Assembly (NCBI GenBank): GCA_027490195.1
Contig: JAIXYN010000008.1
Location: forward strand, 1-64,000
Direction of reading: 5' to 3'
DNA: 64,000 nt
From: Verrucomicrobiaceae bacterium
GTDB taxonomy: Bacteria > Verrucomicrobiota > Verrucomicrobiia > Verrucomicrobiales > Verrucomicrobiaceae
Position numbers and translations under genes: made by a program. Below the pieces are notes generated by a model, which saw nothing but the letters and a program-made list of their open reading frames with translations, had not been told where the DNA came from and did not search any database. Position 1 is the first letter of the stretch, and the number at the start of each line of letters is the position of its first letter. Of the stretch, positions 1 through 64,000 are shown piece after piece.

Positions 1-113
1 AATCCAAGATGTGTGCTCTGGGGGCCATCATGCACAAGATCATCCGTGTCGCTTTTGGCGTCCTCAAACATGACAATCCCTTCGTTAAAAACTTCGCCAA
101 ACTGGAGGCCTGA
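1..113 (+). pseudogene. IS110-family transposase, C-terminal end only
   Basis: The window opens inside a plus-strand reading frame that ends at the TGA at 111-113. The visible 36 residues include a run MCALGAIMHKIIRVAFGVLK followed by a KHDNPF segment. This matches the way IS116/IS110/IS902 transposases finish, with an alpha-helical VAxMRKLL..YGVLK element and a short polar tail. The catalytic DEDD and Ser domains would lie upstream of the window, so I cannot say whether the gene is intact or broken. A 7-bp hairpin (161-177) follows the stop. The IS110 assignment rests on this short tail only. Confidence 0.6.
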
Positions 114-160
114 AAAAAAATCTAAACCTTCGCTCTTGCGCTGACCATATCTGTACTCCG

Positions 161-177
161 CAGCCCCTTTGGGGCTG
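161..177. terminator. Perfect hairpin downstream of the IS110-type gene
   Basis: A CAGCCCC arm (161-167) and GGGGCTG arm (171-177) are separated by TTT. It lies 48 bp after the transposase stop. There is no T-tract, so it may be a subterminal or REP-like structure of the insertion sequence and not an intrinsic terminator. Confidence 0.35.
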
Positions 178-305
178 GTGTAGAGCGGGGCGTATTGAAG
201 GAAGATAGCGTCGGCCGGACATGTGCTGTTGGGAGCGTGGCGAGTGGGCAGGAGGAGCGGCGGCTGGAGAGGGACCCAGGGAAGCAAGAAGAGTTCATAC
301 TTTGA

Positions 306-740
306 TTAAGTACTTTGTTTGGCACCCCACTGGCACTTGGCAGAAGAGGTTCCGCCGAGTTGGCTGTAGATGTCAGGTTCGGCTATGTCGAGACGCCAAA
401 ATACACAGTCATCGACAGGCAGGTGTTCGAGGATGTGGCCGATGTCACGACTGGAAGCGTGAACATTTCCGCTAGGCCCTGTTGGAGCTTGCAAATGAAA
501 GGCGATAAAAATGGTGAGTCCGCACGGAAAGGCGAATGACCAGTATTCGCATGGTCCAGGTTCATTGTCGTTCTCGTCCATCACCCGGTGTGAAGGCCCA
601 AAGCGAAGCGCCATCTCGTCATAGGAAAGCTGGAAGGCGATCAATGGTTGATCGTCTGGATAAAATGGAGGTGCTCGTTCGGCTTCGATTTCCACAGGTT
701 TCAACGGGTTAGTGATATGTGTTCCAGCTTCCGAGGCCAT
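306..740 (-). CDS. Conserved-looking hypothetical protein (144 aa)
   Basis: A complete ORF from ATG (738-740) to TAA (306-308) with an amino-acid mix typical of a real soluble protein: Pro-, Asp/Glu- and aromatic-rich, including DDQPLIAFQLSYDEMALRFG and EPGPCEYWSFAFPCGLTIFI. There is no signal peptide or membrane segment and no motif I can name. The acidic and aromatic composition and the location next to an insertion sequence would suit a small accessory protein such as an immunity protein, but nothing visible proves it. It stands alone, with no gene close on the same strand. The opposite-strand ORFs over this region look like shadows. Confidence 0.55.
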   Translation of the reverse strand: MASEAGTHITNPLKPVEIEAERAPPFYPDDQPLIAFQLSYDEMALRFGPSHRVMDENDNEPGPCEYWSFAFPCGLTIFIAFHLQAPTGPSGNVHASSRDIGHILEHLPVDDCVFWRLDIAEPDIYSQLGGTSSAKCQWGAKQST

Positions 741-813
741 GTTGGAGAACCAGGGCGGTGATTACTTCGAGTGCTTTCAGTGAAGCGCGAAGAGGGAGAT
801 TGATTGCGGAGCG

Positions 814-833
814 CCGCACAGGGGACTGTGCGG
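814..833. repeat. REP-like palindrome
   Basis: An 8-bp perfect stem (CCGCACAG 814-821, CTGTGCGG 826-833) with a GGGA loop. It sits in the 187-bp spacer between the hypothetical gene and the DUF1592-family gene. The preceding CGGAGCG resembles the CGGAG start of the hairpin at 42520-42550, so both may belong to one extragenic palindrome family. Confidence 0.45.
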
Positions 834-927
834 ACCACTATGCTGTCGCACTTGCGGTGCTCGTGGGATTTTTAACATCGGGAGCGGAAGAACTGGTGGC
901 CTTTGTTTTTGGATGCTCGGCAGCTTT

Positions 928-3453
928 TCAAAGACTGCCAACAAAGATGGGGCTTTGGATGAGGGCGTGGAGGAGGTCGCGGATGGGGTAGTTGTTTTGG
1001 GCGCAGGTGTTGAGGAGGGATTCGATTTCGGGGCGGTCGGAGAAGCGGACGGGGGTGCCGGTGGCGTAGATGGTGAACTGGTGGAGGAGGTTGCGAGCGA
1101 GCTGGCGGGGGTCGGCGGCGATGAGGGTTTTGAGGTCGTTGATGTTATTGAAGGTGCGGCCGTCGAGGAGTTTGCCGGTGGTGTCCACGGGAGCGGAGAT
1201 GGTGTAGCTGTAACTGTGTCCGGCGCGGTCGATGCCGGTGATGCGCTGACCTTCTTCGAGGCCGCGATAGTGGGTGCGACAGCCGCCAAGAATGTCGAAG
1301 TTTTCGAGGGCGAGGCCGACGGGATCGAAGCGGGCGTGGCAGGCGGCGCAGGATTTGGATTTGGTGTGGAGTGCGAGGAGATCGCGGATGGTTTTGGCTC
1401 CGCGTATGTCGGGTTCGACGGCGGGGACGCTGGTGGGTGGTGGTGGAGGTGGCTGGCCGATGAGGCGCTCCATGACCCAGGCGCCGCGCACGACGGGGGA
1501 GGTGGTGGTGCCGTTGGCGCTGACTTTTAATACTGCGGCCTGGGTGAGGAGGCCGCCGAGGGGGCTGTCCTTGGGCAGGGTGACTTTGCGCATGGCGGAG
1601 CCGATGAGTGGTGGAAGCTGGTAGTGTTTGGCGAGGCGGTCGTTGGCGAAGACGAAGTCTGTTTTTACCAGCACGCTGGCAGGCAGGTTGTCGCGGATCA
1701 TCGCGGTGAAGAAGGTGCGGGTTTCGCGCTCCATGCTTTCGACGAGGTACTCGTCGAAGCGGTACTCGGGGAAGAGGCGGATGTCGGGGTCGTCGCGGCG
1801 GACGTGGCGGAGGTTGAGCCAGCAGTCGGTGAAGTTTTTGACGAAGCGATCAAAGCCGGTGCTGGCGATGAGGCGTTCGGTTTCGGCGCGAAGGACCTGG
1901 GGATCGCGCAGTTTTTTGTTTTGCGCGAGGTCCATGAGTTTTGCGTCAGGACGTGAGTTGGTGAGGAAATGGGAGAGGCGGGAGGCGATGGCGAAGTGGT
2001 CGCCGGCCTGCATGGGTTCGCGGACGTAGATGAAGTCGCCGGAGGCGAGGAAGGCTTTGTAGCCGGCGAGCATGGCCTCAGCGAATGAGGCGTTTTTGGC
2101 GAGCTGGGCCTGGATGAGGGCATCGAACATCTGCAAGTCTTCCTCGGGCACGGGCTCGCGGGCGGCGAGTTTGACGAAGCGGCGCAGGAGGCGTTTTGCT
2201 TCCTGCTGAGGGTCCTTGGGTTTGGGCTCGATGCCAAGGTCGTCAAAGAGGACGCGGTGTGAGGGTGGAGGCCAGGTTTGGGATGCGATGGGGCCTTCGA
2301 TTTCGAGCCACTGCACGGCGAGGCCGGGCTGACCGCCTTCGGGAAACGGTGGGTAGCGGTAGCTGGGGCCGGAGCCGTTGGGGTTCATGGCCAGCGGCAT
2401 GGGCAGGCCGAGGAGGCTGTACTCAATGGCTTCGCCTTCACGGAGGCGGACAGTGGTTTCGTAAACGCGCTTTTCGGGCTGGATGTCGATGATGCCGCCA
2501 GCGTCGTGCACTTCGTTGATGATGTCGGCACCCGCGGGCTTGCGAGTGCGGAAGGTCATGGGCAGGGGCTGCTTGGCCGGGGTGATGACGAAGCCGGGCT
2601 GCTGGAGTACGGCGCGTGCGGAGAAGCGGACCTTGTAGTTGCCGGTGCGTTTGGCGGTGAAGTGCTTGGGGGTGCCGATGTAGGGCCAACTGGCGGCGCG
2701 GAAGAGGGCCATTTCGATGGTTTCGTCTTTGGCGCTGTCCTTTTCGGTGGGCTCGTCTTTGCCTTTGTCTTTGTCTTTTTTCCGGTTGAACTCGATGACC
2801 TTGTTGTCGCGGGTGAAGAACATGGCCTCGCGATTGCCGAAGGTGCCGGTGCCGGGGAAGAGATCGGTGCCGACGGCGCGATATTTGATTACCGGTGGTG
2901 GGGCGGCTTCGGTTGTCCTGGCCGTGTGCAGCGCGGCCTCTGCGGCGTCCAGATAGGCGACGAGTTGCACGCGGGACATGTCGAGCATGTCGGTGGTTTT
3001 GTTGAAGCGGTGGCCTTCGCGGTCCTCGGGGAGGATGTCGCGGATGTCGAGGTCGGGGAGCTGGAGGAGATCGCGCAGGTTTTGTTCGTACTCGTCGCGG
3101 TTGAGGCGGCGGAGGGGGCCGCGACCGTGGGCGAGGATGTCGGCGTGATCGGCGGCGGTGATGGATGCGGCCAGGGATTTGACGAGTTCGACGCGCTCGG
3201 GTTTTGGAAGGTCTTCAGCCTTGGGGGGCATCTCACCTTTTTCGACGCGGTCGTAGATGCGGATCCAGCGGTCGCGGGTGGCAGGGTTGGTGAGATCAAA
3301 AGGGAGAGCGGAGAGATCGAGGCTGCCTTTGGTGTTGTCCTTGTCGTGGCATTCGAGGCAGTTTTTCTCGATCTGGGGTGGTGCGGTTTGCGCGTGGGCC
3401 AACGTCATGTTCGACACCAGCAGGATGAACCCGGGCATGCGGCAGAGGCGCAT
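928..3453 (-). CDS. Secreted DUF1587/DUF1592/DUF1588/DUF1585 cytochrome-type protein
   Basis: A large exported protein of the planctomycete/verrucomicrobial family. I place the start at the ATG 3451-3453, giving 841 aa, because MRLCRMPGFILLVSNMTLAHA is a credible signal peptide. An upstream in-frame ATG at 3490-3492 would add 13 residues. Soon after the signal comes a haem-type CLECH motif (planctomycete cytochrome c domain), then LNRDEYEQNLRDLL (DUF1587), the DUF1592 region (FAIASRLSHFLTNSRPDAKL), the DUF1588 region (SANGTTTSPVVRGAWVMERL) and, near the end, a second haem-like CAACH motif followed by FDPVGLALENFD (DUF1585). Family members usually sit beside a DUF1552 or DUF1501 partner, but none is visible here. 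Electron transfer or polysaccharide-linked redox chemistry is suspected for the family; the substrate is unknown. The next gene in its direction is unrelated. Confidence 0.9.
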   Translation of the reverse strand: MRLCRMPGFILLVSNMTLAHAQTAPPQIEKNCLECHDKDNTKGSLDLSALPFDLTNPATRDRWIRIYDRVEKGEMPPKAEDLPKPERVELVKSLAASITAADHADILAHGRGPLRRLNRDEYEQNLRDLLQLPDLDIRDILPEDREGHRFNKTTDMLDMSRVQLVAYLDAAEAALHTARTTEAAPPPVIKYRAVGTDLFPGTGTFGNREAMFFTRDNKVIEFNRKKDKDKGKDEPTEKDSAKDETIEMALFRAASWPYIGTPKHFTAKRTGNYKVRFSARAVLQQPGFVITPAKQPLPMTFRTRKPAGADIINEVHDAGGIIDIQPEKRVYETTVRLREGEAIEYSLLGLPMPLAMNPNGSGPSYRYPPFPEGGQPGLAVQWLEIEGPIASQTWPPPSHRVLFDDLGIEPKPKDPQQEAKRLLRRFVKLAAREPVPEEDLQMFDALIQAQLAKNASFAEAMLAGYKAFLASGDFIYVREPMQAGDHFAIASRLSHFLTNSRPDAKLMDLAQNKKLRDPQVLRAETERLIASTGFDRFVKNFTDCWLNLRHVRRDDPDIRLFPEYRFDEYLVESMERETRTFFTAMIRDNLPASVLVKTDFVFANDRLAKHYQLPPLIGSAMRKVTLPKDSPLGGLLTQAAVLKVSANGTTTSPVVRGAWVMERLIGQPPPPPPTSVPAVEPDIRGAKTIRDLLALHTKSKSCAACHARFDPVGLALENFDILGGCRTHYRGLEEGQRITGIDRAGHSYSYTISAPVDTTGKLLDGRTFNNINDLKTLIAADPRQLARNLLHQFTIYATGTPVRFSDRPEIESLLNTCAQNNYPIRDLLHALIQSPIFVGSL

Positions 3454-3492
3454 GAAGACGGTTGGAGCTTGGTGAGGATGAAGATGGGACAT

Positions 3493-3921
3493 GGGGGTGG
3501 AAACGGAGGGGTTGGAAAATTACAAGTCGTGGGTGCGGAATCTGTCAGTGGATGGTGGTGCTAAGCGCACAAGGATGTATCTCAAATGCACCTGGCGGGA
3601 TGGGGCATGTGGGCGAATGGGGGCGTTTGTTTTTAGCAAGGGAATGGAGAGCAAAGGAATGGGGAGAGGAGGCTGGGTGGGAGAGAGGGTGGATGGACAA
3701 AAAGGGAGCGCTGTTTTTCGGCAGAGGAATGTGTTGGCAAAGGAATGGGCGGCGGGTGACTTGATTGAGGTGTGGTGGAGCGGTGATGGTCTCTGCAAGA
3801 GATCATGAGGATCATCTTTCGCAGGCCCGGGGGGAGCTTTTCGACGGGATGCGTACCGTGGTTTAGGCAGAGACGTGCGACCGGAGCCGATGTGGACAGC
3901 GACGCTCCCAGCCAGGAGATA
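3493..3921. other. Gene-free spacer upstream of the DUF1592-family gene
   Basis: About 430 bp with no credible gene; the ORFs here are low-complexity shadows. The plus strand is strongly purine-rich (many GGAG and GGAATGG runs). A 12-mer, GCAAAGGAATGG, occurs twice, at 3651-3662 and 3737-3748. The promoter of the DUF1592-family gene should lie here on the minus strand, but I see no convincing sigma-70 boxes. Confidence 0.5.
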
Positions 3922-3953
3922 ATGCCAAGCTCAGTTAAAAACGGGTCTCGTTC

Positions 3954-5008
3954 TTAACCGGAGATAGCGTTTACTTGAGAGCGGTTCCAGCCTTCGCCAA
4001 CCAACGAGCGCACCCTTGAGGGCTGGCTCCACAGCGGGCTGATTTCCTTCTCAATGGCCTTCTCCATCTCCTCCAAGCTGCCAAACACCCGGTTGCCTGT
4101 GGCGTCCTTGATCAGATCCCCCACCCGTTCCACCGGGTTGAGCTCCGGGCTGTAGGGTGGCAGTGGCAGCAGACGCACGTTCTCCGGCAATCCTTCATCC
4201 TGTGCCTTGGGGCGGAACCCAGCCTGATCCTGGATGACCACGTGGATGGCCTGCGTGTCGGTGGCGGCCAGTTCATGCAAAAAGCTCGCGCTGGCCTCCT
4301 TGCTGACCACTGGCAGAAACACACACACCGCCTGGTCCTTGCCGTCGATCTCCAGCGCGCTGGACAAATACCCCCAGTCGTACTTGGTGCGGTAAGGGGC
4401 ATGGGGACGCACCCGGCGCAGGCCCCAGCAGCGGCGCTGGTGGCTGATGAGTCCGTATCGATGCTCATCAATGGCCCACACACGCACTGCTTTGTCCTTG
4501 GGCAGGCGCAGCTCGCAGAGCCGTCTTGCCAGCGTGGTTTTGAATCTCTCGGCGTGCTCCGCGTCTTTGCGGGTGTGAGTCCGGCGCGGGCGCTTTACGA
4601 CTCCCCCGCTTTTTTTAACCAGTAGCGCACGCCTCCCTCTCCCATGGTGATGCCGTGGCGCTGCTGCAGCCACTCGGCGGCTTCTTTGGCGCGCTTCCAG
4701 CGGCCACGGCGCAGCCCCTGTCGCAGCCCCTTGAACGCTGCGGCGCTGACCTGCGCTTTGCGCCCCCGTCCCTGATGAATGCCCAGCAGAGCTTCGACGC
4801 CTTCATCCCGCGCAATCTTCATCCATGCAATGATGCGCGAACGTGCGCGCCCCACTGTCTGGCCAATCTGCTCAAGCGTGTGCTCTCCGCCCAGCCCAAG
4901 GCGCAATGCTATGAGCCGTTCCATCTGCCTGCGGCTGCCGCCCTGTGCCAGCAACCCTTCGACTTCCTCGGCCAGTTCAGGCCGTCCAAGCTGAAATGTT
5001 TTTACCAT
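3954..5008 (-). CDS. IS630-family transposase, two frames joined by -1 frameshift
   Basis: The first frame (5008 to 4595, 137 aa) has helix-turn-helix segments (HTLEQIGQTVGRARSRIIAW and a winged-helix stretch ending VRYWLKKAG). The second frame (to 3954) holds the DDE nuclease: first Asp in VWAIDEHRYG, second Asp in VVIQDQAGF, and Glu in PPYSPELNPVERV. The frames overlap at a run of seven A on the coding strand (4610-4616). There frame 0 reads TTA AAA AAA GCG and the -1 frame reads GTT AAA AAA AGC. Slippage there gives a fused protein of about 350 aa, the usual IS630 length. Programmed -1 slippage on A6-A7 is known in this family, so I read it as one functional gene, though a sequencing error or decay mutation would look the same. 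The 239-aa second frame also has its own ATG at 4673, but it would lack the DNA-binding half. Confidence 0.85.
4610..4616 (-). promoter_or_regulatory. A7 slippery site for -1 frameshifting in the IS630 transposase
   Basis: On the minus strand the sequence is TTA AAA AAA GCG in the zero frame, which is an A-AAA-AAA heptamer. Moving back one base joins the HTH frame to the DDE frame without loss of any conserved residue. The downstream GCGGGGGAG could add a structural stimulus, but no clear pseudoknot was traced. Confidence 0.7.
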
Positions 5009-5108
5009 GCTCCAGAGTTAGCACATAATAGACCTGTATTCGACGAGTTATGGTATCATTCCTGCAGGTGAGCTTTGCAGAAGCGGAGAGTGCGTTTCAT
5101 ATTGGGGG

Positions 5109-5864
5109 ATGAATTTGAATCTTGAAGGGCAGTCGGTTGCTGTGTTTGGAGCTGCGCGTGGTATTGGCCGGGCGATTGCGGATGGGTTTGTGGCGGAGGG
5201 CTGCGCGGTGCGGGGATTTGACCGGGAGAAGGCGGCGGAGTTTGTGACTGTGGGGGATGTGGCGAGCTATGAGTCGGTGAAGAGTTTTGCGGGGGAGTTT
5301 GAGAGGGTGGACCATGTGGTGTTTTGCGTGGGCATTGGGTCGGGGAAGTTTGGATTTCCGTTTTGGAATCTGGAGCCCGGCGATTGGGCGCGGGTGCTGG
5401 AGGTGAATCTGATCGGCGCAGTGAATGTGGCGCATGCGTTTGCGCCGAAGCTGATCGAGAGCGGTGGGGGATCGATGCTGTTTCTTGTGTCTGTGGCGGG
5501 GCAGATGGGATCGCAGACGGATCCGCCTTATAGCGCGTCGAAGGCGGCGCTGATTAACTTTACGCAGTGCGCGGCGAAGGATCTGGGGCCGTACAATGTG
5601 CGCGTGAATGCGCTGGCACCGGGGATGGTGAAGACGGAGCTGAATCAGTCTATTTGGGCAGCGGGGCAGAAAAAGGTGCCGGAGGACAAGCGGCAGAGCT
5701 TTGATGACTGGGCGGCAGAGAAGATCAAGAAGGTGTCGCACCTGGGGCGCTGGCAGATGCCGGACGAGTATGCGGCGATGGCGACGTTTCTGGCGTCAGA
5801 TCATGCGAAGAATATCACCGGACAGACGATCAATATTGATGGGGGGACGGTGATGCATTCGTGA
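5109..5864 (+). CDS. Short-chain dehydrogenase/reductase (SDR)
   Basis: A 251-aa classical SDR, NAD(P)-dependent, acting on an unknown alcohol/ketone pair. The Rossmann glycine motif is GAARGIG (residues 14-20), which replaces the usual TGxxxGxG. The active-site Ser lies in the LFLVSVAG strand (Ser128), with Tyr141 and Lys145 in YSASK. The C-terminal NITGQTINIDGGTVM is the standard SDR ending with a complete cofactor fold. Length is normal. It lies just outside the IS630 right end (the start is 53 bp away), so its native promoter may have been disturbed by the insertion. Together with the next two dehydrogenases it suggests a small carbohydrate or sugar-acid oxidation locus, but the genes are not all co-directional. 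Confidence 0.88.
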   Translation: MNLNLEGQSVAVFGAARGIGRAIADGFVAEGCAVRGFDREKAAEFVTVGDVASYESVKSFAGEFERVDHVVFCVGIGSGKFGFPFWNLEPGDWARVLEVNLIGAVNVAHAFAPKLIESGGGSMLFLVSVAGQMGSQTDPPYSASKAALINFTQCAAKDLGPYNVRVNALAPGMVKTELNQSIWAAGQKKVPEDKRQSFDDWAAEKIKKVSHLGRWQMPDEYAAMATFLASDHAKNITGQTINIDGGTVMHS

Positions 5865-5934
5865 GGGGGAATGATCGCAGGGACGTTCGATTTAGCCGCA
5901 GAGGAGCGGAGAGGCAGAGGTGGCAGAGTTTTTA

Positions 5935-6260
5935 ATACCACGCGCAGTTGAAAAAGAGTCTGAAGATCCCCCTTCGTGAGAAGGATGGCGGATGGTCTCA
6001 CAGGCTGGCTGGGGAAGTGCGCAGTGAGTTTTGAAGCGCACAGTGCGAAGAATGGGAGGTGTCTGTGCGCGCACGGAAATGCTGGGGAGTGCGAAGGTCC
6101 TCGCAGTCGGGCGGTTTGGCGGAGATGGCGCTGGGGGATGAAATGCCTTGGACGCCAAACACGACCAACCTACAGCCCCGAGCACCGGGCCTTGCATCTG
6201 TTTGGGAAGAGGTTTCCGCTGCGTCCGGAATACAGACCTGTTTTAAGTTGTGCGTGGTAT
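5935..6260. mobile_element. MITE-like element, copy 1 (326 bp) with IS630-type ends
   Basis: The left end (5935-5961) reads ATACCACG...GAGTCT, and the reverse complement of the right end (6234-6260) reads ATACCACG...AGGTCT, with both arms 27 bp long. The ends fit the IS630 ends at 3922-3948 and 5030-5056 in length, start (ATRCCA) and finish (RGTCT). If the TA inside each ATACC is taken as the target, it is flanked by TA on both sides, as expected for IS630/Tc1-type transposition. An internal block at 6106-6173 is 66/68 identical to one in copy 2 at 10734-10801. It has no coding capacity. Confidence 0.65.
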
Positions 6261-6383
6261 AACTACGGAATACACGGAAACCAGAATGCAGGAGCCCTGC
6301 TATGGGTATCTGCAGCGAGGTGCGGTGGGGCACAGGTGTAGGTCTCTCAGGCGTAGAGCGAAAGCGGGTGAGCCAGCGGTGGC

Positions 6384-6417
6384 GCTGACCGACGGGCAGG
6401 AGTGCCCATCGTACTTC
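6384..6417 (+). repeat. REP-like hairpin, copy 1
   Basis: A 34-bp motif with stem GGGC (6394-6397) and GCCC (6404-6407) around AGGAGT, followed by ATCGTACTTC. A second copy at 40483-40516 keeps loop and flanks but has AGAC/GTCT as stem, so the arms have changed together. Confidence 0.6.
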
Positions 6418-6446
6418 CAGATGAACAGTCAGCTCGGAAGTTTGCT

Positions 6447-7334
6447 TTACTCGTAGAGGCGGAAGAGGCCGCTGTGGTCGAGGTCGCCGAGGTGTTTTTC
6501 GTGGACGAATTTTTCCCACTGGGCGAGGGAGTTTTTCAGAGTGGGGGAGTTGAGGCCAACGGAGTCGGCAAGCTGGGACATGAGGCGGACGTCTTTGAGC
6601 TGGAGAGTGGCGCGGCCGCCGGGGGCGAAATCGCGGCGGACCATGCGGTCGCCGTGGAGATCGAGGATGCGGCTTTCGGCGAAGCCGCCGAGGAGGGCTT
6701 TCCGGACGAGGGCGGGATCGACGCCGGAGAGTTCGGCGAGGCGGAGGGCCTGGGCGACGGCGTCGATGGTCTGGGCGACGATGAGCTGATTGGCGAGCTT
6801 GGTGACCTGGCCGCTGCCGACGGGGCCGAGGTGGGTGATGTTTTTGCCGACGGCCTGGAAGATGGGGATGGCGCGCTGGAAATTGGCGTCGCTGCCGCCG
6901 GCCATGATGGTGAGGGTGGCGGCCTCGGCTCCGACTTGACCGCCGGAGACGGGGGAGTCGACCCAGTTGACGCGTTCGGCCCATTTCTTGGTCTCGGGGA
7001 CGCCGGTGGTGCCGAAGTCGATGATGAGGGCGTCTGGGTGCAGGCCTTCGATGAGGCCGCCGGGGCCGAAGACGACGGCTTCGACGACGTCGGTCATGGT
7101 GAGATTGATGCAGATGATGCCGGGGCCGATCTCGCGGGCGAGGTCGGGGAGGGTGGCGGCGCGGCGCAGGCCGAGGGCGACGGCGGCTTCTGCGGGGGCG
7201 GGGCTGCGATTCCAGACGATGACGTCGGCTCCGGCTTCATGGAGGTGACGTGCATTGGCGCGGCCCATGTTGCCGAGTCCGACGAATCCGATCTTGTGTC
7301 CTGTGAGAGGCTTGCTCATGTCCGACGAACTCAC
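6447..7334 (-). CDS. NAD(P)-dependent beta-hydroxyacid dehydrogenase (3-hydroxyisobutyrate/L-threonate dehydrogenase type)
   Basis: A 295-aa cytosolic oxidoreductase of the 6PGDH-like family. Visible marks are the N-terminal GFVGLGNMG dinucleotide loop (residues 16-24), the substrate-binding DSPVSGG (126-132), and the catalytic-lysine segment GSGQVTKLANQ with Lys179. The all-alpha C-terminal domain is full length. A start at Met6 (7319) is equally possible. It is divergent from the DenD-like gene across a 40-bp gap, so the two may share a control region. Pairing of this family with a DenD-like epimerase is seen in tetronate (threonate/erythronate) catabolism, which makes a sugar-acid substrate plausible. 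I cannot distinguish this from 3-hydroxyisobutyrate or tartronate semialdehyde reduction. Confidence 0.85.
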   Translation of the reverse strand: MSSSDMSKPLTGHKIGFVGLGNMGRANARHLHEAGADVIVWNRSPAPAEAAVALGLRRAATLPDLAREIGPGIICINLTMTDVVEAVVFGPGGLIEGLHPDALIIDFGTTGVPETKKWAERVNWVDSPVSGGQVGAEAATLTIMAGGSDANFQRAIPIFQAVGKNITHLGPVGSGQVTKLANQLIVAQTIDAVAQALRLAELSGVDPALVRKALLGGFAESRILDLHGDRMVRRDFAPGGRATLQLKDVRLMSQLADSVGLNSPTLKNSLAQWEKFVHEKHLGDLDHSGLFRLYE

Positions 7335-7374
7335 ATCAGGCCGTGCCTGATGGCAAACCCTTCCCTACTCAACC

Positions 7375-8343
7375 ATGAAAATCATCATCACCGGCGGCGG
7401 CGGCTTCCTTGGCTCCCAACTTGCGCAGAAACTTTTGGAACGTGGCACGTGGTGCGGCGGGGCGATCACGGAGATGGTGCTGCTGGATGCGTTTTTTCGT
7501 GGGGAGCCGACGGATGCGCGGGTGAAGCATGTGCAAGGTGACATTGGTGACCGGGCGACGGTGCTGGCGGCGACGGGGTCGAAGTTTGACGTGATTTTTC
7601 ACCTGGCCTCGATGGTGAGCGGGGAGTGTGAGGAGAGATTTGATGATGCGATGCGCGTGAACCTGGAAGGCGGGCGCAATGTGTTTGAGGCAGCGCGTGC
7701 GGCGGAAGGTCGGCCACGGGTGGTGTTTGCGAGCAGTGTGGCGGTCTATGGCGGCATCGACATGTCGCAGATGATGTCTGATATGACGAAGCAACTGCCG
7801 CAGACAACCTACGGGATGACGAAGGCGATGTGCGAGATGATGGTGAACGACCACACGCGCAAAGGCCACTTTGACGGGCGCAGTGTGCGACTGCCGACGG
7901 TGATCGTGCGGCCGGGCAAACCGAACGCTGCGGCATCGAGCTGGGCGAGCGGGATGTTTCGTGAGCCGCTGAATGGTGAGGCGTGCCTGCTGCCGATCCG
8001 GCGTGAGCAGCCGCATCCGATGACGGGTTACCGGACGGTGATCGAGTCATTCATCGTGCTGAGCGAGGTGCCGGAGGAGAAGCTGGGCAAGGACCGTGCG
8101 TATGTGCTGCCTGCGCACCGGGTGACGCCGCAGATCGCGGAGAAGGTGATTCAGGAAGTGGCGGCAGAGAAAGGGATCACGCTGGGGCCGATTGTGGATG
8201 CGTTTGATGCGCGGATTCAGGGGATCGTGGACAACTGGCCGCAGCAGGTGGATGGCGCGCGCGCGGAGGCGATTGGTCTGCCGAGGCCGCCGGAGCTGAA
8301 GGTGATCGTCGAACAATATGTGACGGACTTTGGAATGAAGTAG
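7375..8343 (+). CDS. NAD-dependent epimerase/dehydratase family enzyme, D-erythronate dehydrogenase (DenD)-like
   Basis: A 322-aa extended-SDR enzyme. It has the TGGGGFLG NAD loop (residues 6-13), the FDVIFHLASMVSGECE stretch, catalytic Ser at SSVAVYG (about 120-121), and YGMTK with Tyr146 and Lys150. The pattern TTYGMTKAMCEMMVNDHTRKG and the RLPTVIVRPGKPNAAASSW region are typical of the subgroup annotated as D-erythronate dehydrogenase, which oxidises C2 of D-erythronate with NAD. Substrate choice is inferred from that resemblance and from the divergent beta-hydroxyacid dehydrogenase next door. None of the kinase (OtnK) or aldolase (OtnC) partners is in the window. Confidence 0.8.
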   Translation: MKIIITGGGGFLGSQLAQKLLERGTWCGGAITEMVLLDAFFRGEPTDARVKHVQGDIGDRATVLAATGSKFDVIFHLASMVSGECEERFDDAMRVNLEGGRNVFEAARAAEGRPRVVFASSVAVYGGIDMSQMMSDMTKQLPQTTYGMTKAMCEMMVNDHTRKGHFDGRSVRLPTVIVRPGKPNAAASSWASGMFREPLNGEACLLPIRREQPHPMTGYRTVIESFIVLSEVPEEKLGKDRAYVLPAHRVTPQIAEKVIQEVAAEKGITLGPIVDAFDARIQGIVDNWPQQVDGARAEAIGLPRPPELKVIVEQYVTDFGMK

Positions 8344-8380
8344 GCTTTGCCGTGCCTGTGGAATGCAGTAGCCTCGCTGC

Positions 8381-9382
8381 ATGAGTGAGATACGACCTTT
8401 TGCGAATGCGCCGCAGATAAGCTTCAACCCGCGATTGATACTCACGGGACTTATTGGACTGTTTTTGGCGGTCGGCCTGTTTTCGGGGGTTTACCAGGTG
8501 CCAGCGGAGTCGGTGGCGGTGGTGCAGCGCTTTGGCGGCTACTTGAAGACGGAGACTCCTGGTCTGCATTTCAAGCTGCCGTGGGGTATTGATCAATACA
8601 CGCTGGTGGAGATCCAGCGGCAGCAGAAACTGGAATTTGGGTTTGGCACCCGGGGTGCGAGGAACCCGTATCAGTTCGTGGATCCTCGTGAACAGGAGGG
8701 CGAAAAAACGATGGTGACCGGCGATCTGAACACCGCGCTGGTGGAATGGGTGGTGCAGTACCACATCAGCGACCCAGTGGCCTATGTGTTCAACTTTCGT
8801 GAGCCGCTGCCTACGCTGCGAGACCTTTCCCAAGCGGTGATGCGTGAGGTGGTGGGTGATCGTACCGTGGATGAAGTGCTGACGATTGGCCGTCAGGAAA
8901 TGGAGGTCAAATGTGCGGAACGACTGCGTGAACTGGTGGCGGCCCTGAACATGGGTGTGCGGATTGACCAGATCCAGCTCGGCAACATCAATCCCCCTGA
9001 CGATGTGCAGGCGAGCTTCAGCGATGTGAACCGCGCGAAGCAGGAGAAGGAGTCCGCCATCAATGCGGCGAGCGGGAATTACTACCAGATCATCCCCAAG
9101 GCGCGTGGTGAAGCGGAGCAGAAGGTCAAAGGTGCCGAAGGCTACGCTGCCAAACGCGTGAATGAGGCGGAAGGAGATGCGGCGCGGTTTAAGTCCGTGC
9201 TGGCTGAATACCTGAAAGCGCCGGAGGTGACCAAGAAGCGCCTGTATCTGGAGACGATGGGCGAGGTGCTGTCACAGGTGCCGGGCAAAATCATTCTGGA
9301 TGAAAAGGCCTCCTCGTTTCTCCCGCTGATGAATCTCCGCCAAGCGGAACCGCAAACCACCCCTGCCCCTGCCACACGATGA
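8381..9382 (+). CDS. hflK: HflK, FtsH-modulating SPFH/band-7 membrane protein
   Basis: A 333-aa inner-membrane protein. It has a short cytosolic N-tail, one membrane span (about residues 20-40, LILTGLIGLFLAVGLFSGVY), then the SPFH/band-7 domain starting with VPAESVAVVQRFGGY and the GLHFKLPWGID motif of HflK. A coiled-coil stretch of charged residues (NRAKQEKESAINAA through AAKRVNEAEGDAARF) follows. HflK and HflC form a large cage that binds FtsH and modulates its proteolysis of membrane proteins. The stop overlaps the hflC start by 4 bp (ATGA, 9379-9382), so translation is coupled. It lacks the Gly-rich N-terminal tail of the E. coli protein. Confidence 0.93.
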   Translation: MSEIRPFANAPQISFNPRLILTGLIGLFLAVGLFSGVYQVPAESVAVVQRFGGYLKTETPGLHFKLPWGIDQYTLVEIQRQQKLEFGFGTRGARNPYQFVDPREQEGEKTMVTGDLNTALVEWVVQYHISDPVAYVFNFREPLPTLRDLSQAVMREVVGDRTVDEVLTIGRQEMEVKCAERLRELVAALNMGVRIDQIQLGNINPPDDVQASFSDVNRAKQEKESAINAASGNYYQIIPKARGEAEQKVKGAEGYAAKRVNEAEGDAARFKSVLAEYLKAPEVTKKRLYLETMGEVLSQVPGKIILDEKASSFLPLMNLRQAEPQTTPAPATR

Positions 9383-10431
9383 AATCCTCCCTTGTTTTGA
9401 TAGTTGTCCTCGCGCTGGGGATCGTGGCGAGCTCCGGTTTGTACACCGTGAGTGAGACGGAGCAGGTGGTGATCACCCAGTTCGGCAAGCCGGTGGGGGA
9501 GTCGATCCGAAACGCTGGTCTGCACTGGAAGACGCCTTTTGTGCAGACCATCAACCGCCTGGACAAACGGGTGCTGGAGTGGGACGGGCCTTCGGCCAAC
9601 ATGACGACGAAGGACAAGGTCATCGTGGTGGTGGATGTGTTTGGACGCTGGGAGATCAGCGATCCGCTGGTGTTTTTCCGCCAGCTGACGGACGAGCCCC
9701 GCGCGCAGTCGCGGCTGGATGACATTCTGGCGAGCGAGACGCGCATCGTGATTGCGAAGCATGACTTCATTGAAGCGGTGCGCACGACGAAGGACCGCAA
9801 AGCGATCCGTGATGTGACAAACACGACCACGGTCGGGAGCGCGCCTTCGAGTGCGGATTCACGGCTCGGTGTGCTGCCGCCGATCATGTATGGCCGAGTC
9901 GAACTCGAGGCAGAGGTGCTGAAGAATGCGGTTCCGAAGATTGAGGGGTATGGCATCCGGCTGCTGGATGTGCGCTTCAAGCGCATCGACTACGATCCTT
10001 CGGTGAGTCAGTCGATCCACCAGCGCATGATTTCAGAGCGAGAGCAGATCGCGAAGCTGCACCGTGCGGAAGGCGAAGGAGAAGCGGCGAAGATCAACGG
10101 CGAGCGCGAGCGTGATCTGGCGACCATCGAGTCTGAGGCATACCGCAAGGTGCAGGAGATGGAAGGAACTGCGGATGCGAAAGCGACGGAGATTTATGCG
10201 AAGGCGTACAACCAGACGCCGGAAGCGGCGCAGCTGTTTGATTTCCTGAAGACGATGGAGACGTACAAGCAGCTGATCACGTCTGACACGACGATGATCT
10301 TCACGACGGACAGCGAGTTGTTCCGGTATCTGAAGTCGAGTAATCCGCAGGCGGCCAAACCGGCGGCGGGTGCAAGCGCGGAGTTTACGCCGCTGAACAA
10401 GCTGCCGAATCTGCTGGAAGTGGGGCGGTGA
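9379..10431 (+). CDS. hflC: HflC, partner SPFH/band-7 protein
   Basis: A 350-aa membrane-anchored protein. The N-terminal hydrophobic segment SLVLIVVLALGIVASSGLY is followed by VSETEQVVITQFGKPVG and GLHWKTPFVQTINRLDKRVL, the HflC signature. LDVRFKRIDY and a helical region with AEGEGEAAKINGERERDLATI and an EGTADAKATEIYAKAY ending match the family. It is co-transcribed with hflK through a 4-bp overlap. Compared with E. coli HflC it has an insert near residues 150-165 (TNTTTVGSAPSSADSRLG) and a C-terminal extension of about 30 residues that is Ala- and Pro-containing. The function is control of FtsH together with HflK. Confidence 0.92.
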   Translation: MKSSLVLIVVLALGIVASSGLYTVSETEQVVITQFGKPVGESIRNAGLHWKTPFVQTINRLDKRVLEWDGPSANMTTKDKVIVVVDVFGRWEISDPLVFFRQLTDEPRAQSRLDDILASETRIVIAKHDFIEAVRTTKDRKAIRDVTNTTTVGSAPSSADSRLGVLPPIMYGRVELEAEVLKNAVPKIEGYGIRLLDVRFKRIDYDPSVSQSIHQRMISEREQIAKLHRAEGEGEAAKINGERERDLATIESEAYRKVQEMEGTADAKATEIYAKAYNQTPEAAQLFDFLKTMETYKQLITSDTTMIFTTDSELFRYLKSSNPQAAKPAAGASAEFTPLNKLPNLLEVGR

Positions 10432-10481
10432 ATGGGCGGCTGCGTGACGCGGAGTTGGGCGAGAATGGCGGCGCTCCGGAA

Positions 10482-10495
10482 CCGGCTGAAGCCGG
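10482..10495. repeat. REP-like hairpin CCGGCT/AGCCGG
   Basis: A 6-bp perfect stem with GA loop, 50 bp after hflC, followed by GGACTACAATAC. It could act as a 3' stabiliser of the hflKC transcript. Weak on its own. Confidence 0.35.
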
Positions 10496-10549
10496 GACTA
10501 CAATACGAAGAACCGGAAGCCGAGGATGGGAGCTCGATGGCGCTGGGTT

Positions 10550-10885
10550 ATATCATGGGTAGATGAAAACGAGTCTGGAAAGGACCACCTGCAGAGAGAG
10601 CTTTGCGCTGAAAAAGCATGATGGCTTGTGTGCAATGAAGTTCATTTGTCTGGCCGTCGTTGGGTGGGGGTGGCGAAAGCCCGCCCGTATTTGAAGGTCA
10701 TGCAACGCACTTCGGCATGCGAACGCGCTGGTGGTCGGGCGGTTTGGCGGAGCTGGCGCTGGGCGATGAAATGCCTTGGACGCCAAACACGACCAACCTA
10801 CGACCGGAGCGGCTCGCTGCCCGCCTGTTCCAGAAGAAATCTGCTGCCCGTGGAGAACAGACCTGTTTTCTGCGAATCGTGGTAT
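10550..10885. mobile_element. MITE-like element, copy 2 (336 bp) with IS630-type ends
   Basis: The left end is 10550-10576 (ATATCATG...GAGTCT) and the right end 10859-10885 (reverse complement ATACCACG...AGGTCT). Its right end matches the IS630 right end at 21 of 27 positions. An internal 68-bp block (10734-10801) differs from copy 1 at only 2 positions, while the rest of the interior is divergent. TA is present just inside both ends. It is non-coding and best read as a non-autonomous derivative mobilised by an IS630-type transposase. Confidence 0.65.
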
Positions 10886-11046
10886 TACTCATGGTGATGA
10901 GTGATCGGGTACGAGATTCGGAACGATGTTCCTCCTTCGGTAAAGCCTCCACCTTCGCTCGTTGAGCTACGGAGGACAGGGAAGCACGAACGAGAAATGT
11001 GACTTCGCTTTCTGGCTCTGAGAGGGGAGGAACCCAACGGCTGTGA

Positions 11047-14000
11047 TCAGGAGATGGAACCGGTGCGGCGGCGGCGGAGCATGAGACCGAGAAGGCCGAG
11101 CATGAGGAAGAGCACACGGGAAGGCTCAGGGACGACGACGAGAATGCCATTGCTGGCGAAGAGATCGGAATTGAAGCTCAGGCCATTGAGCGTCAATCCG
11201 GTGTAATCGAAGGAGGTTGTTCCGGCGATGCTGCCTGCGGCTGTCCAGTCGATGAGTTTGAAGATGTCGCCGTAAGATGGATTGTAGCCGTAGAGGAAAG
11301 TGGGGTCGATTTTGAGGGTGCCGTTGATGGTGGGAGCTGAGATCCCATTGACGAGAATGTTGTCGTGCAGGGTGGTGCCCGCGAGGTAAGTGCTCCAGGC
11401 AGGAGGCACACTGCCAATCAGCCCAGTCAGATTGCCATTGCTGTCCATCTGCGACTGAATGGTGAAGGCATCGTTGGCGGTGGCACCCCCGAGCTGCATG
11501 AGGAGCGTGCCACCGGAACTGACGGTGAGAGCACCGGTGAGCGTGAGCCGGCCTTCGGCTTCCACACCCGGGGCAACCATACCCCCCCTGCTCACGATCA
11601 AATCTCCGCCGACAGTGCCGGTGCCGCCGAGGATGCCATTGTTAACCGTTAGCGTGCCGGTGTTGGTGTTGGACGCCATCAACAACAGGGTGCCAGCGCC
11701 TTCTTTGGTGAGGGCGCCGCCGCCGGTGACGATGCTGTTGACGGTCAGCGTGGTGGAAGCTGCGATGTCAAAGGAGCCGCCGCCTGCAGCGACAGTGACG
11801 CCGCGGCTGGTGCTCAAAGAAGTTGTCGCAGTGGTCTTCAGAGTGCCGCTGGTGCTGCCCCCGCCGAGGGTCAGCTGGTCGGCGACGTACGCACCCGGTG
11901 TGGCACCCAGATTTGCCTCCGAGGAGATCTGGACAGCGCCATTGCTGATGGTGGTCTTGCCGGTGAAGGTGCTGCTGTTGTCTCCGCTGAGGATCCAAGT
12001 GCCGGAGCCCACTGAACTTTTGAAGAGGCGCTGTGATCCGGTGATCTGGCCATTGATTTCACCGTCACCAGGGCCGCCAATGACAAAATCCTGGGTGCCG
12101 GAGCTGAGATCGACCGCACCGACAATCAGCAAGCTGGAACCTGCCGCAGAAAGGATGCGCACGCGGTTATTGGCATCCGTTCCGGTATTGACGGTGATGG
12201 CGGTGCTCCAGGTGTTATTGCCGTCGGCATTGCTGAGGATTGCGTCACCACCTGCGCCAGCAGTCAGGGAGAGCGTCTCGTCAGTAACGGTGATGTTGTT
12301 GGAGAGCTGCAGGTTGCCGCCTGCGGCCACACTGGTGCCATTGGTGGTGGTGCCGAGGGCGCTGCCGTTGGAGATGATGAGAAGACCGGCGGAGACCGTC
12401 GTGGCACCGGAGTAGCTGTTGGCGGTGTCGAGAGTCAGGGTGCCGGAGGTGGTTTTGTTGAGCGTCCCGCCACCATTGAGCTCAAGGAGGTTTCTGAGGG
12501 TGCCGGATTGGGCATTGAAGGTAATAGGAGCGCCGGATGAGCCGATGCTGCCATTGGTCATGTCAAGCATGCCGCCATTCAAGGTGATGGCGACGGTCTC
12601 TGAACCGACGCCGTTGGTGTAGGCGATGTTGCCACCAACGCTGAGGGAACCACCGGTGATGTTGATGGCGTTGTTGATCGAGTTTTGGACGAACAGCGAG
12701 GTGCTGCCCATGCTGATGTCATTGGTCACCGTCACAGAGCCCGAGCTGATGTTCAGCGTGGAGGCGGCGGTGGTGGCGGCGCCCACGGAAGCCTGGTTGG
12801 CGTTCACGGCCATGTTGAGGGAACCAATGGTGGTGGTGCTTCCAGAGACGTTCACCGTGGCTGAGACGCCACTGGTGGAGCCTGAAGCGCCGCTGCCAGC
12901 GTTGCTGCCCATGTTGAGGGTGGAGATGCTGGTGGTGCCGATGCCACTGATGCTGAGCGTGGAGGTGGTTGCGCCTGTGGAGACTGCCGTGCCGACCGAA
13001 TTGGAGCTCATGGTGAGCGTGCCGATGGTCACCGAGGTGCCAGAGGTGGTGCCGCCGAGATTGAGCGTGCCGGTGATGGCACCAGAGGTGAGGGTGGTAC
13101 CGCTGCGGATGGCCAGATTGACGGTGGTGGCATCAAGAACACCTGTGTCAAAAGTGAAGGAGCCAGTGCCGCCAGTTCCTGCGCCGCCGCTGCGGCCAGC
13201 AATGGCCAGAGTGCCCAGCAACAGATCTGCGCTGTGGGCCGAGAGATCCACCAAGCCACTGAGGGCAAAACCGGTGGTGGCGCCGCCATTTTGAACGTTC
13301 ATGTCGGCACGTCCGGTACCGGCAAGATTGCGAACTTTGAATGTTCCGTTGGAACCATTGAAGTCCAGAGTGCCCATGCCGCGATTGGCCGCGCCACCAA
13401 TGGTGATGGTGTTGGCGTTAAACTCATTGGCACCACTGCCGAGCTTGATGACCTGAGTCACATTGCCGTCGGGTGAGTCAGAGGTGATGGTCGTGGCGAC
13501 AATGGTGCTGCTGGCCGCCAAGATGAGCGTTGAGCCTGCGGTGCCGGTGCCGCTCGAATTGGTGCCCTGCCCAACCCTGAAAGTGCCGGTGCCAAGATTG
13601 GCATAGAACGTGGAGAGACCGCTCATATCCCAAATGCCTGCGTTGCTGATGTTTGCGGTCGTGCCGTTGCCGACGACTACGTTCTGATTGGTGGCGGCAC
13701 CGACGGCACCAATGGTGAGAGTGCCCGCGCCGGTGACGGTCAGCCTGGTGAAGGAAGTGGCTGCGGAGTTGTAGCCCAGGGCCACGGCGTTGTTGAAGCG
13801 CAGGGTCTGGCCGCTGCCAATGCTGATGGTGTTGGCCGTGGCCGCATTGGTCTGGACCAAAAAGGCACCGGTAAAGGTGGCGCTGCCGTTGTCCAAATTG
13901 AGGGTGCTGAGATTTGCAGAGCCGGCTGAGGCACCGATAGTCAGGCCGCCGGTGAGGGCTGCGGTGGTGGTGATGGCGGTGGTGCCGCCATCCAAGGTGG

Positions 14001-17000
14001 TCAGTCCGGTGTAGTTGCTGGCCGCCGTGGAGCTCAGACCTGAGAGCGTGAGAGTGCCGGAACCGTCTTTGTTGAGGGTGCCGGTGGTCGTGGCGATGCG
14101 GCTAGCGATGGTGGTATTGCCCGAGCCGCCGACCGTGAGGCCAAAGGTGGCACCGGTGATGGGGCCGGTATTGCTGAGGGTCAGGGTGTCGGCGTCTGAA
14201 TTGATGCGGGTGGCAGCCGCCAGAGTCACGAGACCACCGAAGGTGTTGGTGCCGGAGATGTTGCGGAGAGCACCGCCAGTGCTGACGCCGGTGCCACTGA
14301 GGGTGAGGGCCTCAGAACCGACGGTGATGTCTCCTTGGATTTCCAAAGCAGCGCCGGAGGCGATGGTGGTGCCAGTGGCAGTGGTGCCCAGAGCGGTGTT
14401 GTTCCGGATGTTGAGCACGCCTGTGCTGACCGTCGTCAGTCCGGTGTAGGTGTTTGCACCCGTGAGAGTCAAGGTGCCGGCACCCGCCTTGGTAAGGGAG
14501 CGATTGTTTCCGCCGTCACCCACAGCACCACCGACCATGAGGTTTTGCCCTGAAACAGTGGCAGTCAGGCTGGCACCCAGAGCAACAGCGCCGGTACCGA
14601 GGTTCAGGCTCTGAGAGCCGGTGAAGGTGAAGTCACCGTTCCAGTTTACCGCGCTGTTGGAAAGTGTGGCCAGAGCAGCGCCGGTGTTGTTGAGCGTGGT
14701 GCCAGCACCGATGGTGAAGATGCCGGTGCCGAGCGCGGCGTCGCTGTTGAGGTTCAGGGTGCCCGTGGTGAGAGTGAAGGCGCCCGAGCCGGAGTTGCCG
14801 GTGCCGCTCAGGGTCAGGGCCCCAGCACCCGTCTTGGTGACGCTGCCGGTGAAGGTAACAGGGCCGCTGAGAGTGAGGGAGGAGGCACCGGTGCCATTCA
14901 CGGACCAGGTCTGCGCAGTGCTGGCAATGACGGGAGCACCGATGGTGACCGCGCCGCCATTGGCCGCCACGGCAATGCCGTTGGTGGAGCTCACTGGAGC
15001 GAGCGTCAGAGTGCTGGCTAGGCCGCCGATACCGGAATTGATCGACACCGTCGTGATCGTGGCGGGCAGGTTGGTGAACTGCAGGCTGTCGATCACAAAG
15101 GCCTGATCCAAAGTGGTGTCAATGCTGGTGCCTGAGGTGAAGGGGGCATTGGAGGCGCTAAAGATCACGGCATCGGCGCTGACTGGCGTGGTGCCGGGAT
15201 CTGTCAGGCCATCGGCCGTGCTGGACCAGTTGGTCACGCCCGTAGGTGCCCAGGAGCCGCCTGCGACCTGACCGGTCCAGTAGCGATTGCTGAGGATGAA
15301 GGTGCTGACGGAGACGAGGGTGTCTGTAGCATTGATGATGTAATTGAAACCGCTCGGAGCATTGCCCAACACGTAGTTCACCGTATTACCGCCGGGGTTC
15401 AGGCCACCGCCGGCAGCAATCAGGAGGTTGTAGGTGGTCAGACCTGCCACCGTGCCGGAGAAGTCGAGCGTGATGGTGCCGCCAGCGGATGCAGTGCCGC
15501 TGGCACCGACCGTGATGCTGTCGTTGGTGCCAAGATTGGTGAGTTCAAGCCCGAGACGCGCACCGTTGTGGAGGGTGAGCGCGGCAGCCGCATTGCCGAG
15601 GGTCAAGGTGTCGATGACCGAGTTGTTGAAGTTCATGTTGCCGGTGCCAGCCACGTTCAGAGAGCTGATGCCGCTGGAGCTGAAGGTGGCCTTGAGGGTG
15701 CCATTGCTCACCGTGACGCCAGCAGCGCCGCCGTTGAGGGTGGTGGTGCCTGCGATCTGGACGGTACCCAGGCCGGTCTTGACGAAGTCACCGCCCGTGC
15801 TTGTGACACTGGCAATGTTCAGGACGCCGGTAGGACTGGCGACGTCCACGGTGCCGTTGGCAGCGCCGATGGCGACCGAGCGGTTTAGCGAGGTGGAAGT
15901 GGCGGCGGTGTAGCTGATGCCGCCGCCGTCGAGGTTGACCACGGTCGTATTGCCAAGGGCCCCGCTGGTGGCAGGGGCGCTGCTGAAGGCGATGAAGCCG
16001 CCTGTGACGGTGAGCGGGCCGGAGAACGTATTGGCGGCGGTGAGGGTGAGCGTACCGGTGCCAGATTTGGTCAGACCCAGATTGTTTTCATCGGTGCCGG
16101 TGTTGCCGAGCTGGCCGTCGAAGGTGGTGTTGCTGCTGCTGTTGACGGTGAGGGTGGAGAGGGTGGAGGAACCGCCGACGATGCTGTTGAGGGTGTTGGC
16201 GGCAACGCTGGCCTGGATTCCCGCCACTTCCTGATTGAACCCGTTGAGCTTGTATTTGCCGAAGGTGGTGGTGCCGGAGGTGGCCTGCAGCCGGAGGATG
16301 GTGGTGATGGGAAGGGCATTGTGGATGGCGTTCTGGACCGTGTTGCCCTGAGAGCTGAATGTGGTGATGTAGGTGTCACCGGTGTAGGAGGACTGGCCTT
16401 GCAGGTTGTAGAGGGTGGAGCCGTTGTTGGCAGCGCCGCCAGCGAGGGTAAGATCGCCCGTACCAAGGATGCCCTGGGCAATGTTAATTGTGGCAAGGCC
16501 GGCCTGATAGGTGTCAAGAGCCGCACCTCCGGCGAGGGTGATGACACCGCTGAAGGTCCAAGTGCCGTTGTTTGCATTCATCAGCACCGCACCATAGGAG
16601 TTTGCACCTGCACCGACGCCGGTGCCGCTGAGAGTCAAATTATCAGCGACCGTCATGCTGGAGAGCAAGCGCAGGGCAGCGCCGCTCTGGACCACGGTGC
16701 CACCCACTGCGGAACCCAGCGTGGCGGTGGTTCCGGTGAGACTAACAATACCGCCGGAGATGGTTGTGACGCCGTCATAGGTGTTGATGCCGCTCAATAC
16801 CAGCGTGCCTGAGCCAGCTTTGGTCAAGGCGCGTGCGCCACCGGTCTGGCTGATGATACCGCTGACGGTAAGAGTGTTGGCGGTTTCGGTCACAGTCCAA
16901 GTCTGATCCGCGCCGAGGACCACCGGAGCGCCGATGGTGATGGCGGCAGGGGCTCCAGTCTGCACATTGATGCCGGAGGTGGCCACGGAAGGAGTCAGGG

Positions 17001-20000
17001 TGAGGGATCCGCCGGTGCCAGCATTTAAGTTGATGGTGCCGAGAGGACCTGTGCCCACGGTGTTGTTGAAGGTGAGATCCTTGATGCTGAAGGCGGCATC
17101 AAGCGTGGTGGTGAGCGTGGTGCCGGTGATGCCTGTGGCATTGAAGAAAACGCTGCTGTTCAGGCCAGGAGTGCCATTGGCAAAGATGGTGGCCTGGGTT
17201 CCAGAAATGTCGGTGCCAAAGTTGGTGTTGCCTGTTCCGGAAGCGGCACCGGTCCAACTGGTATTGACACCACCCTTCCAGTAGAAGTCTCCGGCCGCGG
17301 CAGTGGCAGAGAGTTGAACGAGGGTGGAGGTGATGGGCTGGAGGCTCACTTTGACGCCAGCCGCGCCAGTGATGCTGCCGAGTGAGTAGCTGGCGGTGTC
17401 GAGGCCGCCTGCTGCGGTGAGCAGGTCATAAGTGCCCACGCCGTGACCGGCGATGAAGTTGATGTTGAACTGCACGGCATTGGCCGTGGTGGCAACGGCT
17501 GAGGTGATGTAGCGGTCGTAAGCGCTGGAGGAACCGAGATCGAGACCCAGAGTGGTGGTGCCTGTGCCAGCCCCGAGATTGAGCGTGCCCGCAACGAGAT
17601 CGAGGGTCTGACCGACGGTGTTCAGGGTGTTCAAGGTGGCACCGCCTGCGACGGTGATGCCAGTGGTCTGGAGGGCGGCCCCAACGGAGCCCGTGATGCT
17701 GAGCGTACCCGCGCTGACCGTGGTGGTGCCGGAATAAGTCAGGGTGGTGCCGCTGAGGGTCTGGGTGCCCACGCCAGTCTTCACGAGGGAGATGGAACCT
17801 GAGGAGTTCTGGATCGTCCCGGCAAAAGTGGAGACCTGATCATTGCCCCCTACGGTGAGAGTGGCAGCGCCAGCGGCGGTATTGTCGAGGATGGTGGTGC
17901 CGGCGCCGCTGCTGGCAAAGCCGTTAACGGACTGGTTGAAGCCGTTGAGATCCAAGGTGGCGGTGACTGCTGTGGCGGGATTGAATGAAACGTTGCCTCT
18001 GCCGGTGCCACCAGGAATGACCGAGCTGGCACCCATCTTGACCGTGCCTGCGGAGATGGTGGTATTGCCAGAGTAGGTGTTTGCGCCGCTGAGGGTGGTC
18101 GTGCCAGTGTTGGTGATGGTCAGAGCGTTGTTGGTGGTGGTTCCTGCGCCATTGGCGATGACACCTGTGATGGTGGTGTTTCCAGAACCTGCGATGGTGA
18201 GCGTGCGGGCCGTGGCGCCCGTGTCATTGTTGATGTCCACGCTACCGATCGTCAGGGTGCTCCCAGCACCTATGTTGTTGGTGAGTGTGCGACTGCCGCC
18301 GGTGGCACCGGTGAGCTTGCCGTTGAGGTCGAGGCTTTGAGTGCCGGTCACCGTTACTGCTGTCAGGAGGACGGCGTTGGAAAGGCTGCGGGAGGCGTTC
18401 AATGCCTGAATCGTACCGGCAGTGAGGGTGAGCAGACCGCTGGCGATGCCGCCGTTCGAACTGCCGTTGAACTGGAGATTGCCGGCGGTCAAGGTGAAGG
18501 CACCCGAGCTGCTGTTGCTGCCGGAGAGCACCAAGGTGCCCGTTGAATTCATGGTGGTGGTGCCGGTATAGGTGCTCGAACCACTGAGGGTGGTGATACC
18601 GGTATTGGTGATGCTGAAGGCGCTTGAGAGGCCAGCGCCATTGGCGTCCCTGATGTCACCGAGCACGGAGGTATTGGCAGCGCCGGCGATGGTCAGGCCA
18701 CCGGCTACGGTCAAGGAATTGGACAGGAACACGCTGGAACCCGCCTGGCCGATGGTCAGCGAGCCACCGCCAGTGATGCTGTTCGTCAGGGTGCGGCCCG
18801 CAGCATTCACGACTGAGAAGTTGCCGCTCATGGTCAGGCTTTGCGAGCCCGATACCGTGACTGCGGTGAAGGAGACCGGATTGGAAATGGTGCGCGCAGC
18901 GCCGACTGCCTGCAAGGTGCCTGCCGAGAGGGTGAGGGTGCCGACCGCGGCAATACCGCCGTTGACGGAACCACCGAGCTGGATGGTGCCATTGGTCAAA
19001 GTCGTGCCGCCAGTGCCGCTGTTGCTGCCATTGAATACCATCGTGCTGCCCGCGGTGGTCTGGGTGGTGGTGCCGCCGTAGTTGCTGGCACCGTTCAGCG
19101 TCATGATGCCGGTGCCGGTGAAGGTCAGGCCGCTGGCGGTCGAAGAACCGCCGTTGGTGACGGCACCATTGATGATCACGTTGGCGGAGCCGGTGATGAC
19201 GTCAATGCGGCTGGTGGCGTTGTTGCTCAGGGCATAGCTGCCGAGAACGAAGGTGTTGCCCGCCCCATTGACGGTGATGGTGTTGATGCCGGTGCCGGTG
19301 GTGTTGGTCATGGCCCCGAGTGTCAGCGTCCTGCCGGTGCCGCCGATGGTGATTGTTTGAGCGGTGACACTGTTGTTCACAGCGCCGGTGCCGAAATTCA
19401 GATCATTGCTACCGGTGAAGATGAAGCTGCCATTGATGGTCACGCTGTTGTTCTGCGCAAGGGTGAGTGCGGAGCCGGTGATGTTGTCGATGGTGCCGCC
19501 GCTGATGATGATGGTGCCACCGGCAAGACCGCCGTTGTTGGCGCCGGTGTTGTTCAGAAGGAGAGTGCCCGCCGTGAGTGTGGTGCCACCGATGGCGCTG
19601 CTGTTGGTGCCGGAGGTTCTGAGCGTCGCCGAGGCATTGTTCAAAACAGTCACGCCGCTGTAGCTGTTTGCACCCGTCAGCTCCAAGGAGCCCGATCCCA
19701 CCTGTTGGAGACCGCCGGAACCAGACACTGTAGCACCGAAGGTGACCACGTCGCTGCGATTGAAGGAGAGTGTGCCGTTGTCCGTGATGGTGGTACCATT
19801 GCTGAGACTGCCGGTGGTGCCGCCATTGCCCAGCTGCAGGGTTGCGCCGGAGTTGACCTGCGTGGCGCCCGTGTAGGTGTTGGCATTGGTCAGCGTGGTG
19901 GTGCCGGAAGCAATGATGAGGCCGGTCTTGAAGGTGCCTGAACCCAGTTCGTCCCTGATGAGGCCGCCAAACGAGGAGGTGCCGTTGATGGTAAGGAATC

Positions 20001-23000
20001 CATCCGCCGAGGTGCTGCTGTTGCCAACGATCTGGCTGCCCGCCACGGCTCCTGCGCCCACGGCGAGCGAACTGACGGTTTGGCTAAATCCGTTGAGATC
20101 CAGCACGCCGTTGGTGCCAGTCGTTCCCAGTGTGATGGCACCGGTGCCAAGTGCGCCGTTGGCATCCAACTGTATGGTGCCGTTGAGCACGCTCACGCCG
20201 CCGGTGAAAGAGTTGGTGTTGGCCAAGTCCAAGGTGCCGCCGCCGGTGACGACGAGGGAAATGTTGCGCGAGGCACCGTTGCTAAGCAGGCCCCCGAAGG
20301 TGCTGGAAGCTGCGCTGTTGTAGGTGAGGACCGAATTGCTGGTGGTGCTGTTGTTGGTGATGGTCTGGTTCGCGGCCACACCGGCGGTTGTGAGAGAACT
20401 GACGCTGAGGTTGAACCCATTCAGGTCCAAGGTGCCACTGGTGCCGGTGCCACCGATGCTCACGGCAGAGCCCGTGGGAACGGCGGTGGTGCTGCCGAGG
20501 GCCAGGACGCCCTGTGCAATGCTGACACCGCCAAGATAGTCGTTCGTCCCAGAGAGAGTTTTGACAGCGGCGGGGGATGACATGTTGATCAGCACCGAAC
20601 CGCTGCCGGTGATGTTGCCGGCAAAGGTGGAATTGTCAGAGCGGCTGAAGGCAAGGACGCCATTGTCCAAAATGTTGCCGGTGATCGAACCGGTGGTGCC
20701 ACCGTTGCCGATCTGAAGAGTGCCGCCGGTGATGGTCGTGGACGAGCCTGTGCCGAAGTTGTTGGTGCCGGCGAGGATGGTGACACCCGCAATGTTTTCG
20801 AGCGAGCCGGTGCCGGTGATGTTGCCAGAAACGACGAGGCCGGTGCTGGTCGTATTGAACTTGAGGGCCCCATTGTTCAGGATGTTCCCAAAGATGGAGC
20901 CGCCTGCTCCGCCATTGCCGATGTTCAGCGTGTTGGTCGAATCAATCGTGGTGCCGCCGGTGCTGCCAAGCGAGCCCGTCAGAGTGAGCGTGCCGCCGCC
21001 CGTGACCTGGGTGATGCCGGTGCCGGTGATGTTACCGGTGTAGCTGTAAGCGTCGCTGCGATTGAAGATGAGCGAGGCATTGTTGGTGATGCCGCCGGTG
21101 CCCACAATGGAGCCGGTGGTGCCGCCATTACCAATGCGCAAAGTGCCGCCGCTGATGGTGGTCAGGCCGGTATAAGTGCTGGCACCTGTGAGCGTGAGAC
21201 TGCCATTGCCCGTCTGTGTGAGTCCAAGGCTGCCGCTAGAACCATCCTGCAGGACACCGGCAAAGACACTGGTTGCGTCTCCGCTTGGAGGGCCGCCAAC
21301 CGTCTGGAGATTCAGGGTGAGAGTGGCGTCCGCGCCACCCCCGTTCTCCACAACTGCCGAGCCCGGTGTGGCATTCGTATTCAGGCCAGCAAGAGTGATG
21401 CTGTTGGAATTGAGCTGCAGTTTTGTGCCTGCGGCGACACTGGCCCCAAACAGCAGGCCGTTGGTCGTACCCAGTGCGCCCGTGGCTCCGAGCTGAATGA
21501 CGCCGCCATTGAGAATGATGCCGCCATTGAAGGAGTTGGTGTTGTTGATGACCAGCGTGCCGGCACCCGACTTCGTGAGGTTGGCCGTACCTGCCATGCC
21601 ATTGCTGCCAGTAATGGTGTAGATATTACCTGCACCGGAGCTGTTGTTAAAAGTGACTGAGGAGGGATGCACATCACCATCCGAGATGTCCACCGTCTTG
21701 GAACCCGTGGCGGAGTCGTCAAAGAGCACCACGTCACCCTCAAGATAGGAGGTCGGAGTGCTGGTCGCCCAATTGGTCACCGGATTGACAAACAGCGTGT
21801 CATCCTGCGCCCAGCGTGAGCTGGCAGCTCCTGCCGTCGTATCGAAGCCCGTCCATTTTGGATTCTCAGCAGTGAGGGTCAGCGTGATGGCGCTGCCAGT
21901 GTCTGCGAGCGTGCCAGTCGTGCGGGAGTTGGTGCCAGCGATGGTTCCAAGCGTGAATGCACTGAATCCTGCCGTGCCGAGAATGGAGCCGCCGGTGTAG
22001 GTGAGCAGCGTGTAGGGAGTGGCGTTGACATAGCCCGAAGGTGAGTTGGTGATGACATTGATCGTGATCGAAGCTGCTGCAGAGCCCACCGTCAGCGCGC
22101 CCACATTGAGGATGTTTGGAGTCCCTTCGGCCACCTGACCGACTTTGATGGTGCCGCCGCCCAGAAAAGTCAGCCCACCGCTCAAAGTCAGCGAACCTGT
22201 GCTGGTGACATCTCCTGCCTGAAGGGTGCCGCCGGAGGACACGGTGGTCAGAGCGGCGATGGAACCGCTGCCACCCAAGGTGCCTGAAGCGCCAACCGAA
22301 ACACCCGAAGTGGCCAACGTGCTGTTCACAAACAGCCCGCCACCACTGATGGTAGTCGCCCCGGTATAAGCCTGCGCGTTGGTGAGGGACATGTTCCCCG
22401 TACCGACCTTGCTCAACCCACCCGAAGTACCAGATATGACGCCATCATAGAACGTCGTGGCATTGTTGCCGCCTGCAGTCAGCACGCCTGAACCGAGAGC
22501 GACATTGCCGCCTGTGGCCCCGCCGCCTGACAGGGAACCGATGGTCTGATTGTTGCTGCTGAGATCGAGAGTGACGCCAGCGGTGTTGTTGAGCGTGAAA
22601 GCGGACGAGCTGGAGAACACATTGGCAGCACCGGCGAGCAGTGTGCCACCACTGATCTGAGTGGTGCCAGCATAGGTGCTGGAGCCAGTGAGGGAGAGAG
22701 TGCCTGCACCTGTTTTAACGATGCCGCCACCGGTGCCGCTGTCACTGAGAGAACCGGAAAGCACGGCATCTGTAGCCGATGAACCGTCAGCCACCTGAAC
22801 CGTGCGAAGAGCACCATTGGTGTCGATGCCATTCTGCAAGTTGACGGTGCTGTCCGAGGTCGAACTGGAGAGCACCAAGGCGCTACCGGTGGGGACGAAA
22901 CTGCCGCTGTTCCAAACGACCGTTGCTCCCGCACCACCCAAGTTCACATTGCGATCCGCGCCATAAGCGCCGAAGCCGCCGCTGCCAGTCCATTGAATCT

Positions 23001-26000
23001 CATTGTTGCCGGTTCCCAAAGCGCGGGTGAAGTCACTGCTGACAAGTTCAATGACAGCACCGCCGCTGAGACTGACGTTGCTGCTGGTGGACAAAGCCCC
23101 TGTGGAGGCCAACCGCAGAACACCTGCTGAGACGGCCACCTGCGTGCCGCTGGCTGCAGAACTGGTGCCAGACAGGACCAGCACACCGGCCCCTGTCTTG
23201 GTCAGAGTGCCTGCATCGAGCGCCAGATTGCCAGCGATGGTGGCAAGTTTCGAAGCATCTACGTTGATGGTAGCTCCGCCGGTGCCGATGGTGACGCCAC
23301 GGTTGACATTGAATGACATGTCTGCGGTGAGGCGAAAGATGGCGTTGTTGCTGATCTGCAACTGGTTGGCCACGGCGGAGGTCGGCGGCGTGCCGAGGTT
23401 CACATCGGAGCTGATTTGCAGCTCGCCACCCAACAAAAGGGTCTTGCCGGTCCAGGGTGTGTTGGCCCCGCCGAGCACAACGGTGCCAGCACCGTTGATG
23501 GTCAGGTCGCCCGTGCCTGAAATGTCGTCCGTCACGGTCAGGGTGGTACCAAGAGCCGGAGTCAGGGTGCCGCCATAACCTTGAATGGTGATGCCACGGT
23601 TGGAGTCGTTGAGGGAGAGGGAGGCGGTCGTCACCAACTGACCACCATTGAAGGTGAGCTGATCTGCCGTGGTGGCAACGGGGTTGCCACCCAGAGCCCC
23701 CTGGGCGGAGATCGAGAGGACGCCCTGATTCAGGATGGTCTTGCCGGTGTAGCTGTTCGCACCGCCGAGCATGACCACGGTGCCCAAACCTTCCTTGGTA
23801 AAGCCACCCGTGCCGGTGATGATGTTGGCAGCGGCGATGGTGAAGGTCTTGGTGTCAGCCACTTCAAAAATGCCGCCGCCTGCTCCCAGAGTGATGCCTA
23901 CATTGTTGCGCGAGGCATCCAGCGTGACGTTGTCAGTCATCACCAGCCGCCCGCCATTCAACGACCACTGATCTGATGTGAAGTTGACCGGATTGCTTCC
24001 CAGATTTGCCTCTGAAGAGATGCTGATGCCGCCGAAGTAAACTCCGGTGGTGAGGTACTGCTGACCGGTGATGGTCGTTTTACCAGTGTAGGTGTTCACC
24101 CCTGTCAGGGTGAAGATGTTCCCGCCGATCATGGTCAGACCGAGCGTGCCCGCGCCATCCTGCAGGACGCCATCGTACTGCTTGGGACCGCCCAGCGCCA
24201 TGGATGAGCTGCCCACGGTAAGAACCGCACCCAAGGTATTGGAGTTGGTGATGATGCTGGCAGCCTGGCCGCCGAGGCCGTCGATTGTTTCGTTACGCCC
24301 AGCCAGATCCAGGGTGCCAGTGCCATTGAGCTGCACGCTGGTCGAGTTGAGAATCTGATCACCGCTGGCACTGTCACCCCCGAGCTTGACGAGCGCACCA
24401 TTCTCTACGGTCAGTCCCACATTGGAGAGCACGTTGATGGCGCTGACGCCCACGGCATTCACGTTGCCACCCGATTTGTTGAGAATCAGAGTTCCCTGCT
24501 GCACAACGACCAACAGAACGTTGCTCCCGTTGCCGCTCAGGGAGAGCGTACCGGCTCCGGTCTTGGTGAGCTGCTCGAACACCGGACTCAGCAAGGTGCT
24601 GGTGACCGTACCCGTCATGGTCAGAGTGGCGCCATTGTCCACGGTGAGTGTGGTGGGCCGCAGAATATTGACGTTGGCATTGGTCAAGGTGCCCGAGTTT
24701 GAGGGATCGCTGGCACCCGTGTAACGAAGCGCGGCACCCGCGAGATTGATGGCACCGTTGCCGGAGCCCAGGCCGTTCACCGCGTTGAAGGTGACCGCGC
24801 CTGCATTCAAGTTCAGATTGCCGCTGAAGCTGCTGGCACCGGAGAGCACCAGTTCTCCCGCGCCGCTCTTGGTTAGGGCGACGGCGTTGGCACCGTTGTC
24901 CACAATGCCGGCGCTGATGGTGAGAGCGCCTGCTGCATTTGCATTGTCCTGATAGATCACCAAGTCAGCGTTGGCAGCGGCACCGGAGGCGGTGCTGAGC
25001 GAACCGCCTGAAATTGTGGAAGCATTGGCACCGACAGCGGAGGTCACCAGAATCCCGCCGGTATTCAAAGTGAAGCCGCCAAGATTGAGCGTGCGCGCCT
25101 CGGCAAGATTGAAGCGCAGGCTGTCCGCCGCAGCATTGGCGGCCAGCGTGGTGTCCACACTTGTGGCCACAGTGGCATTGCCGGAAATGGTGGTGCCCGT
25201 GGTGGCAGTGTAGCTTGAAAGCGCGACGATGGCGGTGCCGGAGACAGATGCCCAGTCGGTGATGGCACCGCCCAGCGTATTCTGCGTGCCGACCACCATG
25301 AAGGCTGATTTTCTTCCGGCTGTATCCACCAGCAAGGAGTTCTGCGAGACCAGTCCGGTGGTGACAGTGACAGATGCGGGTACGGCCTCAGGCAAAGTTA
25401 GAGCCACCGTGCCCCCGGCCGCGCGTGTGCCCATGGAGGTGAAGGAGGCTCCCAGTGTCGCACCGTTGGAATTCAAAGTGATGGCATTTGCTCCCAGGTT
25501 CACTGTTAGAGCGCCAAAGGCCTGGGTGTTGGCCACGCCACTTTTGCCGACGAGGAGCAGGGTGCCGCCAGAGAGAGTCAAAGGCGCCGCTGCGGTGCCG
25601 GTGGCGGCCAAACCGATGATGTTGGTGGCAGCCGCCGCATTGCCAAAGTCCGCCTTGAGAGTGCCTTGCCTGATTTCGATACCGGCAGTTCCCCAAGTGG
25701 AAGCGCCGGTGCCTGGATTCAGGATGGCGCCAATGTCGAAAGTGCCGGTGCCTGTCTTGGTGTAAAGCTGCCCAGTGCGGTTGGCGCTGATCAAGCCACT
25801 GGCGACCTTCAAGGTCTGGCTGGTTGGCACGTCGATGATCTTGTTGAAGTTGTTACCGTTGTCTCCAAAGGTGATGTTGCTGGAGGTGGTGATGTCGCCC
25901 ACGCCGGGAAGGATGCCAAAAATGGCATTGGAGTTCCAGTTCAGCACACGTGCCGTGGCCGTGTCACCCAGGTCTCGAGAGTTTCCAATGAGGAAAGTGG

Positions 26001-29000
26001 GGGCACTGCTCATGAACAAAGTGCTGCTGGAATAAGCACTTGGAGTGAGGGTGTTGTTGAGGTTGTTAAAAACCACCAGGCTTGCGCCACCACTGATGTG
26101 GATGATCGGGCTGCCGGAAATGCTGCCGTTGAGAATATAACCGGTGGTGCGCGGATTGATCACGATGTTGCTGGTCCCTGCAACGCTCAGAGTGCCCGTG
26201 TAGGTCATCCGGCCTGCGGAGGGAACGAGATCGGATGCTGTGTCGCCACCCAGAACGAAGTTCACGTTGGTGATGCCGCCAGTGTTGTTGATTGAGATGT
26301 TGTTGGCGAGGGTGTGGTCACCGTAGGCCGCGCCGAGCACCATGGAGGGAGTGGCGGTCACACTCTGGGCATTGGTCAGGCTGATGGGGCCCGAGCCAAG
26401 TGCACCATCCTTGGCCACATAGACCACGGCGCTGTTGCCACCGGCGGCACCGTTCAGAGCAGCCTGAGGCTGAATGTTCACACCACGGGTGGGGTCGCCA
26501 AAAGCATTGGATGAGCCCAGCAGGAGGATGCCACTTCCAACATCTAGGGTGCTGGCGGTTCCAGAGATGGCGTTTTGACGGGTCAGTACCAGGGAGCTCA
26601 AGCCGGCCGCGTTGGCGACGTTGTTCCCCTGCGGGCCATTGAGCTTATAAACGCCAGCGGTGCCGGGAGTGAACAAGCCCTGGTACACCACCGTGCTGAA
26701 GGCACCAAAGCGGGCATTGGTGAGGCCAGCCGCGTTGAAGTTGATGTTTTCCGCCGAACTGGTGTCCAGCGCCAGGGTGCCGGACGAAGCACTGTTGAGA
26801 CGGGAGAACAGGGTGGTGAAATTGGTCTGCCCAAGCAGGACCACACCGCCGGTGGCGGTGGCGGTGCTGGAAACAGTGAGGCCGCCGGCATTGGCAGGAA
26901 GTGCGCTGGCATTGGCAAACAAGGTGAAACCATTGGCGATGGTCATGTTCCCCAGAAAGCCCGAATTGCTGCCAGTCACCCACAAGACACCGGCTCCGGA
27001 CTTGGTGAAGCCACCGGTGCTGGTGCTGAGAAGATTGCCACTCAGTTTGGCATCAAAGCCCGTGTTGCTGGAAGCAATGCCCGAGGTATTGAAGGCATAG
27101 CTGCCGTTTGCCACCTCGATGGTTCGAGTTGTCGCATTGCCAAAGTCGATGCCATTTTGGAAATCCACGGCACCGAGCGAAGGGTTATTGAGGGAGCTCT
27201 GATTGAAACCCAAGGTGAAGCTACTGGGAACAAAGCCGCCGGAACCCCAAGTAACCGTGGCACCTGCGCCGCCCAGATTGACGATGACGGAACCGGTGGC
27301 GGTGTTGGTACCGGCACCAGCGCTGAAGCCGCCGTTGCCAAGCCACTGCACCTGGCCGGTCCCCGTACCGAGAGAGCGTGTGAAAGTGGTGCCGGAAGTG
27401 GCCGTGAACTCGAGCTCGGCCAGATTGGAACCGGTGCCATTGAAAGTGAGAGCGCTCATGGATGGCAATGCCGAAGCATTGTTGAGAATCAGGTAACCTC
27501 CCTGAAGCAGAGTGGGGCCAGAATAGGAATTGGCGCCGGAGAGCTGGAAGCCAGACGTCACTGTGCCGCCACTCACAATCAAGGAAGTAGGCCCGCCACC
27601 GTCGCCCAGAGCGCCGACCAGAGTGGCGATACGATCCGTGTTAGTACCAGTGAGGGTCAGCGTGCGACTGCCAGAACCCAGGAAGGCGATGGCTGTGGCG
27701 TTGTTCCACCCCCCATTGCCAGAACCCGTGCCGGTCGTACTGTTGTAGGACAAGGTGCCGCCGGAAAGACCCAGAGTGAGGGCCTGGGTGATGCTGCCGG
27801 AGAGCGAGGTGCTGCCGGAAAACAAGGTGCCGCCGTTGAGGGTGATGCCGCTGGAGCTGCCCAGGCGATCGGGTGCGAGCGCCTGCAGAACACCGCCATT
27901 GATCACGGTCTGGCCATTGTAGTTGTTGAGATTGCTGGCGGTGCCGTTGGTCAGATTGAGCGTGCCGCCACCGGACTTGGTGATGCCAAAGCCGTTGGTG
28001 GTGCTGGCAACGCCGCCCACGCCGGCGCTGATGGTCAGCGTACCGCCCGCATTGACATAAATGAGCAGTTCACCGCCGGAAGCCGTGCCCGTGCTGACCA
28101 TGCCCAGCCCCGTGGCCACAGCGGCCGTGCCGCTGATGGTGCCGGTGCCGCTGGTGAGGGCATACATGATGCCGCCATTGGAGTTGTTGATGGTGAGACG
28201 GTTGGCCGTGCCGAGCGCCAGGACGGTGCTGTTGGCCTGCAAGCGCAGCGAATTGATGCTGATGGCGCTGCTCGTTGTCGGTGTGATCGTTCCAGAAGCG
28301 ATGTTAAAATTGGTGGTCACCGTCCCGGTATTGGCGTTGGCACTGGACATGGCGGTGTAGCCTGCATAAGGCGCGACAAGATTGCTGCCATTGTTCATCG
28401 CCCAGTCGGTCAAGGTGGCGCTGGTGTTGTAGGTGGCCCAGCCGCCAAGGATGCCAGCGGCATTGTTGGAGTTTCCGGCAATGTTGATGGAAGTGCTGGC
28501 TGGCAGCAGGCTGAAGTTGATGGCCGCACCCGCGCTGCGGGTGATGGCACCGAGAGTCAGACCGACTGTTGTGGCAGAGCCCTTGGTCAGGGTCACGACG
28601 GATTGCCCCGCCTGAAGATTTGTGCTGGCGAAGGCCTGCGCCACAGCATTGGTGTTGGTATTGCCGTTCACTGTCAAGGTGCCGCCCTGCATCTGGAGAA
28701 TGGAACTGCCGCTGACGATGTTGCTGGCGGTGCCGCCGCTGACAAAGTTCAGATTCAGTGTGCCCGCGCCTACGGTCAGCGGACCGGTGAAGGTGTTCGA
28801 TCCGGTCGCTGGCGCCAGGGTCAGCGTGCCGCCTCCCGCCTTGCTCAGGCCCGAAGTGGTCGAGCTGCCGAAGGCGGTGGCATAGGTGATGGAGACGGTG
28901 GGAAGGACATCGAGAGTGAGGTTGCCACCGTTGGTCAGTGTGAGGGAGGAACTGAGGTCCGTGGTGACACCGCCAACCAGATACTGGATGCTGCTGCCGG

Positions 29001-32000
29001 ATGCGGCGGAACCCACTGTGATGGCACCTGGAAGGGTGTAGCCGGTGAGCAAGGCCAGCGCCCCGCCATTGATGGTGGTGGTGCCGGTGAAATTGCTGGT
29101 GGACTGGCCGAGAACCAAAGTGCCGCCGGTGATATTGATGCCGCCCGTGAAGGTCTTGTCTCCGAGAAGGTAGATGGTGCCGGGGCCCGTCGAAGTGAAC
29201 GTCCTAGTGCCGCCGGATTCGCCGATGGCTCCCGTCAGGATAAGGCTGGTGCCGGCCGCCGCGCCGAAATTGAACGAGCTACTCGCAAGGGTGGAAGTCT
29301 TGTTGATGTTGAACGACTGCGAGATGGTGCCGAAACCGCCGAGAGGCATGCCGAAGGCATTGGCGCTGTTGGCACTGGTGGCGGCTGAGACGGTGTTGAT
29401 GGTGGTGGTGCCGGTGCTGCCGGTTTGCAGCACGAAGGGATTATTGACTACGACGCCGCTGGCTCCGACGGAGAGGGTGGCAGCACTGCTGCCCGTCGTG
29501 TCCCCGATGAGGATGGTGCCACCTGAGTTGGCACTGGTGGCGGCGTAAACGACGGAACCATTGGTCACATTGACGGTTCCGGTGCCGGTGGCACCTGCGC
29601 CAGCCAGGACGAGGTAGGTGCCGTTGGTGACATTGATGGTGCCGGAATACGTGCTGGGGGAGGTGCCGCCGATGGAGAGCGCTGATGGAGAACCGGTGGT
29701 GGTCAGGGTGATGGTACGGGCGACACCGCCATCATTCAAGGTGCCCAAGCCCAGTGTGGCAATGCCCGCACCGTTGACGTTGTTCAGATTGAACGTGGGA
29801 CTGCCGGAAAGCGTGGTGGATGTGAATGCGACGTGGGCCACAGCAGGGGCGGTGTTGCCGTTGCCACTGATGAAAGTCAGCGTGCCTCCACCCATGGTCA
29901 GAGCACCGAAGGTCTCGGTGATGTTTGTCGCAGCTGCGGTGACGCGTCCCGAACTGAGGGTGATATCACCGTTGAGGGTCACATTGTTGCCGAGGACGCC
30001 GCCACCGTTGACGCGTAGGTCCAGCGTGGTGCCTGAGGCCATGATGATGGCTGCTTTGCTGCCGGAGCCGCCGAGGGCATTGATGTTGCCGAGCCGGAGT
30101 GTGCCGGCGTTCACAAAGACGGAATTTCCGGCCGTGATTGCACTGCTGTAGTCATTTCCCAGCCACAACACACCGGCACCCGTTTTGGTGAGATTGGAAG
30201 AGAGGGCAAACTGCGAGGCGTCATCCATCTGAAGGATGCTGCCGGTGCCCACATCAAAGGTGCCGCCTCCGGTGCCGACGACAAAAACTTTGCCGCTGCC
30301 CGATGTCACGTTGATCGTGCTTGAGCCATTCACACTGATGATGCCGCCATTCTGCACGGTGTAGGTGTGCGCACCGGCCGCGCCGATGGTGCTGTTAACA
30401 TCAGCATTGCTCAAGGCAGCGCTGCTGAAGGAAAGAGTGGTGCCGCTGCCGGTGACGACCACATTTCCTGTGAAGGTGTTCGTGCCGGCCAAGGTCACCA
30501 TGCCGCCACCGGCGATGGTCATGGCGGTGTTGGCCACCCCAGGCAGGGGGCCGCCGCTGATGATGCCTGAAAGGACCAGATTCGTGCCTGAGCCGACATT
30601 GATCGTCTGGCCTGTCGTGCTACCAACGAGAGATCCAAGGGCAATGTTTTGAGAGACAGTCGAGGAGGCGCCGGAGTACATCAAGGTGACGACGTTGGAA
30701 GAAGTACCGAGAGAGAGGGTATTCAAGGCATGGCCAAGCTGCGCAGCCGCGCTGAACTGCAGGGTGCCGGCCAGCACATTGACCGAGGTTCCTGCGCCGC
30801 CGAAGACACTGCCACTGCCGGTCAGTGCCAGTGTGCCTGCTCCTGCTTTGTTCAGACTCACGCCTGCAGCGCCGCTGATGACGCCGCTGACGGCAAGAGT
30901 CGAGCCACTGTCTGCCACGGTCCAGGTTTGTGTCGCTCCCAAGGTGAGGGGAGCAGAGATGTTGACGCTCGCAGGGGCTCCGGTCTGCATGTTGATGCCG
31001 TCAGTCGATGCGCCCGGTGCGATCGTCAGTGTGTTTGTGCCCGCGCCCGAAGCGATGGTGAGGGTGTTGAGCGGGCCGGAGCCTTTGTTGCTGTTGATCA
31101 CCAAGTCGTTGATGGAAATATTCGCATCCAGCGTGGTGGTGAGAGAGGTGGCGCTGAGACCGTTGCCGCTGAAGACCACCGTATTGGCGGAGCCGGGGGT
31201 GGTCTGCGCGTTGTTGGTGCCGAGAATGTCGGTGGTCCAGTTGGTGTCCGTGGAATTGAAGGTGGTCCAGGAATTGTCAAAACTGCCCTTCCAAAAGAGA
31301 CTGCCAGTGACAGCTGCCGTCGGAGTAATGCTGACCAGGGAGCCGGTGACACTGCTGGTGAAGGTGTAGCCACCGAGGAGCACCTTGTAGGAAGCAGTGT
31401 CCAGGCCGCTGGGCGCAGCGAGGAGGTTGTAAGTGCTGCCCAGAGTGAAACCCGTGATGGGAGTGACATTGAGATTGACGGTACCGGTGGTGACGGCGGC
31501 ATTGCTGGTGGTGAGGGTGCCGGTGGAGGTGCCTGCTTCGATCCCCAGATTGGCGGGGCCGATGCCGCTCCCGAGATTGAGGGTGGTGAGGCCGGAAAGG
31601 GCGGTGCCGGTGCCGTTGAGAAGATTCAATGTACCACCGCCGCTGACGGTGACAGCAGTGATCGCGCCGGGGGTGGATAGGGTGCCATTGATGGTGATGC
31701 TGCCGCCGGCGGCGTTCAGTGTCGCAACGTTGCTGATGGAGCCGCTGTTCAGAATGCTAATCCTGGCGCCTGCATTGGCGGTCAGAGATGCCGAGCCATT
31801 GAGTGAACCTGCGACAAACAGCGCTCCTGCATTGGACGTGGTGGCGCCGGTGTAGGTGTTCGCGCCGCTCAAAGTGAGGATGCCGTTGCCATTTTTGGTG
31901 AGACCGCCGCTGGTGTTGGCTGAGGTCGTGACCGCGCCATCCGTGGTTGCCGCCGTCACTGCACCACCCCCGGTGAGGGTGTAAGTGGGTGTGCCGGTGT

Positions 32001-35000
32001 AGCCGACACCCGGATTGGTGATGGTGAAGCCTGCCACTCGGAAGGTCCCGGATCCTGTGCCGTCATCCACCATGTTGGCGATGGCGGTGGCCCCCGTGCC
32101 GCCGCCGCCTGTGATGAGGACGAGCGGAGCACCGATGTAGCCGCTGCCCTGCGTGCCGGGAGTCCCGATGCTGGCGACGCCATTGCCAGTCGGAGTGATC
32201 AGCGGCTGGGCGATGTTGACGGAGAAACCATTGGTGTCGATGACCGCCCCGCCAGCGAAGGCACCAAAGGCCCCATTGACATAGGCATTGCCGGCAACAG
32301 CCATGCCGGTGGTCAGATCGAGGAAAGCGGTGTTGCTGCCCGTGGCCTGCAATGTGCCGCCATTGAAGTTAAAGGTTCCAGTGGAGGTGCCCGTGGCACC
32401 TTTGGTGATGGTGAATGTTTGCAAAGTGCCGCCGTTGAGATTGGCGATGTTGGTTGCACCTGCGGCGTTATTCTGGCCAAAGGACACCGCACGCACGGGG
32501 CCGTTCATGATGGTGCCACCGAGCACGTTGAGAGTGTAGGTGCCAGCCGTGGCTCCCCAGCCGATGGCCAAATTTTGCGTCCCTGCAGAGTGATCGATCG
32601 TGCCACCTGTGATGCTTACCGAAGCGCCGGTGCCGGTGGCGCGTCCAAAGATGAGGTACTCGCCTACCGAGAGATTGCCGCCCGAAATCATCACGACCCC
32701 AGTTCCTGCATTTGCGGGCTGGAACCTTCCCACACTCACTGTCCCGCCTGACATGTTTAAATAACCGTAAGAGCCGGCAACAGCGCCAAACGCGAAGTTG
32801 GTGTCAGAGGCGGATGTCGGACTGATCACCGCGGTGGCACCGGGGAGAATGTTCAGAGCCGAATTGGCGGCGGCAAGGTTTCCAACAACGATATTGTTGA
32901 TCGTCACATTGGAGCCTGAATTCAAATTGAGCACGGAATTGCCGGCCACCCCCCCCAGGGTCCATCCGCCAGCGCCCGTATTGACCGTTCCGTTCAGGTT
33001 TGTGGCATAGGAGCCGTTCGCAACCGCAGTGGCACCGTTCAGAGCCATGGCACCCGTGGCGGTGAAGTTGCCATTGATGACGAGCGTTCCCGCACCTGTG
33101 GCGGTGATGCCGCCCGCACCGGAAATGGTGGAGTTGATGGTGAGGTCAGCTGAAGCGCTGGTGCTGTTGGCCGTGCTGAAGGGTGTCGCGGCGGTCGTCA
33201 GGTTGATGGTGCCGCCGTTGACCTGGCCACCGAGGACGTTGGTCGTGGCTGCGAAAGAGATGCCTCTGGCGGCGGAAAAGGTCAGCGTGCCGCCGTTGAG
33301 ATTGATCACCGGGGTGGCCGTGGTGGCGGCGCTTGTGCCGCCGAGGGTGATGGTCTGCGAGGTGGTGAAGGCGCGACCATTTAAATCAAGACCTGACACC
33401 GTACCTGCGACCAACGGGATGATGCTGATCGCGGAGCCGGAGGCGAGCGCATTGTCCACGCCCAACTGGATGTAGCCGTTATTGATGATGGTGGCACCGG
33501 TGTAGAGGCTGACCCCACCCAAATTGAGGGTGCCGGAACCGTTTTTGGTGAGCGCCAAGTTTGCCGCCGTACCGCTGCTCTGCAGCACACCGGTGTAAGT
33601 GGAGGACATGTTGTTGGCGCCGACGGTGAGGACGGTGCCAGCAGTCGCGCCACTGTTAAAGATACTGCCCGCGCCCGCGATTCCGCCGGCACTGAGCGCG
33701 AAATTGTTCATGTCGAGAGAACCATTGACGATGACCGTGCCGCCGGCCGCAGCCAGGGATGAGGCAACCGTTGGCCTGTAGGTGACACCGGTACCGATGG
33801 TTGTCTGGCCGGTATAGGTCGCGGCAACACTGGGGGAGTAAAAGGAACCCGCCGTTCCGGAATTGATGAGCGTGAGACCGCCTGCGGTGCCTGCGACTGC
33901 ACTTGCGACTGCGAGGGTGTTGCCGCTGCCGACGATATCGAAGGTGGCTGTGCCACCTGTGAGTGCGAAGGTGTGCGATGCCGCACCACTGCCTGCAATC
34001 GAGAGCGAAGATGTGGTCTGAAAAGTGGCACCGTCATTGAGGGTGATGATCGTAGCGGCGGCGGCGTTGCCGAGCTGGTTGTTATTGCTCACACTGAGCG
34101 TGCCGCTGTTGATGGAAATCGCGCCGCTAAAGGAGTTAGCGCCGGAGAGAATGAGCCGGCCCGTGCCCGCCTTGGTCAGTGCGGTGGCCCCTGTCGTGCC
34201 ATCGGCAATGATCGCACCGATGGTCAAATCGGCCGAACTGTATTGATGGATGACCAAATCCCCCGTGGTGGCGGAGTTGCTTGTTAGGGTGCCGGTGGTG
34301 CTGGTGATGCTGTAGGCATTGGAGCCGGTGAAGAGCAGGCCGCCGGCGGTGAGAGCCAGATTATTAGCACCCAGTGTGAAGGACTGGGAGGCTCCTGAAG
34401 GTGCGATTTTCAGGGTGTTGGTGGTGATACTGCCGAGGGGAGCCACGGAACCGGTCGCCAGGGAGTTGTTGGTGTCAGAACCGGCGGCTGGAGTGGCGCC
34501 CAAGGTCGTGTAGGAACCAGAGGCTAACCCCGTGATTGGGTTGGCGGCGGTGCCTCCGTTGGTGGCCCAGTCATAGCCAGCGCCGTTGTTTGTGTAAACG
34601 TAGCGAGCGCTGAAGATGTTTTGCACCAGCGTTATGGTGCTAGTGAAGACACCGTTGTTCGCTGCCGAGGGAGCATTGATCAGCAGGGAGGAGCCAGCCG
34701 TCGTGGGTGCCGTGAGCGTGGTGAGCTGTAATCTGGTGAGTGCGCCACCACCTGGATCCACGACGACGATCTGACCACCGCGCGCGCCTACCGTGATAGC
34801 GCCCAAGGTTTGCGTCACGGTGGCACCGCTGCGACCGGTGACCCTGAGGGTGCCGCCGCCGAGGGTCATCGCGCGGGCAGTGGTCATGCTGGCAGTGGCA
34901 GAGCCATTCACTGCGTAGTTGATGTCCACTGTGCCAGCATTGAGCGTCCAGGCGCCCGTATTGTTACCCACATTGGCCGTGGGAGTGGCAATGGTGAGCG

Positions 35001-36447
35001 TGCCACCCGAATTTTTGACCAACGTCATGTTGGCAGCAGTTGCTGCGCTGAAAGTACCCGACCAGGTGGTGTTCTGAGGACCGGCGGTGTTGCCGAGGGT
35101 CAGTGCGGCGGTGGTGCCGCTGCTGTTGTTGATGGTACCAGAGCCGCTGATGGAGGCGACTGTGACCGCGAGCGCATTGACATCAAAGGTGGCACCCGAA
35201 TTGACCGTGAGCGAGGTGCCCGCAGGGAGCGATGAGGCGATGCCGTTTTGCAAGGTGCCGAAAGCGACCGTGGTGGAACCGGCATAGGTGGCTGCACCGG
35301 AGAGCCTTAAAATGCCCGTGTTGCCAGAGGTGCCAACGGTCAGCGAGCCAGGGCCATTGATCGCGGTGCTGTTTGTGAGAGTCTGGCCTGATGCGACTGC
35401 GATGGTGCCCCCGGAGGCCCCAAGCCCAATGGCATTGGTCATGGTGGTTGTGGTGGTGTTGAGCAAGGCACCCCCATTAAGCACGACATAGCCGCCGCCC
35501 AGCGTGGTGTTCAGGCCGAAACTCACGGTTCCGGCATTGACGATGGTGTTGACCAAGGCGGTGCTGTTGGATGTGCTGGTAAAAGTCAGGGTGCCGGAGT
35601 TCGTCTTGGTGAGATTGACCGTGCCAGCCGCAGTGCTGGTGCCTGTGATGCCGACGACGGAGAGAGCTCCATCGACCGTCAAGGTGTTGGTCACATCCAA
35701 GTTTGCGCCACCGACACCGATGATAGGCCCGCGGTTAGCACCGAGACTGAAGGTGCCGGAGGTCTGGAGAGTGCCGCCGGTAAACCTAAGCGTGTTGGAA
35801 GCGCCGCCGGAACCCAGGTTGTTCGCTGCCGTGATGATGATCGTGCCACCGGCGAGATTGACGCCGCCGCCAAAAGTGTTCGCACCCGCAAGCGTCAAGG
35901 CACCCGCACCGAATTTGGTGAAACCAAAGTTCGAGCCGCCATCACTGATAACGCCAGTATTGATGGTCAGACTGCCTGCGCCGCCCAGAAAGGCACTGGT
36001 TCCAAGCACTAGGTTTGAAGTGATGGTGGTGGAGCCTGTGGTGGCATTTACCACGGGGGACAACCCACCCGCAGGGCTGAGCGTGAGGTTGCTGCCGCCG
36101 CCCGCAAGCGTGTAGCCGCCGACATTGAACGTCAGTCCGGCAACCGTGATCGGTGCCCCCAAAGTCACCGTTCCCGCTGTGCCAGCGAAGACCGTTGTGT
36201 CGCCCGCGTTGAGCAAATTGCTCCAAGCCTGATCGAAGGCCGTGACCCCATTCCACCAGTTTGCGTTGCTGGTATTCCAAGTGCCCGAGCCGCCGAGGCC
36301 CGTACCGGTGGAAGCGTTGCCCGTTGCAAATGCATCAGCGTCCCAGTAGAGCGTTGCTGCCTGCAAAGGCTGGCCGATTTGCCATGAAAGCATCAATGCC
36401 GTCATGAGCGTGCCGATGAACCGCCGGTAAGCGCGTAAGTACTTCAT
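11047..36447 (-). CDS. Giant exported protein of autotransporter-associated beta-strand repeats with PEP-CTERM-type tail (8466 aa)
   Basis: A single uninterrupted 25.4-kb frame. The N-terminus MKYLRAYRRF..LMTALMLSW..QPLQA is a signal peptide with cleavage near residue 30. The body is Gly/Thr/Ser/Ala/Asn-rich and repeats the PATR motif (TIGR02601 type), for example LTKAGAGTLTLTGANTYTGL and FTKSGAGVLWVTGSNSGFLG. I counted at least 27 clear copies and many weaker ones. This implies a very long right-handed beta-solenoid. Trp-rich headers (YWDAD near 33, LFWKGSFDNSW near 1714, PKWTGFDTT near 4861, FYWKGGVNTSW near 6386, RYWTGQVAGGSW near 7053) divide it into five sections. The C-terminus is VVVPEPSRVLF, a hydrophobic stretch and RRRR, a PEP-CTERM sorting signal (exosortase substrate), not an autotransporter barrel. 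A surface adhesin or matrix protein is the likely role; this is inferred. Neighbours give no further clue. Confidence 0.9.
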   Translation of the reverse strand: MKYLRAYRRFIGTLMTALMLSWQIGQPLQAATLYWDADAFATGNASTGTGLGGSGTWNTSNANWWNGVTAFDQAWSNLLNAGDTTVFAGTAGTVTLGAPITVAGLTFNVGGYTLAGGGSNLTLSPAGGLSPVVNATTGSTTITSNLVLGTSAFLGGAGSLTINTGVISDGGSNFGFTKFGAGALTLAGANTFGGGVNLAGGTIIITAANNLGSGGASNTLRFTGGTLQTSGTFSLGANRGPIIGVGGANLDVTNTLTVDGALSVVGITGTSTAAGTVNLTKTNSGTLTFTSTSNSTALVNTIVNAGTVSFGLNTTLGGGYVVLNGGALLNTTTTTMTNAIGLGASGGTIAVASGQTLTNSTAINGPGSLTVGTSGNTGILRLSGAATYAGSTTVAFGTLQNGIASSLPAGTSLTVNSGATFDVNALAVTVASISGSGTINNSSGTTAALTLGNTAGPQNTTWSGTFSAATAANMTLVKNSGGTLTIATPTANVGNNTGAWTLNAGTVDINYAVNGSATASMTTARAMTLGGGTLRVTGRSGATVTQTLGAITVGARGGQIVVVDPGGGALTRLQLTTLTAPTTAGSSLLINAPSAANNGVFTSTITLVQNIFSARYVYTNNGAGYDWATNGGTAANPITGLASGSYTTLGATPAAGSDTNNSLATGSVAPLGSITTNTLKIAPSGASQSFTLGANNLALTAGGLLFTGSNAYSITSTTGTLTSNSATTGDLVIHQYSSADLTIGAIIADGTTGATALTKAGTGRLILSGANSFSGAISINSGTLSVSNNNQLGNAAAATIITLNDGATFQTTSSLSIAGSGAASHTFALTGGTATFDIVGSGNTLAVASAVAGTAGGLTLINSGTAGSFYSPSVAATYTGQTTIGTGVTYRPTVASSLAAAGGTVIVNGSLDMNNFALSAGGIAGAGSIFNSGATAGTVLTVGANNMSSTYTGVLQSSGTAANLALTKNGSGTLNLGGVSLYTGATIINNGYIQLGVDNALASGSAISIIPLVAGTVSGLDLNGRAFTTSQTITLGGTSAATTATPVINLNGGTLTFSAARGISFAATTNVLGGQVNGGTINLTTAATPFSTANSTSASADLTINSTISGAGGITATGAGTLVINGNFTATGAMALNGATAVANGSYATNLNGTVNTGAGGWTLGGVAGNSVLNLNSGSNVTINNIVVGNLAAANSALNILPGATAVISPTSASDTNFAFGAVAGSYGYLNMSGGTVSVGRFQPANAGTGVVMISGGNLSVGEYLIFGRATGTGASVSITGGTIDHSAGTQNLAIGWGATAGTYTLNVLGGTIMNGPVRAVSFGQNNAAGATNIANLNGGTLQTFTITKGATGTSTGTFNFNGGTLQATGSNTAFLDLTTGMAVAGNAYVNGAFGAFAGGAVIDTNGFSVNIAQPLITPTGNGVASIGTPGTQGSGYIGAPLVLITGGGGTGATAIANMVDDGTGSGTFRVAGFTITNPGVGYTGTPTYTLTGGGAVTAATTDGAVTTSANTSGGLTKNGNGILTLSGANTYTGATTSNAGALFVAGSLNGSASLTANAGARISILNSGSISNVATLNAAGGSITINGTLSTPGAITAVTVSGGGTLNLLNGTGTALSGLTTLNLGSGIGPANLGIEAGTSTGTLTTSNAAVTTGTVNLNVTPITGFTLGSTYNLLAAPSGLDTASYKVLLGGYTFTSSVTGSLVSITPTAAVTGSLFWKGSFDNSWTTFNSTDTNWTTDILGTNNAQTTPGSANTVVFSGNGLSATSLTTTLDANISINDLVINSNKGSGPLNTLTIASGAGTNTLTIAPGASTDGINMQTGAPASVNISAPLTLGATQTWTVADSGSTLAVSGVISGAAGVSLNKAGAGTLALTGSGSVFGGAGTSVNVLAGTLQFSAAAQLGHALNTLSLGTSSNVVTLMYSGASSTVSQNIALGSLVGSTTGQTINVGSGTNLVLSGIISGGPLPGVANTAMTIAGGGMVTLAGTNTFTGNVVVTGSGTTLSFSSAALSNADVNSTIGAAGAHTYTVQNGGIISVNGSSTINVTSGSGKVFVVGTGGGTFDVGTGSILQMDDASQFALSSNLTKTGAGVLWLGNDYSSAITAGNSVFVNAGTLRLGNINALGGSGSKAAIIMASGTTLDLRVNGGGVLGNNVTLNGDITLSSGRVTAAATNITETFGALTMGGGTLTFISGNGNTAPAVAHVAFTSTTLSGSPTFNLNNVNGAGIATLGLGTLNDGGVARTITLTTTGSPSALSIGGTSPSTYSGTINVTNGTYLVLAGAGATGTGTVNVTNGSVVYAATSANSGGTILIGDTTGSSAATLSVGASGVVVNNPFVLQTGSTGTTTINTVSAATSANSANAFGMPLGGFGTISQSFNINKTSTLASSSFNFGAAAGTSLILTGAIGESGGTRTFTSTGPGTIYLLGDKTFTGGINITGGTLVLGQSTSNFTGTTTINGGALALLTGYTLPGAITVGSAASGSSIQYLVGGVTTDLSSSLTLTNGGNLTLDVLPTVSITYATAFGSSTTSGLSKAGGGTLTLAPATGSNTFTGPLTVGAGTLNLNFVSGGTASNIVSGSSILQMQGGTLTVNGNTNTNAVAQAFASTNLQAGQSVVTLTKGSATTVGLTLGAITRSAGAAINFSLLPASTSINIAGNSNNAAGILGGWATYNTSATLTDWAMNNGSNLVAPYAGYTAMSSANANTGTVTTNFNIASGTITPTTSSAISINSLRLQANSTVLALGTANRLTINNSNGGIMYALTSGTGTISGTAAVATGLGMVSTGTASGGELLIYVNAGGTLTISAGVGGVASTTNGFGITKSGGGTLNLTNGTASNLNNYNGQTVINGGVLQALAPDRLGSSSGITLNGGTLFSGSTSLSGSITQALTLGLSGGTLSYNSTTGTGSGNGGWNNATAIAFLGSGSRTLTLTGTNTDRIATLVGALGDGGGPTSLIVSGGTVTSGFQLSGANSYSGPTLLQGGYLILNNASALPSMSALTFNGTGSNLAELEFTATSGTTFTRSLGTGTGQVQWLGNGGFSAGAGTNTATGSVIVNLGGAGATVTWGSGGFVPSSFTLGFNQSSLNNPSLGAVDFQNGIDFGNATTRTIEVANGSYAFNTSGIASSNTGFDAKLSGNLLSTSTGGFTKSGAGVLWVTGSNSGFLGNMTIANGFTLFANASALPANAGGLTVSSTATATGGVVLLGQTNFTTLFSRLNSASSGTLALDTSSAENINFNAAGLTNARFGAFSTVVYQGLFTPGTAGVYKLNGPQGNNVANAAGLSSLVLTRQNAISGTASTLDVGSGILLLGSSNAFGDPTRGVNIQPQAALNGAAGGNSAVVYVAKDGALGSGPISLTNAQSVTATPSMVLGAAYGDHTLANNISINNTGGITNVNFVLGGDTASDLVPSAGRMTYTGTLSVAGTSNIVINPRTTGYILNGSISGSPIIHISGGASLVVFNNLNNTLTPSAYSSSTLFMSSAPTFLIGNSRDLGDTATARVLNWNSNAIFGILPGVGDITTSSNITFGDNGNNFNKIIDVPTSQTLKVASGLISANRTGQLYTKTGTGTFDIGAILNPGTGASTWGTAGIEIRQGTLKADFGNAAAATNIIGLAATGTAAAPLTLSGGTLLLVGKSGVANTQAFGALTVNLGANAITLNSNGATLGASFTSMGTRAAGGTVALTLPEAVPASVTVTTGLVSQNSLLVDTAGRKSAFMVVGTQNTLGGAITDWASVSGTAIVALSSYTATTGTTISGNATVATSVDTTLAANAAADSLRFNLAEARTLNLGGFTLNTGGILVTSAVGANASTISGGSLSTASGAAANADLVIYQDNANAAGALTISAGIVDNGANAVALTKSGAGELVLSGASSFSGNLNLNAGAVTFNAVNGLGSGNGAINLAGAALRYTGASDPSNSGTLTNANVNILRPTTLTVDNGATLTMTGTVTSTLLSPVFEQLTKTGAGTLSLSGNGSNVLLVVVQQGTLILNKSGGNVNAVGVSAINVLSNVGLTVENGALVKLGGDSASGDQILNSTSVQLNGTGTLDLAGRNETIDGLGGQAASIITNSNTLGAVLTVGSSSMALGGPKQYDGVLQDGAGTLGLTMIGGNIFTLTGVNTYTGKTTITGQQYLTTGVYFGGISISSEANLGSNPVNFTSDQWSLNGGRLVMTDNVTLDASRNNVGITLGAGGGIFEVADTKTFTIAAANIITGTGGFTKEGLGTVVMLGGANSYTGKTILNQGVLSISAQGALGGNPVATTADQLTFNGGQLVTTASLSLNDSNRGITIQGYGGTLTPALGTTLTVTDDISGTGDLTINGAGTVVLGGANTPWTGKTLLLGGELQISSDVNLGTPPTSAVANQLQISNNAIFRLTADMSFNVNRGVTIGTGGATINVDASKLATIAGNLALDAGTLTKTGAGVLVLSGTSSAASGTQVAVSAGVLRLASTGALSTSSNVSLSGGAVIELVSSDFTRALGTGNNEIQWTGSGGFGAYGADRNVNLGGAGATVVWNSGSFVPTGSALVLSSSTSDSTVNLQNGIDTNGALRTVQVADGSSATDAVLSGSLSDSGTGGGIVKTGAGTLSLTGSSTYAGTTQISGGTLLAGAANVFSSSSAFTLNNTAGVTLDLSSNNQTIGSLSGGGATGGNVALGSGVLTAGGNNATTFYDGVISGTSGGLSKVGTGNMSLTNAQAYTGATTISGGGLFVNSTLATSGVSVGASGTLGGSGSIAALTTVSSGGTLQAGDVTSTGSLTLSGGLTFLGGGTIKVGQVAEGTPNILNVGALTVGSAAASITINVITNSPSGYVNATPYTLLTYTGGSILGTAGFSAFTLGTIAGTNSRTTGTLADTGSAITLTLTAENPKWTGFDTTAGAASSRWAQDDTLFVNPVTNWATSTPTSYLEGDVVLFDDSATGSKTVDISDGDVHPSSVTFNNSSGAGNIYTITGSNGMAGTANLTKSGAGTLVINNTNSFNGGIILNGGVIQLGATGALGTTNGLLFGASVAAGTKLQLNSNSITLAGLNTNATPGSAVVENGGGADATLTLNLQTVGGPPSGDATSVFAGVLQDGSSGSLGLTQTGNGSLTLTGASTYTGLTTISGGTLRIGNGGTTGSIVGTGGITNNASLIFNRSDAYSYTGNITGTGITQVTGGGTLTLTGSLGSTGGTTIDSTNTLNIGNGGAGGSIFGNILNNGALKFNTTSTGLVVSGNITGTGSLENIAGVTILAGTNNFGTGSSTTITGGTLQIGNGGTTGSITGNILDNGVLAFSRSDNSTFAGNITGSGSVLINMSSPAAVKTLSGTNDYLGGVSIAQGVLALGSTTAVPTGSAVSIGGTGTSGTLDLNGFNLSVSSLTTAGVAANQTITNNSTTSNSVLTYNSAASSTFGGLLSNGASRNISLVVTGGGTLDLANTNSFTGGVSVLNGTIQLDANGALGTGAITLGTTGTNGVLDLNGFSQTVSSLAVGAGAVAGSQIVGNSSTSADGFLTINGTSSFGGLIRDELGSGTFKTGLIIASGTTTLTNANTYTGATQVNSGATLQLGNGGTTGSLSNGTTITDNGTLSFNRSDVVTFGATVSGSGGLQQVGSGSLELTGANSYSGVTVLNNASATLRTSGTNSSAIGGTTLTAGTLLLNNTGANNGGLAGGTIIISGGTIDNITGSALTLAQNNSVTINGSFIFTGSNDLNFGTGAVNNSVTAQTITIGGTGRTLTLGAMTNTTGTGINTITVNGAGNTFVLGSYALSNNATSRIDVITGSANVIINGAVTNGGSSTASGLTFTGTGIMTLNGASNYGGTTTQTTAGSTMVFNGSNSGTGGTTLTNGTIQLGGSVNGGIAAVGTLTLSAGTLQAVGAARTISNPVSFTAVTVSGSQSLTMSGNFSVVNAAGRTLTNSITGGGSLTIGQAGSSVFLSNSLTVAGGLTIAGAANTSVLGDIRDANGAGLSSAFSITNTGITTLSGSSTYTGTTTMNSTGTLVLSGSNSSSGAFTLTAGNLQFNGSSNGGIASGLLTLTAGTIQALNASRSLSNAVLLTAVTVTGTQSLDLNGKLTGATGGSRTLTNNIGAGSTLTIGSVDINNDTGATARTLTIAGSGNTTITGVIANGAGTTTNNALTITNTGTTTLSGANTYSGNTTISAGTVKMGASSVIPGGTGRGNVSFNPATAVTATLDLNGFNQSVNGFASSGAGTTILDNTAAGAATLTVGGNDQVSTFAGTIQNSSGSISLVKTGVGTQTLSGTTLTYSGTTTVSAGTLSITGSVGAALQTTGITVAGGATLNTLNTVGQTLDLVAGTLNLGAGTGTTTLGLDLGSSSAYDRYITSAVATTANAVQFNINFIAGHGVGTYDLLTAAGGLDTASYSLGSITGAAGVKVSLQPITSTLVQLSATAAAGDFYWKGGVNTSWTGAASGTGNTNFGTDISGTQATIFANGTPGLNSSVFFNATGITGTTLTTTLDAAFSIKDLTFNNTVGTGPLGTINLNAGTGGSLTLTPSVATSGINVQTGAPAAITIGAPVVLGADQTWTVTETANTLTVSGIISQTGGARALTKAGSGTLVLSGINTYDGVTTISGGIVSLTGTTATLGSAVGGTVVQSGAALRLLSSMTVADNLTLSGTGVGAGANSYGAVLMNANNGTWTFSGVITLAGGAALDTYQAGLATINIAQGILGTGDLTLAGGAANNGSTLYNLQGQSSYTGDTYITTFSSQGNTVQNAIHNALPITTILRLQATSGTTTFGKYKLNGFNQEVAGIQASVAANTLNSIVGGSSTLSTLTVNSSSNTTFDGQLGNTGTDENNLGLTKSGTGTLTLTAANTFSGPLTVTGGFIAFSSAPATSGALGNTTVVNLDGGGISYTAATSTSLNRSVAIGAANGTVDVASPTGVLNIASVTSTGGDFVKTGLGTVQIAGTTTLNGGAAGVTVSNGTLKATFSSSGISSLNVAGTGNMNFNNSVIDTLTLGNAAAALTLHNGARLGLELTNLGTNDSITVGASGTASAGGTITLDFSGTVAGLTTYNLLIAAGGGLNPGGNTVNYVLGNAPSGFNYIINATDTLVSVSTFILSNRYWTGQVAGGSWAPTGVTNWSSTADGLTDPGTTPVSADAVIFSASNAPFTSGTSIDTTLDQAFVIDSLQFTNLPATITTVSINSGIGGLASTLTLAPVSSTNGIAVAANGGAVTIGAPVIASTAQTWSVNGTGASSLTLSGPVTFTGSVTKTGAGALTLSGTGNSGSGAFTLTTGTLNLNSDAALGTGIFTIGAGTTLNNTGAALATLSNSAVNWNGDFTFTGSQSLNLGTGAVALGASLTATVSGQNLMVGGAVGDGGNNRSLTKAGAGTLTLTGANTYTGLTTVSTGVLNIRNNTALGTTATGTTIASGAALEIQGDITVGSEALTLSGTGVSTGGALRNISGTNTFGGLVTLAAATRINSDADTLTLSNTGPITGATFGLTVGGSGNTTIASRIATTTGTLNKDGSGTLTLSGLSSTAASNYTGLTTLDGGTTAITTTAALTGGLTIGASAGSANLSTLNLDNGSATFTGAFLVQTNAATANTISIGSGQTLRFNNAVALGYNSAATSFTRLTVTGAGTLTIGAVGAATNQNVVVGNGTTANISNAGIWDMSGLSTFYANLGTGTFRVGQGTNSSGTGTAGSTLILAASSTIVATTITSDSPDGNVTQVIKLGSGANEFNANTITIGGAANRGMGTLDFNGSNGTFKVRNLAGTGRADMNVQNGGATTGFALSGLVDLSAHSADLLLGTLAIAGRSGGAGTGGTGSFTFDTGVLDATTVNLAIRSGTTLTSGAITGTLNLGGTTSGTSVTIGTLTMSSNSVGTAVSTGATTSTLSISGIGTTSISTLNMGSNAGSGASGSTSGVSATVNVSGSTTTIGSLNMAVNANQASVGAATTAASTLNISSGSVTVTNDISMGSTSLFVQNSINNAINITGGSLSVGGNIAYTNGVGSETVAITLNGGMLDMTNGSIGSSGAPITFNAQSGTLRNLLELNGGGTLNKTTSGTLTLDTANSYSGATTVSAGLLIISNGSALGTTTNGTSVAAGGNLQLSNNITVTDETLSLTAGAGGDAILSNADGNNTWSTAITVNTGTDANNRVRILSAAGSSLLIVGAVDLSSGTQDFVIGGPGDGEINGQITGSQRLFKSSVGSGTWILSGDNSSTFTGKTTISNGAVQISSEANLGATPGAYVADQLTLGGGSTSGTLKTTATTSLSTSRGVTVAAGGGSFDIAASTTLTVNSIVTGGGALTKEGAGTLLLMASNTNTGTLTVNNGILGGTGTVGGDLIVSRGGMVAPGVEAEGRLTLTGALTVSSGGTLLMQLGGATANDAFTIQSQMDSNGNLTGLIGSVPPAWSTYLAGTTLHDNILVNGISAPTINGTLKIDPTFLYGYNPSYGDIFKLIDWTAAGSIAGTTSFDYTGLTLNGLSFNSDLFASNGILVVVPEPSRVLFLMLGLLGLMLRRRRTGSIS
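11060..11134 (-). other. PEP-CTERM-like sorting signal coding region
   Basis: It encodes VPEPS, a 14-residue hydrophobic helix (RVLFLMLGLLGLML) and an RRRR cluster, the three-part layout of PEP-CTERM tails recognised by exosortase/EpsH-type enzymes. No exosortase gene is present in the window. Confidence 0.8.
14800..15440 (-). repeat. Intragenic module copy C of the giant gene
   Basis: It encodes about 210 residues running from a YNLLIAAGGGLN segment through the RYWTG header, TTLDQAFVIDSLQF and TAQTWSV to TKTGAGALTLSG. The same order of motifs occurs at 16800-17445 and 30830-31440. Boundaries are approximate. Confidence 0.6.
16800..17445 (-). repeat. Intragenic module copy B of the giant gene
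   Basis: It encodes YDLLTAAGGLDTASY, the FYWKGG header, TTTLDAAFSIKDLTFNN, GINVQTGAPAAITIGAP, DQTWTV and TVSGIIS. It is closely similar to copy A (30830-31440), which shares GLDTASY, FWKG, TTTLDANISI, GINMQTGAPA, TQTWTV and VSGVIS in the same order. Boundaries are approximate. Confidence 0.65.
30830..31440 (-). repeat. Intragenic module copy A of the giant gene
   Basis: It encodes YNLLAAPSGLDTASY, the LFWKGSFDNSW header, TTTLDANISINDLVINS, GPLNTLTIASG, DGINMQTGAPASV, TQTWTV and VSGVIS. It is a longer duplicated unit than the short PATR repeats. Boundaries are approximate. Confidence 0.65.
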
Positions 36448-36679
36448 AATTAATTCGGTTGGGGGGAGGTAGAGGGTACGAGAAAACGAGGTGCAAAGGC
36501 AAGACTTTATTCGATATTACAGTAAAGATATCATTGCCCGCCCATTCCTTTTAAAGGTTGTATTTACCCCAGAACGCGAGGTTTTCTGACAACCCATGCT
36601 CTTTCATACCGTAACGCAGCGCCAAACCATCTTCAGCTCCTGGCAAGATGTCACTTTTCGCTGCGTTTCACCCCGCCGC
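36448..36679. promoter_or_regulatory. AT-richer spacer between the divergent giant gene and sulfatase
   Basis: About 230 bp, clearly more AT-rich around 36500-36560 (TTTATTCGATATTACAGTAAAG, TTTTAAAGG, TTGTATTTA) than the rest of the window. Promoters for both divergent genes should lie here. The giant gene start is preceded by GAATTAATT and not by a Shine-Dalgarno sequence. No pair of -35/-10 boxes with good spacing was convincing on either strand. Confidence 0.35.
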
Positions 36680-38221
36680 ATGAGACTCCCGACCTTTCTC
36701 GCCACCGCCCTACTTACCGTTTTTTCTCAGCTGCACGCCGCCCAGCGGCCGAATGTGCTGTTCATGATGGCGGACGATTTGAACAACAGTCTCGGCTGCT
36801 ACGGGCATCCGCTGGTGAAAACGCCGAATCTGGACAAGCTGGCAGCACGGGGGGTGAGGTTTCAGAATGCGAACTGCCAGTTTCCGCTCTGCGGCCCGAG
36901 CCGGAACTCGATACTGACGGGTTTGTATCCGAACAGCACGGGCATTTTGACCAACTCCCAGCTTTTTCGACAGACGATCCCGAACACGGTGAGTCTGCCG
37001 CAGGCTTTTCGGCGGGAGGGATACTTCGCAGCGCGAATCGGGAAACTTTATCACTATGGAGTGCCGAACTCGATCGGCACGAACGGGCATGACGACCCTT
37101 CTTCCTGGGAGCTTGAACTCAATCCTGCGGGCTGCGACCGCCTGCTGGAGCATCCTGATATTTTCTCGCTCCTGCCGGGAAACTTTGGCGGCACGCTGAG
37201 CTGGTATGCCTCGCCGCGGCCTGATGAGAAGCACACGGATGGGCTCCAAGCGAAGGATGCGGAGTGGGTGCTGGAGCGCTGCGCGAAGGAGAAGGATCGT
37301 CCGTTCTTCCTGGCACTTGGGTTCTTCCGTCCGCACACGCCTTATGTCTCGCCGGAAAAGTGGTTCAAGGGCTACCCGGAGGCGGAAATGCCTGTGGTGC
37401 AAGGGGTGAAGGAGGATCAGGCGGACCTGCCAGTGCCTGCGCTCGGGAGTTACAAGAAGGAGCAGGACAAGCTGACGGATGACCTGCGCAGGCAGGCACT
37501 GCAGGCATACTTTTCCGCCATCAGCTTCATGGATGCGCAGGCGGGCAAGGTGCTAGATGCGCTGGACCGGCTCGGGCTGGTGGAAAACACGATTGTCGTG
37601 TTCACCAGCGACCATGGCTATCATCTGGGTGAGCATGGACTGTGGCAGAAGCAGAGCCTCTTTGAGGAAAGCGCCCGAGTGCCGCTTTTGATTGCTGGTC
37701 CTGGTGCCAAAAAGGGTGTGGTGGCCAATTCTCCCGTGGGATTGATCGATCTCTACCCAACGCTCGCGGAGCTTTGTGGTGTCAAAGCTCCCGAGAATCT
37801 TCAGGGGCAAAGCCTGGTGCCGATGCTGAAGGACCCGATGGTGAAGGGACGCGGCTGGGTGCTGAGCCAGGTGGTGCGCGGTGGTGGCTTCAAGCGCCAA
37901 GGGGCGAGTGCGGCGAAGGGCGATGATGGTAAACGCATTTTTGGTTATGCGCTGCGCACGGATCGCTATCGCTACACCGAGTGGGATGAAGGCAAGGCTG
38001 GCAAGGAACTCTACGATCATGAGACGGACCCCAAGGAGCTGACCAATCTGGCTGATAAAGCAGAGCAGGCTGAAGTGCAGGCGAAGCTGTCTGAACAGCT
38101 GCATGGCATCGTGAAGACGACGTATCCTGCGAATGGGAAGACGCCGGAGATTCCCCAAGGGAATGTGATGTATGCGCCTGAGCTAGTGGATCCGCTGGGT
38201 GGAAAAGCAGCCAAGAAGTGA
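36680..38221 (+). CDS. Exported sulfatase, iduronate-2-sulfatase-like
   Basis: A sulfate-ester hydrolase of the alkaline-phosphatase superfamily. The start is placed at ATG 36680 (513 aa) because MRLPTFLATALLTVFSQLHA is a clean signal peptide; an upstream ATG at 36596 would add 28 unlikely residues. Metal-binding MMADDLNN (Asp32, Asp33) is followed by the sulfatase signature CGPSR (Cys71 to Arg75), whose Cys is converted to formylglycine. FTSDHGYHLGEHG and the late LIDLYPTLAELCG complete the catalytic site and family layout. The order and the CYGHP/LNNSLG context resemble iduronate-2-sulfatases. It is followed 61 bp later by a second sulfatase in the same direction, suggesting an operon for sulfated polysaccharide breakdown. 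No formylglycine-generating enzyme lies in the window. Confidence 0.9.
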   Translation: MRLPTFLATALLTVFSQLHAAQRPNVLFMMADDLNNSLGCYGHPLVKTPNLDKLAARGVRFQNANCQFPLCGPSRNSILTGLYPNSTGILTNSQLFRQTIPNTVSLPQAFRREGYFAARIGKLYHYGVPNSIGTNGHDDPSSWELELNPAGCDRLLEHPDIFSLLPGNFGGTLSWYASPRPDEKHTDGLQAKDAEWVLERCAKEKDRPFFLALGFFRPHTPYVSPEKWFKGYPEAEMPVVQGVKEDQADLPVPALGSYKKEQDKLTDDLRRQALQAYFSAISFMDAQAGKVLDALDRLGLVENTIVVFTSDHGYHLGEHGLWQKQSLFEESARVPLLIAGPGAKKGVVANSPVGLIDLYPTLAELCGVKAPENLQGQSLVPMLKDPMVKGRGWVLSQVVRGGGFKRQGASAAKGDDGKRIFGYALRTDRYRYTEWDEGKAGKELYDHETDPKELTNLADKAEQAEVQAKLSEQLHGIVKTTYPANGKTPEIPQGNVMYAPELVDPLGGKAAKK

Positions 38222-38282
38222 TGAGGCGGTGCATCTTCTCCAGACCAGAATTTTCTTTTACTCCTCTGCCAACCTATTCTTC

Positions 38283-39758
38283 ATGAAACCGCTGCTGTTC
38301 CTTCTTTCATTTGCTCTCGTGCATTCGTCCTTTGCGGCGACGCCGAACATCGTGCTCATCAACATTGATGATCTGGGCTATGCGGACATTGGTCCGTTTG
38401 GGGCCAAGATTTCCACGCCGAATTTGGACCGGATGGCGAAGGAAGGGATGAAGCTGATGAGTCATTATGCAGCGCCGGTGTGCTCGCCCTCGCGTGCGGC
38501 GATGATGACGGGGTGCTACCCGAAGCGGGTGCTGCCGATTCCGGGGGTGCTGTTTCCGGCGGCGGCGGTGGGGTTGAATCCGAATGCGATCACGGTGGCG
38601 GAGGTGCTGAAGGCGGGTGGGTATGCGACGGCATGCATTGGCAAATGGCATCTGGGTGACCAGCCGGAGTTTCTTCCGACAAGTCAGGGATTTGAACACT
38701 ACTTTGGCATTCCTTATTCGAATGACATGGGGCCTGCAGCGGAGGGGTCGAAGAGCAATCCGGACCAGCCGCTGCCGAAGGGGCCTGCCAAGGGCAAAGG
38801 CAAAGCGGGAGCAGGCAAGGGAGATGTAGAGCCTGAAACGGGGCTGAAAGGGAACGCGCAGCCGCCGCTGCCGCTGGTGGAAGACCACAACGTGGTGGAA
38901 CGCGTGAAAGCGGAGCAACACCACACTTTTACCAAGCGCTACACGGAGCGGGCGGTGAAGTTCATCCGGCAGAATCAGAAGCAGCCGTTCTTTCTTTATC
39001 TGCCGCACAACGCGGTGCACTTCCCGCATTACCCACATCAGGATTTCACAGGCAAATCGGGGATCAGTCTGCAGAAGGACTGGGCGATGGAGGTGGACTG
39101 GTCTGTGGGGCAGGTACTGGACACGCTGCGTGAGTTGAAGCTGGACTCGAAGACGCTGGTCGTTTTCACGAGCGACAACGGTGGTCCGATCAATCAGGGC
39201 GCGGACAACACGCCGCTGCGGGGAAGCAAGGGCAGCACGCTGGAAGGCGGGATCCGGGTCTGCACGCTTGCTTGGTGGCCGGGGAAGATTGCTGCGGGTT
39301 CAAAGACGAACGAGATCACCGCGCACATGGACTGGCTGCCGACGTTTGGAACGCTGGCGCGTTGCAAGAGCCTTGGTGAGCTGAAGCTGGATGGGAAGGA
39401 CATCTCCCCTGTCCTACTCGGCCAGAAGGAGGCAGCAGGGCATGATGTGTTTCACTACTACAGCGGCTTCAACCTGCAGGCGGTGCGGAGCGGGCCGTGG
39501 AAGCTGCACCTGGGTAAAGGTGAGTTGTACAATTTGGATGCGGACATCGGTGAAGCGAAGAATGTCGCGGCGGAGCATGCGGACATCGTGGCGCAGTTGC
39601 AGAAGCAGGCGGAGACGATGAGGGCTGATCTCGGGGATAAGACGAAGGATGCGCCGGGGGTGCGTGAGCTGGGACGCGTGGAACATCCGCAGCCGCTCAT
39701 TGGCGCTGACGGGACTGTGCGCGAAGGTTTTAACAAGATCGCCAAAACACTGCCATGA
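38283..39758 (+). CDS. Exported arylsulfatase-like sulfatase
   Basis: A 491-aa sulfatase starting at ATG 38283, where MKPLLFLLSFALVHSSFAA gives a signal peptide; the longer frame from 38199 overlaps the upstream gene and is rejected. NIVLINIDDLGYADIG supplies metal-binding Asp29/Asp30. CSPSR (Cys67 to Arg71) is the formylglycine site, GKWHLGDQPEF is the sulfatase signature 2 region, and FTSDNGGP the second metal site. A Lys/Gly/Ala-rich linker (PKGPAKGKGKAGAGKGD) around residues 160-180 is an odd insert and probably a surface loop. The stop overlaps the next start by 4 bp (ATGA), so the small jelly-roll gene is translationally coupled. The substrate is unknown, probably a sulfated glycan. Confidence 0.9.
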   Translation: MKPLLFLLSFALVHSSFAATPNIVLINIDDLGYADIGPFGAKISTPNLDRMAKEGMKLMSHYAAPVCSPSRAAMMTGCYPKRVLPIPGVLFPAAAVGLNPNAITVAEVLKAGGYATACIGKWHLGDQPEFLPTSQGFEHYFGIPYSNDMGPAAEGSKSNPDQPLPKGPAKGKGKAGAGKGDVEPETGLKGNAQPPLPLVEDHNVVERVKAEQHHTFTKRYTERAVKFIRQNQKQPFFLYLPHNAVHFPHYPHQDFTGKSGISLQKDWAMEVDWSVGQVLDTLRELKLDSKTLVVFTSDNGGPINQGADNTPLRGSKGSTLEGGIRVCTLAWWPGKIAAGSKTNEITAHMDWLPTFGTLARCKSLGELKLDGKDISPVLLGQKEAAGHDVFHYYSGFNLQAVRSGPWKLHLGKGELYNLDADIGEAKNVAAEHADIVAQLQKQAETMRADLGDKTKDAPGVRELGRVEHPQPLIGADGTVREGFNKIAKTLP

Positions 39759-40339
39759 GAACTGTACTGTTCCTGTTGCTTGCCACCGCCGTTTTTGCTG
39801 CTGACGCACCGCTGCTCAAAGACGATTTTCTTCTGCCGGAATTCGCCGGCCGCCGCGCTTTACGGGGTGACTGGAAATTCGCCGAAGGAAGCGCCACCTG
39901 CACCCAGGACGATGCGTTGTATAAGAAGAACAAGGATCATGGCCCGATCCTGTTTTATGATCTCGCTTACACTGACGCGGTGATCCATTTCGGTGTGAAA
40001 CCTGATGCGGCGAACAAGATGGTCGTCTTCACGGCCAATAGTGCGGAGGGGCATGTGTTTCGGCTGGTTTTCAGCCAGGCTGGCATGGGGGTACGGGCTT
40101 TCCCTCCGGAGGAGAAGGAGCACAAGTCGATCTCGCTGGGGAATGAGACTGCGGTGAAGCTTAGAGCGGACGAGTGGACCAAGGTCAGTGTGGAACTGAG
40201 GGGAACGAAGGCGACGGTCAAGGTGGGGGAGTTCACGAAGACGTATGAGCATGCGTCGATTGCGCGCGCCAAGACCAATCTAAGTGTGGGCTTCAGCTAT
40301 GGCACGGTGAGTGTGACGGAGCTGGTGGTGAACAAGTAG
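39755..40339 (+). CDS. Secreted LamG/DUF1080-like small protein
   Basis: 194 aa with signal peptide MRTVLFLLLATAVFAADA. The mature part has the pattern of concanavalin-like jelly-roll (DUF1080/LamG-type) proteins: LKDDFLLPEFAGRRALRGDW, a DAVIHFGVKPDAANKMVVF strand pair, WTKVSVELRGTKATVKVGEF and a terminal VGFSYGTVSVTELVV. It could bind or cleave glycans. It is coupled by a 4-bp overlap to the upstream sulfatase, which suggests a joint role on the same polymer. I see no catalytic residues with certainty, so the enzymatic role is open. Confidence 0.75.
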   Translation: MRTVLFLLLATAVFAADAPLLKDDFLLPEFAGRRALRGDWKFAEGSATCTQDDALYKKNKDHGPILFYDLAYTDAVIHFGVKPDAANKMVVFTANSAEGHVFRLVFSQAGMGVRAFPPEEKEHKSISLGNETAVKLRADEWTKVSVELRGTKATVKVGEFTKTYEHASIARAKTNLSVGFSYGTVSVTELVVNK

Positions 40340-40395
40340 ATCTGACGGGCTTTGAAGCTTCCAACTCGAGTCGGCTGATTGGATGCTCCGGGGCT

Positions 40396-40579
40396 GGAGC
40401 ACTTTAAATTCTGACGTAGCCTCTCAGAAGGCTCTGTTAAGCACGATGGACCTGATCCGTCGGACAGGGGTGATTGGAAAGCGCTGATCGACAGACAGGA
40501 GTGTCTATCGTACTTCAATCCATCTGCGCAGGCACCTTTTGGGGTGACATTGAGGTTACGTCATTATTTAAAGTGCTCC
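40396..40579. repeat. 184-bp inverted-repeat element with 14-bp perfect arms
   Basis: The arm GGAGCACTTTAAAT at 40396-40409 is matched by ATTTAAAGTGCTCC at 40566-40579. The left arm also starts a small hairpin GCTCC...GGAGC (40385-40400). It is non-coding and encloses the REP-like hairpin at 40483-40516. It fills most of the spacer between the sulfatase cluster and the convergent EVE gene and may be a small mobile or REP-derived element. Confidence 0.55.
40483..40516 (+). repeat. REP-like hairpin, copy 2
   Basis: The same layout as 6384-6417: GCTGA-CGACAG, stem AGAC (40493-40496)/GTCT (40503-40506) around AGGAGT, then ATCGTACTTC. The stem differs from copy 1 at matching positions, preserving pairing. 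Confidence 0.6.
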
Positions 40580-40598
40580 GGCGACGGCGGGCGATGAT

Positions 40599-41063
40599 CT
40601 ACAGACCGCCCAATTTGCAGATGCGGTCCCAGTGTTTGGTTTCGACCTGGGTGATGGAGAGGCGGTTGCCGCGACGGAGGATGAGCATGTCGGCGAGCTT
40701 GGGTTCGGCGCGGAGCATGTCGAGGGTGACGAAGGTTTTGAAGTCGGCCTCCCATTTTACATCGACCATGAGCCAGCGGGGTTCTTCGCGTTTGCTGCCT
40801 TGGTCGAAGTATTCGGAGGAGGGGTCGAACTGGGTGTGATCGGGGTAGGCTTCCTTGACGATCTTCACGACGCCAGCGATGCCGGGGACGTCGCAACTGG
40901 AGTGGTAGAAGAAGCCGAGGTCGCCGATGGACATCTGGTCACGCATCATGTTGCGGACCTGGTAATTGCGCACGCCGTTCCAGGGCTCGGTCTTCTTGGG
41001 GCGCTGCTTCAGGTGGTCGAAGGAGAAGACGTCGGGTTCGGATTTGAGGAGCCAGTGGTGCAT
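40599..41063 (-). CDS. EVE domain-containing protein
   Basis: A 154-aa single-domain protein. MHHWLLKSEPDVFSFDHL at the start, WNGVRNYQVRNMMRDQM, IGDLGFFYHSSC, GIAGVVKIVKEAYPDHTQF and MLILRRGNRLSITQV are all typical of the EVE/PUA-like fold (relatives of human THYN1). EVE domains bind modified bases in DNA or RNA, and some are linked to defence. The bacterial housekeeping member has no proven role. Full length. It lies 57 bp downstream of the D-threonine-aldolase-like gene on the same strand, with no functional link evident. Confidence 0.9.
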   Translation of the reverse strand: MHHWLLKSEPDVFSFDHLKQRPKKTEPWNGVRNYQVRNMMRDQMSIGDLGFFYHSSCDVPGIAGVVKIVKEAYPDHTQFDPSSEYFDQGSKREEPRWLMVDVKWEADFKTFVTLDMLRAEPKLADMLILRRGNRLSITQVETKHWDRICKLGGL

Positions 41064-41120
41064 GGGGAGGGCCTACGGAATACACGGAAGGCACGGAAAG
41101 GGAAAGCCAACTTGTCGGGC

Positions 41121-42233
41121 TTACACCGTGATGATCCGATTGCGGGCGGTGATGGGCCAGCGTTCGGTGGTTTTGAGGCCGTCGATGACGTAGGCTTCGC
41201 CGTGCATGGAAACGGTGGGGCAAACGTGGCGGGGGATGCCGTGGAGGGCCTGGCCGATGGTGAATTCGTGGGCGCGTTCGGTTTCGAGGACGAGGTGCTC
41301 CTCGCTTTGCATGACGACGATGGCGTCGGGCAGTTCTTCGAAGCGGACGCGGGGATGGGGATTCTCCGGGGCGACGGATTTGTGGCCGAGGTCGAGGGTG
41401 ATGCGGTTTTTGCCGGGCTTGCTGATGACACGGGCGAGGACCGCGGCGGCGGGCTGGAAGGGTAGATCGGTAGGGTATTTGTCGCCGTAGCCGAAGTCCC
41501 AAAGGACGGTGGTGCCGGGGCTGAGGGTGCGGTCTGGATAGGTGGCGTGAATGCCGAAGGTGGGTGAGCCGCCGGCGACGAGTTCTTTGACGATGATGCC
41601 TTCCCCCTGGAGGCGGCAGCGGAACTGGAGGACGGGCGCGAAGGCGGCGTCACAGCGCTCGCGACGGACGTCGAGGCTGTCATCATGAATGTGGCCGTCA
41701 TAGCAATGGATGCCGCAGAACTGGAGGCGGGGGGTGTCTTTGATGACGTGTGCGAGTATGGCGGCTTCATCGCCGGGGACGATGCCGGTGCGGCCCATGC
41801 CGCAGTCGATCTCAATGTAAACACCGAGGGTAACATTGTGCTGCTGAGCGGCGGAGGCGAGGAAGGTGATGGTCTCCTCGGCATCGGCGATGCTGGAGAA
41901 CTGGGTGTCTGGGAACTTGAGCGCGAGCTCGGCGAGGCGGTGGGCATTGATGCCGACGCAGGGCATGGCGAGCAGCACGTCTGTGGCACCGACGGCGGCG
42001 CACATCTCGGCCTCGGCGATGGTGGAGGTCTTGAACTTGGTGATACCGAGGCGGAGCTGCATGGCGATGACCTCGGCTGTCTTGTGGGTCTTCACATGTG
42101 GCCGCAGGCGCCCGGGGTTGCCGGCAATCTGGATCATGAGCGCCAGATTGTGCTCGATGCGACTGCGGTAGAACAGGAGCGCGGGAGATGGGATGTCAGC
42201 TTCGTTTTCGACGTGGAACCAGGCGTGATGCAT
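41121..42233 (-). CDS. PLP-dependent D-threonine aldolase/D-serine dehydratase-like enzyme
   Basis: A fold-type III PLP enzyme (alanine-racemase N-domain plus D-Ser dehydratase-like C-domain), about 370 aa from the ATG at 42231-42233; a longer form from 42269 is possible. The PLP lysine lies in LRPHVKTHKT. DCGMGRTGI and GIHCYDGHIHD form the barrel, VAGGSPTF is the phosphate-binding segment, and GIPRHVCPTVSMHGEAYVI provides the C-terminal His/Cys metal site. Such enzymes cleave D-3-hydroxy amino acids to glycine and aldehyde, or dehydrate them, with a divalent metal. Which reaction applies cannot be told from sequence. It has no signal peptide and acts in the cytosol. Confidence 0.88.
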   Translation of the reverse strand: MHHAWFHVENEADIPSPALLFYRSRIEHNLALMIQIAGNPGRLRPHVKTHKTAEVIAMQLRLGITKFKTSTIAEAEMCAAVGATDVLLAMPCVGINAHRLAELALKFPDTQFSSIADAEETITFLASAAQQHNVTLGVYIEIDCGMGRTGIVPGDEAAILAHVIKDTPRLQFCGIHCYDGHIHDDSLDVRRERCDAAFAPVLQFRCRLQGEGIIVKELVAGGSPTFGIHATYPDRTLSPGTTVLWDFGYGDKYPTDLPFQPAAAVLARVISKPGKNRITLDLGHKSVAPENPHPRVRFEELPDAIVVMQSEEHLVLETERAHEFTIGQALHGIPRHVCPTVSMHGEAYVIDGLKTTERWPITARNRIITV

Positions 42234-42269
42234 GGGACACACCGTGGCGAGGACGTGAGGCGCGGTCAA

Positions 42270-42624
42270 ATGCGGGCGTAATGCGAATGGCGCTTAGTTC
42301 AAGGCAGCGGAGAACGTGGCCGGCGCGTGTGGGAATTGCAAACTGGGAACTGAAAACTGAGAATTCTAAATTGGCCTGAGGTGCGGTGACCTATGGGCAT
42401 TGAGCTGTTTAGGATCCCGCGAGCGGCTAGGTGAGGAAAGGCAAGAGCAGGGAAAGCTTCGCGGAGCCATGCTTATCCTGGATGCGCAGGGAGCATGAAA
42501 TGCGGGGTTCGGCATGTGGCGGAGTGCTGCGGAATAAATTCCGCGCTCCGAGGCCGGCGCTTCAATGCGAGAACCCGGACTCTTGAACGAGCCCTCGGTT
42601 CATCTCGCAGAACGAGAAGCTGCT
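42270..42624. other. Spacer with REP-like palindrome
   Basis: About 355 bp without a credible gene between the D-threonine-aldolase-like gene start and the small lipoprotein gene. The only structure noted is the palindrome at 42520-42550. Confidence 0.5.
42520..42550. repeat. REP-like palindrome
   Basis: An inner perfect stem GCGGAAT (42529-42535)/ATTCCGC (42538-42544) with a 2-base loop, and an outer stem CGGAG (42520-42524)/CTCCG (42546-42550). A partial relative (GTGGCGGAGTGCTG) begins near 46257. Confidence 0.5.
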
Positions 42625-42771
42625 TTAAGTGTTCTTCGGGATCCAGTCGCCGTCACGATAGTCGAGAGGCTTCTCCTTATCCGTATCGTGCTCGAGCTTG
42701 ATGGGCTGGAAGCCACTGCAGCCAGGGAGGACAAGCAGAAGGGCGGCAAGAAGAAACAGGTACGGTTTCAT
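42625..42771 (-). CDS. Small predicted lipoprotein (48 aa)
   Basis: A short ORF, ATG at 42769-42771 and TAA at 42625-42627. It encodes MKPYLFLLAALLLVLPGC, an almost ideal lipoprotein signal peptide with lipobox L-P-G-C (Cys18), followed by about 30 polar residues including KLEHDTDKEKPLDYRDGDW. The Lys start, hydrophobic core, lipobox and polar mature part are unlikely by chance. It would be exported and lipidated. No function is recognised. It is transcribed away from the lactonase gene, whose start is 126 bp upstream on the other strand. Confidence 0.7.
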   Translation of the reverse strand: MKPYLFLLAALLLVLPGCSGFQPIKLEHDTDKEKPLDYRDGDWIPKNT

Positions 42772-42896
42772 GAGGCGGAAGATGCGCCGTCCTTTTCAAG
42801 GAGCAAGTCAACAAATTGGCTGGATGAAATCCGATCATGCAGCTGCCGCAGTGAGGGCTTGACCGGACAGCCACACGCCGTCAGCATCGGGGCACT

Positions 42897-44045
42897 ATGA
42901 CCCGAGCCTCCATCGCCTTTGCCTTTGCCGCACTCACCACCACCGCCATCGCCGGGGAAAATTTCCTCGTTTACTTTGGTACGAACACCAGCGCGAAGAA
43001 TGGCAGCAAGGGGGTGTATGTGTCCCGATTTAATACGGCGACCGGAGAACTGACGGAGCCACAACTGGCGGCTGAGGCAGGCAACCCCGGATTCCTGGCG
43101 ATTCATCCTTCGAAGAAATTTCTGTATGCCTGCGGGGATGTGATGAAGGCCGATGGCAAGAAGGCCGGGGGAATCAGCGCGTTTGGGATCGACTCAAAAA
43201 GCGGGAAGCTGACGCTGATCAATCAGGCTGCGACGGCGGGCGCGGGCCCCTGCCATGTGAGCGTGGACAAGACGGGAAAGATGGCGACGATCGCGAACTA
43301 CGGCAGCGGGAGCATTGGTTCTTTTGCGATCAAGGAGGACGGCGCGGTCTCTCCGGAAGTGAGCTTCTTCCAGCATGAGGGCTCAGGCGCTGACCCGAAG
43401 CGGCAAGCGGGACCGCATGCGCATTCGGTGAACTTCAGCCCGGACAACCGCTTTGCCTTCGCGTGCGACTTGGGCCTAGACAAGGTGCTGATCTACAAGG
43501 CCGACCCCGCCACGGGCACGCTGACACCGAATGACCCGCCTTTTGCCAAAACACCCGCAGGCGGCGGGCCGCGCCATCTGGCATTTCATCCCAGTGGCAA
43601 GTTTGTCTTTGTGAACAACGAGATGGCCATGACCGAGACAGTTTTTTCCTATGATGCAGAAAAGGGCGCGCTGACTGAGGTGGAAACCGTTTCCACGCTG
43701 CCGGAAGCGGACCGTGGCCTGAAGGGGCTTAGCACGGCTGAGTCGGTGGCGCATCCGAATGGCCGTGTGGTGTATGTTTCGAATCGCACGCACGACACCA
43801 TTGCCGTGTTTGCCTGCGATCCTGCCACGGGGAAACTGACGCTGCTGCAAAACGTGCCTGTGGAAGGCAAGATCCCCCGGAACATCTGCCTAGACCCGAC
43901 TGGGAAGTGGCTGATCGCCGCGCATCAGGACAGCGCCACGGCGGCGCTTTTCAAGGTGGATCAGGACAGCGGCAAGCTGACCTTCACCGGCACGAAGGTG
44001 AACGTCCCGGGGAGCATCTGTGTGCGGTTCCTCGCGCTTGATTAA
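42897..44045 (+). CDS. Exported lactonase-family beta-propeller (6-phosphogluconolactonase-like)
   Basis: 382 aa, seven-bladed propeller of the PF10282 lactonase family. The N-terminus MTRASIAFAFAALTTTAIAG is a signal peptide, so the protein is probably periplasmic, unlike E. coli Pgl (YbhE). Blades show the repeating GxxYV.....TG.L pattern and family motifs GNPGFLAIHPSKKFLYA, GPCHVSVDKTGK, GPHAHSVNFSPDN, GGPRHLAFHPSGKFVFVNNE and GKIPRNICLDPTGKW. It lies 45 bp upstream of transaldolase in the same direction. That fits pentose-phosphate metabolism, although export argues that the true substrate may be a different sugar lactone. Confidence 0.87.
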   Translation: MTRASIAFAFAALTTTAIAGENFLVYFGTNTSAKNGSKGVYVSRFNTATGELTEPQLAAEAGNPGFLAIHPSKKFLYACGDVMKADGKKAGGISAFGIDSKSGKLTLINQAATAGAGPCHVSVDKTGKMATIANYGSGSIGSFAIKEDGAVSPEVSFFQHEGSGADPKRQAGPHAHSVNFSPDNRFAFACDLGLDKVLIYKADPATGTLTPNDPPFAKTPAGGGPRHLAFHPSGKFVFVNNEMAMTETVFSYDAEKGALTEVETVSTLPEADRGLKGLSTAESVAHPNGRVVYVSNRTHDTIAVFACDPATGKLTLLQNVPVEGKIPRNICLDPTGKWLIAAHQDSATAALFKVDQDSGKLTFTGTKVNVPGSICVRFLALD

Positions 44046-44090
44046 CCGGCCACAGCCTTTACTCTCATATCCCCCCAAAACCCCCAGACT

Positions 44091-45029
44091 ATGACCCAGC
44101 TCGATCAGCTCAAGCAGCACACCGTGGTGGTCGCCGACACCGGCGACTTCGAAGCCATGAAGGCCTACAAGCCTCAGGACGCCACGACCAACCCTTCCCT
44201 CATCCTCCAGGCTTCACAGAAGGCGGAGTACAAGTCGCTGTTCGACAAAGCTGTGACTGATGGCAAATCCGGCGGCGTGGACGCGGTGATGGACAATCTG
44301 GTGGTGGCCTTTGGTCTTGAGATTTTGAAGATCGTCCCGGGTCGTGTTTCGACGGAAGTGGATGCCCGCCTGTCGTTCGACACTCAGGCCAACATCGACA
44401 AGGCGCGCCAACTGATCGGCATGTACGAAAAGGCCGGCATTGGCCGTGAGCGCATCCTGATCAAGATCGCTTCCACGTGGGAAGGCATCAAGGCTGCCGA
44501 AGTGCTGCAGAAGGAAGGCATCAACTGCAACCTGACGCTGCTTTTCAGCCTAGCGCAGGCGGTGGTTTGCGCCGAGGGCGGCATCAAGCTGATTTCCCCG
44601 TTTGTGGGTCGCATCCTCGACTGGCACAAGAAGAGCACGGGCAAGGATTTCGCCGGTGCAGAAGATCCGGGCGTGCAGTCCGTGACGCAGATCTACAACT
44701 ACTACAAGCACTTTGGCTACACGACCGAGGTGATGGGTGCCAGCTTCCGCAACAAGGGTGAGATCACTGAACTCACCGGCTGCGACCTGCTGACCATCAG
44801 CCCCGGCCTGCTGGGTGAACTGGCAGCAAGCGAAGAAGCCATCACGCCGAAGCTGAGCGCTGCGAATGCAAAGTCCCTGAAGATCGAGAAGATCGGCAGC
44901 GACGAGAAGACCTTCCGCTGGTTGTTCAACGAAGACGCCATGGCGACTGAGAAGACCGCCGAGGGCATCCGTAACTTTGCGAAGGACATCGTGAAGCTGG
45001 AAACGATGGTGGCCGCAGCTTTGGGCTGA
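44091..45029 (+). CDS. tal: Transaldolase (TalB type)
   Basis: 312 aa, cytosolic, non-oxidative pentose phosphate pathway: transfers a dihydroxyacetone unit between sedoheptulose-7-phosphate and glyceraldehyde-3-phosphate. [10 protein letters not shown] (residues 30-39) is the transaldolase signature 1. Schiff-base Lys125 lies in [16 protein letters not shown] (signature 2), followed by [14 protein letters not shown] and [11 protein letters not shown]. The length equals the classical TalA/TalB subfamily (about 315 aa). It follows the lactonase gene closely and is separated from hisF by a structured 118-bp spacer. Confidence 0.95.
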
Positions 45030-45056
45030 GGCTCCACGTTGGAAAAATGGAGTGAA

Positions 45057-45113
45057 GGAGTATTGGAGTTGTGAATGATCCAGGCGCAAAGCCTGAATTC
45101 CGGCCAATACTCC
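45057..45113. repeat. Nested inverted repeat in the tal-hisF spacer
   Basis: The outer arms GGAGTATTGG (45057-45066) and CCAATACTCC (45104-45113) are perfect. Inside is a second hairpin CAGGC-GCAAA-GCCTG (45081-45095). It could form a two-level stem in RNA as a terminator-like or attenuating structure, or be an extragenic repeat unit. No T-tract follows. Confidence 0.5.
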
Positions 45114-45147
45114 CGTCTTCCATCTCTCCACTACTCCAAGAATTTCC

Positions 45148-45906
45148 ATGCTTACCAAACGCATCATCCCTTGTCTCGACGTGAAGGAAGGTCGTGTCGT
45201 GAAAGGCACGAAGTTCCTGCAACTGCGTGACGCTGGCGATCCGGTGGAGTGTGCGCAGGTGTACAATGCGCAGGGGGCGGACGAGCTCGTCTTTCTGGAC
45301 ATCACGGCGAGCCATGAGGAGCGCAAGACGATGGTGGATGTGGTGGCACGCACTGCGGCGAGCTGTTTCATGCCGCTGACCGTGGGTGGTGGCATCCGCA
45401 CCGTGGCGGACATGCGCGAGATGCTGCTGGCCGGAGCGGACAAGGTGGGGATCAATACGGCGGCGGTGAAGACGCCGCAGGTGATTGATGAGGCAGCGAA
45501 TGCGTTTGGCTGCCAGTGCCTGGTGGTGGCGATCGATGCGAAGCGCAATGCGCATGGCTCATGGACGGTTTACACGCATGGCGGCCGCAATGCGACGGAG
45601 CTGGATGCGGTGGAATGGGCCGCAGAGGTGTGCCGACGCGGTGCCGGTGAGATTTTGCTGACGAGCATGGACTCGGATGGCACGAAGAATGGCTATGACA
45701 TCGGGCTGACCAAAGCGGTGAGCGAGGCGGTGACGATTCCGGTGATCGCCAGCGGTGGCGCAGGGAACATTGACCACATGGTGGATGTCTTGAGAGACGG
45801 GAAAGCGGATGCGGTGCTGGCGGCGAGCATTTTCCACTTTGGTGAGTACACCGTGGGGGATGTGAAGAAGTATCTGGGGGCGCGTGGGGTGCCGGTGAGG
45901 CTGTAG
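45148..45906 (+). CDS. hisF: Imidazole glycerol phosphate synthase, cyclase subunit
   Basis: 252 aa. It closes the imidazole ring in histidine biosynthesis, using ammonia from HisH to convert PRFAR to IGP and [25 protein letters not shown] places catalytic Asp11 at the expected position, and the VVAIDAKRN strand carries the second catalytic Asp (about 130). [43 protein letters not shown] and VIASGGAGN are all standard HisF phosphate-binding motifs. The C-terminal [13 protein letters not shown] is complete. No other his gene is in the window, so it is not part of a his operon here. Confidence 0.96.
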
Positions 45907-45950
45907 GAAGCGGGGCTTGCCTGGAGATGGTGAAGGCATAGTCTTGCATC

Positions 45951-46163
45951 ATGAGTCTCGAGCATTTCCCCGAACTGGCACGGTTGCCGAAAAGGAAGCG
46001 AATGCAGCTGGCTGACGAGTTGTGGCTTTCCTGTATGGATGACCGCAGCAAGACGCCGAAGTGGCATCAAGAGACTTTGGAACAGCGGTGGAGTGCTTAT
46101 CGCTGCGGCAAGGTGAAACGCATTTCACTGAAGGAACTTGAATGTCGTCTCGCCAAGCGGTGA
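45951..46163 (+). CDS. Addiction-module component, TIGR02574-like antitoxin candidate
   Basis: A 70-aa small charged protein. ARLPKRKRMQLADELWLSC, a helix, then a WHQETLEQRWSAY segment and a closing basic stretch match the layout of the short TIGR02574 (putative addiction module) proteins, with L..EK..L.EELW near the start and a W..E...R...Y region after it. Members usually precede a ParE/RelE-type toxin with overlapping frames. Here the only overlapping downstream frame (46142-46297, 51 aa) does not look like such a toxin. It may be an orphan antitoxin or half of a decayed pair. Confidence 0.7.
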   Translation: MSLEHFPELARLPKRKRMQLADELWLSCMDDRSKTPKWHQETLEQRWSAYRCGKVKRISLKELECRLAKR

Positions 46164-46297
46164 AGAAACAGTTCGTCGAATTTTTGGAGCTATGGGAGGT
46201 TGTATCGCGCAAATGCGTGGCGGTGCGCATTGCAGACGCTGCTGGTGAGCATTGGATGTGGCGGAGTGCTGGGTTTGCTTCCCGGTGTGATGGCTGA
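46142..46297 (+). CDS. Short overlapping ORF after the antitoxin-like gene (51 aa)
   Basis: ATG at 46142, overlapping the antitoxin-like gene by 22 bp. It encodes MSSRQAVKKQFVEFLELWEV and ends in a region that overlaps a partial REP-like sequence (GGCGGAGTGCTG, near 46257). The position is right for a toxin, but length and sequence are not those of a RelE/ParE protein. It may be a chance ORF or a truncated remnant. Confidence 0.2.
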   Translation: MSSRQAVKKQFVEFLELWEVVSRKCVAVRIADAAGEHWMWRSAGFASRCDG

Positions 46298-46299
46298 TA

Positions 46300-46363
46300 C
46301 CCAGGGGAGCACTCGCTAAAGCTCGGCACCCCTGGGCTGAAATACGGAAGGCCGTTGGCCTTC
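46300..46363. repeat. Two adjacent REP-like hairpins
   Basis: The first stem is CCCAGGGG (46300-46307)/CCCCTGGG (46329-46336) around a 21-base loop. The second is GAAGGCC (46347-46353)/GGCCTTC (46357-46363) with loop GTT. They lie in the roughly 170-bp gap after the antitoxin-like gene and its overlapping ORF and before the TIM-barrel gene. They may end the upstream transcript. Confidence 0.55.
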
Positions 46364-46470
46364 AAGACAGGTCTGGAATTCACGCGCACGGATTGAAGAT
46401 TCGTCTGGCGCGGGTAGAAGCGGTGATTCTCTGCTTGGAATCTTGCGGGGTGTCCGTGTAGGATTTGGGA

Positions 46471-47370
46471 ATGACTCCAACCCACCTCTCGCGTCGCCAG
46501 TTCGGAACTCTTGCCAGTGTCAGTGCCATCGCGGCGATGCTGCGGACGCAGATTGAAGCGGCGGACAAGGCGGCGGCTGGTGGCAAGGTGAGACACTCGG
46601 TTTGCAAGTGGTGCTACAAGGATATTCCGTTGGAGGATTTTTGTGTGGCAGCGAAGGAGATCGGGCTGGAGTCGGTGGAGCTGCTGAATCCGGAGGATTT
46701 TGCTACGGTGAAGAAGCATGGGCTGCACTGCGCGATGGTGAGCTATCCCACGATTGAAGCGCCGGGCGGCGTGAAGCTGGGACCGATCCCCAAGGGGTGG
46801 AACCGCGTGGAGCATCATGACCTGCTGGTGCAGGCGTATGAGCCGCTGCTGCAGACGAGCGCGGAGGCGGGATTTAAGCAGGTGATCTGCTTCAGCGGGA
46901 ATCGTGATGGCATGAATGACGAGCAGGGACTGGAGAACTGCGCGAAGGGGCTGCAGCGTCTGATGCCGCTGTGTGAAAAGCTGGGAGTGACGCTGGTGAT
47001 GGAACTGCTGAACAGCAAGGTGAACCACCCTGACTACATGTGCGACCACAGCGCGTGGGGCGTGGCCTTGTGCAAGAAGATCGGCTCGCCGCACTTCAAA
47101 CTGCTGTATGACATCTACCACATGCAGATCATGGAGGGCGATGTGATCGCGACGATCCAGCGGGATCATGAGTACTTTGCGCATTATCACACGGGCGGTG
47201 TTCCCGGACGCGCTGAGATTGATGAGACGCAGGAGCTGAATTATCCGGCGATCATCAAGGCGATTCAGGAGACGGGATATACCGGATATCTGGGGCAGGA
47301 GTTCATTCCGAAGCGGGCGGACAAGCTCGCGTCGCTGAAGCAGGGGGTGCAGATTTGTACGGTGGCGTAG
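46471..47370 (+). CDS. Tat-exported hydroxypyruvate isomerase-like TIM-barrel protein
   Basis: 299 aa from ATG 46471; an in-frame TTG two codons earlier is less likely. The N-terminus THLSRRQFGTLASVSAIAAM is a twin-arginine signal with the RRQF core, so a folded, probably cofactor- or metal-bearing protein is exported. The rest is a xylose-isomerase-like TIM barrel close to hydroxypyruvate isomerase (Hyi/OtnI family): CKWCYKDIPLEDFC, VELLNPEDF, CFSGNRDGMNDEQGLENC, VMELLNSKVNHPDYMC, LLYDIYHMQIMEGD and TGYLGQEFIPKR carry the usual Glu/Asp/His/Glu metal residues. Such Tat-tagged members are frequent in Planctomycetes/Verrucomicrobia and their substrates are mostly unknown. Confidence 0.88.
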   Translation: MTPTHLSRRQFGTLASVSAIAAMLRTQIEAADKAAAGGKVRHSVCKWCYKDIPLEDFCVAAKEIGLESVELLNPEDFATVKKHGLHCAMVSYPTIEAPGGVKLGPIPKGWNRVEHHDLLVQAYEPLLQTSAEAGFKQVICFSGNRDGMNDEQGLENCAKGLQRLMPLCEKLGVTLVMELLNSKVNHPDYMCDHSAWGVALCKKIGSPHFKLLYDIYHMQIMEGDVIATIQRDHEYFAHYHTGGVPGRAEIDETQELNYPAIIKAIQETGYTGYLGQEFIPKRADKLASLKQGVQICTVA

Positions 47371-47421
47371 TGTGCGCACCATGCGCATTCCTGTGGTCAG
47401 CGAACTGCATCACGACAAGCC

Positions 47422-47799
47422 ATGCTTCATCATCTCTCCTTCGCCGTCACAGACCTCTCCAGATCCGGGGCCTTCTATGATGCCGTGCTGGCCCCGCTGG
47501 GGTATGGGCGGGTGTGGGAGGATCAGACCTTTGTGGGGTATGGCACGGAGCCGGGGAAGGATGTGTTTGCGCTGAAGCTGAGGCCGGGGAATGCGGGGGT
47601 GCCGGGGGATGGTTTTCATGTGGCCTTTGCCGCGCCATCACGTGAGGCGGTGGGTGCGTTTTATGAGGCCGCGCTGGCGTATGGGGGCACGGATAACGGC
47701 GGCGCGGGACTGCACCCGGAATATGGGCCGGGGTATTTTGCAGCGTTCGTGATGGATCCGGATGGGTATCGGATCGAGGCGGTGATCTGTGGAGAGTAG
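47422..47799 (+). CDS. VOC-superfamily (glyoxalase/bleomycin-resistance fold) protein
   Basis: 125 aa. MLHHLSFAVTDLSRSGAFYD is the first beta-alpha-beta unit, with His near the start as metal ligand. A GDGFHVAFAAPSREAVGAFY second unit follows, then the closing YFAAFVMDPDGYRIEAV with the conserved DPDG-x-x-IE ending and Glu ligand. This is the common small VOC family related to lactoylglutathione lyase. The substrate is unknown. It starts 51 bp after the TIM-barrel gene and may be co-transcribed; it converges with the L,D-transpeptidase gene. Confidence 0.87.
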   Translation: MLHHLSFAVTDLSRSGAFYDAVLAPLGYGRVWEDQTFVGYGTEPGKDVFALKLRPGNAGVPGDGFHVAFAAPSREAVGAFYEAALAYGGTDNGGAGLHPEYGPGYFAAFVMDPDGYRIEAVICGE

Positions 47800-47853
47800 T
47801 CCGCTGACACCCTGAGCATCGCTACCCGTTCCATGGGACTACCGGAACTGCCA

Positions 47854-48516
47854 TTAAGGCACAACCTTCACAGGCGTGCCGACGGAGGAGTGACGGTAAA
47901 AGATCTCGGCCATGCGCTGGGGGAGGCGGATGCAGCCGTGAGAGGCGGGGTAGCCGGGGAGGTAGCCTTCGTGCATGCCGATGGCGCCGGTGATGCGCAT
48001 GAAGTAGGGCATTCTGGCCGGGTCAAACAAGGCACCGGGCGGGCGCGAATCTTTGCGTACGTCGATCTCGCGCTTGAGGACGGTGCCGTCCTTGCTGACG
48101 TAGTCGCCGAACAAGGAGGAGGCGTGATCAATGTCTTTCTCTGTGACGGAGAAACTGCCCGCCTTGGTGGCCATGCCTTCACGCCCCGAGGAAATCGGCG
48201 AGACGCCGGCAAGCTGGCCGCCTTTGTAAAAGTAGATTTTCTGCTCGCTCAGACGGATCAGCATGCTCGGAGAGCCGGTCATGGAGTCGCCGTGCCACTC
48301 GCCCACATCACATGCGGGGGGTGCCGTTCGCGAAGCATTCGGTGCCCGGGTTCTTTTGTACACCGGGACTCTTTCAATCCAGAAGGCGCCTGTGCCGGGG
48401 ATCGGGTGGCGGACTTCGACTACATTTGAGCAAGACATCAGGCTGACCGAAACCAACAGCAGCACGCAGCACACGGCACCACGACGCAGACAATGTTCAT
48501 GGGATGACAAGTTCAC
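47854..48516 (-). CDS. L,D-transpeptidase (YkuD) lipoprotein
   Basis: 220 aa from a GTG at 48514-48516 (the long frame reaching 49308 is an antisense extension over the ABC-F gene and is rejected). The start gives NLSSHEHCLRRGAVCCVLLL followed by lipobox LMSC (Cys29), so it is membrane-anchored by lipid. The catalytic domain has MLIRLSEQKIYFYKGGQ, an SSGREGMATKAGSFSVTEK strand region and the YkuD motif SHGCIRLP, with His193 and catalytic Cys195. It forms 3-3 crosslinks in peptidoglycan or attaches proteins to it. A TTG two codons downstream (48510) could also serve as start. Confidence 0.88.
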   Translation of the reverse strand: MNLSSHEHCLRRGAVCCVLLLVSVSLMSCSNVVEVRHPIPGTGAFWIERVPVYKRTRAPNASRTAPPACDVGEWHGDSMTGSPSMLIRLSEQKIYFYKGGQLAGVSPISSGREGMATKAGSFSVTEKDIDHASSLFGDYVSKDGTVLKREIDVRKDSRPPGALFDPARMPYFMRITGAIGMHEGYLPGYPASHGCIRLPQRMAEIFYRHSSVGTPVKVVP

Positions 48517-48583
48517 GCTGCCGGGTAAAACACAGCCCCCTTGTGCTGGCAACCGATTTCGCGGCAGCAAGCGTTCTACATGG

Positions 48584-50443
48584 CTACTTTGTGTCCACTG
48601 GCACCAGTTTCTCCAGTTCCTCCGTGGCTTTTTCCCACTCGGAGGTGAATTTGGGGATCTTGGTTTCGACGGCTTCGAGTTCGGCGCTGAGGACGCGGAA
48701 CTGGGCGGCGTCTGCATAGGTGGCTTCTTCCTGGAGGAGATTGACGATCTCGTGCTTGCGCTTGTCGAGGGTGGCGAGTTCCTGCTCGATTTTGAAGATG
48801 CGGAGATCGAGCTCCTTTTTGGCTTTGCTGTAGGCATTGCGGGCATCGGCTTCGGCACGGCGCTGCTGCTTGCTTTTGGCCTCTTTCGGCGCGGAAGCGG
48901 CGCTGTAGGAAGTGGGCTGGGCGTTGTGCAGGGTGGCGGTGAGGGCCTCGCGGGCGGAGCCAGCCTTGGACTTGTCGAGGTAGTACTGGTAGTCGCCAGC
49001 GTAGGGGGTGATGACGCCGGCGCTGACGTGGAGGACGTGTTTGGCCATTTGGCGGATGAAGTGCACGTCATGGCTGATGAAGACGAGGGTACCTTCGTAT
49101 TGAGCGAGCGCGCCGATGAGCGCATCGATGCTGCCCATGTCGAGATGGGTGGTGGGCTCATCCATGAGGAGGAAGTTTGGCGGATCGAGCAGGAGGCGCA
49201 CGAGGACGAGGCGTGATTTTTCCCCCCCGCTAAGGACGCCGACTGGCTTGAACACGTCGTCACCATGAAACAGGAAGGAGCCGAGGAGGGTGCGGCACAT
49301 GTTTTCACCGGGACGGCTTGGCAGATCCATGGCGGACTGCAGGACGGTGTGCTTCATGTTGAGCACATCGCCGCGATACTGGGCGAAGTAGCCGAGTTTG
49401 ACGTTGTGGCCGAGCTCGCGCACACCGGCCTGAGGGGTGAGCGCTCCGGCGAGGAGTTTGAGCAGGGTGGATTTGCCAGCGCCGTTGGGCCCGACGAGGA
49501 CGGTGCACTGGCCGCGCTCGATTTCGAGATCGAGGCCGGTGTAAACGGGCTGGGTGCCGTAGGCGAAATCCACGTCCTTCACGCGGATGACGCGCTGGCC
49601 GCTGCGGGGTGGCTGCGGGAAGCGGAACTTGACGGTCTTGGCATCGGCCACGGGGGCATCGACTTTTTCGATGCGGTCGATCATCTTGGCCTTGTCCTGA
49701 GCACGGGAGGCGAAGTTGGCCTTGGCTTTAAATTTGTCCACCCAGGCCTGCATCTTGGCGAGCTCGCGCTGCTGGTTGTCGTAGGCGCCTTGGAGCTGCT
49801 CCATGCGTGCGGCTTTTTCGCGGGTGTAATCGTCGTAGTTGCCGGTGTAACGAGTGATCTTGCTGTGGGCGACTTCGAGGATGCTGTCGCAGAGGGCGTT
49901 GAGGAATTCGCGGTCGTGCGAAATCATGAGGATGGCACCCGGGTAGCTCTGGAGGTAGCTCTGGAACCAGATGAGGGATTCGAGGTCGAGGTGGTTGGTC
50001 GGCTCATCAAGCATCAGCAAATCGGGCTCTTGCACCAGAAGGCGGGCAAGGTGGGCGCGCATAACCCAACCACCGCTGAGGGTGCGGGCATTGCGCTCGA
50101 AGTCGGACTCGCGAAACGCGAGGCCGCTGAGGATGCGCTTGGCCTTGGGCTCGATCTCCCAGCGCTGATGTTCTTCCACATGGCCTGTGGCGAGCTCCAG
50201 CACGGTCACATCATCGATGGGAGCGCTTTCCTGAGGCAGGAAGCCGAAGGTGATGCCACGCTCCATGACCACCTGGCCATCGTCCGGGACGGTGTCACGC
50301 AGCAGCAGGGAGAAGAGCGTGGATTTGCCGGCGCCATTGGGGCCGATCAGACCGATTTTTTCGCCACGATTGATGTGAAACGACACCTGGCTGAACAGAG
50401 TGCGGCCGGCGTAAGTTTTGCTGACATTGGAAACGGAGAGCAT
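48584..50443 (-). CDS. ABC-F family ATP-binding protein (Uup/EttA-like)
   Basis: A 619-aa soluble twin-ATPase, started at ATG 50441-50443 (MLSVSNVSKTYAGRTLF); the longer frame to 50632 runs into the divergent PQQ gene. The two Walker A motifs are GPNGAGKST (residues 34-42 and again in the second half). Signature sequences are LSGGWVMRAHLARLL and LSGGEKSRLVLVRLL, with Walker B LLMLDEPTNHLD and FLLMDEPTTHLD. The linker between domains (YDDYTREKAARMEQLQGAYD through FASRAQDKAKMIDRIEK) is the ABC-F interdomain arm that reaches the ribosome. A C-terminal coiled coil (KKELDLRIFKIEQELATLDK) is present. ABC-F proteins act in translation or antibiotic resistance; the subtype is not settled. Confidence 0.93.
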   Translation of the reverse strand: MLSVSNVSKTYAGRTLFSQVSFHINRGEKIGLIGPNGAGKSTLFSLLLRDTVPDDGQVVMERGITFGFLPQESAPIDDVTVLELATGHVEEHQRWEIEPKAKRILSGLAFRESDFERNARTLSGGWVMRAHLARLLVQEPDLLMLDEPTNHLDLESLIWFQSYLQSYPGAILMISHDREFLNALCDSILEVAHSKITRYTGNYDDYTREKAARMEQLQGAYDNQQRELAKMQAWVDKFKAKANFASRAQDKAKMIDRIEKVDAPVADAKTVKFRFPQPPRSGQRVIRVKDVDFAYGTQPVYTGLDLEIERGQCTVLVGPNGAGKSTLLKLLAGALTPQAGVRELGHNVKLGYFAQYRGDVLNMKHTVLQSAMDLPSRPGENMCRTLLGSFLFHGDDVFKPVGVLSGGEKSRLVLVRLLLDPPNFLLMDEPTTHLDMGSIDALIGALAQYEGTLVFISHDVHFIRQMAKHVLHVSAGVITPYAGDYQYYLDKSKAGSAREALTATLHNAQPTSYSAASAPKEAKSKQQRRAEADARNAYSKAKKELDLRIFKIEQELATLDKRKHEIVNLLQEEATYADAAQFRVLSAELEAVETKIPKFTSEWEKATEELEKLVPVDTK

Positions 50444-50561
50444 GAGGGAAAGGGGGCGTCCACTGTGGCGATGAATTGCGAAGTGTCGAGGGCGCAGGCA
50501 ATGTGCTTCCGAATCGGAGAAAACGATAAAGACGACGGCGGCGGGCGTTTGGCTTCTCTGC

Positions 50562-51842
50562 ATGCACTCTTCCCGGCTCCTCATCGCATTATTGGGCTCG
50601 CTCTCAGCGAGCGTGGCGTTTTCAGCAGACACAACTACCGCGACACCGGGCTGGCATCAGTTTCGCGGGCCGAATCGTGACGGAATCTCGACAGAAACCG
50701 GATTGCTCAAATCCTGGCCTACGGAAGGACCCAAGCTGCTGTGGGAGATCAAAGGCGCGGGTGGCGGCATGGGATCTGTGACGGTGGGCAAGGGGCGCGT
50801 GTTTGTGGTGGGAAACCGCAAGGAGGGTGTGTGTCTTACGGCCTTTGATCTGACGACGCAGAAGGAAGTGTGGAGCACGGTGGTCAGTGACAAGCGTGAC
50901 CAGCCGAATGGCGCGCCGACCTTTGATGGAGAACGGCTGTATTCCGTGAGCAAGGACGGCATCCTGGCCTGCTGCGATGCAGAGAGTGGCGAGCTGCTGT
51001 GGCGCAAGAGCTACACGGCGGATCTGGGCGGGCTGATCATGAGCGGCTGGGGTTTCAGCGAGTCACCGCTCGTCGATGGCGATCTCGTAATCGGCGTGCC
51101 GGGTGGCAATGACTGCATCGTGGCCGCGATGGACAAGAAAACCGGCGAGGTGAAGTGGAAATCCGCGCTGCCAGCCGATGTGGGCACGCGTGGCAAGGAT
51201 GGCGCGGGCTACACCGGCGTGGTGATCTCCAATGGCGGCGGAGTGAAGCAGTACATCACACTGGCGGGCCGCGGCCTTGTCAGCGTAAGGGCCAGCGATG
51301 GCAAAACGTTGTGGACCTACAATGCCGTGGCCAATGGCACGGCGAACATCCCCACGCCGCTGGTGTGGGATGATTATGTCTTCACGTCCTCAGGTTACGG
51401 CACGGGCGCAGCGCTGCTCCAGCTCAAGAAGGACGGCGATGGTGTCACCGCCGAAGAGAAGTATTTCCTCAAACCAGGCACGTTTCAGAACCACCACGGC
51501 GGCATGGTGCGCATCGGCGACTACATTTATGCGGGCAGCGGTCACAACAACGGCATCCCGGTTTGTCTTGAATGGAAAACCGGCAAAATCGTGTGGGAGC
51601 AGAGCGAGCGTCCCGGCCGCGAAAGCGCGGCGGTCGTGAGCGCGGAAGGCGAACTGTACTTCCGCTGGCAAGACGGCACGATGGGCCTCATTGAGGCAAC
51701 ACCTGCTGGTTACAAACTGCAGGGTACTTTTAAACTGCCCGCCGTGAAAGGCCCAAGCTGGCCGCATCCCAGCATTCATGAGAAGAAGCTGATCATCCGC
51801 GCCCAGGACCAGATCTTTTGCTATGATTTGGCGGCGCGGTGA
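50562..51842 (+). CDS. Exported PQQ-type beta-propeller protein
   Basis: 426 aa with signal peptide (MHSSRLLIALLGSLSASVAFSA). WHQFRGPNRDGISTETGLLK is the hallmark opening of planctomycete/verrucomicrobial PQQ-like propellers, followed by repeated blades with W-x-x-x and GxVxVGKGRVFVVGN patterns (PQQ_2/BamB-like). Blades contain AFDLTTQKEVWS, CDAESGELLWRKSY, AMDKKTGEVKWKS and ASDGKTLWTYNAV. Without the Asp/Glu and Cys-Cys active-site features of true PQQ dehydrogenases being evident, it may be a structural or cofactor-free propeller. It is divergent from the ABC-F gene, with 118 bp between them. Confidence 0.85.
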   Translation: MHSSRLLIALLGSLSASVAFSADTTTATPGWHQFRGPNRDGISTETGLLKSWPTEGPKLLWEIKGAGGGMGSVTVGKGRVFVVGNRKEGVCLTAFDLTTQKEVWSTVVSDKRDQPNGAPTFDGERLYSVSKDGILACCDAESGELLWRKSYTADLGGLIMSGWGFSESPLVDGDLVIGVPGGNDCIVAAMDKKTGEVKWKSALPADVGTRGKDGAGYTGVVISNGGGVKQYITLAGRGLVSVRASDGKTLWTYNAVANGTANIPTPLVWDDYVFTSSGYGTGAALLQLKKDGDGVTAEEKYFLKPGTFQNHHGGMVRIGDYIYAGSGHNNGIPVCLEWKTGKIVWEQSERPGRESAAVVSAEGELYFRWQDGTMGLIEATPAGYKLQGTFKLPAVKGPSWPHPSIHEKKLIIRAQDQIFCYDLAAR

Positions 51843-51948
51843 GGGCATTGATTTGCGTCGTGTCGAGTGCGTAGGCGAGGATGCCGCGCGTTGCTGAGAA
51901 AATGCGGGCTTGGCAAAGCGGTTCGGCGGGTATTATCCCCATTCCATG

Positions 51949-53256
51949 ATGAGATTCCTTTTTACCCTGGTTTTCGGCCTGCTGGTTGTCACGACTGCGA
52001 TGCATGCCAATGGGGGTGGGTATTCGAAAGGCGTCGTTTCGACGTCGGCTTTTCAGCCGATCGGTGTCGAGCAGGTGGAGATGCTGTCTGAGCTTTTGGA
52101 AATCAATCTGCACATCGAGTATGCCGACGTCCGGATTGAGTATGTGCTGCACAATCCGGGGAAGAAGGTGACGGTGGAGTGCGGGTTTCCGGCGGTGTTT
52201 GACAACCCTGGAGGGTATCCGCCGCCGCTGGCCCCGGGACAACGTGCGACACCGCGCAAGCCGCAGGAGCTGGAGGCGTTTTCCCTGCTCGCCGATGGGA
52301 AGGCAATCGCGGCGAAAGTGACTGAAGACGAGGCAGTTGTTCCGGGTTTCAGCGTGCGCAAGATTGCATCCTGGCATGTGGTGAAGATCCCTTTTGCAGA
52401 AGGTCAGACGCGGCACATCCAGGTGAGCTACCGAAACCCTTATCACATCTCCTTTCATTCCGTTTCTGAGGACTGGACTCGGACGGCCCCCAGCCTGACG
52501 TATGCGTTTTCCGCCGCTGCGCTGTGGGCAGGGCCGATCAAGCAGGGCACGGTGATCGTCAACGCGACGTCTGTGGATCCGGAGAAGGTGCGGTTCAACC
52601 ATCCCAAGCGCTTTGCAGGAGAGAAGGGCACATGGAAGTGGTCGTTTGCCGATCTTGAACCCACGCTGGAGGATGATCTCGTCATTCAAACGCACCTGGA
52701 TGAGCATGGGTATAATGGAGGCTACCTCGCTGAGGGTGGCGAGTGGAAAGACGGCTCCCACAAGAATGCACGATGGATGATGAAGGCAGGATTTACCGCC
52801 ACAGCCTCGTCCTTCCTGAAGGAAGCGGATGGGACCGAACACAAGCCTGAAAATGTGGTGAGCTGGCTAAGAAGTTCAGCCTGGGTGGAAGGCCATCCCA
52901 GCGACGGAGTGGGTGAGTTCATCACCCTGACATTGAAAAAACCCGCCAAAGTAGGCCGCGTGAGAATTGTGAACGGTTTCGCCAGGTCCCGTGAACTCTA
53001 TGAGGCCAACAACCGCGTGATGATGCTCAAGGTCAGCGTCAATGATGGCAAGCCTTTCAATGTGGAGGTTCCAGATGAGTTTTTGCAGGAGGAACGTTTC
53101 TGGTTTGACCTGCCTGCAAACTCTGAGCTGGTGAAAACCGTCAAACTGGAAATCGCCGCGATCTATCCTGGCACCACTTACAGAGACACGGCCATCTCGA
53201 GTGTGGAACTGCTCGTACCACTGAACAAAACGCCCAAGATCCAGCCAGCACGATGA
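51949..53256 (+). CDS. Exported DUF4424-like protein with NADase-type glycan-binding-like C-terminal domain, paralogue 1
   Basis: About 435 aa from ATG 51949 (an adjacent ATG at 51946 is equivalent). Signal peptide MRFLFTLVFGLLVVTTAMHA. The N-terminal half (NGGGYSKGV, FQPIGVEQVEMLSELLEINLH, VRIEYVLHNPGKKVTVECGF) resembles DUF4424. The C-terminal 130 residues (SSAWVEGHPSDGVGEFITL, VRIVNGFARSRELYEANNRV, FDLPANSELVKTVKLEI) are the NADase-type glycan-binding/discoidin-like domain. It probably binds surface glycans; no enzyme site is seen. A close paralogue follows 64 bp downstream. Confidence 0.75.
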   Translation: MRFLFTLVFGLLVVTTAMHANGGGYSKGVVSTSAFQPIGVEQVEMLSELLEINLHIEYADVRIEYVLHNPGKKVTVECGFPAVFDNPGGYPPPLAPGQRATPRKPQELEAFSLLADGKAIAAKVTEDEAVVPGFSVRKIASWHVVKIPFAEGQTRHIQVSYRNPYHISFHSVSEDWTRTAPSLTYAFSAAALWAGPIKQGTVIVNATSVDPEKVRFNHPKRFAGEKGTWKWSFADLEPTLEDDLVIQTHLDEHGYNGGYLAEGGEWKDGSHKNARWMMKAGFTATASSFLKEADGTEHKPENVVSWLRSSAWVEGHPSDGVGEFITLTLKKPAKVGRVRIVNGFARSRELYEANNRVMMLKVSVNDGKPFNVEVPDEFLQEERFWFDLPANSELVKTVKLEIAAIYPGTTYRDTAISSVELLVPLNKTPKIQPAR

Positions 53257-53320
53257 AGGCGTGGCCAAGTATCATTGCCACAGCCGGGTGACTCGCCTCT
53301 ATGCATTTCCTTGTCCTTTC

Positions 53321-54664
53321 ATGAAGACTCTCCATATCGCTTTTTTAAGCCTGCTTGCGGTTTCGAGCGCCGTTGCCAACGGGGGTGGTTATGCCACTAT
53401 CAGCAGCAAGACTGCTGGGCCGTTCCAGCCCATTGGCATCGATCAGGTCGAAATACTTTCGGAGCGTCTGAATATCGATTTGCACATCGAGTATGCGACC
53501 ATCCGTGTGGAATACCTGCTCCACAATCCGGGGAAGAAGGTCAAAATCGAGGCGGGCTTTCCCGTCTCCGAGACTCCACCCCAATATGTGATGCCGGGAA
53601 CTCCTGCGCCGGTCACCGATCCAAAGACCCGGCTTGCCACGGCTGTCACCGAAAAACTGCAAGGCTTTGAGGCCACGCTCGACGGCAAGCCGCTGGAGTT
53701 TGAACTGGTGCCTGACAAGCTCGACCTCAAGAACATCGGTCCCGCAGGAGCGGACCGGAGCGTCACCGGCTGGTACAAGGTGAAGTTCAATTTTGATGCG
53801 GGTCAGGCACGCAAGCTGAGCGTGACTTACAGGCAGAACTCACTCGGAAGATTCACCTACCTCTTTTCTGCGGCAGGAATGTGGCAGGGGCCGATTCGCG
53901 ACGGCCTAGTCATCGTCCGCCCAATGGGTCGTCCCAAGGCTGAGATCGCTTTCAATCATCCGAAACGTTTTGAATGGAAAGAGGATCATTGGGAATGGGC
54001 TTTTCACGATTTTGAGCCCACGCTGGAAGATGATTTGGAGCTCCAGGAGCCTTCGAAGACGTGGAAGCAGCATTTCGACACTCGTGAGGTCAACGCAGCG
54101 AACTCCAAGACCGGACTGGACGGATTCTATGTTGCCGAGGGTGGCGAATGGGTGGATGACCGTTTTCGCGCCAAGAAGTGGGAGGCACATCACAGCAGCT
54201 ATCAGATCAAAGCGAGCTCTGAACTGCCCGAAGAGAACGGCTTGAACTACAGGGCTGAAAACCTTCGTCAAAGGAATGAGGAACATGCCTGGGTCGAAGG
54301 CGTGCCTGGAGATGGGTTGGGCGAGTCACTTGTCATCACGCCCAACAAACCTGCGCGCATTCAACAGATAGGCATTGTGAACGGGTATGCCAGATCCGAT
54401 GAACTTTACGAAGCCAACGGGCGCGTGTCCGCGCTGGATGTCAGCGTCAATGGAGGCAAGCCGATTCGTGTGCTGATACCTGATGAACGCCTGAACTTCC
54501 GCATGTTTTACTTTGATCTACCCGCGTCCAAAGAGGTGGTGAAAAACATCAAGCTCACGGTCGCCGGAGTGTATCCTGGAGCCAAATTTCATGACACGGC
54601 CATCAGCCGCATCGTGCTGGTACAGCCGCTCGACAAAGCGCCCGGAGTCATACCGATTCGCTGA
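53321..54664 (+). CDS. Exported DUF4424-like protein with glycan-binding-like C-terminal domain, paralogue 2
   Basis: 447 aa from ATG 53321 (the frame from 53261 is too long), signal MKTLHIAFLSLLAVSSAVA. It is collinear with the preceding gene: NGGGYATISSKTAGPFQPIG, EILSERLNIDLHIEYA, VEYLLHNPGKKVKIEAGF, FNHPKRFEWKEDHWEWAFHD, AWVEGVPGDGLGESLVI and GIVNGYARSDELYEANGRV. Both carry the same two-part layout, so they arose by tandem duplication and have since diverged. It starts 64 bp after the first copy and 8 bp separate it from the fusion gene that follows, which suggests one transcript. Confidence 0.76.
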   Translation: MKTLHIAFLSLLAVSSAVANGGGYATISSKTAGPFQPIGIDQVEILSERLNIDLHIEYATIRVEYLLHNPGKKVKIEAGFPVSETPPQYVMPGTPAPVTDPKTRLATAVTEKLQGFEATLDGKPLEFELVPDKLDLKNIGPAGADRSVTGWYKVKFNFDAGQARKLSVTYRQNSLGRFTYLFSAAGMWQGPIRDGLVIVRPMGRPKAEIAFNHPKRFEWKEDHWEWAFHDFEPTLEDDLELQEPSKTWKQHFDTREVNAANSKTGLDGFYVAEGGEWVDDRFRAKKWEAHHSSYQIKASSELPEENGLNYRAENLRQRNEEHAWVEGVPGDGLGESLVITPNKPARIQQIGIVNGYARSDELYEANGRVSALDVSVNGGKPIRVLIPDERLNFRMFYFDLPASKEVVKNIKLTVAGVYPGAKFHDTAISRIVLVQPLDKAPGVIPIR

Positions 54665-54672
54665 CTTACGCC

Positions 54673-57090
54673 ATGAAAGCCGCATGGATCGTCTGCTTCC
54701 TCGCCAGCCAGGCCCTGGCGCAGACGCTGCCAGTTTATGTCGAAGAGTCGCATGCGGGTGCGTTTTACCATTTGGTGGAGACGCTGCCGCTGAGGGAGGC
54801 GCATACGCTGGTTTTGATTGATGCGCATTGTGATGCGAACGGGATGGCGAACTCGGATGAGATCCGCAAGGCGATCCGACGCGGGCCGACGGTGAAGCAG
54901 CGTGCGGAGATGCTGGCGGAGTGGAGGCGGATGGGGAAGATCCAATGCTACAACTGGATCGAGCCGCTGATGCCTGCACCGATTGCGGAGGTGATCTGGA
55001 TTCCTGCGGCGCGACTGAGCGAGGCGGAGCGGGCGGCGCTGGAAACGGATGCGCGTGAATATCTGGATGCGCATGAGGAAGCGCTGCCGAGGGAGGCGGG
55101 GGCGCTGGGGCCGCGGTATCGGGTGCTGAGCCTCGAAGGCTTTGCGCGTGAGGCGCAAGACTGGCCGGAGTCGAAGCCGGTGGTGGCGAGTGTGGATCTG
55201 GATTATTTCGCGAAGAGTGCGGATGCTGATCTGGCTCCGCAGATGGAGGGGCTCATGGGTTTACTGCTGCGCATGCGTGCGCTGCGCGGATTGAGCTTTG
55301 CGATTTCATCGCCGTATCTGCGAGATGCAGCGCAGGCAGAGCGGCTGACGACGCTGGCGCTGGATGCGGCGTGGCGGATTCCGAATGCGGAGGTGCATTT
55401 TGATCCGTTTGCGAAGACGGGGCCGGATCGCTCGCTGATGGCGCGGCTGCTGGAGAGGCAGGGGAAAAGATTGCCGGCGTTTGATGTGACGAAAGCTGGA
55501 CCGGAGCTGCGCAGCGTGCTGCTGGAGCACTGGCGGCACCCGCAAGCGGAGGAACTGCTGGCGGAGTGGGCGGGAGCGCCGTTTCAGCACCGGATTGACG
55601 TACCGGGAAAGCTGAGAGCGCCAAGCGGCACGTGGGAGCTGGATTTCAATCCCAAGGCCAGCCTGGAACTGGTGCCGCCGCCGACGGGTTCGAAGGTGCG
55701 CTGGTGGGCCCTGGAAGCGGCGGAATCGAGCTACCGGATCAGTGATGCGAATCTGGGATTTGCCGTGCAGGCTCCGCGCTGGATCTGGCGGAAGCGGCGG
55801 CTTTTGGCGGAAGGTCCTGCATTAGGAAGTCTGACTGTGGAACAGCTCACGCGCGGCGCTGATTGCGGGACGTTTGAGGTTTATGCGGAGATCATCCGGG
55901 ATGGTGAAAGCACGCGCACGCCCGCAGAGATCGTCCGCCTGAGCCAAGCGGGGACGACGGGTGTGCGGGCAGAGTGGAGCAGGCAGTTTGGGCTTCCCTA
56001 TGTGTTTGATTCACGCCTGCTGATGCGCGGCACGCAGACAGGAGCGGAGGCCCGGTATGGGGCTGACTGTGCGAACTTCATCACGGCGGCGCTGCGGGCA
56101 GAGGGGTGGCTGCTGCCGTGGGGCAGTCCGAATGATGTGAAGCCGCTTCTGACGCGCTGCGATTCACCGGAGACGCCGCTGCTGCTGCATTTTGGGTCGC
56201 ATCTGGCGGCGTTGTGGGAGGACCGTCCTCCGCTGGGGAAGCTGGACGATTCGGACCTGTGTGTGCATCAACTGGAGGGGGTGCCGGAAATTCTTTCGTT
56301 TGGGAAGCTGCGTCAAAAACGTGCTGAGCCTGTGCTGATGACGATACGGGAACCGGAGGACGTGATACGCATCGCGATTTGCGGGGATTTGATGCTGGGA
56401 CGCAGCGTCGCTGATCGTGCGGATCCGCTGAAAAATGTGGCTCCGATTTTAAAGCGGGCGGATCTGGCGCTGGGAAATCTGGAATGCGTGATCGGCACGG
56501 TGCGGCCGCGAGATCGTCTGCAATTGATCGCGCCGCCGAAGTGTGTGGACTTGCTAGGGGAAGCAGGGCTGGATGGGGTGAGCGTGGAAAACAATCACGC
56601 GCTGGATTTGGGTGCGGGGGGCCGGGTGGCGACTCAAGCGGCGTTGCAGGCGGAAGGCATTGCACCCATCGGTTCGCAGGTGAAAATCTTTGAGGTGAAG
56701 GGCAAGCGCATGGCGGTGGTGGCTTTTGATGATTCGCGGGAGGATGGAGAAGTGCCGGAGCTGAATGTGAAGGCGGATTATGTCATCGCCCTGCCGCACT
56801 GGGGCAGAGAACACCGGACGACACCGACGGCGCGACAGCGCGAGGTGGCTGTGAAGCTCATGCAAGCCGGGGTGCATCTCATCGCGGGCAGTGGTCCACA
56901 TGCCCTGCAGCCGCTGGAGCACACGTATGCGGGCAGCGTGGCCTTTTCACTGGGCAATGCTGTTTTTGACGGCCCCGGGCCGGATGCGGAGTGGGACCGG
57001 GGCGCGGTGCTGGAGGTGACGCTGGACGCTCAAACCTGCCGGGCGGTGAGAATGCGCCTGATCGAGGTGCGATCGCTTCCGGCAGAATGA
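54673..57090 (+). CDS. Exported fusion: UPF0489-like + NlpC/P60-like + CapA-type domains
   Basis: 805 aa with signal peptide MKAAWIVCFLASQALA. Domain 1 (about 18-300) looks like UPF0489 (arginase-like): LPVYVEESHAGAFYHLVE, IDAHCD (50-54) and SVDLDYF (173-179). Domain 2 (about 430-545) has a possible NlpC/P60-like cysteine-peptidase site: GADCAN with Cys466, and LLHFGSHLAALW with His506/His510. Domain 3 (about 565-790) is CapA/metallophosphatase-like: ICGDLMLGRS (Asp572), NLEC (602-605), ENNHALDLG (639-647), PHWGREH (708-714) and GSGPHALQPLE. CapA proteins are tied to poly-gamma-glutamate synthesis, but here the combination with a peptidase-like domain suggests processing of an exported peptide or gamma-glutamyl polymer. 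The domain assignments are from motifs only; the fusion itself is directly visible in one uninterrupted frame. Confidence 0.75.
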   Translation: MKAAWIVCFLASQALAQTLPVYVEESHAGAFYHLVETLPLREAHTLVLIDAHCDANGMANSDEIRKAIRRGPTVKQRAEMLAEWRRMGKIQCYNWIEPLMPAPIAEVIWIPAARLSEAERAALETDAREYLDAHEEALPREAGALGPRYRVLSLEGFAREAQDWPESKPVVASVDLDYFAKSADADLAPQMEGLMGLLLRMRALRGLSFAISSPYLRDAAQAERLTTLALDAAWRIPNAEVHFDPFAKTGPDRSLMARLLERQGKRLPAFDVTKAGPELRSVLLEHWRHPQAEELLAEWAGAPFQHRIDVPGKLRAPSGTWELDFNPKASLELVPPPTGSKVRWWALEAAESSYRISDANLGFAVQAPRWIWRKRRLLAEGPALGSLTVEQLTRGADCGTFEVYAEIIRDGESTRTPAEIVRLSQAGTTGVRAEWSRQFGLPYVFDSRLLMRGTQTGAEARYGADCANFITAALRAEGWLLPWGSPNDVKPLLTRCDSPETPLLLHFGSHLAALWEDRPPLGKLDDSDLCVHQLEGVPEILSFGKLRQKRAEPVLMTIREPEDVIRIAICGDLMLGRSVADRADPLKNVAPILKRADLALGNLECVIGTVRPRDRLQLIAPPKCVDLLGEAGLDGVSVENNHALDLGAGGRVATQAALQAEGIAPIGSQVKIFEVKGKRMAVVAFDDSREDGEVPELNVKADYVIALPHWGREHRTTPTARQREVAVKLMQAGVHLIAGSGPHALQPLEHTYAGSVAFSLGNAVFDGPGPDAEWDRGAVLEVTLDAQTCRAVRMRLIEVRSLPAE

Positions 57091-57150
57091 TATGTGACGA
57101 AACTCCGGCTTGGCGTGGGGCGTTCTTTGTGAAAGCTTGGCCGTCTGCCT

Positions 57151-58260
57151 ATGAAATTGAGCCTCATCTGTTTGTTTGCCCTCGCCGCTGTGTCTTTGCA
57201 GGCGGCGGAGGATTTGTCGAAACCCATCGAAGCTCTGCGTGCGGTGGGCAAAGAGGGCCAGGGAAATGAGGCGGCGGGGAAGGCGTGGCAGGAGATTGTG
57301 AAGGCGGATGCGGCCACTTTGCCGGAGGTGCTGAAGGGCATGAACGGGGCGAATCCGCTGGCGGAAAACTGGCTACGTGCGGCGGTGGGCGTGATCGCGG
57401 ATGAGGCGCTGAAGGCGAAGAAGCTGCCGGTGCCTACGCTGGTGACGTTTTTGAAGAACACGCAAAACAGCCCCGGAGCGCGGGTGGTGGCGTTTGATCT
57501 GATCCACCGGGCGGACGAGAAACTGGCGGAGGAACTGACGCCGACGCTGCTGGAGGACCCGAGCTCGGACTTGAGAAGGCATCCGGTGGCGAAGCTGATT
57601 GAGGCGGGTGACGCGGCGCTGGAGAAGAAGGACAATGCAGCGGCGATCGTGACTTATGGAAAGGGATTGGGCGGGGCGCGGGATGAGGACCAGATCAAGG
57701 TGCTGGCGAAGAAGCTGCGGGATCTGGGCCAGAAGGTGGACCTACCGAAGCATTTTGGATTTTTGATGAGCTGGAAGATGATCGCGCCGTTCAGCAATGC
57801 GGATCGCGCTGGGTTCGATACGGTGTATCCGCCAGAGAAAGAGCTGAAGTTTGATGCGGTCTATGAAGGCAAGACGAAGGAAGCCAAGTGGCTGGACTTC
57901 ACGAGCACGGAAGAGTACGGCAAAATCGACTTCAACAAGCCCTTTGGCATGGAGAAGAGCGTGGTGGGCTATGCGGCGACAGATTTTTTCAGCACTGAGG
58001 ATCGTCCGGCGGAGATCCGCATCGGCTGCAAAGATGGCTGGAAAGTGTGGCTAAACGGCGAGCTGCTGTTTGCGCGTGATGAGTACCACCGCGGTGCGAA
58101 GTTGGACCAGTACAAGCTGCCCTGCCAGCTCAAGAAGGGGAAGAACACGATCCTGGTGAAATGCTGCCAGAATGAGCAGACGGAGCAGTGGACGGTGGAG
58201 TGGGAGTTCCAACTGCGCATTTGTGATGCGACAGGGACGGCGATCCTAGCGGCGAAGTAA
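57151..58260 (+). CDS. Exported hypothetical protein with jelly-roll-like C-terminal segment
   Basis: 369 aa, signal peptide MKLSLICLFALAAVSLQAA. The N-terminal 190 residues are helical and Ala/Lys/Leu-rich (TPR- or HEAT-like appearance, for example GDAALEKKDNAAAIVTYGKG). The C-terminal half ends in GCKDGWKVWLNGELLFARDEYHRG and LKKGKNTILVKCCQNE, the PA14/galactose-binding-like jelly-roll segment found in many planctomycete and verrucomicrobial secreted proteins. No catalytic motif is seen. The downstream PQQ propeller starts 15 bp after the stop, so the pair is probably co-transcribed. A role at the cell surface or in extracellular binding is inferred. Confidence 0.7.
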   Translation: MKLSLICLFALAAVSLQAAEDLSKPIEALRAVGKEGQGNEAAGKAWQEIVKADAATLPEVLKGMNGANPLAENWLRAAVGVIADEALKAKKLPVPTLVTFLKNTQNSPGARVVAFDLIHRADEKLAEELTPTLLEDPSSDLRRHPVAKLIEAGDAALEKKDNAAAIVTYGKGLGGARDEDQIKVLAKKLRDLGQKVDLPKHFGFLMSWKMIAPFSNADRAGFDTVYPPEKELKFDAVYEGKTKEAKWLDFTSTEEYGKIDFNKPFGMEKSVVGYAATDFFSTEDRPAEIRIGCKDGWKVWLNGELLFARDEYHRGAKLDQYKLPCQLKKGKNTILVKCCQNEQTEQWTVEWEFQLRICDATGTAILAAK

Positions 58261-58275
58261 TTTTTAACCTCGATA

Positions 58276-59448
58276 ATGACCATGAAGACGATTTCGATGT
58301 GTTTGATGATGTGCCTCGCAACGAGCGTGGTGCGAGCCGACTGGCTGCAATTTCGCGGACCGAATGCGACGGCGGTTTCCACGGAGGCGAAGGCACCGGG
58401 GGATGACCTGAAGGTGGCGTGGACGGCGGATCTGCCGGGACGTGGGCTTTCGGCACCGATTGTGGTGGGAGACCGAATCTTTGTGACGTGCTCCAGCGGA
58501 CCGGGGCAGGAGACGCTGCATGTGTTTTGCTTCAATGCGGCGGATGGCACGAAGCGCTGGGAGCGCGCGATGCGCTCGACAGGACGCACGATGACGCACA
58601 ACAAGACGTGCGTGGCGGCGAATACGCCGTGCAGTGATGGGGACCGGGTGTTTGCGCTGTTTTCATCGAACGACCTGTTTGCCTTTGATCTCGACGGGAA
58701 TCTGCTGTGGCTGCGTGGGCTGACGTTTGATTATGCGAATGCGAGCAACAGCCTGGGGATGTCGCAGTCGCCGGTGGTACTGGATGGGACGCTGGTGGTG
58801 CAGAGCGAGAATGACAGCGAGTCCTTCGCAGCAGGCCTGGATGTGGCGACCGGCCGCAACAAGTGGAAGCTGGAGCGCCCGAAGGCGGCAAACTGGTCGA
58901 GCGCGACGGTGTGGAAGAACACGGTGGCCCTGCAGTCGAGCAAGGGCATCCTGGCGGTGGACCCAACGACGGGAAAGACGGTGTGGGATTACAGCGATGG
59001 GGCGAGCACGATCCCTTCGAGCGTGGGCTCAGGCGAGACGCTGTATGCGGTGTCTCATGGCATTACGGCGCTGGCCCCAGAGAAGGGCTCAGTGACGCAG
59101 CTGTGGCGCAATGAGAAGCTGAATCCGGGCACGGCGAGTCCGCTGGTGCTGGGTGATTCCATCTATGTGGTGAATGGCGCGGGCGTGCTGATCAAAGCGA
59201 GCGTCAAGAATGGTGATGAGGCGTGGAAGCTGCGCATGAAGGGCCCGTTCAGCGGCTCCCCGGTGGCTGCTGGCAAGCGGATCTACACCGTGAATGAGCG
59301 TGGTATTTTTCAGGTGATTGATCCGGAAGCGCCTGAGGGCAAGGTGGTGAAGGAGATTGAACTGAAGGAAACTGTGCTGACGACTCCGGCGGTTTCTGGC
59401 GGAGCGATCTATGTGCGCAGTGACGCGAAACTTTGGAAGCTGCAATAA
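58276..59448 (+). CDS. Exported PQQ-type beta-propeller protein, second in the window
   Basis: 390 aa. Two neighbouring start ATGs (58276, 58282) both give a short signal sequence (MTMKTISMCLMMCLATSVVRA). WLQFRGPNATAVSTEAKAPG is the opening motif also found in the gene at 50562. Blades such as CFNAADGTKRWERAM, AFDLDGNLLWLRGL, GLDVATGRNKWKLERP and AVDPTTGKTVWDY show the PQQ-repeat W-docking pattern. It is coupled to the TVP38-type gene by an overlapping TAATG (59446-59450). Function is unknown; no PQQ-dehydrogenase catalytic pattern is evident. Confidence 0.83.
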   Translation: MTMKTISMCLMMCLATSVVRADWLQFRGPNATAVSTEAKAPGDDLKVAWTADLPGRGLSAPIVVGDRIFVTCSSGPGQETLHVFCFNAADGTKRWERAMRSTGRTMTHNKTCVAANTPCSDGDRVFALFSSNDLFAFDLDGNLLWLRGLTFDYANASNSLGMSQSPVVLDGTLVVQSENDSESFAAGLDVATGRNKWKLERPKAANWSSATVWKNTVALQSSKGILAVDPTTGKTVWDYSDGASTIPSSVGSGETLYAVSHGITALAPEKGSVTQLWRNEKLNPGTASPLVLGDSIYVVNGAGVLIKASVKNGDEAWKLRMKGPFSGSPVAAGKRIYTVNERGIFQVIDPEAPEGKVVKEIELKETVLTTPAVSGGAIYVRSDAKLWKLQ

Positions 59449-60185
59449 TGGCGACCACGGACGAGCCTGCGGCAGAGCCTGAAGAGCTGGATGTCTCCAT
59501 CACGAGCGAGGTGGAGCAGGAGACCTCACGTGCGCTGGGGAAGGAAACGCGTCAGGTGCTGTTTGCGGTGCTGCTGGTGGCGGCGTTCATGACGGTGGTG
59601 CATTTCACGCCGCTGAAAGAATGGCTCACGGACGTCAAGCGCTGGAAAGACCTCGTGCGTGAGTTTGGCTGGGGGGCGCATGCGATCTTCATGGGCGCGT
59701 GCGCCGGAGCGGTGATGCTCGGCGTGCCGCGGCTGCCGATGTGCGCGGCCGCAGGCCTGGTGTTTGGCTTTGGTGAAGGACTGGTGCTCTCGCTGGTGGC
59801 CTCGACGCTGGGGTCGTATGGAGCGTTTGTGCTGTCACGTCATGGGTTCCGTAGAGCAGTTGAATCGCGAGCGGAGAAATGGCCGTGGCTCAAAAAATTG
59901 CTGAAAAAGCCATCTGTCTTGCGGGTGTTCTGGGTACGGCAGCTCATGGTGCCGGGACTGGTCTTGAACGTGCTGCTGGGCATGACACCAGTGAAGCACA
60001 CGCGTTTTCTGCTGGGAACGCTGCTGGGCTACCTGCCGCTGAACGTGGCCTTCAGCCTCGTGGGCAGCGGATTGGGCAAAGGCAGCCTCGCGACGACGTT
60101 CACTCAACTGCTTGCAGCCATGGCAGTAATCAACATCGCTGCGTGGCTGGTGTATCGGGTGATGAAGAAGCAGAAGAACGGCTGA
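59448..60185 (+). CDS. TVP38/TMEM64 (DedA-like) membrane protein
   Basis: 245 aa from ATG 59448. The longer frame from 59433 starts inside the PQQ gene and is rejected; the chosen start overlaps its stop as TAATG. A charged N-tail precedes a first span (VLFAVLLVAAFMTVVHF). The SNARE-assoc/TVP38 core follows: an AIFMGACAGAVMLGVPRLPM re-entrant segment, AAGLVFGFGEGLVLSLVAST, an RQLMVPGLVLNVLLGMT span, and the final helix AAMAVINIAAWLVYRVMKK. The family functions in the inner membrane, possibly in lipid scrambling or envelope homeostasis. Translation is likely coupled to the PQQ propeller. Confidence 0.85.
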   Translation: MATTDEPAAEPEELDVSITSEVEQETSRALGKETRQVLFAVLLVAAFMTVVHFTPLKEWLTDVKRWKDLVREFGWGAHAIFMGACAGAVMLGVPRLPMCAAAGLVFGFGEGLVLSLVASTLGSYGAFVLSRHGFRRAVESRAEKWPWLKKLLKKPSVLRVFWVRQLMVPGLVLNVLLGMTPVKHTRFLLGTLLGYLPLNVAFSLVGSGLGKGSLATTFTQLLAAMAVINIAAWLVYRVMKKQKNG

Positions 60186-60599
60186 GTTGCTGATGACGAA
60201 ACGCTCTTCGGCGTCATGGTGACTGGCGGCTTTTTGAAACGAGGCCGCCTGCCCTTTGACACCACCTGTCCAGGCCCTAGCCTAGCCGGCCCGGCCATGC
60301 ATTGAGCATGCGCGACACCCGGCGCAGAGGTCACAACTGACCGAATGCGGATTCTCCAGACACTTGGGGCAATGGACGCAAAGCATGCAGAACGGACGCT
60401 GCGTGCTTGTCGCGCCGGAAGCGCAGGGAAGTCTTTTGGCTGCACTATTAGAGACAGAACACGCCCTCGACGAGCGTGACTGGATGGGTTCCAAAACATC
60501 AGTTTTCATGAGTGCGAGAATGAGCGAGCGCATGCTTCGAGCGGAACCGAAAAGCGCGCTATTGGCAGACCTGCCAATACGAGAACTTTTTTCCCCGCG
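60186..60599. other. Intergenic region upstream of the FHA-LuxR gene
   Basis: About 414 bp. A 6-bp stem ATGACG (60193-60198)/CGTCAT (60212-60217) follows the TVP38-type stop and may act as a terminator. The minus strand carries a short Cys-rich ORF at 60282-60386. The 92-codon plus-strand frame here and the longer minus frames look like shadows. The promoter of the FHA-LuxR gene should lie here but was not identified. Confidence 0.4.
60282..60386 (-). CDS. Candidate 34-aa Cys-rich microprotein
   Basis: ATG 60384-60386, TAG 60282-60284. It encodes seven Cys in 34 residues, with spacing C-x2-C-x2-C-x7-C-x2-C-x2-C-x2-C (MLCVHCPKC then CDLCAGCRAC). The spacing is reminiscent of zinc-ribbon or iron-sulfur ligands. 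No ribosome-binding sequence is visible, and it may be a chance frame. Confidence 0.25.
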   Translation of the reverse strand: MLCVHCPKCLENPHSVSCDLCAGCRACSMHGRAG

Positions 60600-61514
60600 T
60601 TGCACATCGCCTACTTCTGCGCAAAATCCGGCATGCCAGTGAATGCCGGGACGAAGGACCAACCAGCCTTTTTGAAGTGGAGCGGAGGCGTGCACACGCT
60701 CGTCGGCCCCTGCTTCATTGGTCGTCGTTCGGACAACGACATTCCCATCAACAACGTGCAGGCTTCACGGCGCCACGCGGTGCTGATGAATTTAAACGAC
60801 GACTGGTGGCTCAATGACCTGGGCAGCCGCAATGGCGTCCTCGTCAATGGCCTGCGTCTTAACAGTGCGCGCCGCCTACGGAACGGAGATGAAATACGCA
60901 TCGCCAATCAACGGCTCATCTTCTGCCATACGACGCAGCCAGCGCCGCACCACAGCTCCATCATGGGCAAGATCACGGAGCTTGCGCCTCAGACCCTGAG
61001 CGATGCGCCGCTGGCCTCGGCTGCATGTGAACTCCTCATCGTCACGGAGCAGGGAGAAATTCTCGAAGGTGACAAAGCCGCCCACTGGTTTTTTGGCAAA
61101 TCTTTGGAGCGCGCGCCCGGTGCCCCGCATTATTTTCTGCCGCCAACGGTCCGCCAATGGCTGCAGCAGCTTGCCGTCGAAAATGAGAATATTTTTACTC
61201 CGCTGGAAATGGAGCAGGGAGGGCATCGGATCGTGCTCTCGCTCGCCCGTTGCAAGGATAACCGCTTCTACCTGTTGGGCCGCGTGGAATCCTTGGAGGT
61301 TTCCATCGAACGGCTACAGAGCCTCGGCCTGACGGAGCGAGAGGCTGAAGTCATGCACTGGGTGTGCGAGGGGAAGAACAACCCTGAAATCGCGCAGATT
61401 CTCGATGTGACGCTGCACACGGTGAACAGGCACAACGAGCACATCTTTAAAAAGCTCGCGGTGGACAACCGGCACAAGGCCATCAAAACCGTGAAAGAGC
61501 GCCTGGGGGTGTGA
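60600..61514 (+). CDS. FHA domain-LuxR-type response regulator-like transcription factor
   Basis: 304 aa if started at TTG 60600, or 293 aa from the ATG at 60633. I prefer the longer form only weakly. The N-terminal half holds an FHA domain (about 30-110): CFIGRRSDNDIPI, SRRHAVL, NDLGSRNGVLVNG and LRNGDEIRI, which should bind phosphothreonine. The C-terminal 65 residues are a GerE/LuxR HTH: LTEREAEVMHWVCEGKNNPE, then IAQILDVTLHTVNRHNEHIFKKL. The middle (about 120-225) has no named domain. It would link Ser/Thr kinase signalling to transcription; no kinase is in the window. The stop codon sits inside a strong palindrome (61507-61542). Confidence 0.85.
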   Translation: MHIAYFCAKSGMPVNAGTKDQPAFLKWSGGVHTLVGPCFIGRRSDNDIPINNVQASRRHAVLMNLNDDWWLNDLGSRNGVLVNGLRLNSARRLRNGDEIRIANQRLIFCHTTQPAPHHSSIMGKITELAPQTLSDAPLASAACELLIVTEQGEILEGDKAAHWFFGKSLERAPGAPHYFLPPTVRQWLQQLAVENENIFTPLEMEQGGHRIVLSLARCKDNRFYLLGRVESLEVSIERLQSLGLTEREAEVMHWVCEGKNNPEIAQILDVTLHTVNRHNEHIFKKLAVDNRHKAIKTVKERLGV

Positions 61515-61542
61515 AACGAATCCTTTGATTCGCTTCACACCC
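61507..61542. terminator. Strong palindrome at the convergent FHA-LuxR/DUF1080 junction
   Basis: The arms GGGTGTGAA-A-CGAATC (61507-61522) and GATTCG-C-TTCACACCC (61527-61542) form a 16-bp stem with one A/C mismatch and a CTTT loop. It includes the TGA stop of the upstream gene (61512-61514) and lies 20 bp from the 3' end of the minus-strand DUF1080 gene, so it can serve as a bidirectional terminator. No T-tract follows. Confidence 0.65.
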
Positions 61543-61561
61543 ACGAAAGCGGGCAATTGTG

Positions 61562-62539
61562 TTACTTTGCCACCGGGGTCAGGACCATGTTGCGGTAGTC
61601 CACGTTGGTATGGTCGCCCTGGAGGTAGATGGGGCCGGGCTTGAATTCATCGCTGCTCATGGCACCGCCGGTGCAGCCGAGCACGGAGGCGTTGTTGATG
61701 ATGGTCTTGCCATTGAGGATGACGGTGAGGTGACGGTCAACCAAGGTAATGTCGAGCGTCTGCCATTCGCCAATGGGCTTCTCGGCGGCCACGCTTGGGG
61801 TGATGCGGCTGTAGAGCGCGCCCATGTGGTGTGAATCGAGCGGCTTGCCGAAGCTTTCCATGACCTGCACTTCATAGATGCCGCGGAGGTAGATGCCGCT
61901 GTTGCTGCCTTCCTGGGTGCGCACTTCGGTCTTCAGATTGAAGTCTTCAAATTCTGCGTCCGTGCGCAGATTGCCGAAGTGCTTGTCCTTGGCCTTCACC
62001 ACGCGGTTTTGCAGGATGCCATCGACAACGCTCCAGCCGTTATCGGCACCTTCCTTGAGCAGACGCCAGCCGGTGAGGTCCTTGCCATTCAGGAGTTGGA
62101 TGGGTGCGCCGTATTTCACCTTCGAGAGATCAGGTGCCGGTGGCACGTCAGCGATGCGCTTGCCGACGAATTCCTGCGCCTTGCCGACTTCTTTGCCTTC
62201 TGCATTTTTCTTGGAGGTGGAGAGTTTCAAAGCTTCGCCTTCTGCTTTCGCGGTGATCGTTTCGATGGTCGCCAGCTTGCCTTCTTTATTTTTTTGCTCG
62301 CGAGTCACGATGAGGGTGTCGCCATCTACCTTGGTGCTGGTGGTCGGCGTCACGCTGCCACCGCCCCAGAGGATGCTGGAGGTAAGAGCGCCGTCTTTGG
62401 ACTCAACGCCGAGCCAGCCTGCGCCACCGCCAGGAATGGTGAGCGCCCAGCGGCCGACGAAAGGATTGTCAGCAGCATTAAGAAGGGAGCCGAGACTGAA
62501 TACGGCGGCGATGGAGAGGGGGCGAAGCGAGAGCAACAT
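61562..62539 (-). CDS. Secreted DUF1080 (3-keto-disaccharide hydrolase-type) protein
   Basis: 325 aa, signal peptide MLLSLRPLSIAAVFSLGSLLNA. An N-terminal beta-rich part (about 25-130) is followed by the DUF1080 jelly-roll: PIQLLNGKDLTGWRLL, GWSVVDGILQNR, FEDFNLKTEVRTQEGSNSGIYLRG, YEVQVMESFG, PIGEWQTLDITLVDRHLTVILNGK and GPIYLQGDHTNVDYRNM. Members fold like concanavalin lectins and some hydrolyse 3-ketoglycosides. The substrate here is unknown. It lies 44 bp downstream of the alpha/beta hydrolase gene on the same strand, with which it may be transcribed. Confidence 0.9.
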   Translation of the reverse strand: MLLSLRPLSIAAVFSLGSLLNAADNPFVGRWALTIPGGGAGWLGVESKDGALTSSILWGGGSVTPTTSTKVDGDTLIVTREQKNKEGKLATIETITAKAEGEALKLSTSKKNAEGKEVGKAQEFVGKRIADVPPAPDLSKVKYGAPIQLLNGKDLTGWRLLKEGADNGWSVVDGILQNRVVKAKDKHFGNLRTDAEFEDFNLKTEVRTQEGSNSGIYLRGIYEVQVMESFGKPLDSHHMGALYSRITPSVAAEKPIGEWQTLDITLVDRHLTVILNGKTIINNASVLGCTGGAMSSDEFKPGPIYLQGDHTNVDYRNMVLTPVAK

Positions 62540-62583
62540 AAGTAAGCAGGTTGGAGGATTGGGTCGGACGTGATTTAACGGGA

Positions 62584-63588
62584 TTATTTGCGCTGATCCT
62601 TCACACAGTCGGGATCGGCGGGTGTTGGGGTACCGGTTTTATCGACCGGATGATTGAAGAGATACTGCCAGACGGCTTCATGGATGTATTTGCCATCCTT
62701 GTCCTTCACCGCCGCGCCACCGGGCATCACGGAACTGTGCGCGCGTTTGTCGTCGCCTTTCACATCGGCATTGGTGATGAGACGGCGGGTGTTTTGAAAT
62801 GGTGGGGCGCTGATGTCCACATCCACAATGGGGCCGAACTGATTCAGTCCCATCATCTCCCAGGAGCGACAGTAGTGATCGGCAGACCAGCCGCCATCAA
62901 GGACGTGGCTGAAGCCGAAGATGCGGTTGGCCGGCGTTGCGGAGGGAAGAGACTGCCAGGTTTCGAAGTTGTCACGCGGACCGCATAAGCAGACGACGCG
63001 ATCCACTTTCTGATGTTTCGCAAAGCGGGCCGAAGTGGTGGCGCCATGGGATGCACCTGAAAGGATCACCTTGTCCCAACGGAGACCTTTGCCGTCTTCG
63101 CTGATGAACTGGCCCCATTTGCCCTCGGGATGTTCTTTGGCAAGCCACTTCACAAACTGAAAGGAGCGCTCCATGATGCCATCCGGCTGCGGAATGGTGA
63201 CGAGGTCGCTGTGGTCATCGCCAGTTGAGGCTTCGAGGCGGATGTCGCCGAGTGTTTTGCCGTCATTAAGACGCGCCGGAGGGATGATGCCGAACCACTT
63301 GTTGGCGTAGTGCACCTGGATGGCGTGCAGGCCGTAGCTGTTGAGGCGCTCGAACAAAGGGGCGCTGTGGCCCATGAGCCAGATCACGAGCTTGCCCTGT
63401 GGCTTGACCTTCACATCGACACTCGCGTTTTGGAGGTCCTGTGGCTTGCCTTTTTTATCGGTGAAGACGAAATCGATTTCCGGATGCTCCTTGGCGCGCG
63501 GGTCGATTTCGCTGGCGCGTTTAGAGATGGTGGGTGCGGCATTGAGGCTGACGGATAAAGCCAGCAGGCAGGTGAGGATGTACTTCAT
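62584..63588 (-). CDS. Exported alpha/beta-hydrolase-like protein
   Basis: 334 aa from ATG 63586-63588 (signal MKYILTCLLALSVSLNAA); the longer frame reaching 63756 starts in non-coding sequence and is rejected. The nucleophile elbow is GASHGA (ILSGASHGATTSARFAKH), with Ser as likely nucleophile. The strand before it (VILSG) and the long oxyanion-side segment WLMGHSAPLFERLNSYGLHAIQVHYANKWFG fit the fold. The catalytic acid and His are not certain (candidates in FGFSHVLDGGWSADHYCRSW and the C-terminal KYIHEAVWQYLF). The substrate is unknown. It precedes the DUF1080 gene, suggesting a joint secreted function. Confidence 0.78.
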   Translation of the reverse strand: MKYILTCLLALSVSLNAAPTISKRASEIDPRAKEHPEIDFVFTDKKGKPQDLQNASVDVKVKPQGKLVIWLMGHSAPLFERLNSYGLHAIQVHYANKWFGIIPPARLNDGKTLGDIRLEASTGDDHSDLVTIPQPDGIMERSFQFVKWLAKEHPEGKWGQFISEDGKGLRWDKVILSGASHGATTSARFAKHQKVDRVVCLCGPRDNFETWQSLPSATPANRIFGFSHVLDGGWSADHYCRSWEMMGLNQFGPIVDVDISAPPFQNTRRLITNADVKGDDKRAHSSVMPGGAAVKDKDGKYIHEAVWQYLFNHPVDKTGTPTPADPDCVKDQRK

Positions 63589-63634
63589 AGGATGGTTGTT
63601 GGATCTGTTTCCAGAGGGGCCAGGAATGGCCCCG

Positions 63635-64000
63635 TTACGATTCAAAGCGCAGGTCGGCGGAGTAAGAGCCCACGCTGCGGATCGTCGCGCCATCGGCACG
63701 CGTTTGATTGAGGGCCTTTTGCACGCGCGGATCGGCGGTGGAGCCTTCGATCTCAATGTAGAAGCGGTACTTGTTCGGCTGACCGCGGATGGGGCGTGAT
63801 TCGAGGCGCTTCATGTTGATGTCGTTCTCGCTCAGTGGGGTGAGAAAACGGCAGAGGCTGCCGGAGCGGTCGGGGAGCTCGACGATGAGCGCGGTGCGAT
63901 TGTGTTCGAGTCCGGGTGTGTTGGCCGCGTGCCCGATGAGATAGAACTGCGTGATGTTTGGCACCTCGCCTGCAATGGGGAAATGTAGGATCTGTAGGCC
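63635..64000 (-). CDS. pheA: Prephenate dehydratase (PheA), C-terminal ACT portion, runs off the window
   Basis: The last 121 residues of a gene continuing beyond 64000. The visible start fragment GLQILHFPIAGEVPNITQFYLIG corresponds to the end of the dehydratase domain, and the rest is the ACT domain: TALIVELPDRSGSLCRFLTP, INMKRLESRPIRGQPNKYRF and a YSADLRFES end. The ESRP motif is the phenylalanine-binding signature for feedback control. The enzyme converts prephenate to phenylpyruvate in phenylalanine biosynthesis; whether a chorismate mutase domain is fused cannot be seen. The GTG at 63962-63964 is internal and not a start. Confidence 0.85.
   Translation of the reverse strand, partial: GLQILHFPIAGEVPNITQFYLIGHAANTPGLEHNRTALIVELPDRSGSLCRFLTPLSENDINMKRLESRPIRGQPNKYRFYIEIEGSTADPRVQKALNQTRADGATIRSVGSYSADLRFES

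Follow-up and report, generated by a model that had tools for sequence, protein, structure and literature searches.

An intact giant gene with PATR repeats and an exosortase tail

The 64,000-nucleotide stretch of DNA analysed here (the window) carries a real gene of 8,466 codons whose product joins a body of autotransporter-type PATR repeats to a C-terminal PEP-CTERM tail. Giants of this type recur across the genus, where a group of them is strongly coupled to a cassette of genes resembling minor pseudopilins, and this coupling makes the cassette a candidate for the step that takes such proteins over the outer membrane.

The open reading frame spans 25 kb from an ATG start without an internal stop (Table 1). 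Its GC3 is 0.743, with values of 0.69–0.80 in the adjoining genes, and no obvious Shine-Dalgarno sequence was seen in the intergenic region upstream of it. The body of the protein is rich in Thr, Gly, Ala, Ser and Asn, while Cys stands at 0.0% in the composition table. The signal-peptide-like start, read by eye, is kept in paralogs and orthologs, and its style is common to other giants. It is followed by a cap-like region that has no match among Pfam families and in which A31, T32, L33, W35, W65 and further positions are invariant in the alignment of paralogs.

Repeats were counted in three tiles, with matches that passed the curated cut-offs, giving 28 stretches for Pfam PF12951 (PATR; 7 + 11 + 10) and 25 for TIGR02601 (7 + 10 + 8); a profile tuned on the repeats of the same genome found 41. 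Judged by BLAST of protein tiles, three internal modules are duplicated but diverged copies (35–47% identical). Analysis of hydrophobic periodicity in the giant gave no strong single coil period. The C-terminal end, VVVPEPSRVLFLMLGLLGLMLRRRRTGSIS, scored as PEP-CTERM above the curated cut-off of TIGR02595 (26.5 bits when the genome was searched and 23.9 bits for the tile, against a cut-off of 16). With PF07589 the tail scored 17.4, below that family's own cut-off of 20.7; PF07589 does not recognise all PEP-CTERM proteins, those of V. spinosum being among the ones it misses (Haft et al. 2006, PMC1569441).

A Pfam scan of the giant detected neither the PF03797 autotransporter barrel nor, at E 0.01, a TPS secretion domain. 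The protein fits a type Va autotransporter in its PATR/beta-helix passenger but not in the C-terminal PF03797 beta-barrel, and it lacks the TPS domain and the adjacent TpsB barrel of type Vb (TpsA) systems, no partner barrel gene being found next to it. The sequence-only reading of this DNA had described one intact gene of 8,466 residues with at least 27 PATR repeats, a VPEPS-hydrophobic-RRRR tail and no autotransporter beta-barrel. This description was borne out by the unbroken frame, the HMM counts set against the claimed number of repeats, the TIGR02595 score and the Pfam scan.

The neighbours of the giant are two Band-7/SPFH genes, two sulfatases and an epimerase. The sulfatases (window:36448-39758) lie side by side, divergent from the giant, and are syntenic in relatives. 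Further along, two similar genes whose C-terminal domains match ‘NAD glycohydrolase translocation F5/8 type C’ are followed by a PGA_cap capsule-synthesis-like gene (window:51910-57090), and an FHA domain is fused to a LuxR-type helix-turn-helix at window:60600-61514.

Table 1. Coordinates of the giant gene, its parts and related loci in the same genome
Feature	Position	Strand	Remarks
Giant PATR / PEP-CTERM protein gene	11047..36447	(-)	8,466 aa, single frame, ortholog conservation
N-terminal signal peptide	36358..36447	(-)	aa 1-30; by eye and by paralog/ortholog alignment
Cap-like N-terminal region, ‘ATLYWD...GSGTWN...NWW’	36073..36357	(-)	aa 31-125; conserved in paralogs
PATR / beta-strand repeat region	11629..35922	(-)	aa 176-8273; 41 tuned-profile and 25-28 family-level matches
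Internal homologous module, copy 1	30817..31497	(-)	aa 1651-1877; 47% identical to aa 6319-6553
Internal homologous module, copy 2	16789..17493	(-)	aa 6319-6553
Internal homologous module, copy 3	14647..15444	(-)	aa 7002-7267; 37% identical to copy 2 region, 35% to copy 1 region
Conserved C-terminal region with PEP-CTERM tail	11050..11829	(-)	aa 8207-8466; common to six proteins of the genome
PEP-CTERM sorting signal	11065..11133	(-)	VPEPSR, predicted transmembrane helix, RRRR; TIGR02595
Longer PATR giant	G000:C83:236370-279473		14,367 aa; same signal-peptide style, PEP-CTERM-type tail
Longer PATR giant	G000:C11:39508-75759		12,083 aa (conserved start taken); same signal-peptide style, PEP-CTERM-type tail
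Longer PATR giant	G000:C73:40673-73804		11,043 aa; same signal-peptide style, tail reads PEAS not PEPS
Verru_Chthon cassette A-D	G000:C11:31813-39378 (L084:5813-13379)		Directly downstream of the 12-kaa C11 giant
Exosortase C24			EpsI-like domain fused
Exosortase C59			EpsI-like gene downstream; FkbM-family methyltransferase gene close upstream

The frame is conserved in syntenic orthologs

The giant is a real gene: compared with a syntenic ortholog of the same length, its whole frame is under purifying selection. This ortholog, from a congener (G059:C7; 8,479 aa, 77.5% identity, dN 0.157, dS 0.93, dN/dS 0.17), shares the flanking epimerase, Band-7 pair and sulfatase with the window, and gap columns are few in each 500-aa block of the alignment. 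A search of genome contigs for related loci returned one good relative and two weak ones. The good relative, in the public MAG UBA7681 (G021:C80), also a congener, is a second ortholog, syntenic on the sulfatase side, with 7,614 aa, 64% identity, dN 0.288, dS 1.0 and dN/dS 0.29. VVVPEPSR...RRRR is kept in both orthologs. Beside the UBA7681 ortholog lies a second PATR gene of more than 2,073 aa (G021:C80:41997-48218), which has no counterpart at the corresponding position in the window.

Since the gene is rich in repeats and the draft genome is in 101 contigs, the frame could be suspected of being an artefact of assembly or prediction, with repeats misjoined into one over-long frame. However, no exact DNA repeat in the giant frame exceeds 21 nt, and the tandem repeats are short and not numerous. 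The length of the frame is thus unlikely to have arisen through reads being collapsed or expanded. Since a syntenic ortholog of near-equal length exists, aligned with few gaps at a dS near 1, there is likewise no sign of frameshifts. Giants are also found on long contigs elsewhere, such as one of 10,134 aa in a 6-contig assembly (G024). We rejected the artefact as essentially refuted by the 21-nt longest repeat and the conserved syntenic ortholog, and leave it a negligible probability.

Giants in the same genome and in the family

Adjacent BtubA- and BtubB-like tubulins are present in the genome (best PDB matches BtubA and BtubB at about 1e-126). These tubulins are a hallmark of Prosthecobacter, and on their presence we assign the genome, by inference at the genus level, to a Prosthecobacter-type member of Verrucomicrobiota.

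The 7-Mb draft encodes four such giants, and the window protein is the fourth longest among them. Smaller PATR/PEP-CTERM relatives occur on contigs C10 (1,822 aa) and C28. The C28 gene (L038:2924-7099) seems to be split into two frames, of 489 and 774 aa, with about 380 bp between them, either a broken gene or an assembly error. A PATR protein of 6,195 aa (G000:C13:15690-34277) has no PEP-CTERM tail and carries another repeat at its end (WQRTFDG...DPNGNVWMAGSA).

The profile of the conserved C-terminal region matched all 68 of the 68 family genomes searched, and the same search showed open frames of 8,000–14,000 aa to be common in the genus. Among the matches listed from an even sampling of the rest of the phylum, no frame exceeded 5,338 aa. 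The sequence-only reading had called a solenoid of this length extreme among bacterial proteins. That was overstated, given its rank in its own genome and the routine occurrence of comparable giants across the genus; the search for other PEP-CTERM proteins that the reading had proposed did find them, the three longer giants included.

A pseudopilin-like cassette adjoins giants across the genus

The four genes directly downstream of the C11 giant match, as A, B, C and D, NCBIfam families TIGR02600, TIGR02598, TIGR02599 and TIGR02596. They also match the minor pseudopilins GspK, GspI, GspJ and GspH in that order, weakly and below cut-offs. Matches of the C-terminal-region profile were compared with Verru_Chthon_A matches at 21 loci of the same type, and at 17 of them the tail of the giant lay 167–334 bp upstream of Verru_Chthon_A on the same strand. 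The same order was seen in G059 and G047 when their sequence was fetched. With one locus at a contig end left out, this gives 19 of 20 testable loci; in G053 the cassette is present with no PATR gene upstream. We estimate the chance of the giant-then-A order at roughly 0.0007 per locus. The giants upstream of the cassette in the genus are PATR/PEP-CTERM proteins, mostly of 9–14 kaa.

A T2SS locus with GspE-, GspF-, GspG-, GspK-, GspM- and GspD-like genes is also found in the genome (C33), so the cassette resembles an additional, specialised group of tip subunits. Lying beside the 12-kaa paralog, A–D are the best candidate for a dedicated pseudopilus tip. No pseudopilin gene adjoins the window giant, downstream of which the Band-7 genes lie on the other strand and cassette A is absent. 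Because protein A is present in a single copy, against at least four giants, the cassette would have to act in trans, and any service to the window giant would be of this kind. The linkage of cassette and giant was not found in the literature searched, in which neither the Verru_Chthon cassette nor TIGR02601 is named; it may already stand in curators' family notes.

Exosortases and barrel autotransporters coexist

The sequence-only reading had named beforehand a genome search for exosortases, with their absence, together with that of any detectable protein, to count against it. Two exosortase genes (PF09721) were found, both above the TIGR02602 cut-off. Directly downstream of the C59 exosortase/EpsI-like pair lie LarE and LarB genes (nickel-pincer cofactor; L037:8936-10488).

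Five PF03797 barrel autotransporters are encoded elsewhere in the genome, and three of them carry PATR repeats (C63, C64 and C57). At G000:C64:105829-109965, two barrel autotransporters (549 and 802 aa) stand in tandem and closely resemble each other at the C-terminus. Since barrel-fused and exosortase-tailed PATR proteins coexist in the genome, PATR passengers appear to be used in two ways in the same cell, which would make the two routes directly comparable. The proposal that the giant takes a route other than type V is supported by gene content (an exosortase tail, two exosortases, no barrel).

Predicted fold

The C-terminal 567 aa were modelled from a two-sequence alignment. The mean pLDDT was 59.7, with values of 70–89 over most of the PATR stretch and about 30–35 over roughly 120 residues before the tail; at the tail itself the model places a terminal helix (tile residues 542–563). 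Among the Foldseek candidates, whose E-values were not significant (best 0.025), UpaB compared best with this tile (Z 20.4, rmsd 5.0, 333 aligned), and pertactin gave Z 18.3, rmsd 4.6 and 341 aligned. By sequence, the tile had no match in the PDB. The model suggests, with moderate confidence, a beta-solenoid; its closest matches among solved structures are autotransporter passengers.

The model of a mid-protein tile was of low confidence (pLDDT 53). Because of this tile and the low-confidence stretch before the tail, a beta-solenoid along the whole protein is predicted as likely only; the solenoid that had been read from the sequence thus holds at moderate confidence for the C-terminal tile and less well for the middle. 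Each turn of a beta-helix takes about 25 aa and adds some 0.48 nm in length. As one continuous solenoid of 8,300 aa, the giant would be about 0.16 µm long, and the largest paralog about 0.28 µm.

Proposed route to the cell surface

We consider it reasonably probable that the giant is an exosortase-processed beta-solenoid fibre that passes the outer membrane in a T2SS-type manner and is displayed at the surface. The product would be a giant, secreted, cysteine-free, right-handed beta-solenoid fibre leaving the cytoplasm by Sec export, and its PEP-CTERM tail would retain it after export. One of the two exosortases would then cut the tail, probably linking the protein to a new anchor. For passage over the outer membrane the protein would depend on a pseudopilus machine of the T2SS type and not on a barrel of its own, and as a fibre with a structural or adhesive role it would finally be exposed at the cell surface or within the extracellular matrix. 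For the window giant we infer these later steps, from tail cleavage through T2SS passage and surface display to the adhesive or structural role.

The T2SS step is proposed because of the genus-wide coupling of cassette and giant and because there is a precedent in MYXO-CTERM and GlyGly-CTERM proteins, which intramembrane sorting enzymes process before the T2SS takes them to the surface (PMC11980579). It is a more tentative suggestion that a T2SS core and a K-I-J-H tip (Verru_Chthon A–D) encoded beside one substrate form, together with exosortase anchoring, a dedicated system for fibres of 8–14 kaa. If true, such a system would explain, for at least one lineage, the passage of PEP-CTERM proteins over the outer membrane.

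The fibre could instead be anchored by an exosortase and follow an exosortase/exopolysaccharide-linked route without the T2SS, in which case the cassette would serve the adjacent paralog only or have another function. PEP-CTERM proteins have been linked to EPS genes and proposed to pass the outer membrane by a route left open (PMC1569441); an FkbM-family methyltransferase gene does lie close to the C59 exosortase, and the window giant is without an adjacent cassette. This route nevertheless seems unlikely to us in view of the strong coupling, across the genus, of the giant PATR/PEP-CTERM gene with minor pseudopilins and of the T2SS precedent in two other C-terminal sorting systems (PMC11980579). 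Still less credible, and in our judgement quite improbable, is type V-like export, in which the PATR passenger would leave through a barrel encoded elsewhere (two-partner or stand-alone) and the PEP-CTERM tail would be secondary. Although PATR repeats are typical of autotransporter passengers, which the predicted fold also resembles, and although the genome holds five PF03797 barrels, the giant shows neither barrel nor TPS domain in the Pfam scan and no partner barrel gene adjoins it. Moreover, the basic helix at its C-terminus is typical of exosortase tails, and the barrel-fused PATR proteins exist separately in the genome.

Comparison with known systems

The PEP-CTERM system was first described from Verrucomicrobium spinosum (PMC1569441), and in Akkermansia nine of 23 predicted PEP-CTERM proteins were detected by mass spectrometry (PMC4960237). 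Like the proteins of the PEP-CTERM/exosortase (EpsH) system (TIGR02595, PF07589; PMC1569441), the giant has a signal-peptide-like start, a VPEP motif, a transmembrane helix and a C-terminal Arg cluster, with exosortases in the genome; unlike the usual ones, it is far larger, has a body of PATR repeats and is one of four giants. The original description of the system did not settle how exosortase-processed proteins get over the outer membrane (PMC1569441), and no later answer was found in the literature searched. The conserved linkage of cassette and giant is a concrete, testable candidate for this missing step.

With PATR type Va autotransporters (PF12951 / TIGR02601 with PF03797) the giant shares the repeat family and, on the model, the passenger fold (UpaB, pertactin), but it has an exosortase tail in place of the barrel, true PATR-plus-barrel proteins being present in the same genome (C63, C64, C57). 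The Verru_Chthon cassette A–D adjoins the C11 paralog and not the window giant. The GlyGly-CTERM/rhombosortase and MYXO-CTERM/myxosortase systems (PMC3237569, PMC11980579) likewise use a tripartite C-terminal tail processed in the inner membrane, and their proteins are carried by the T2SS; their processing enzymes and motif are unrelated, and their substrates are of other kinds.

PVC bacteria are known for giant genes, and those described in the consulted sections of the accounts of Fuerstia marisgermanicae (PMC5177795) and of a huge-protein survey (PMC11573180) are also very long and surface-protein-like; no link between PATR repeats, PEP-CTERM tails and the cassette was found in those sections. 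The giants rank with the larger proteins of bacteria, and to encode four of them in a single genome is a heavy investment in a surface structure. Both giant PVC genes and PEP-CTERM proteins are kinds already known; what is new here, relative to the literature searched, is the coupling of the cassette to the giants.
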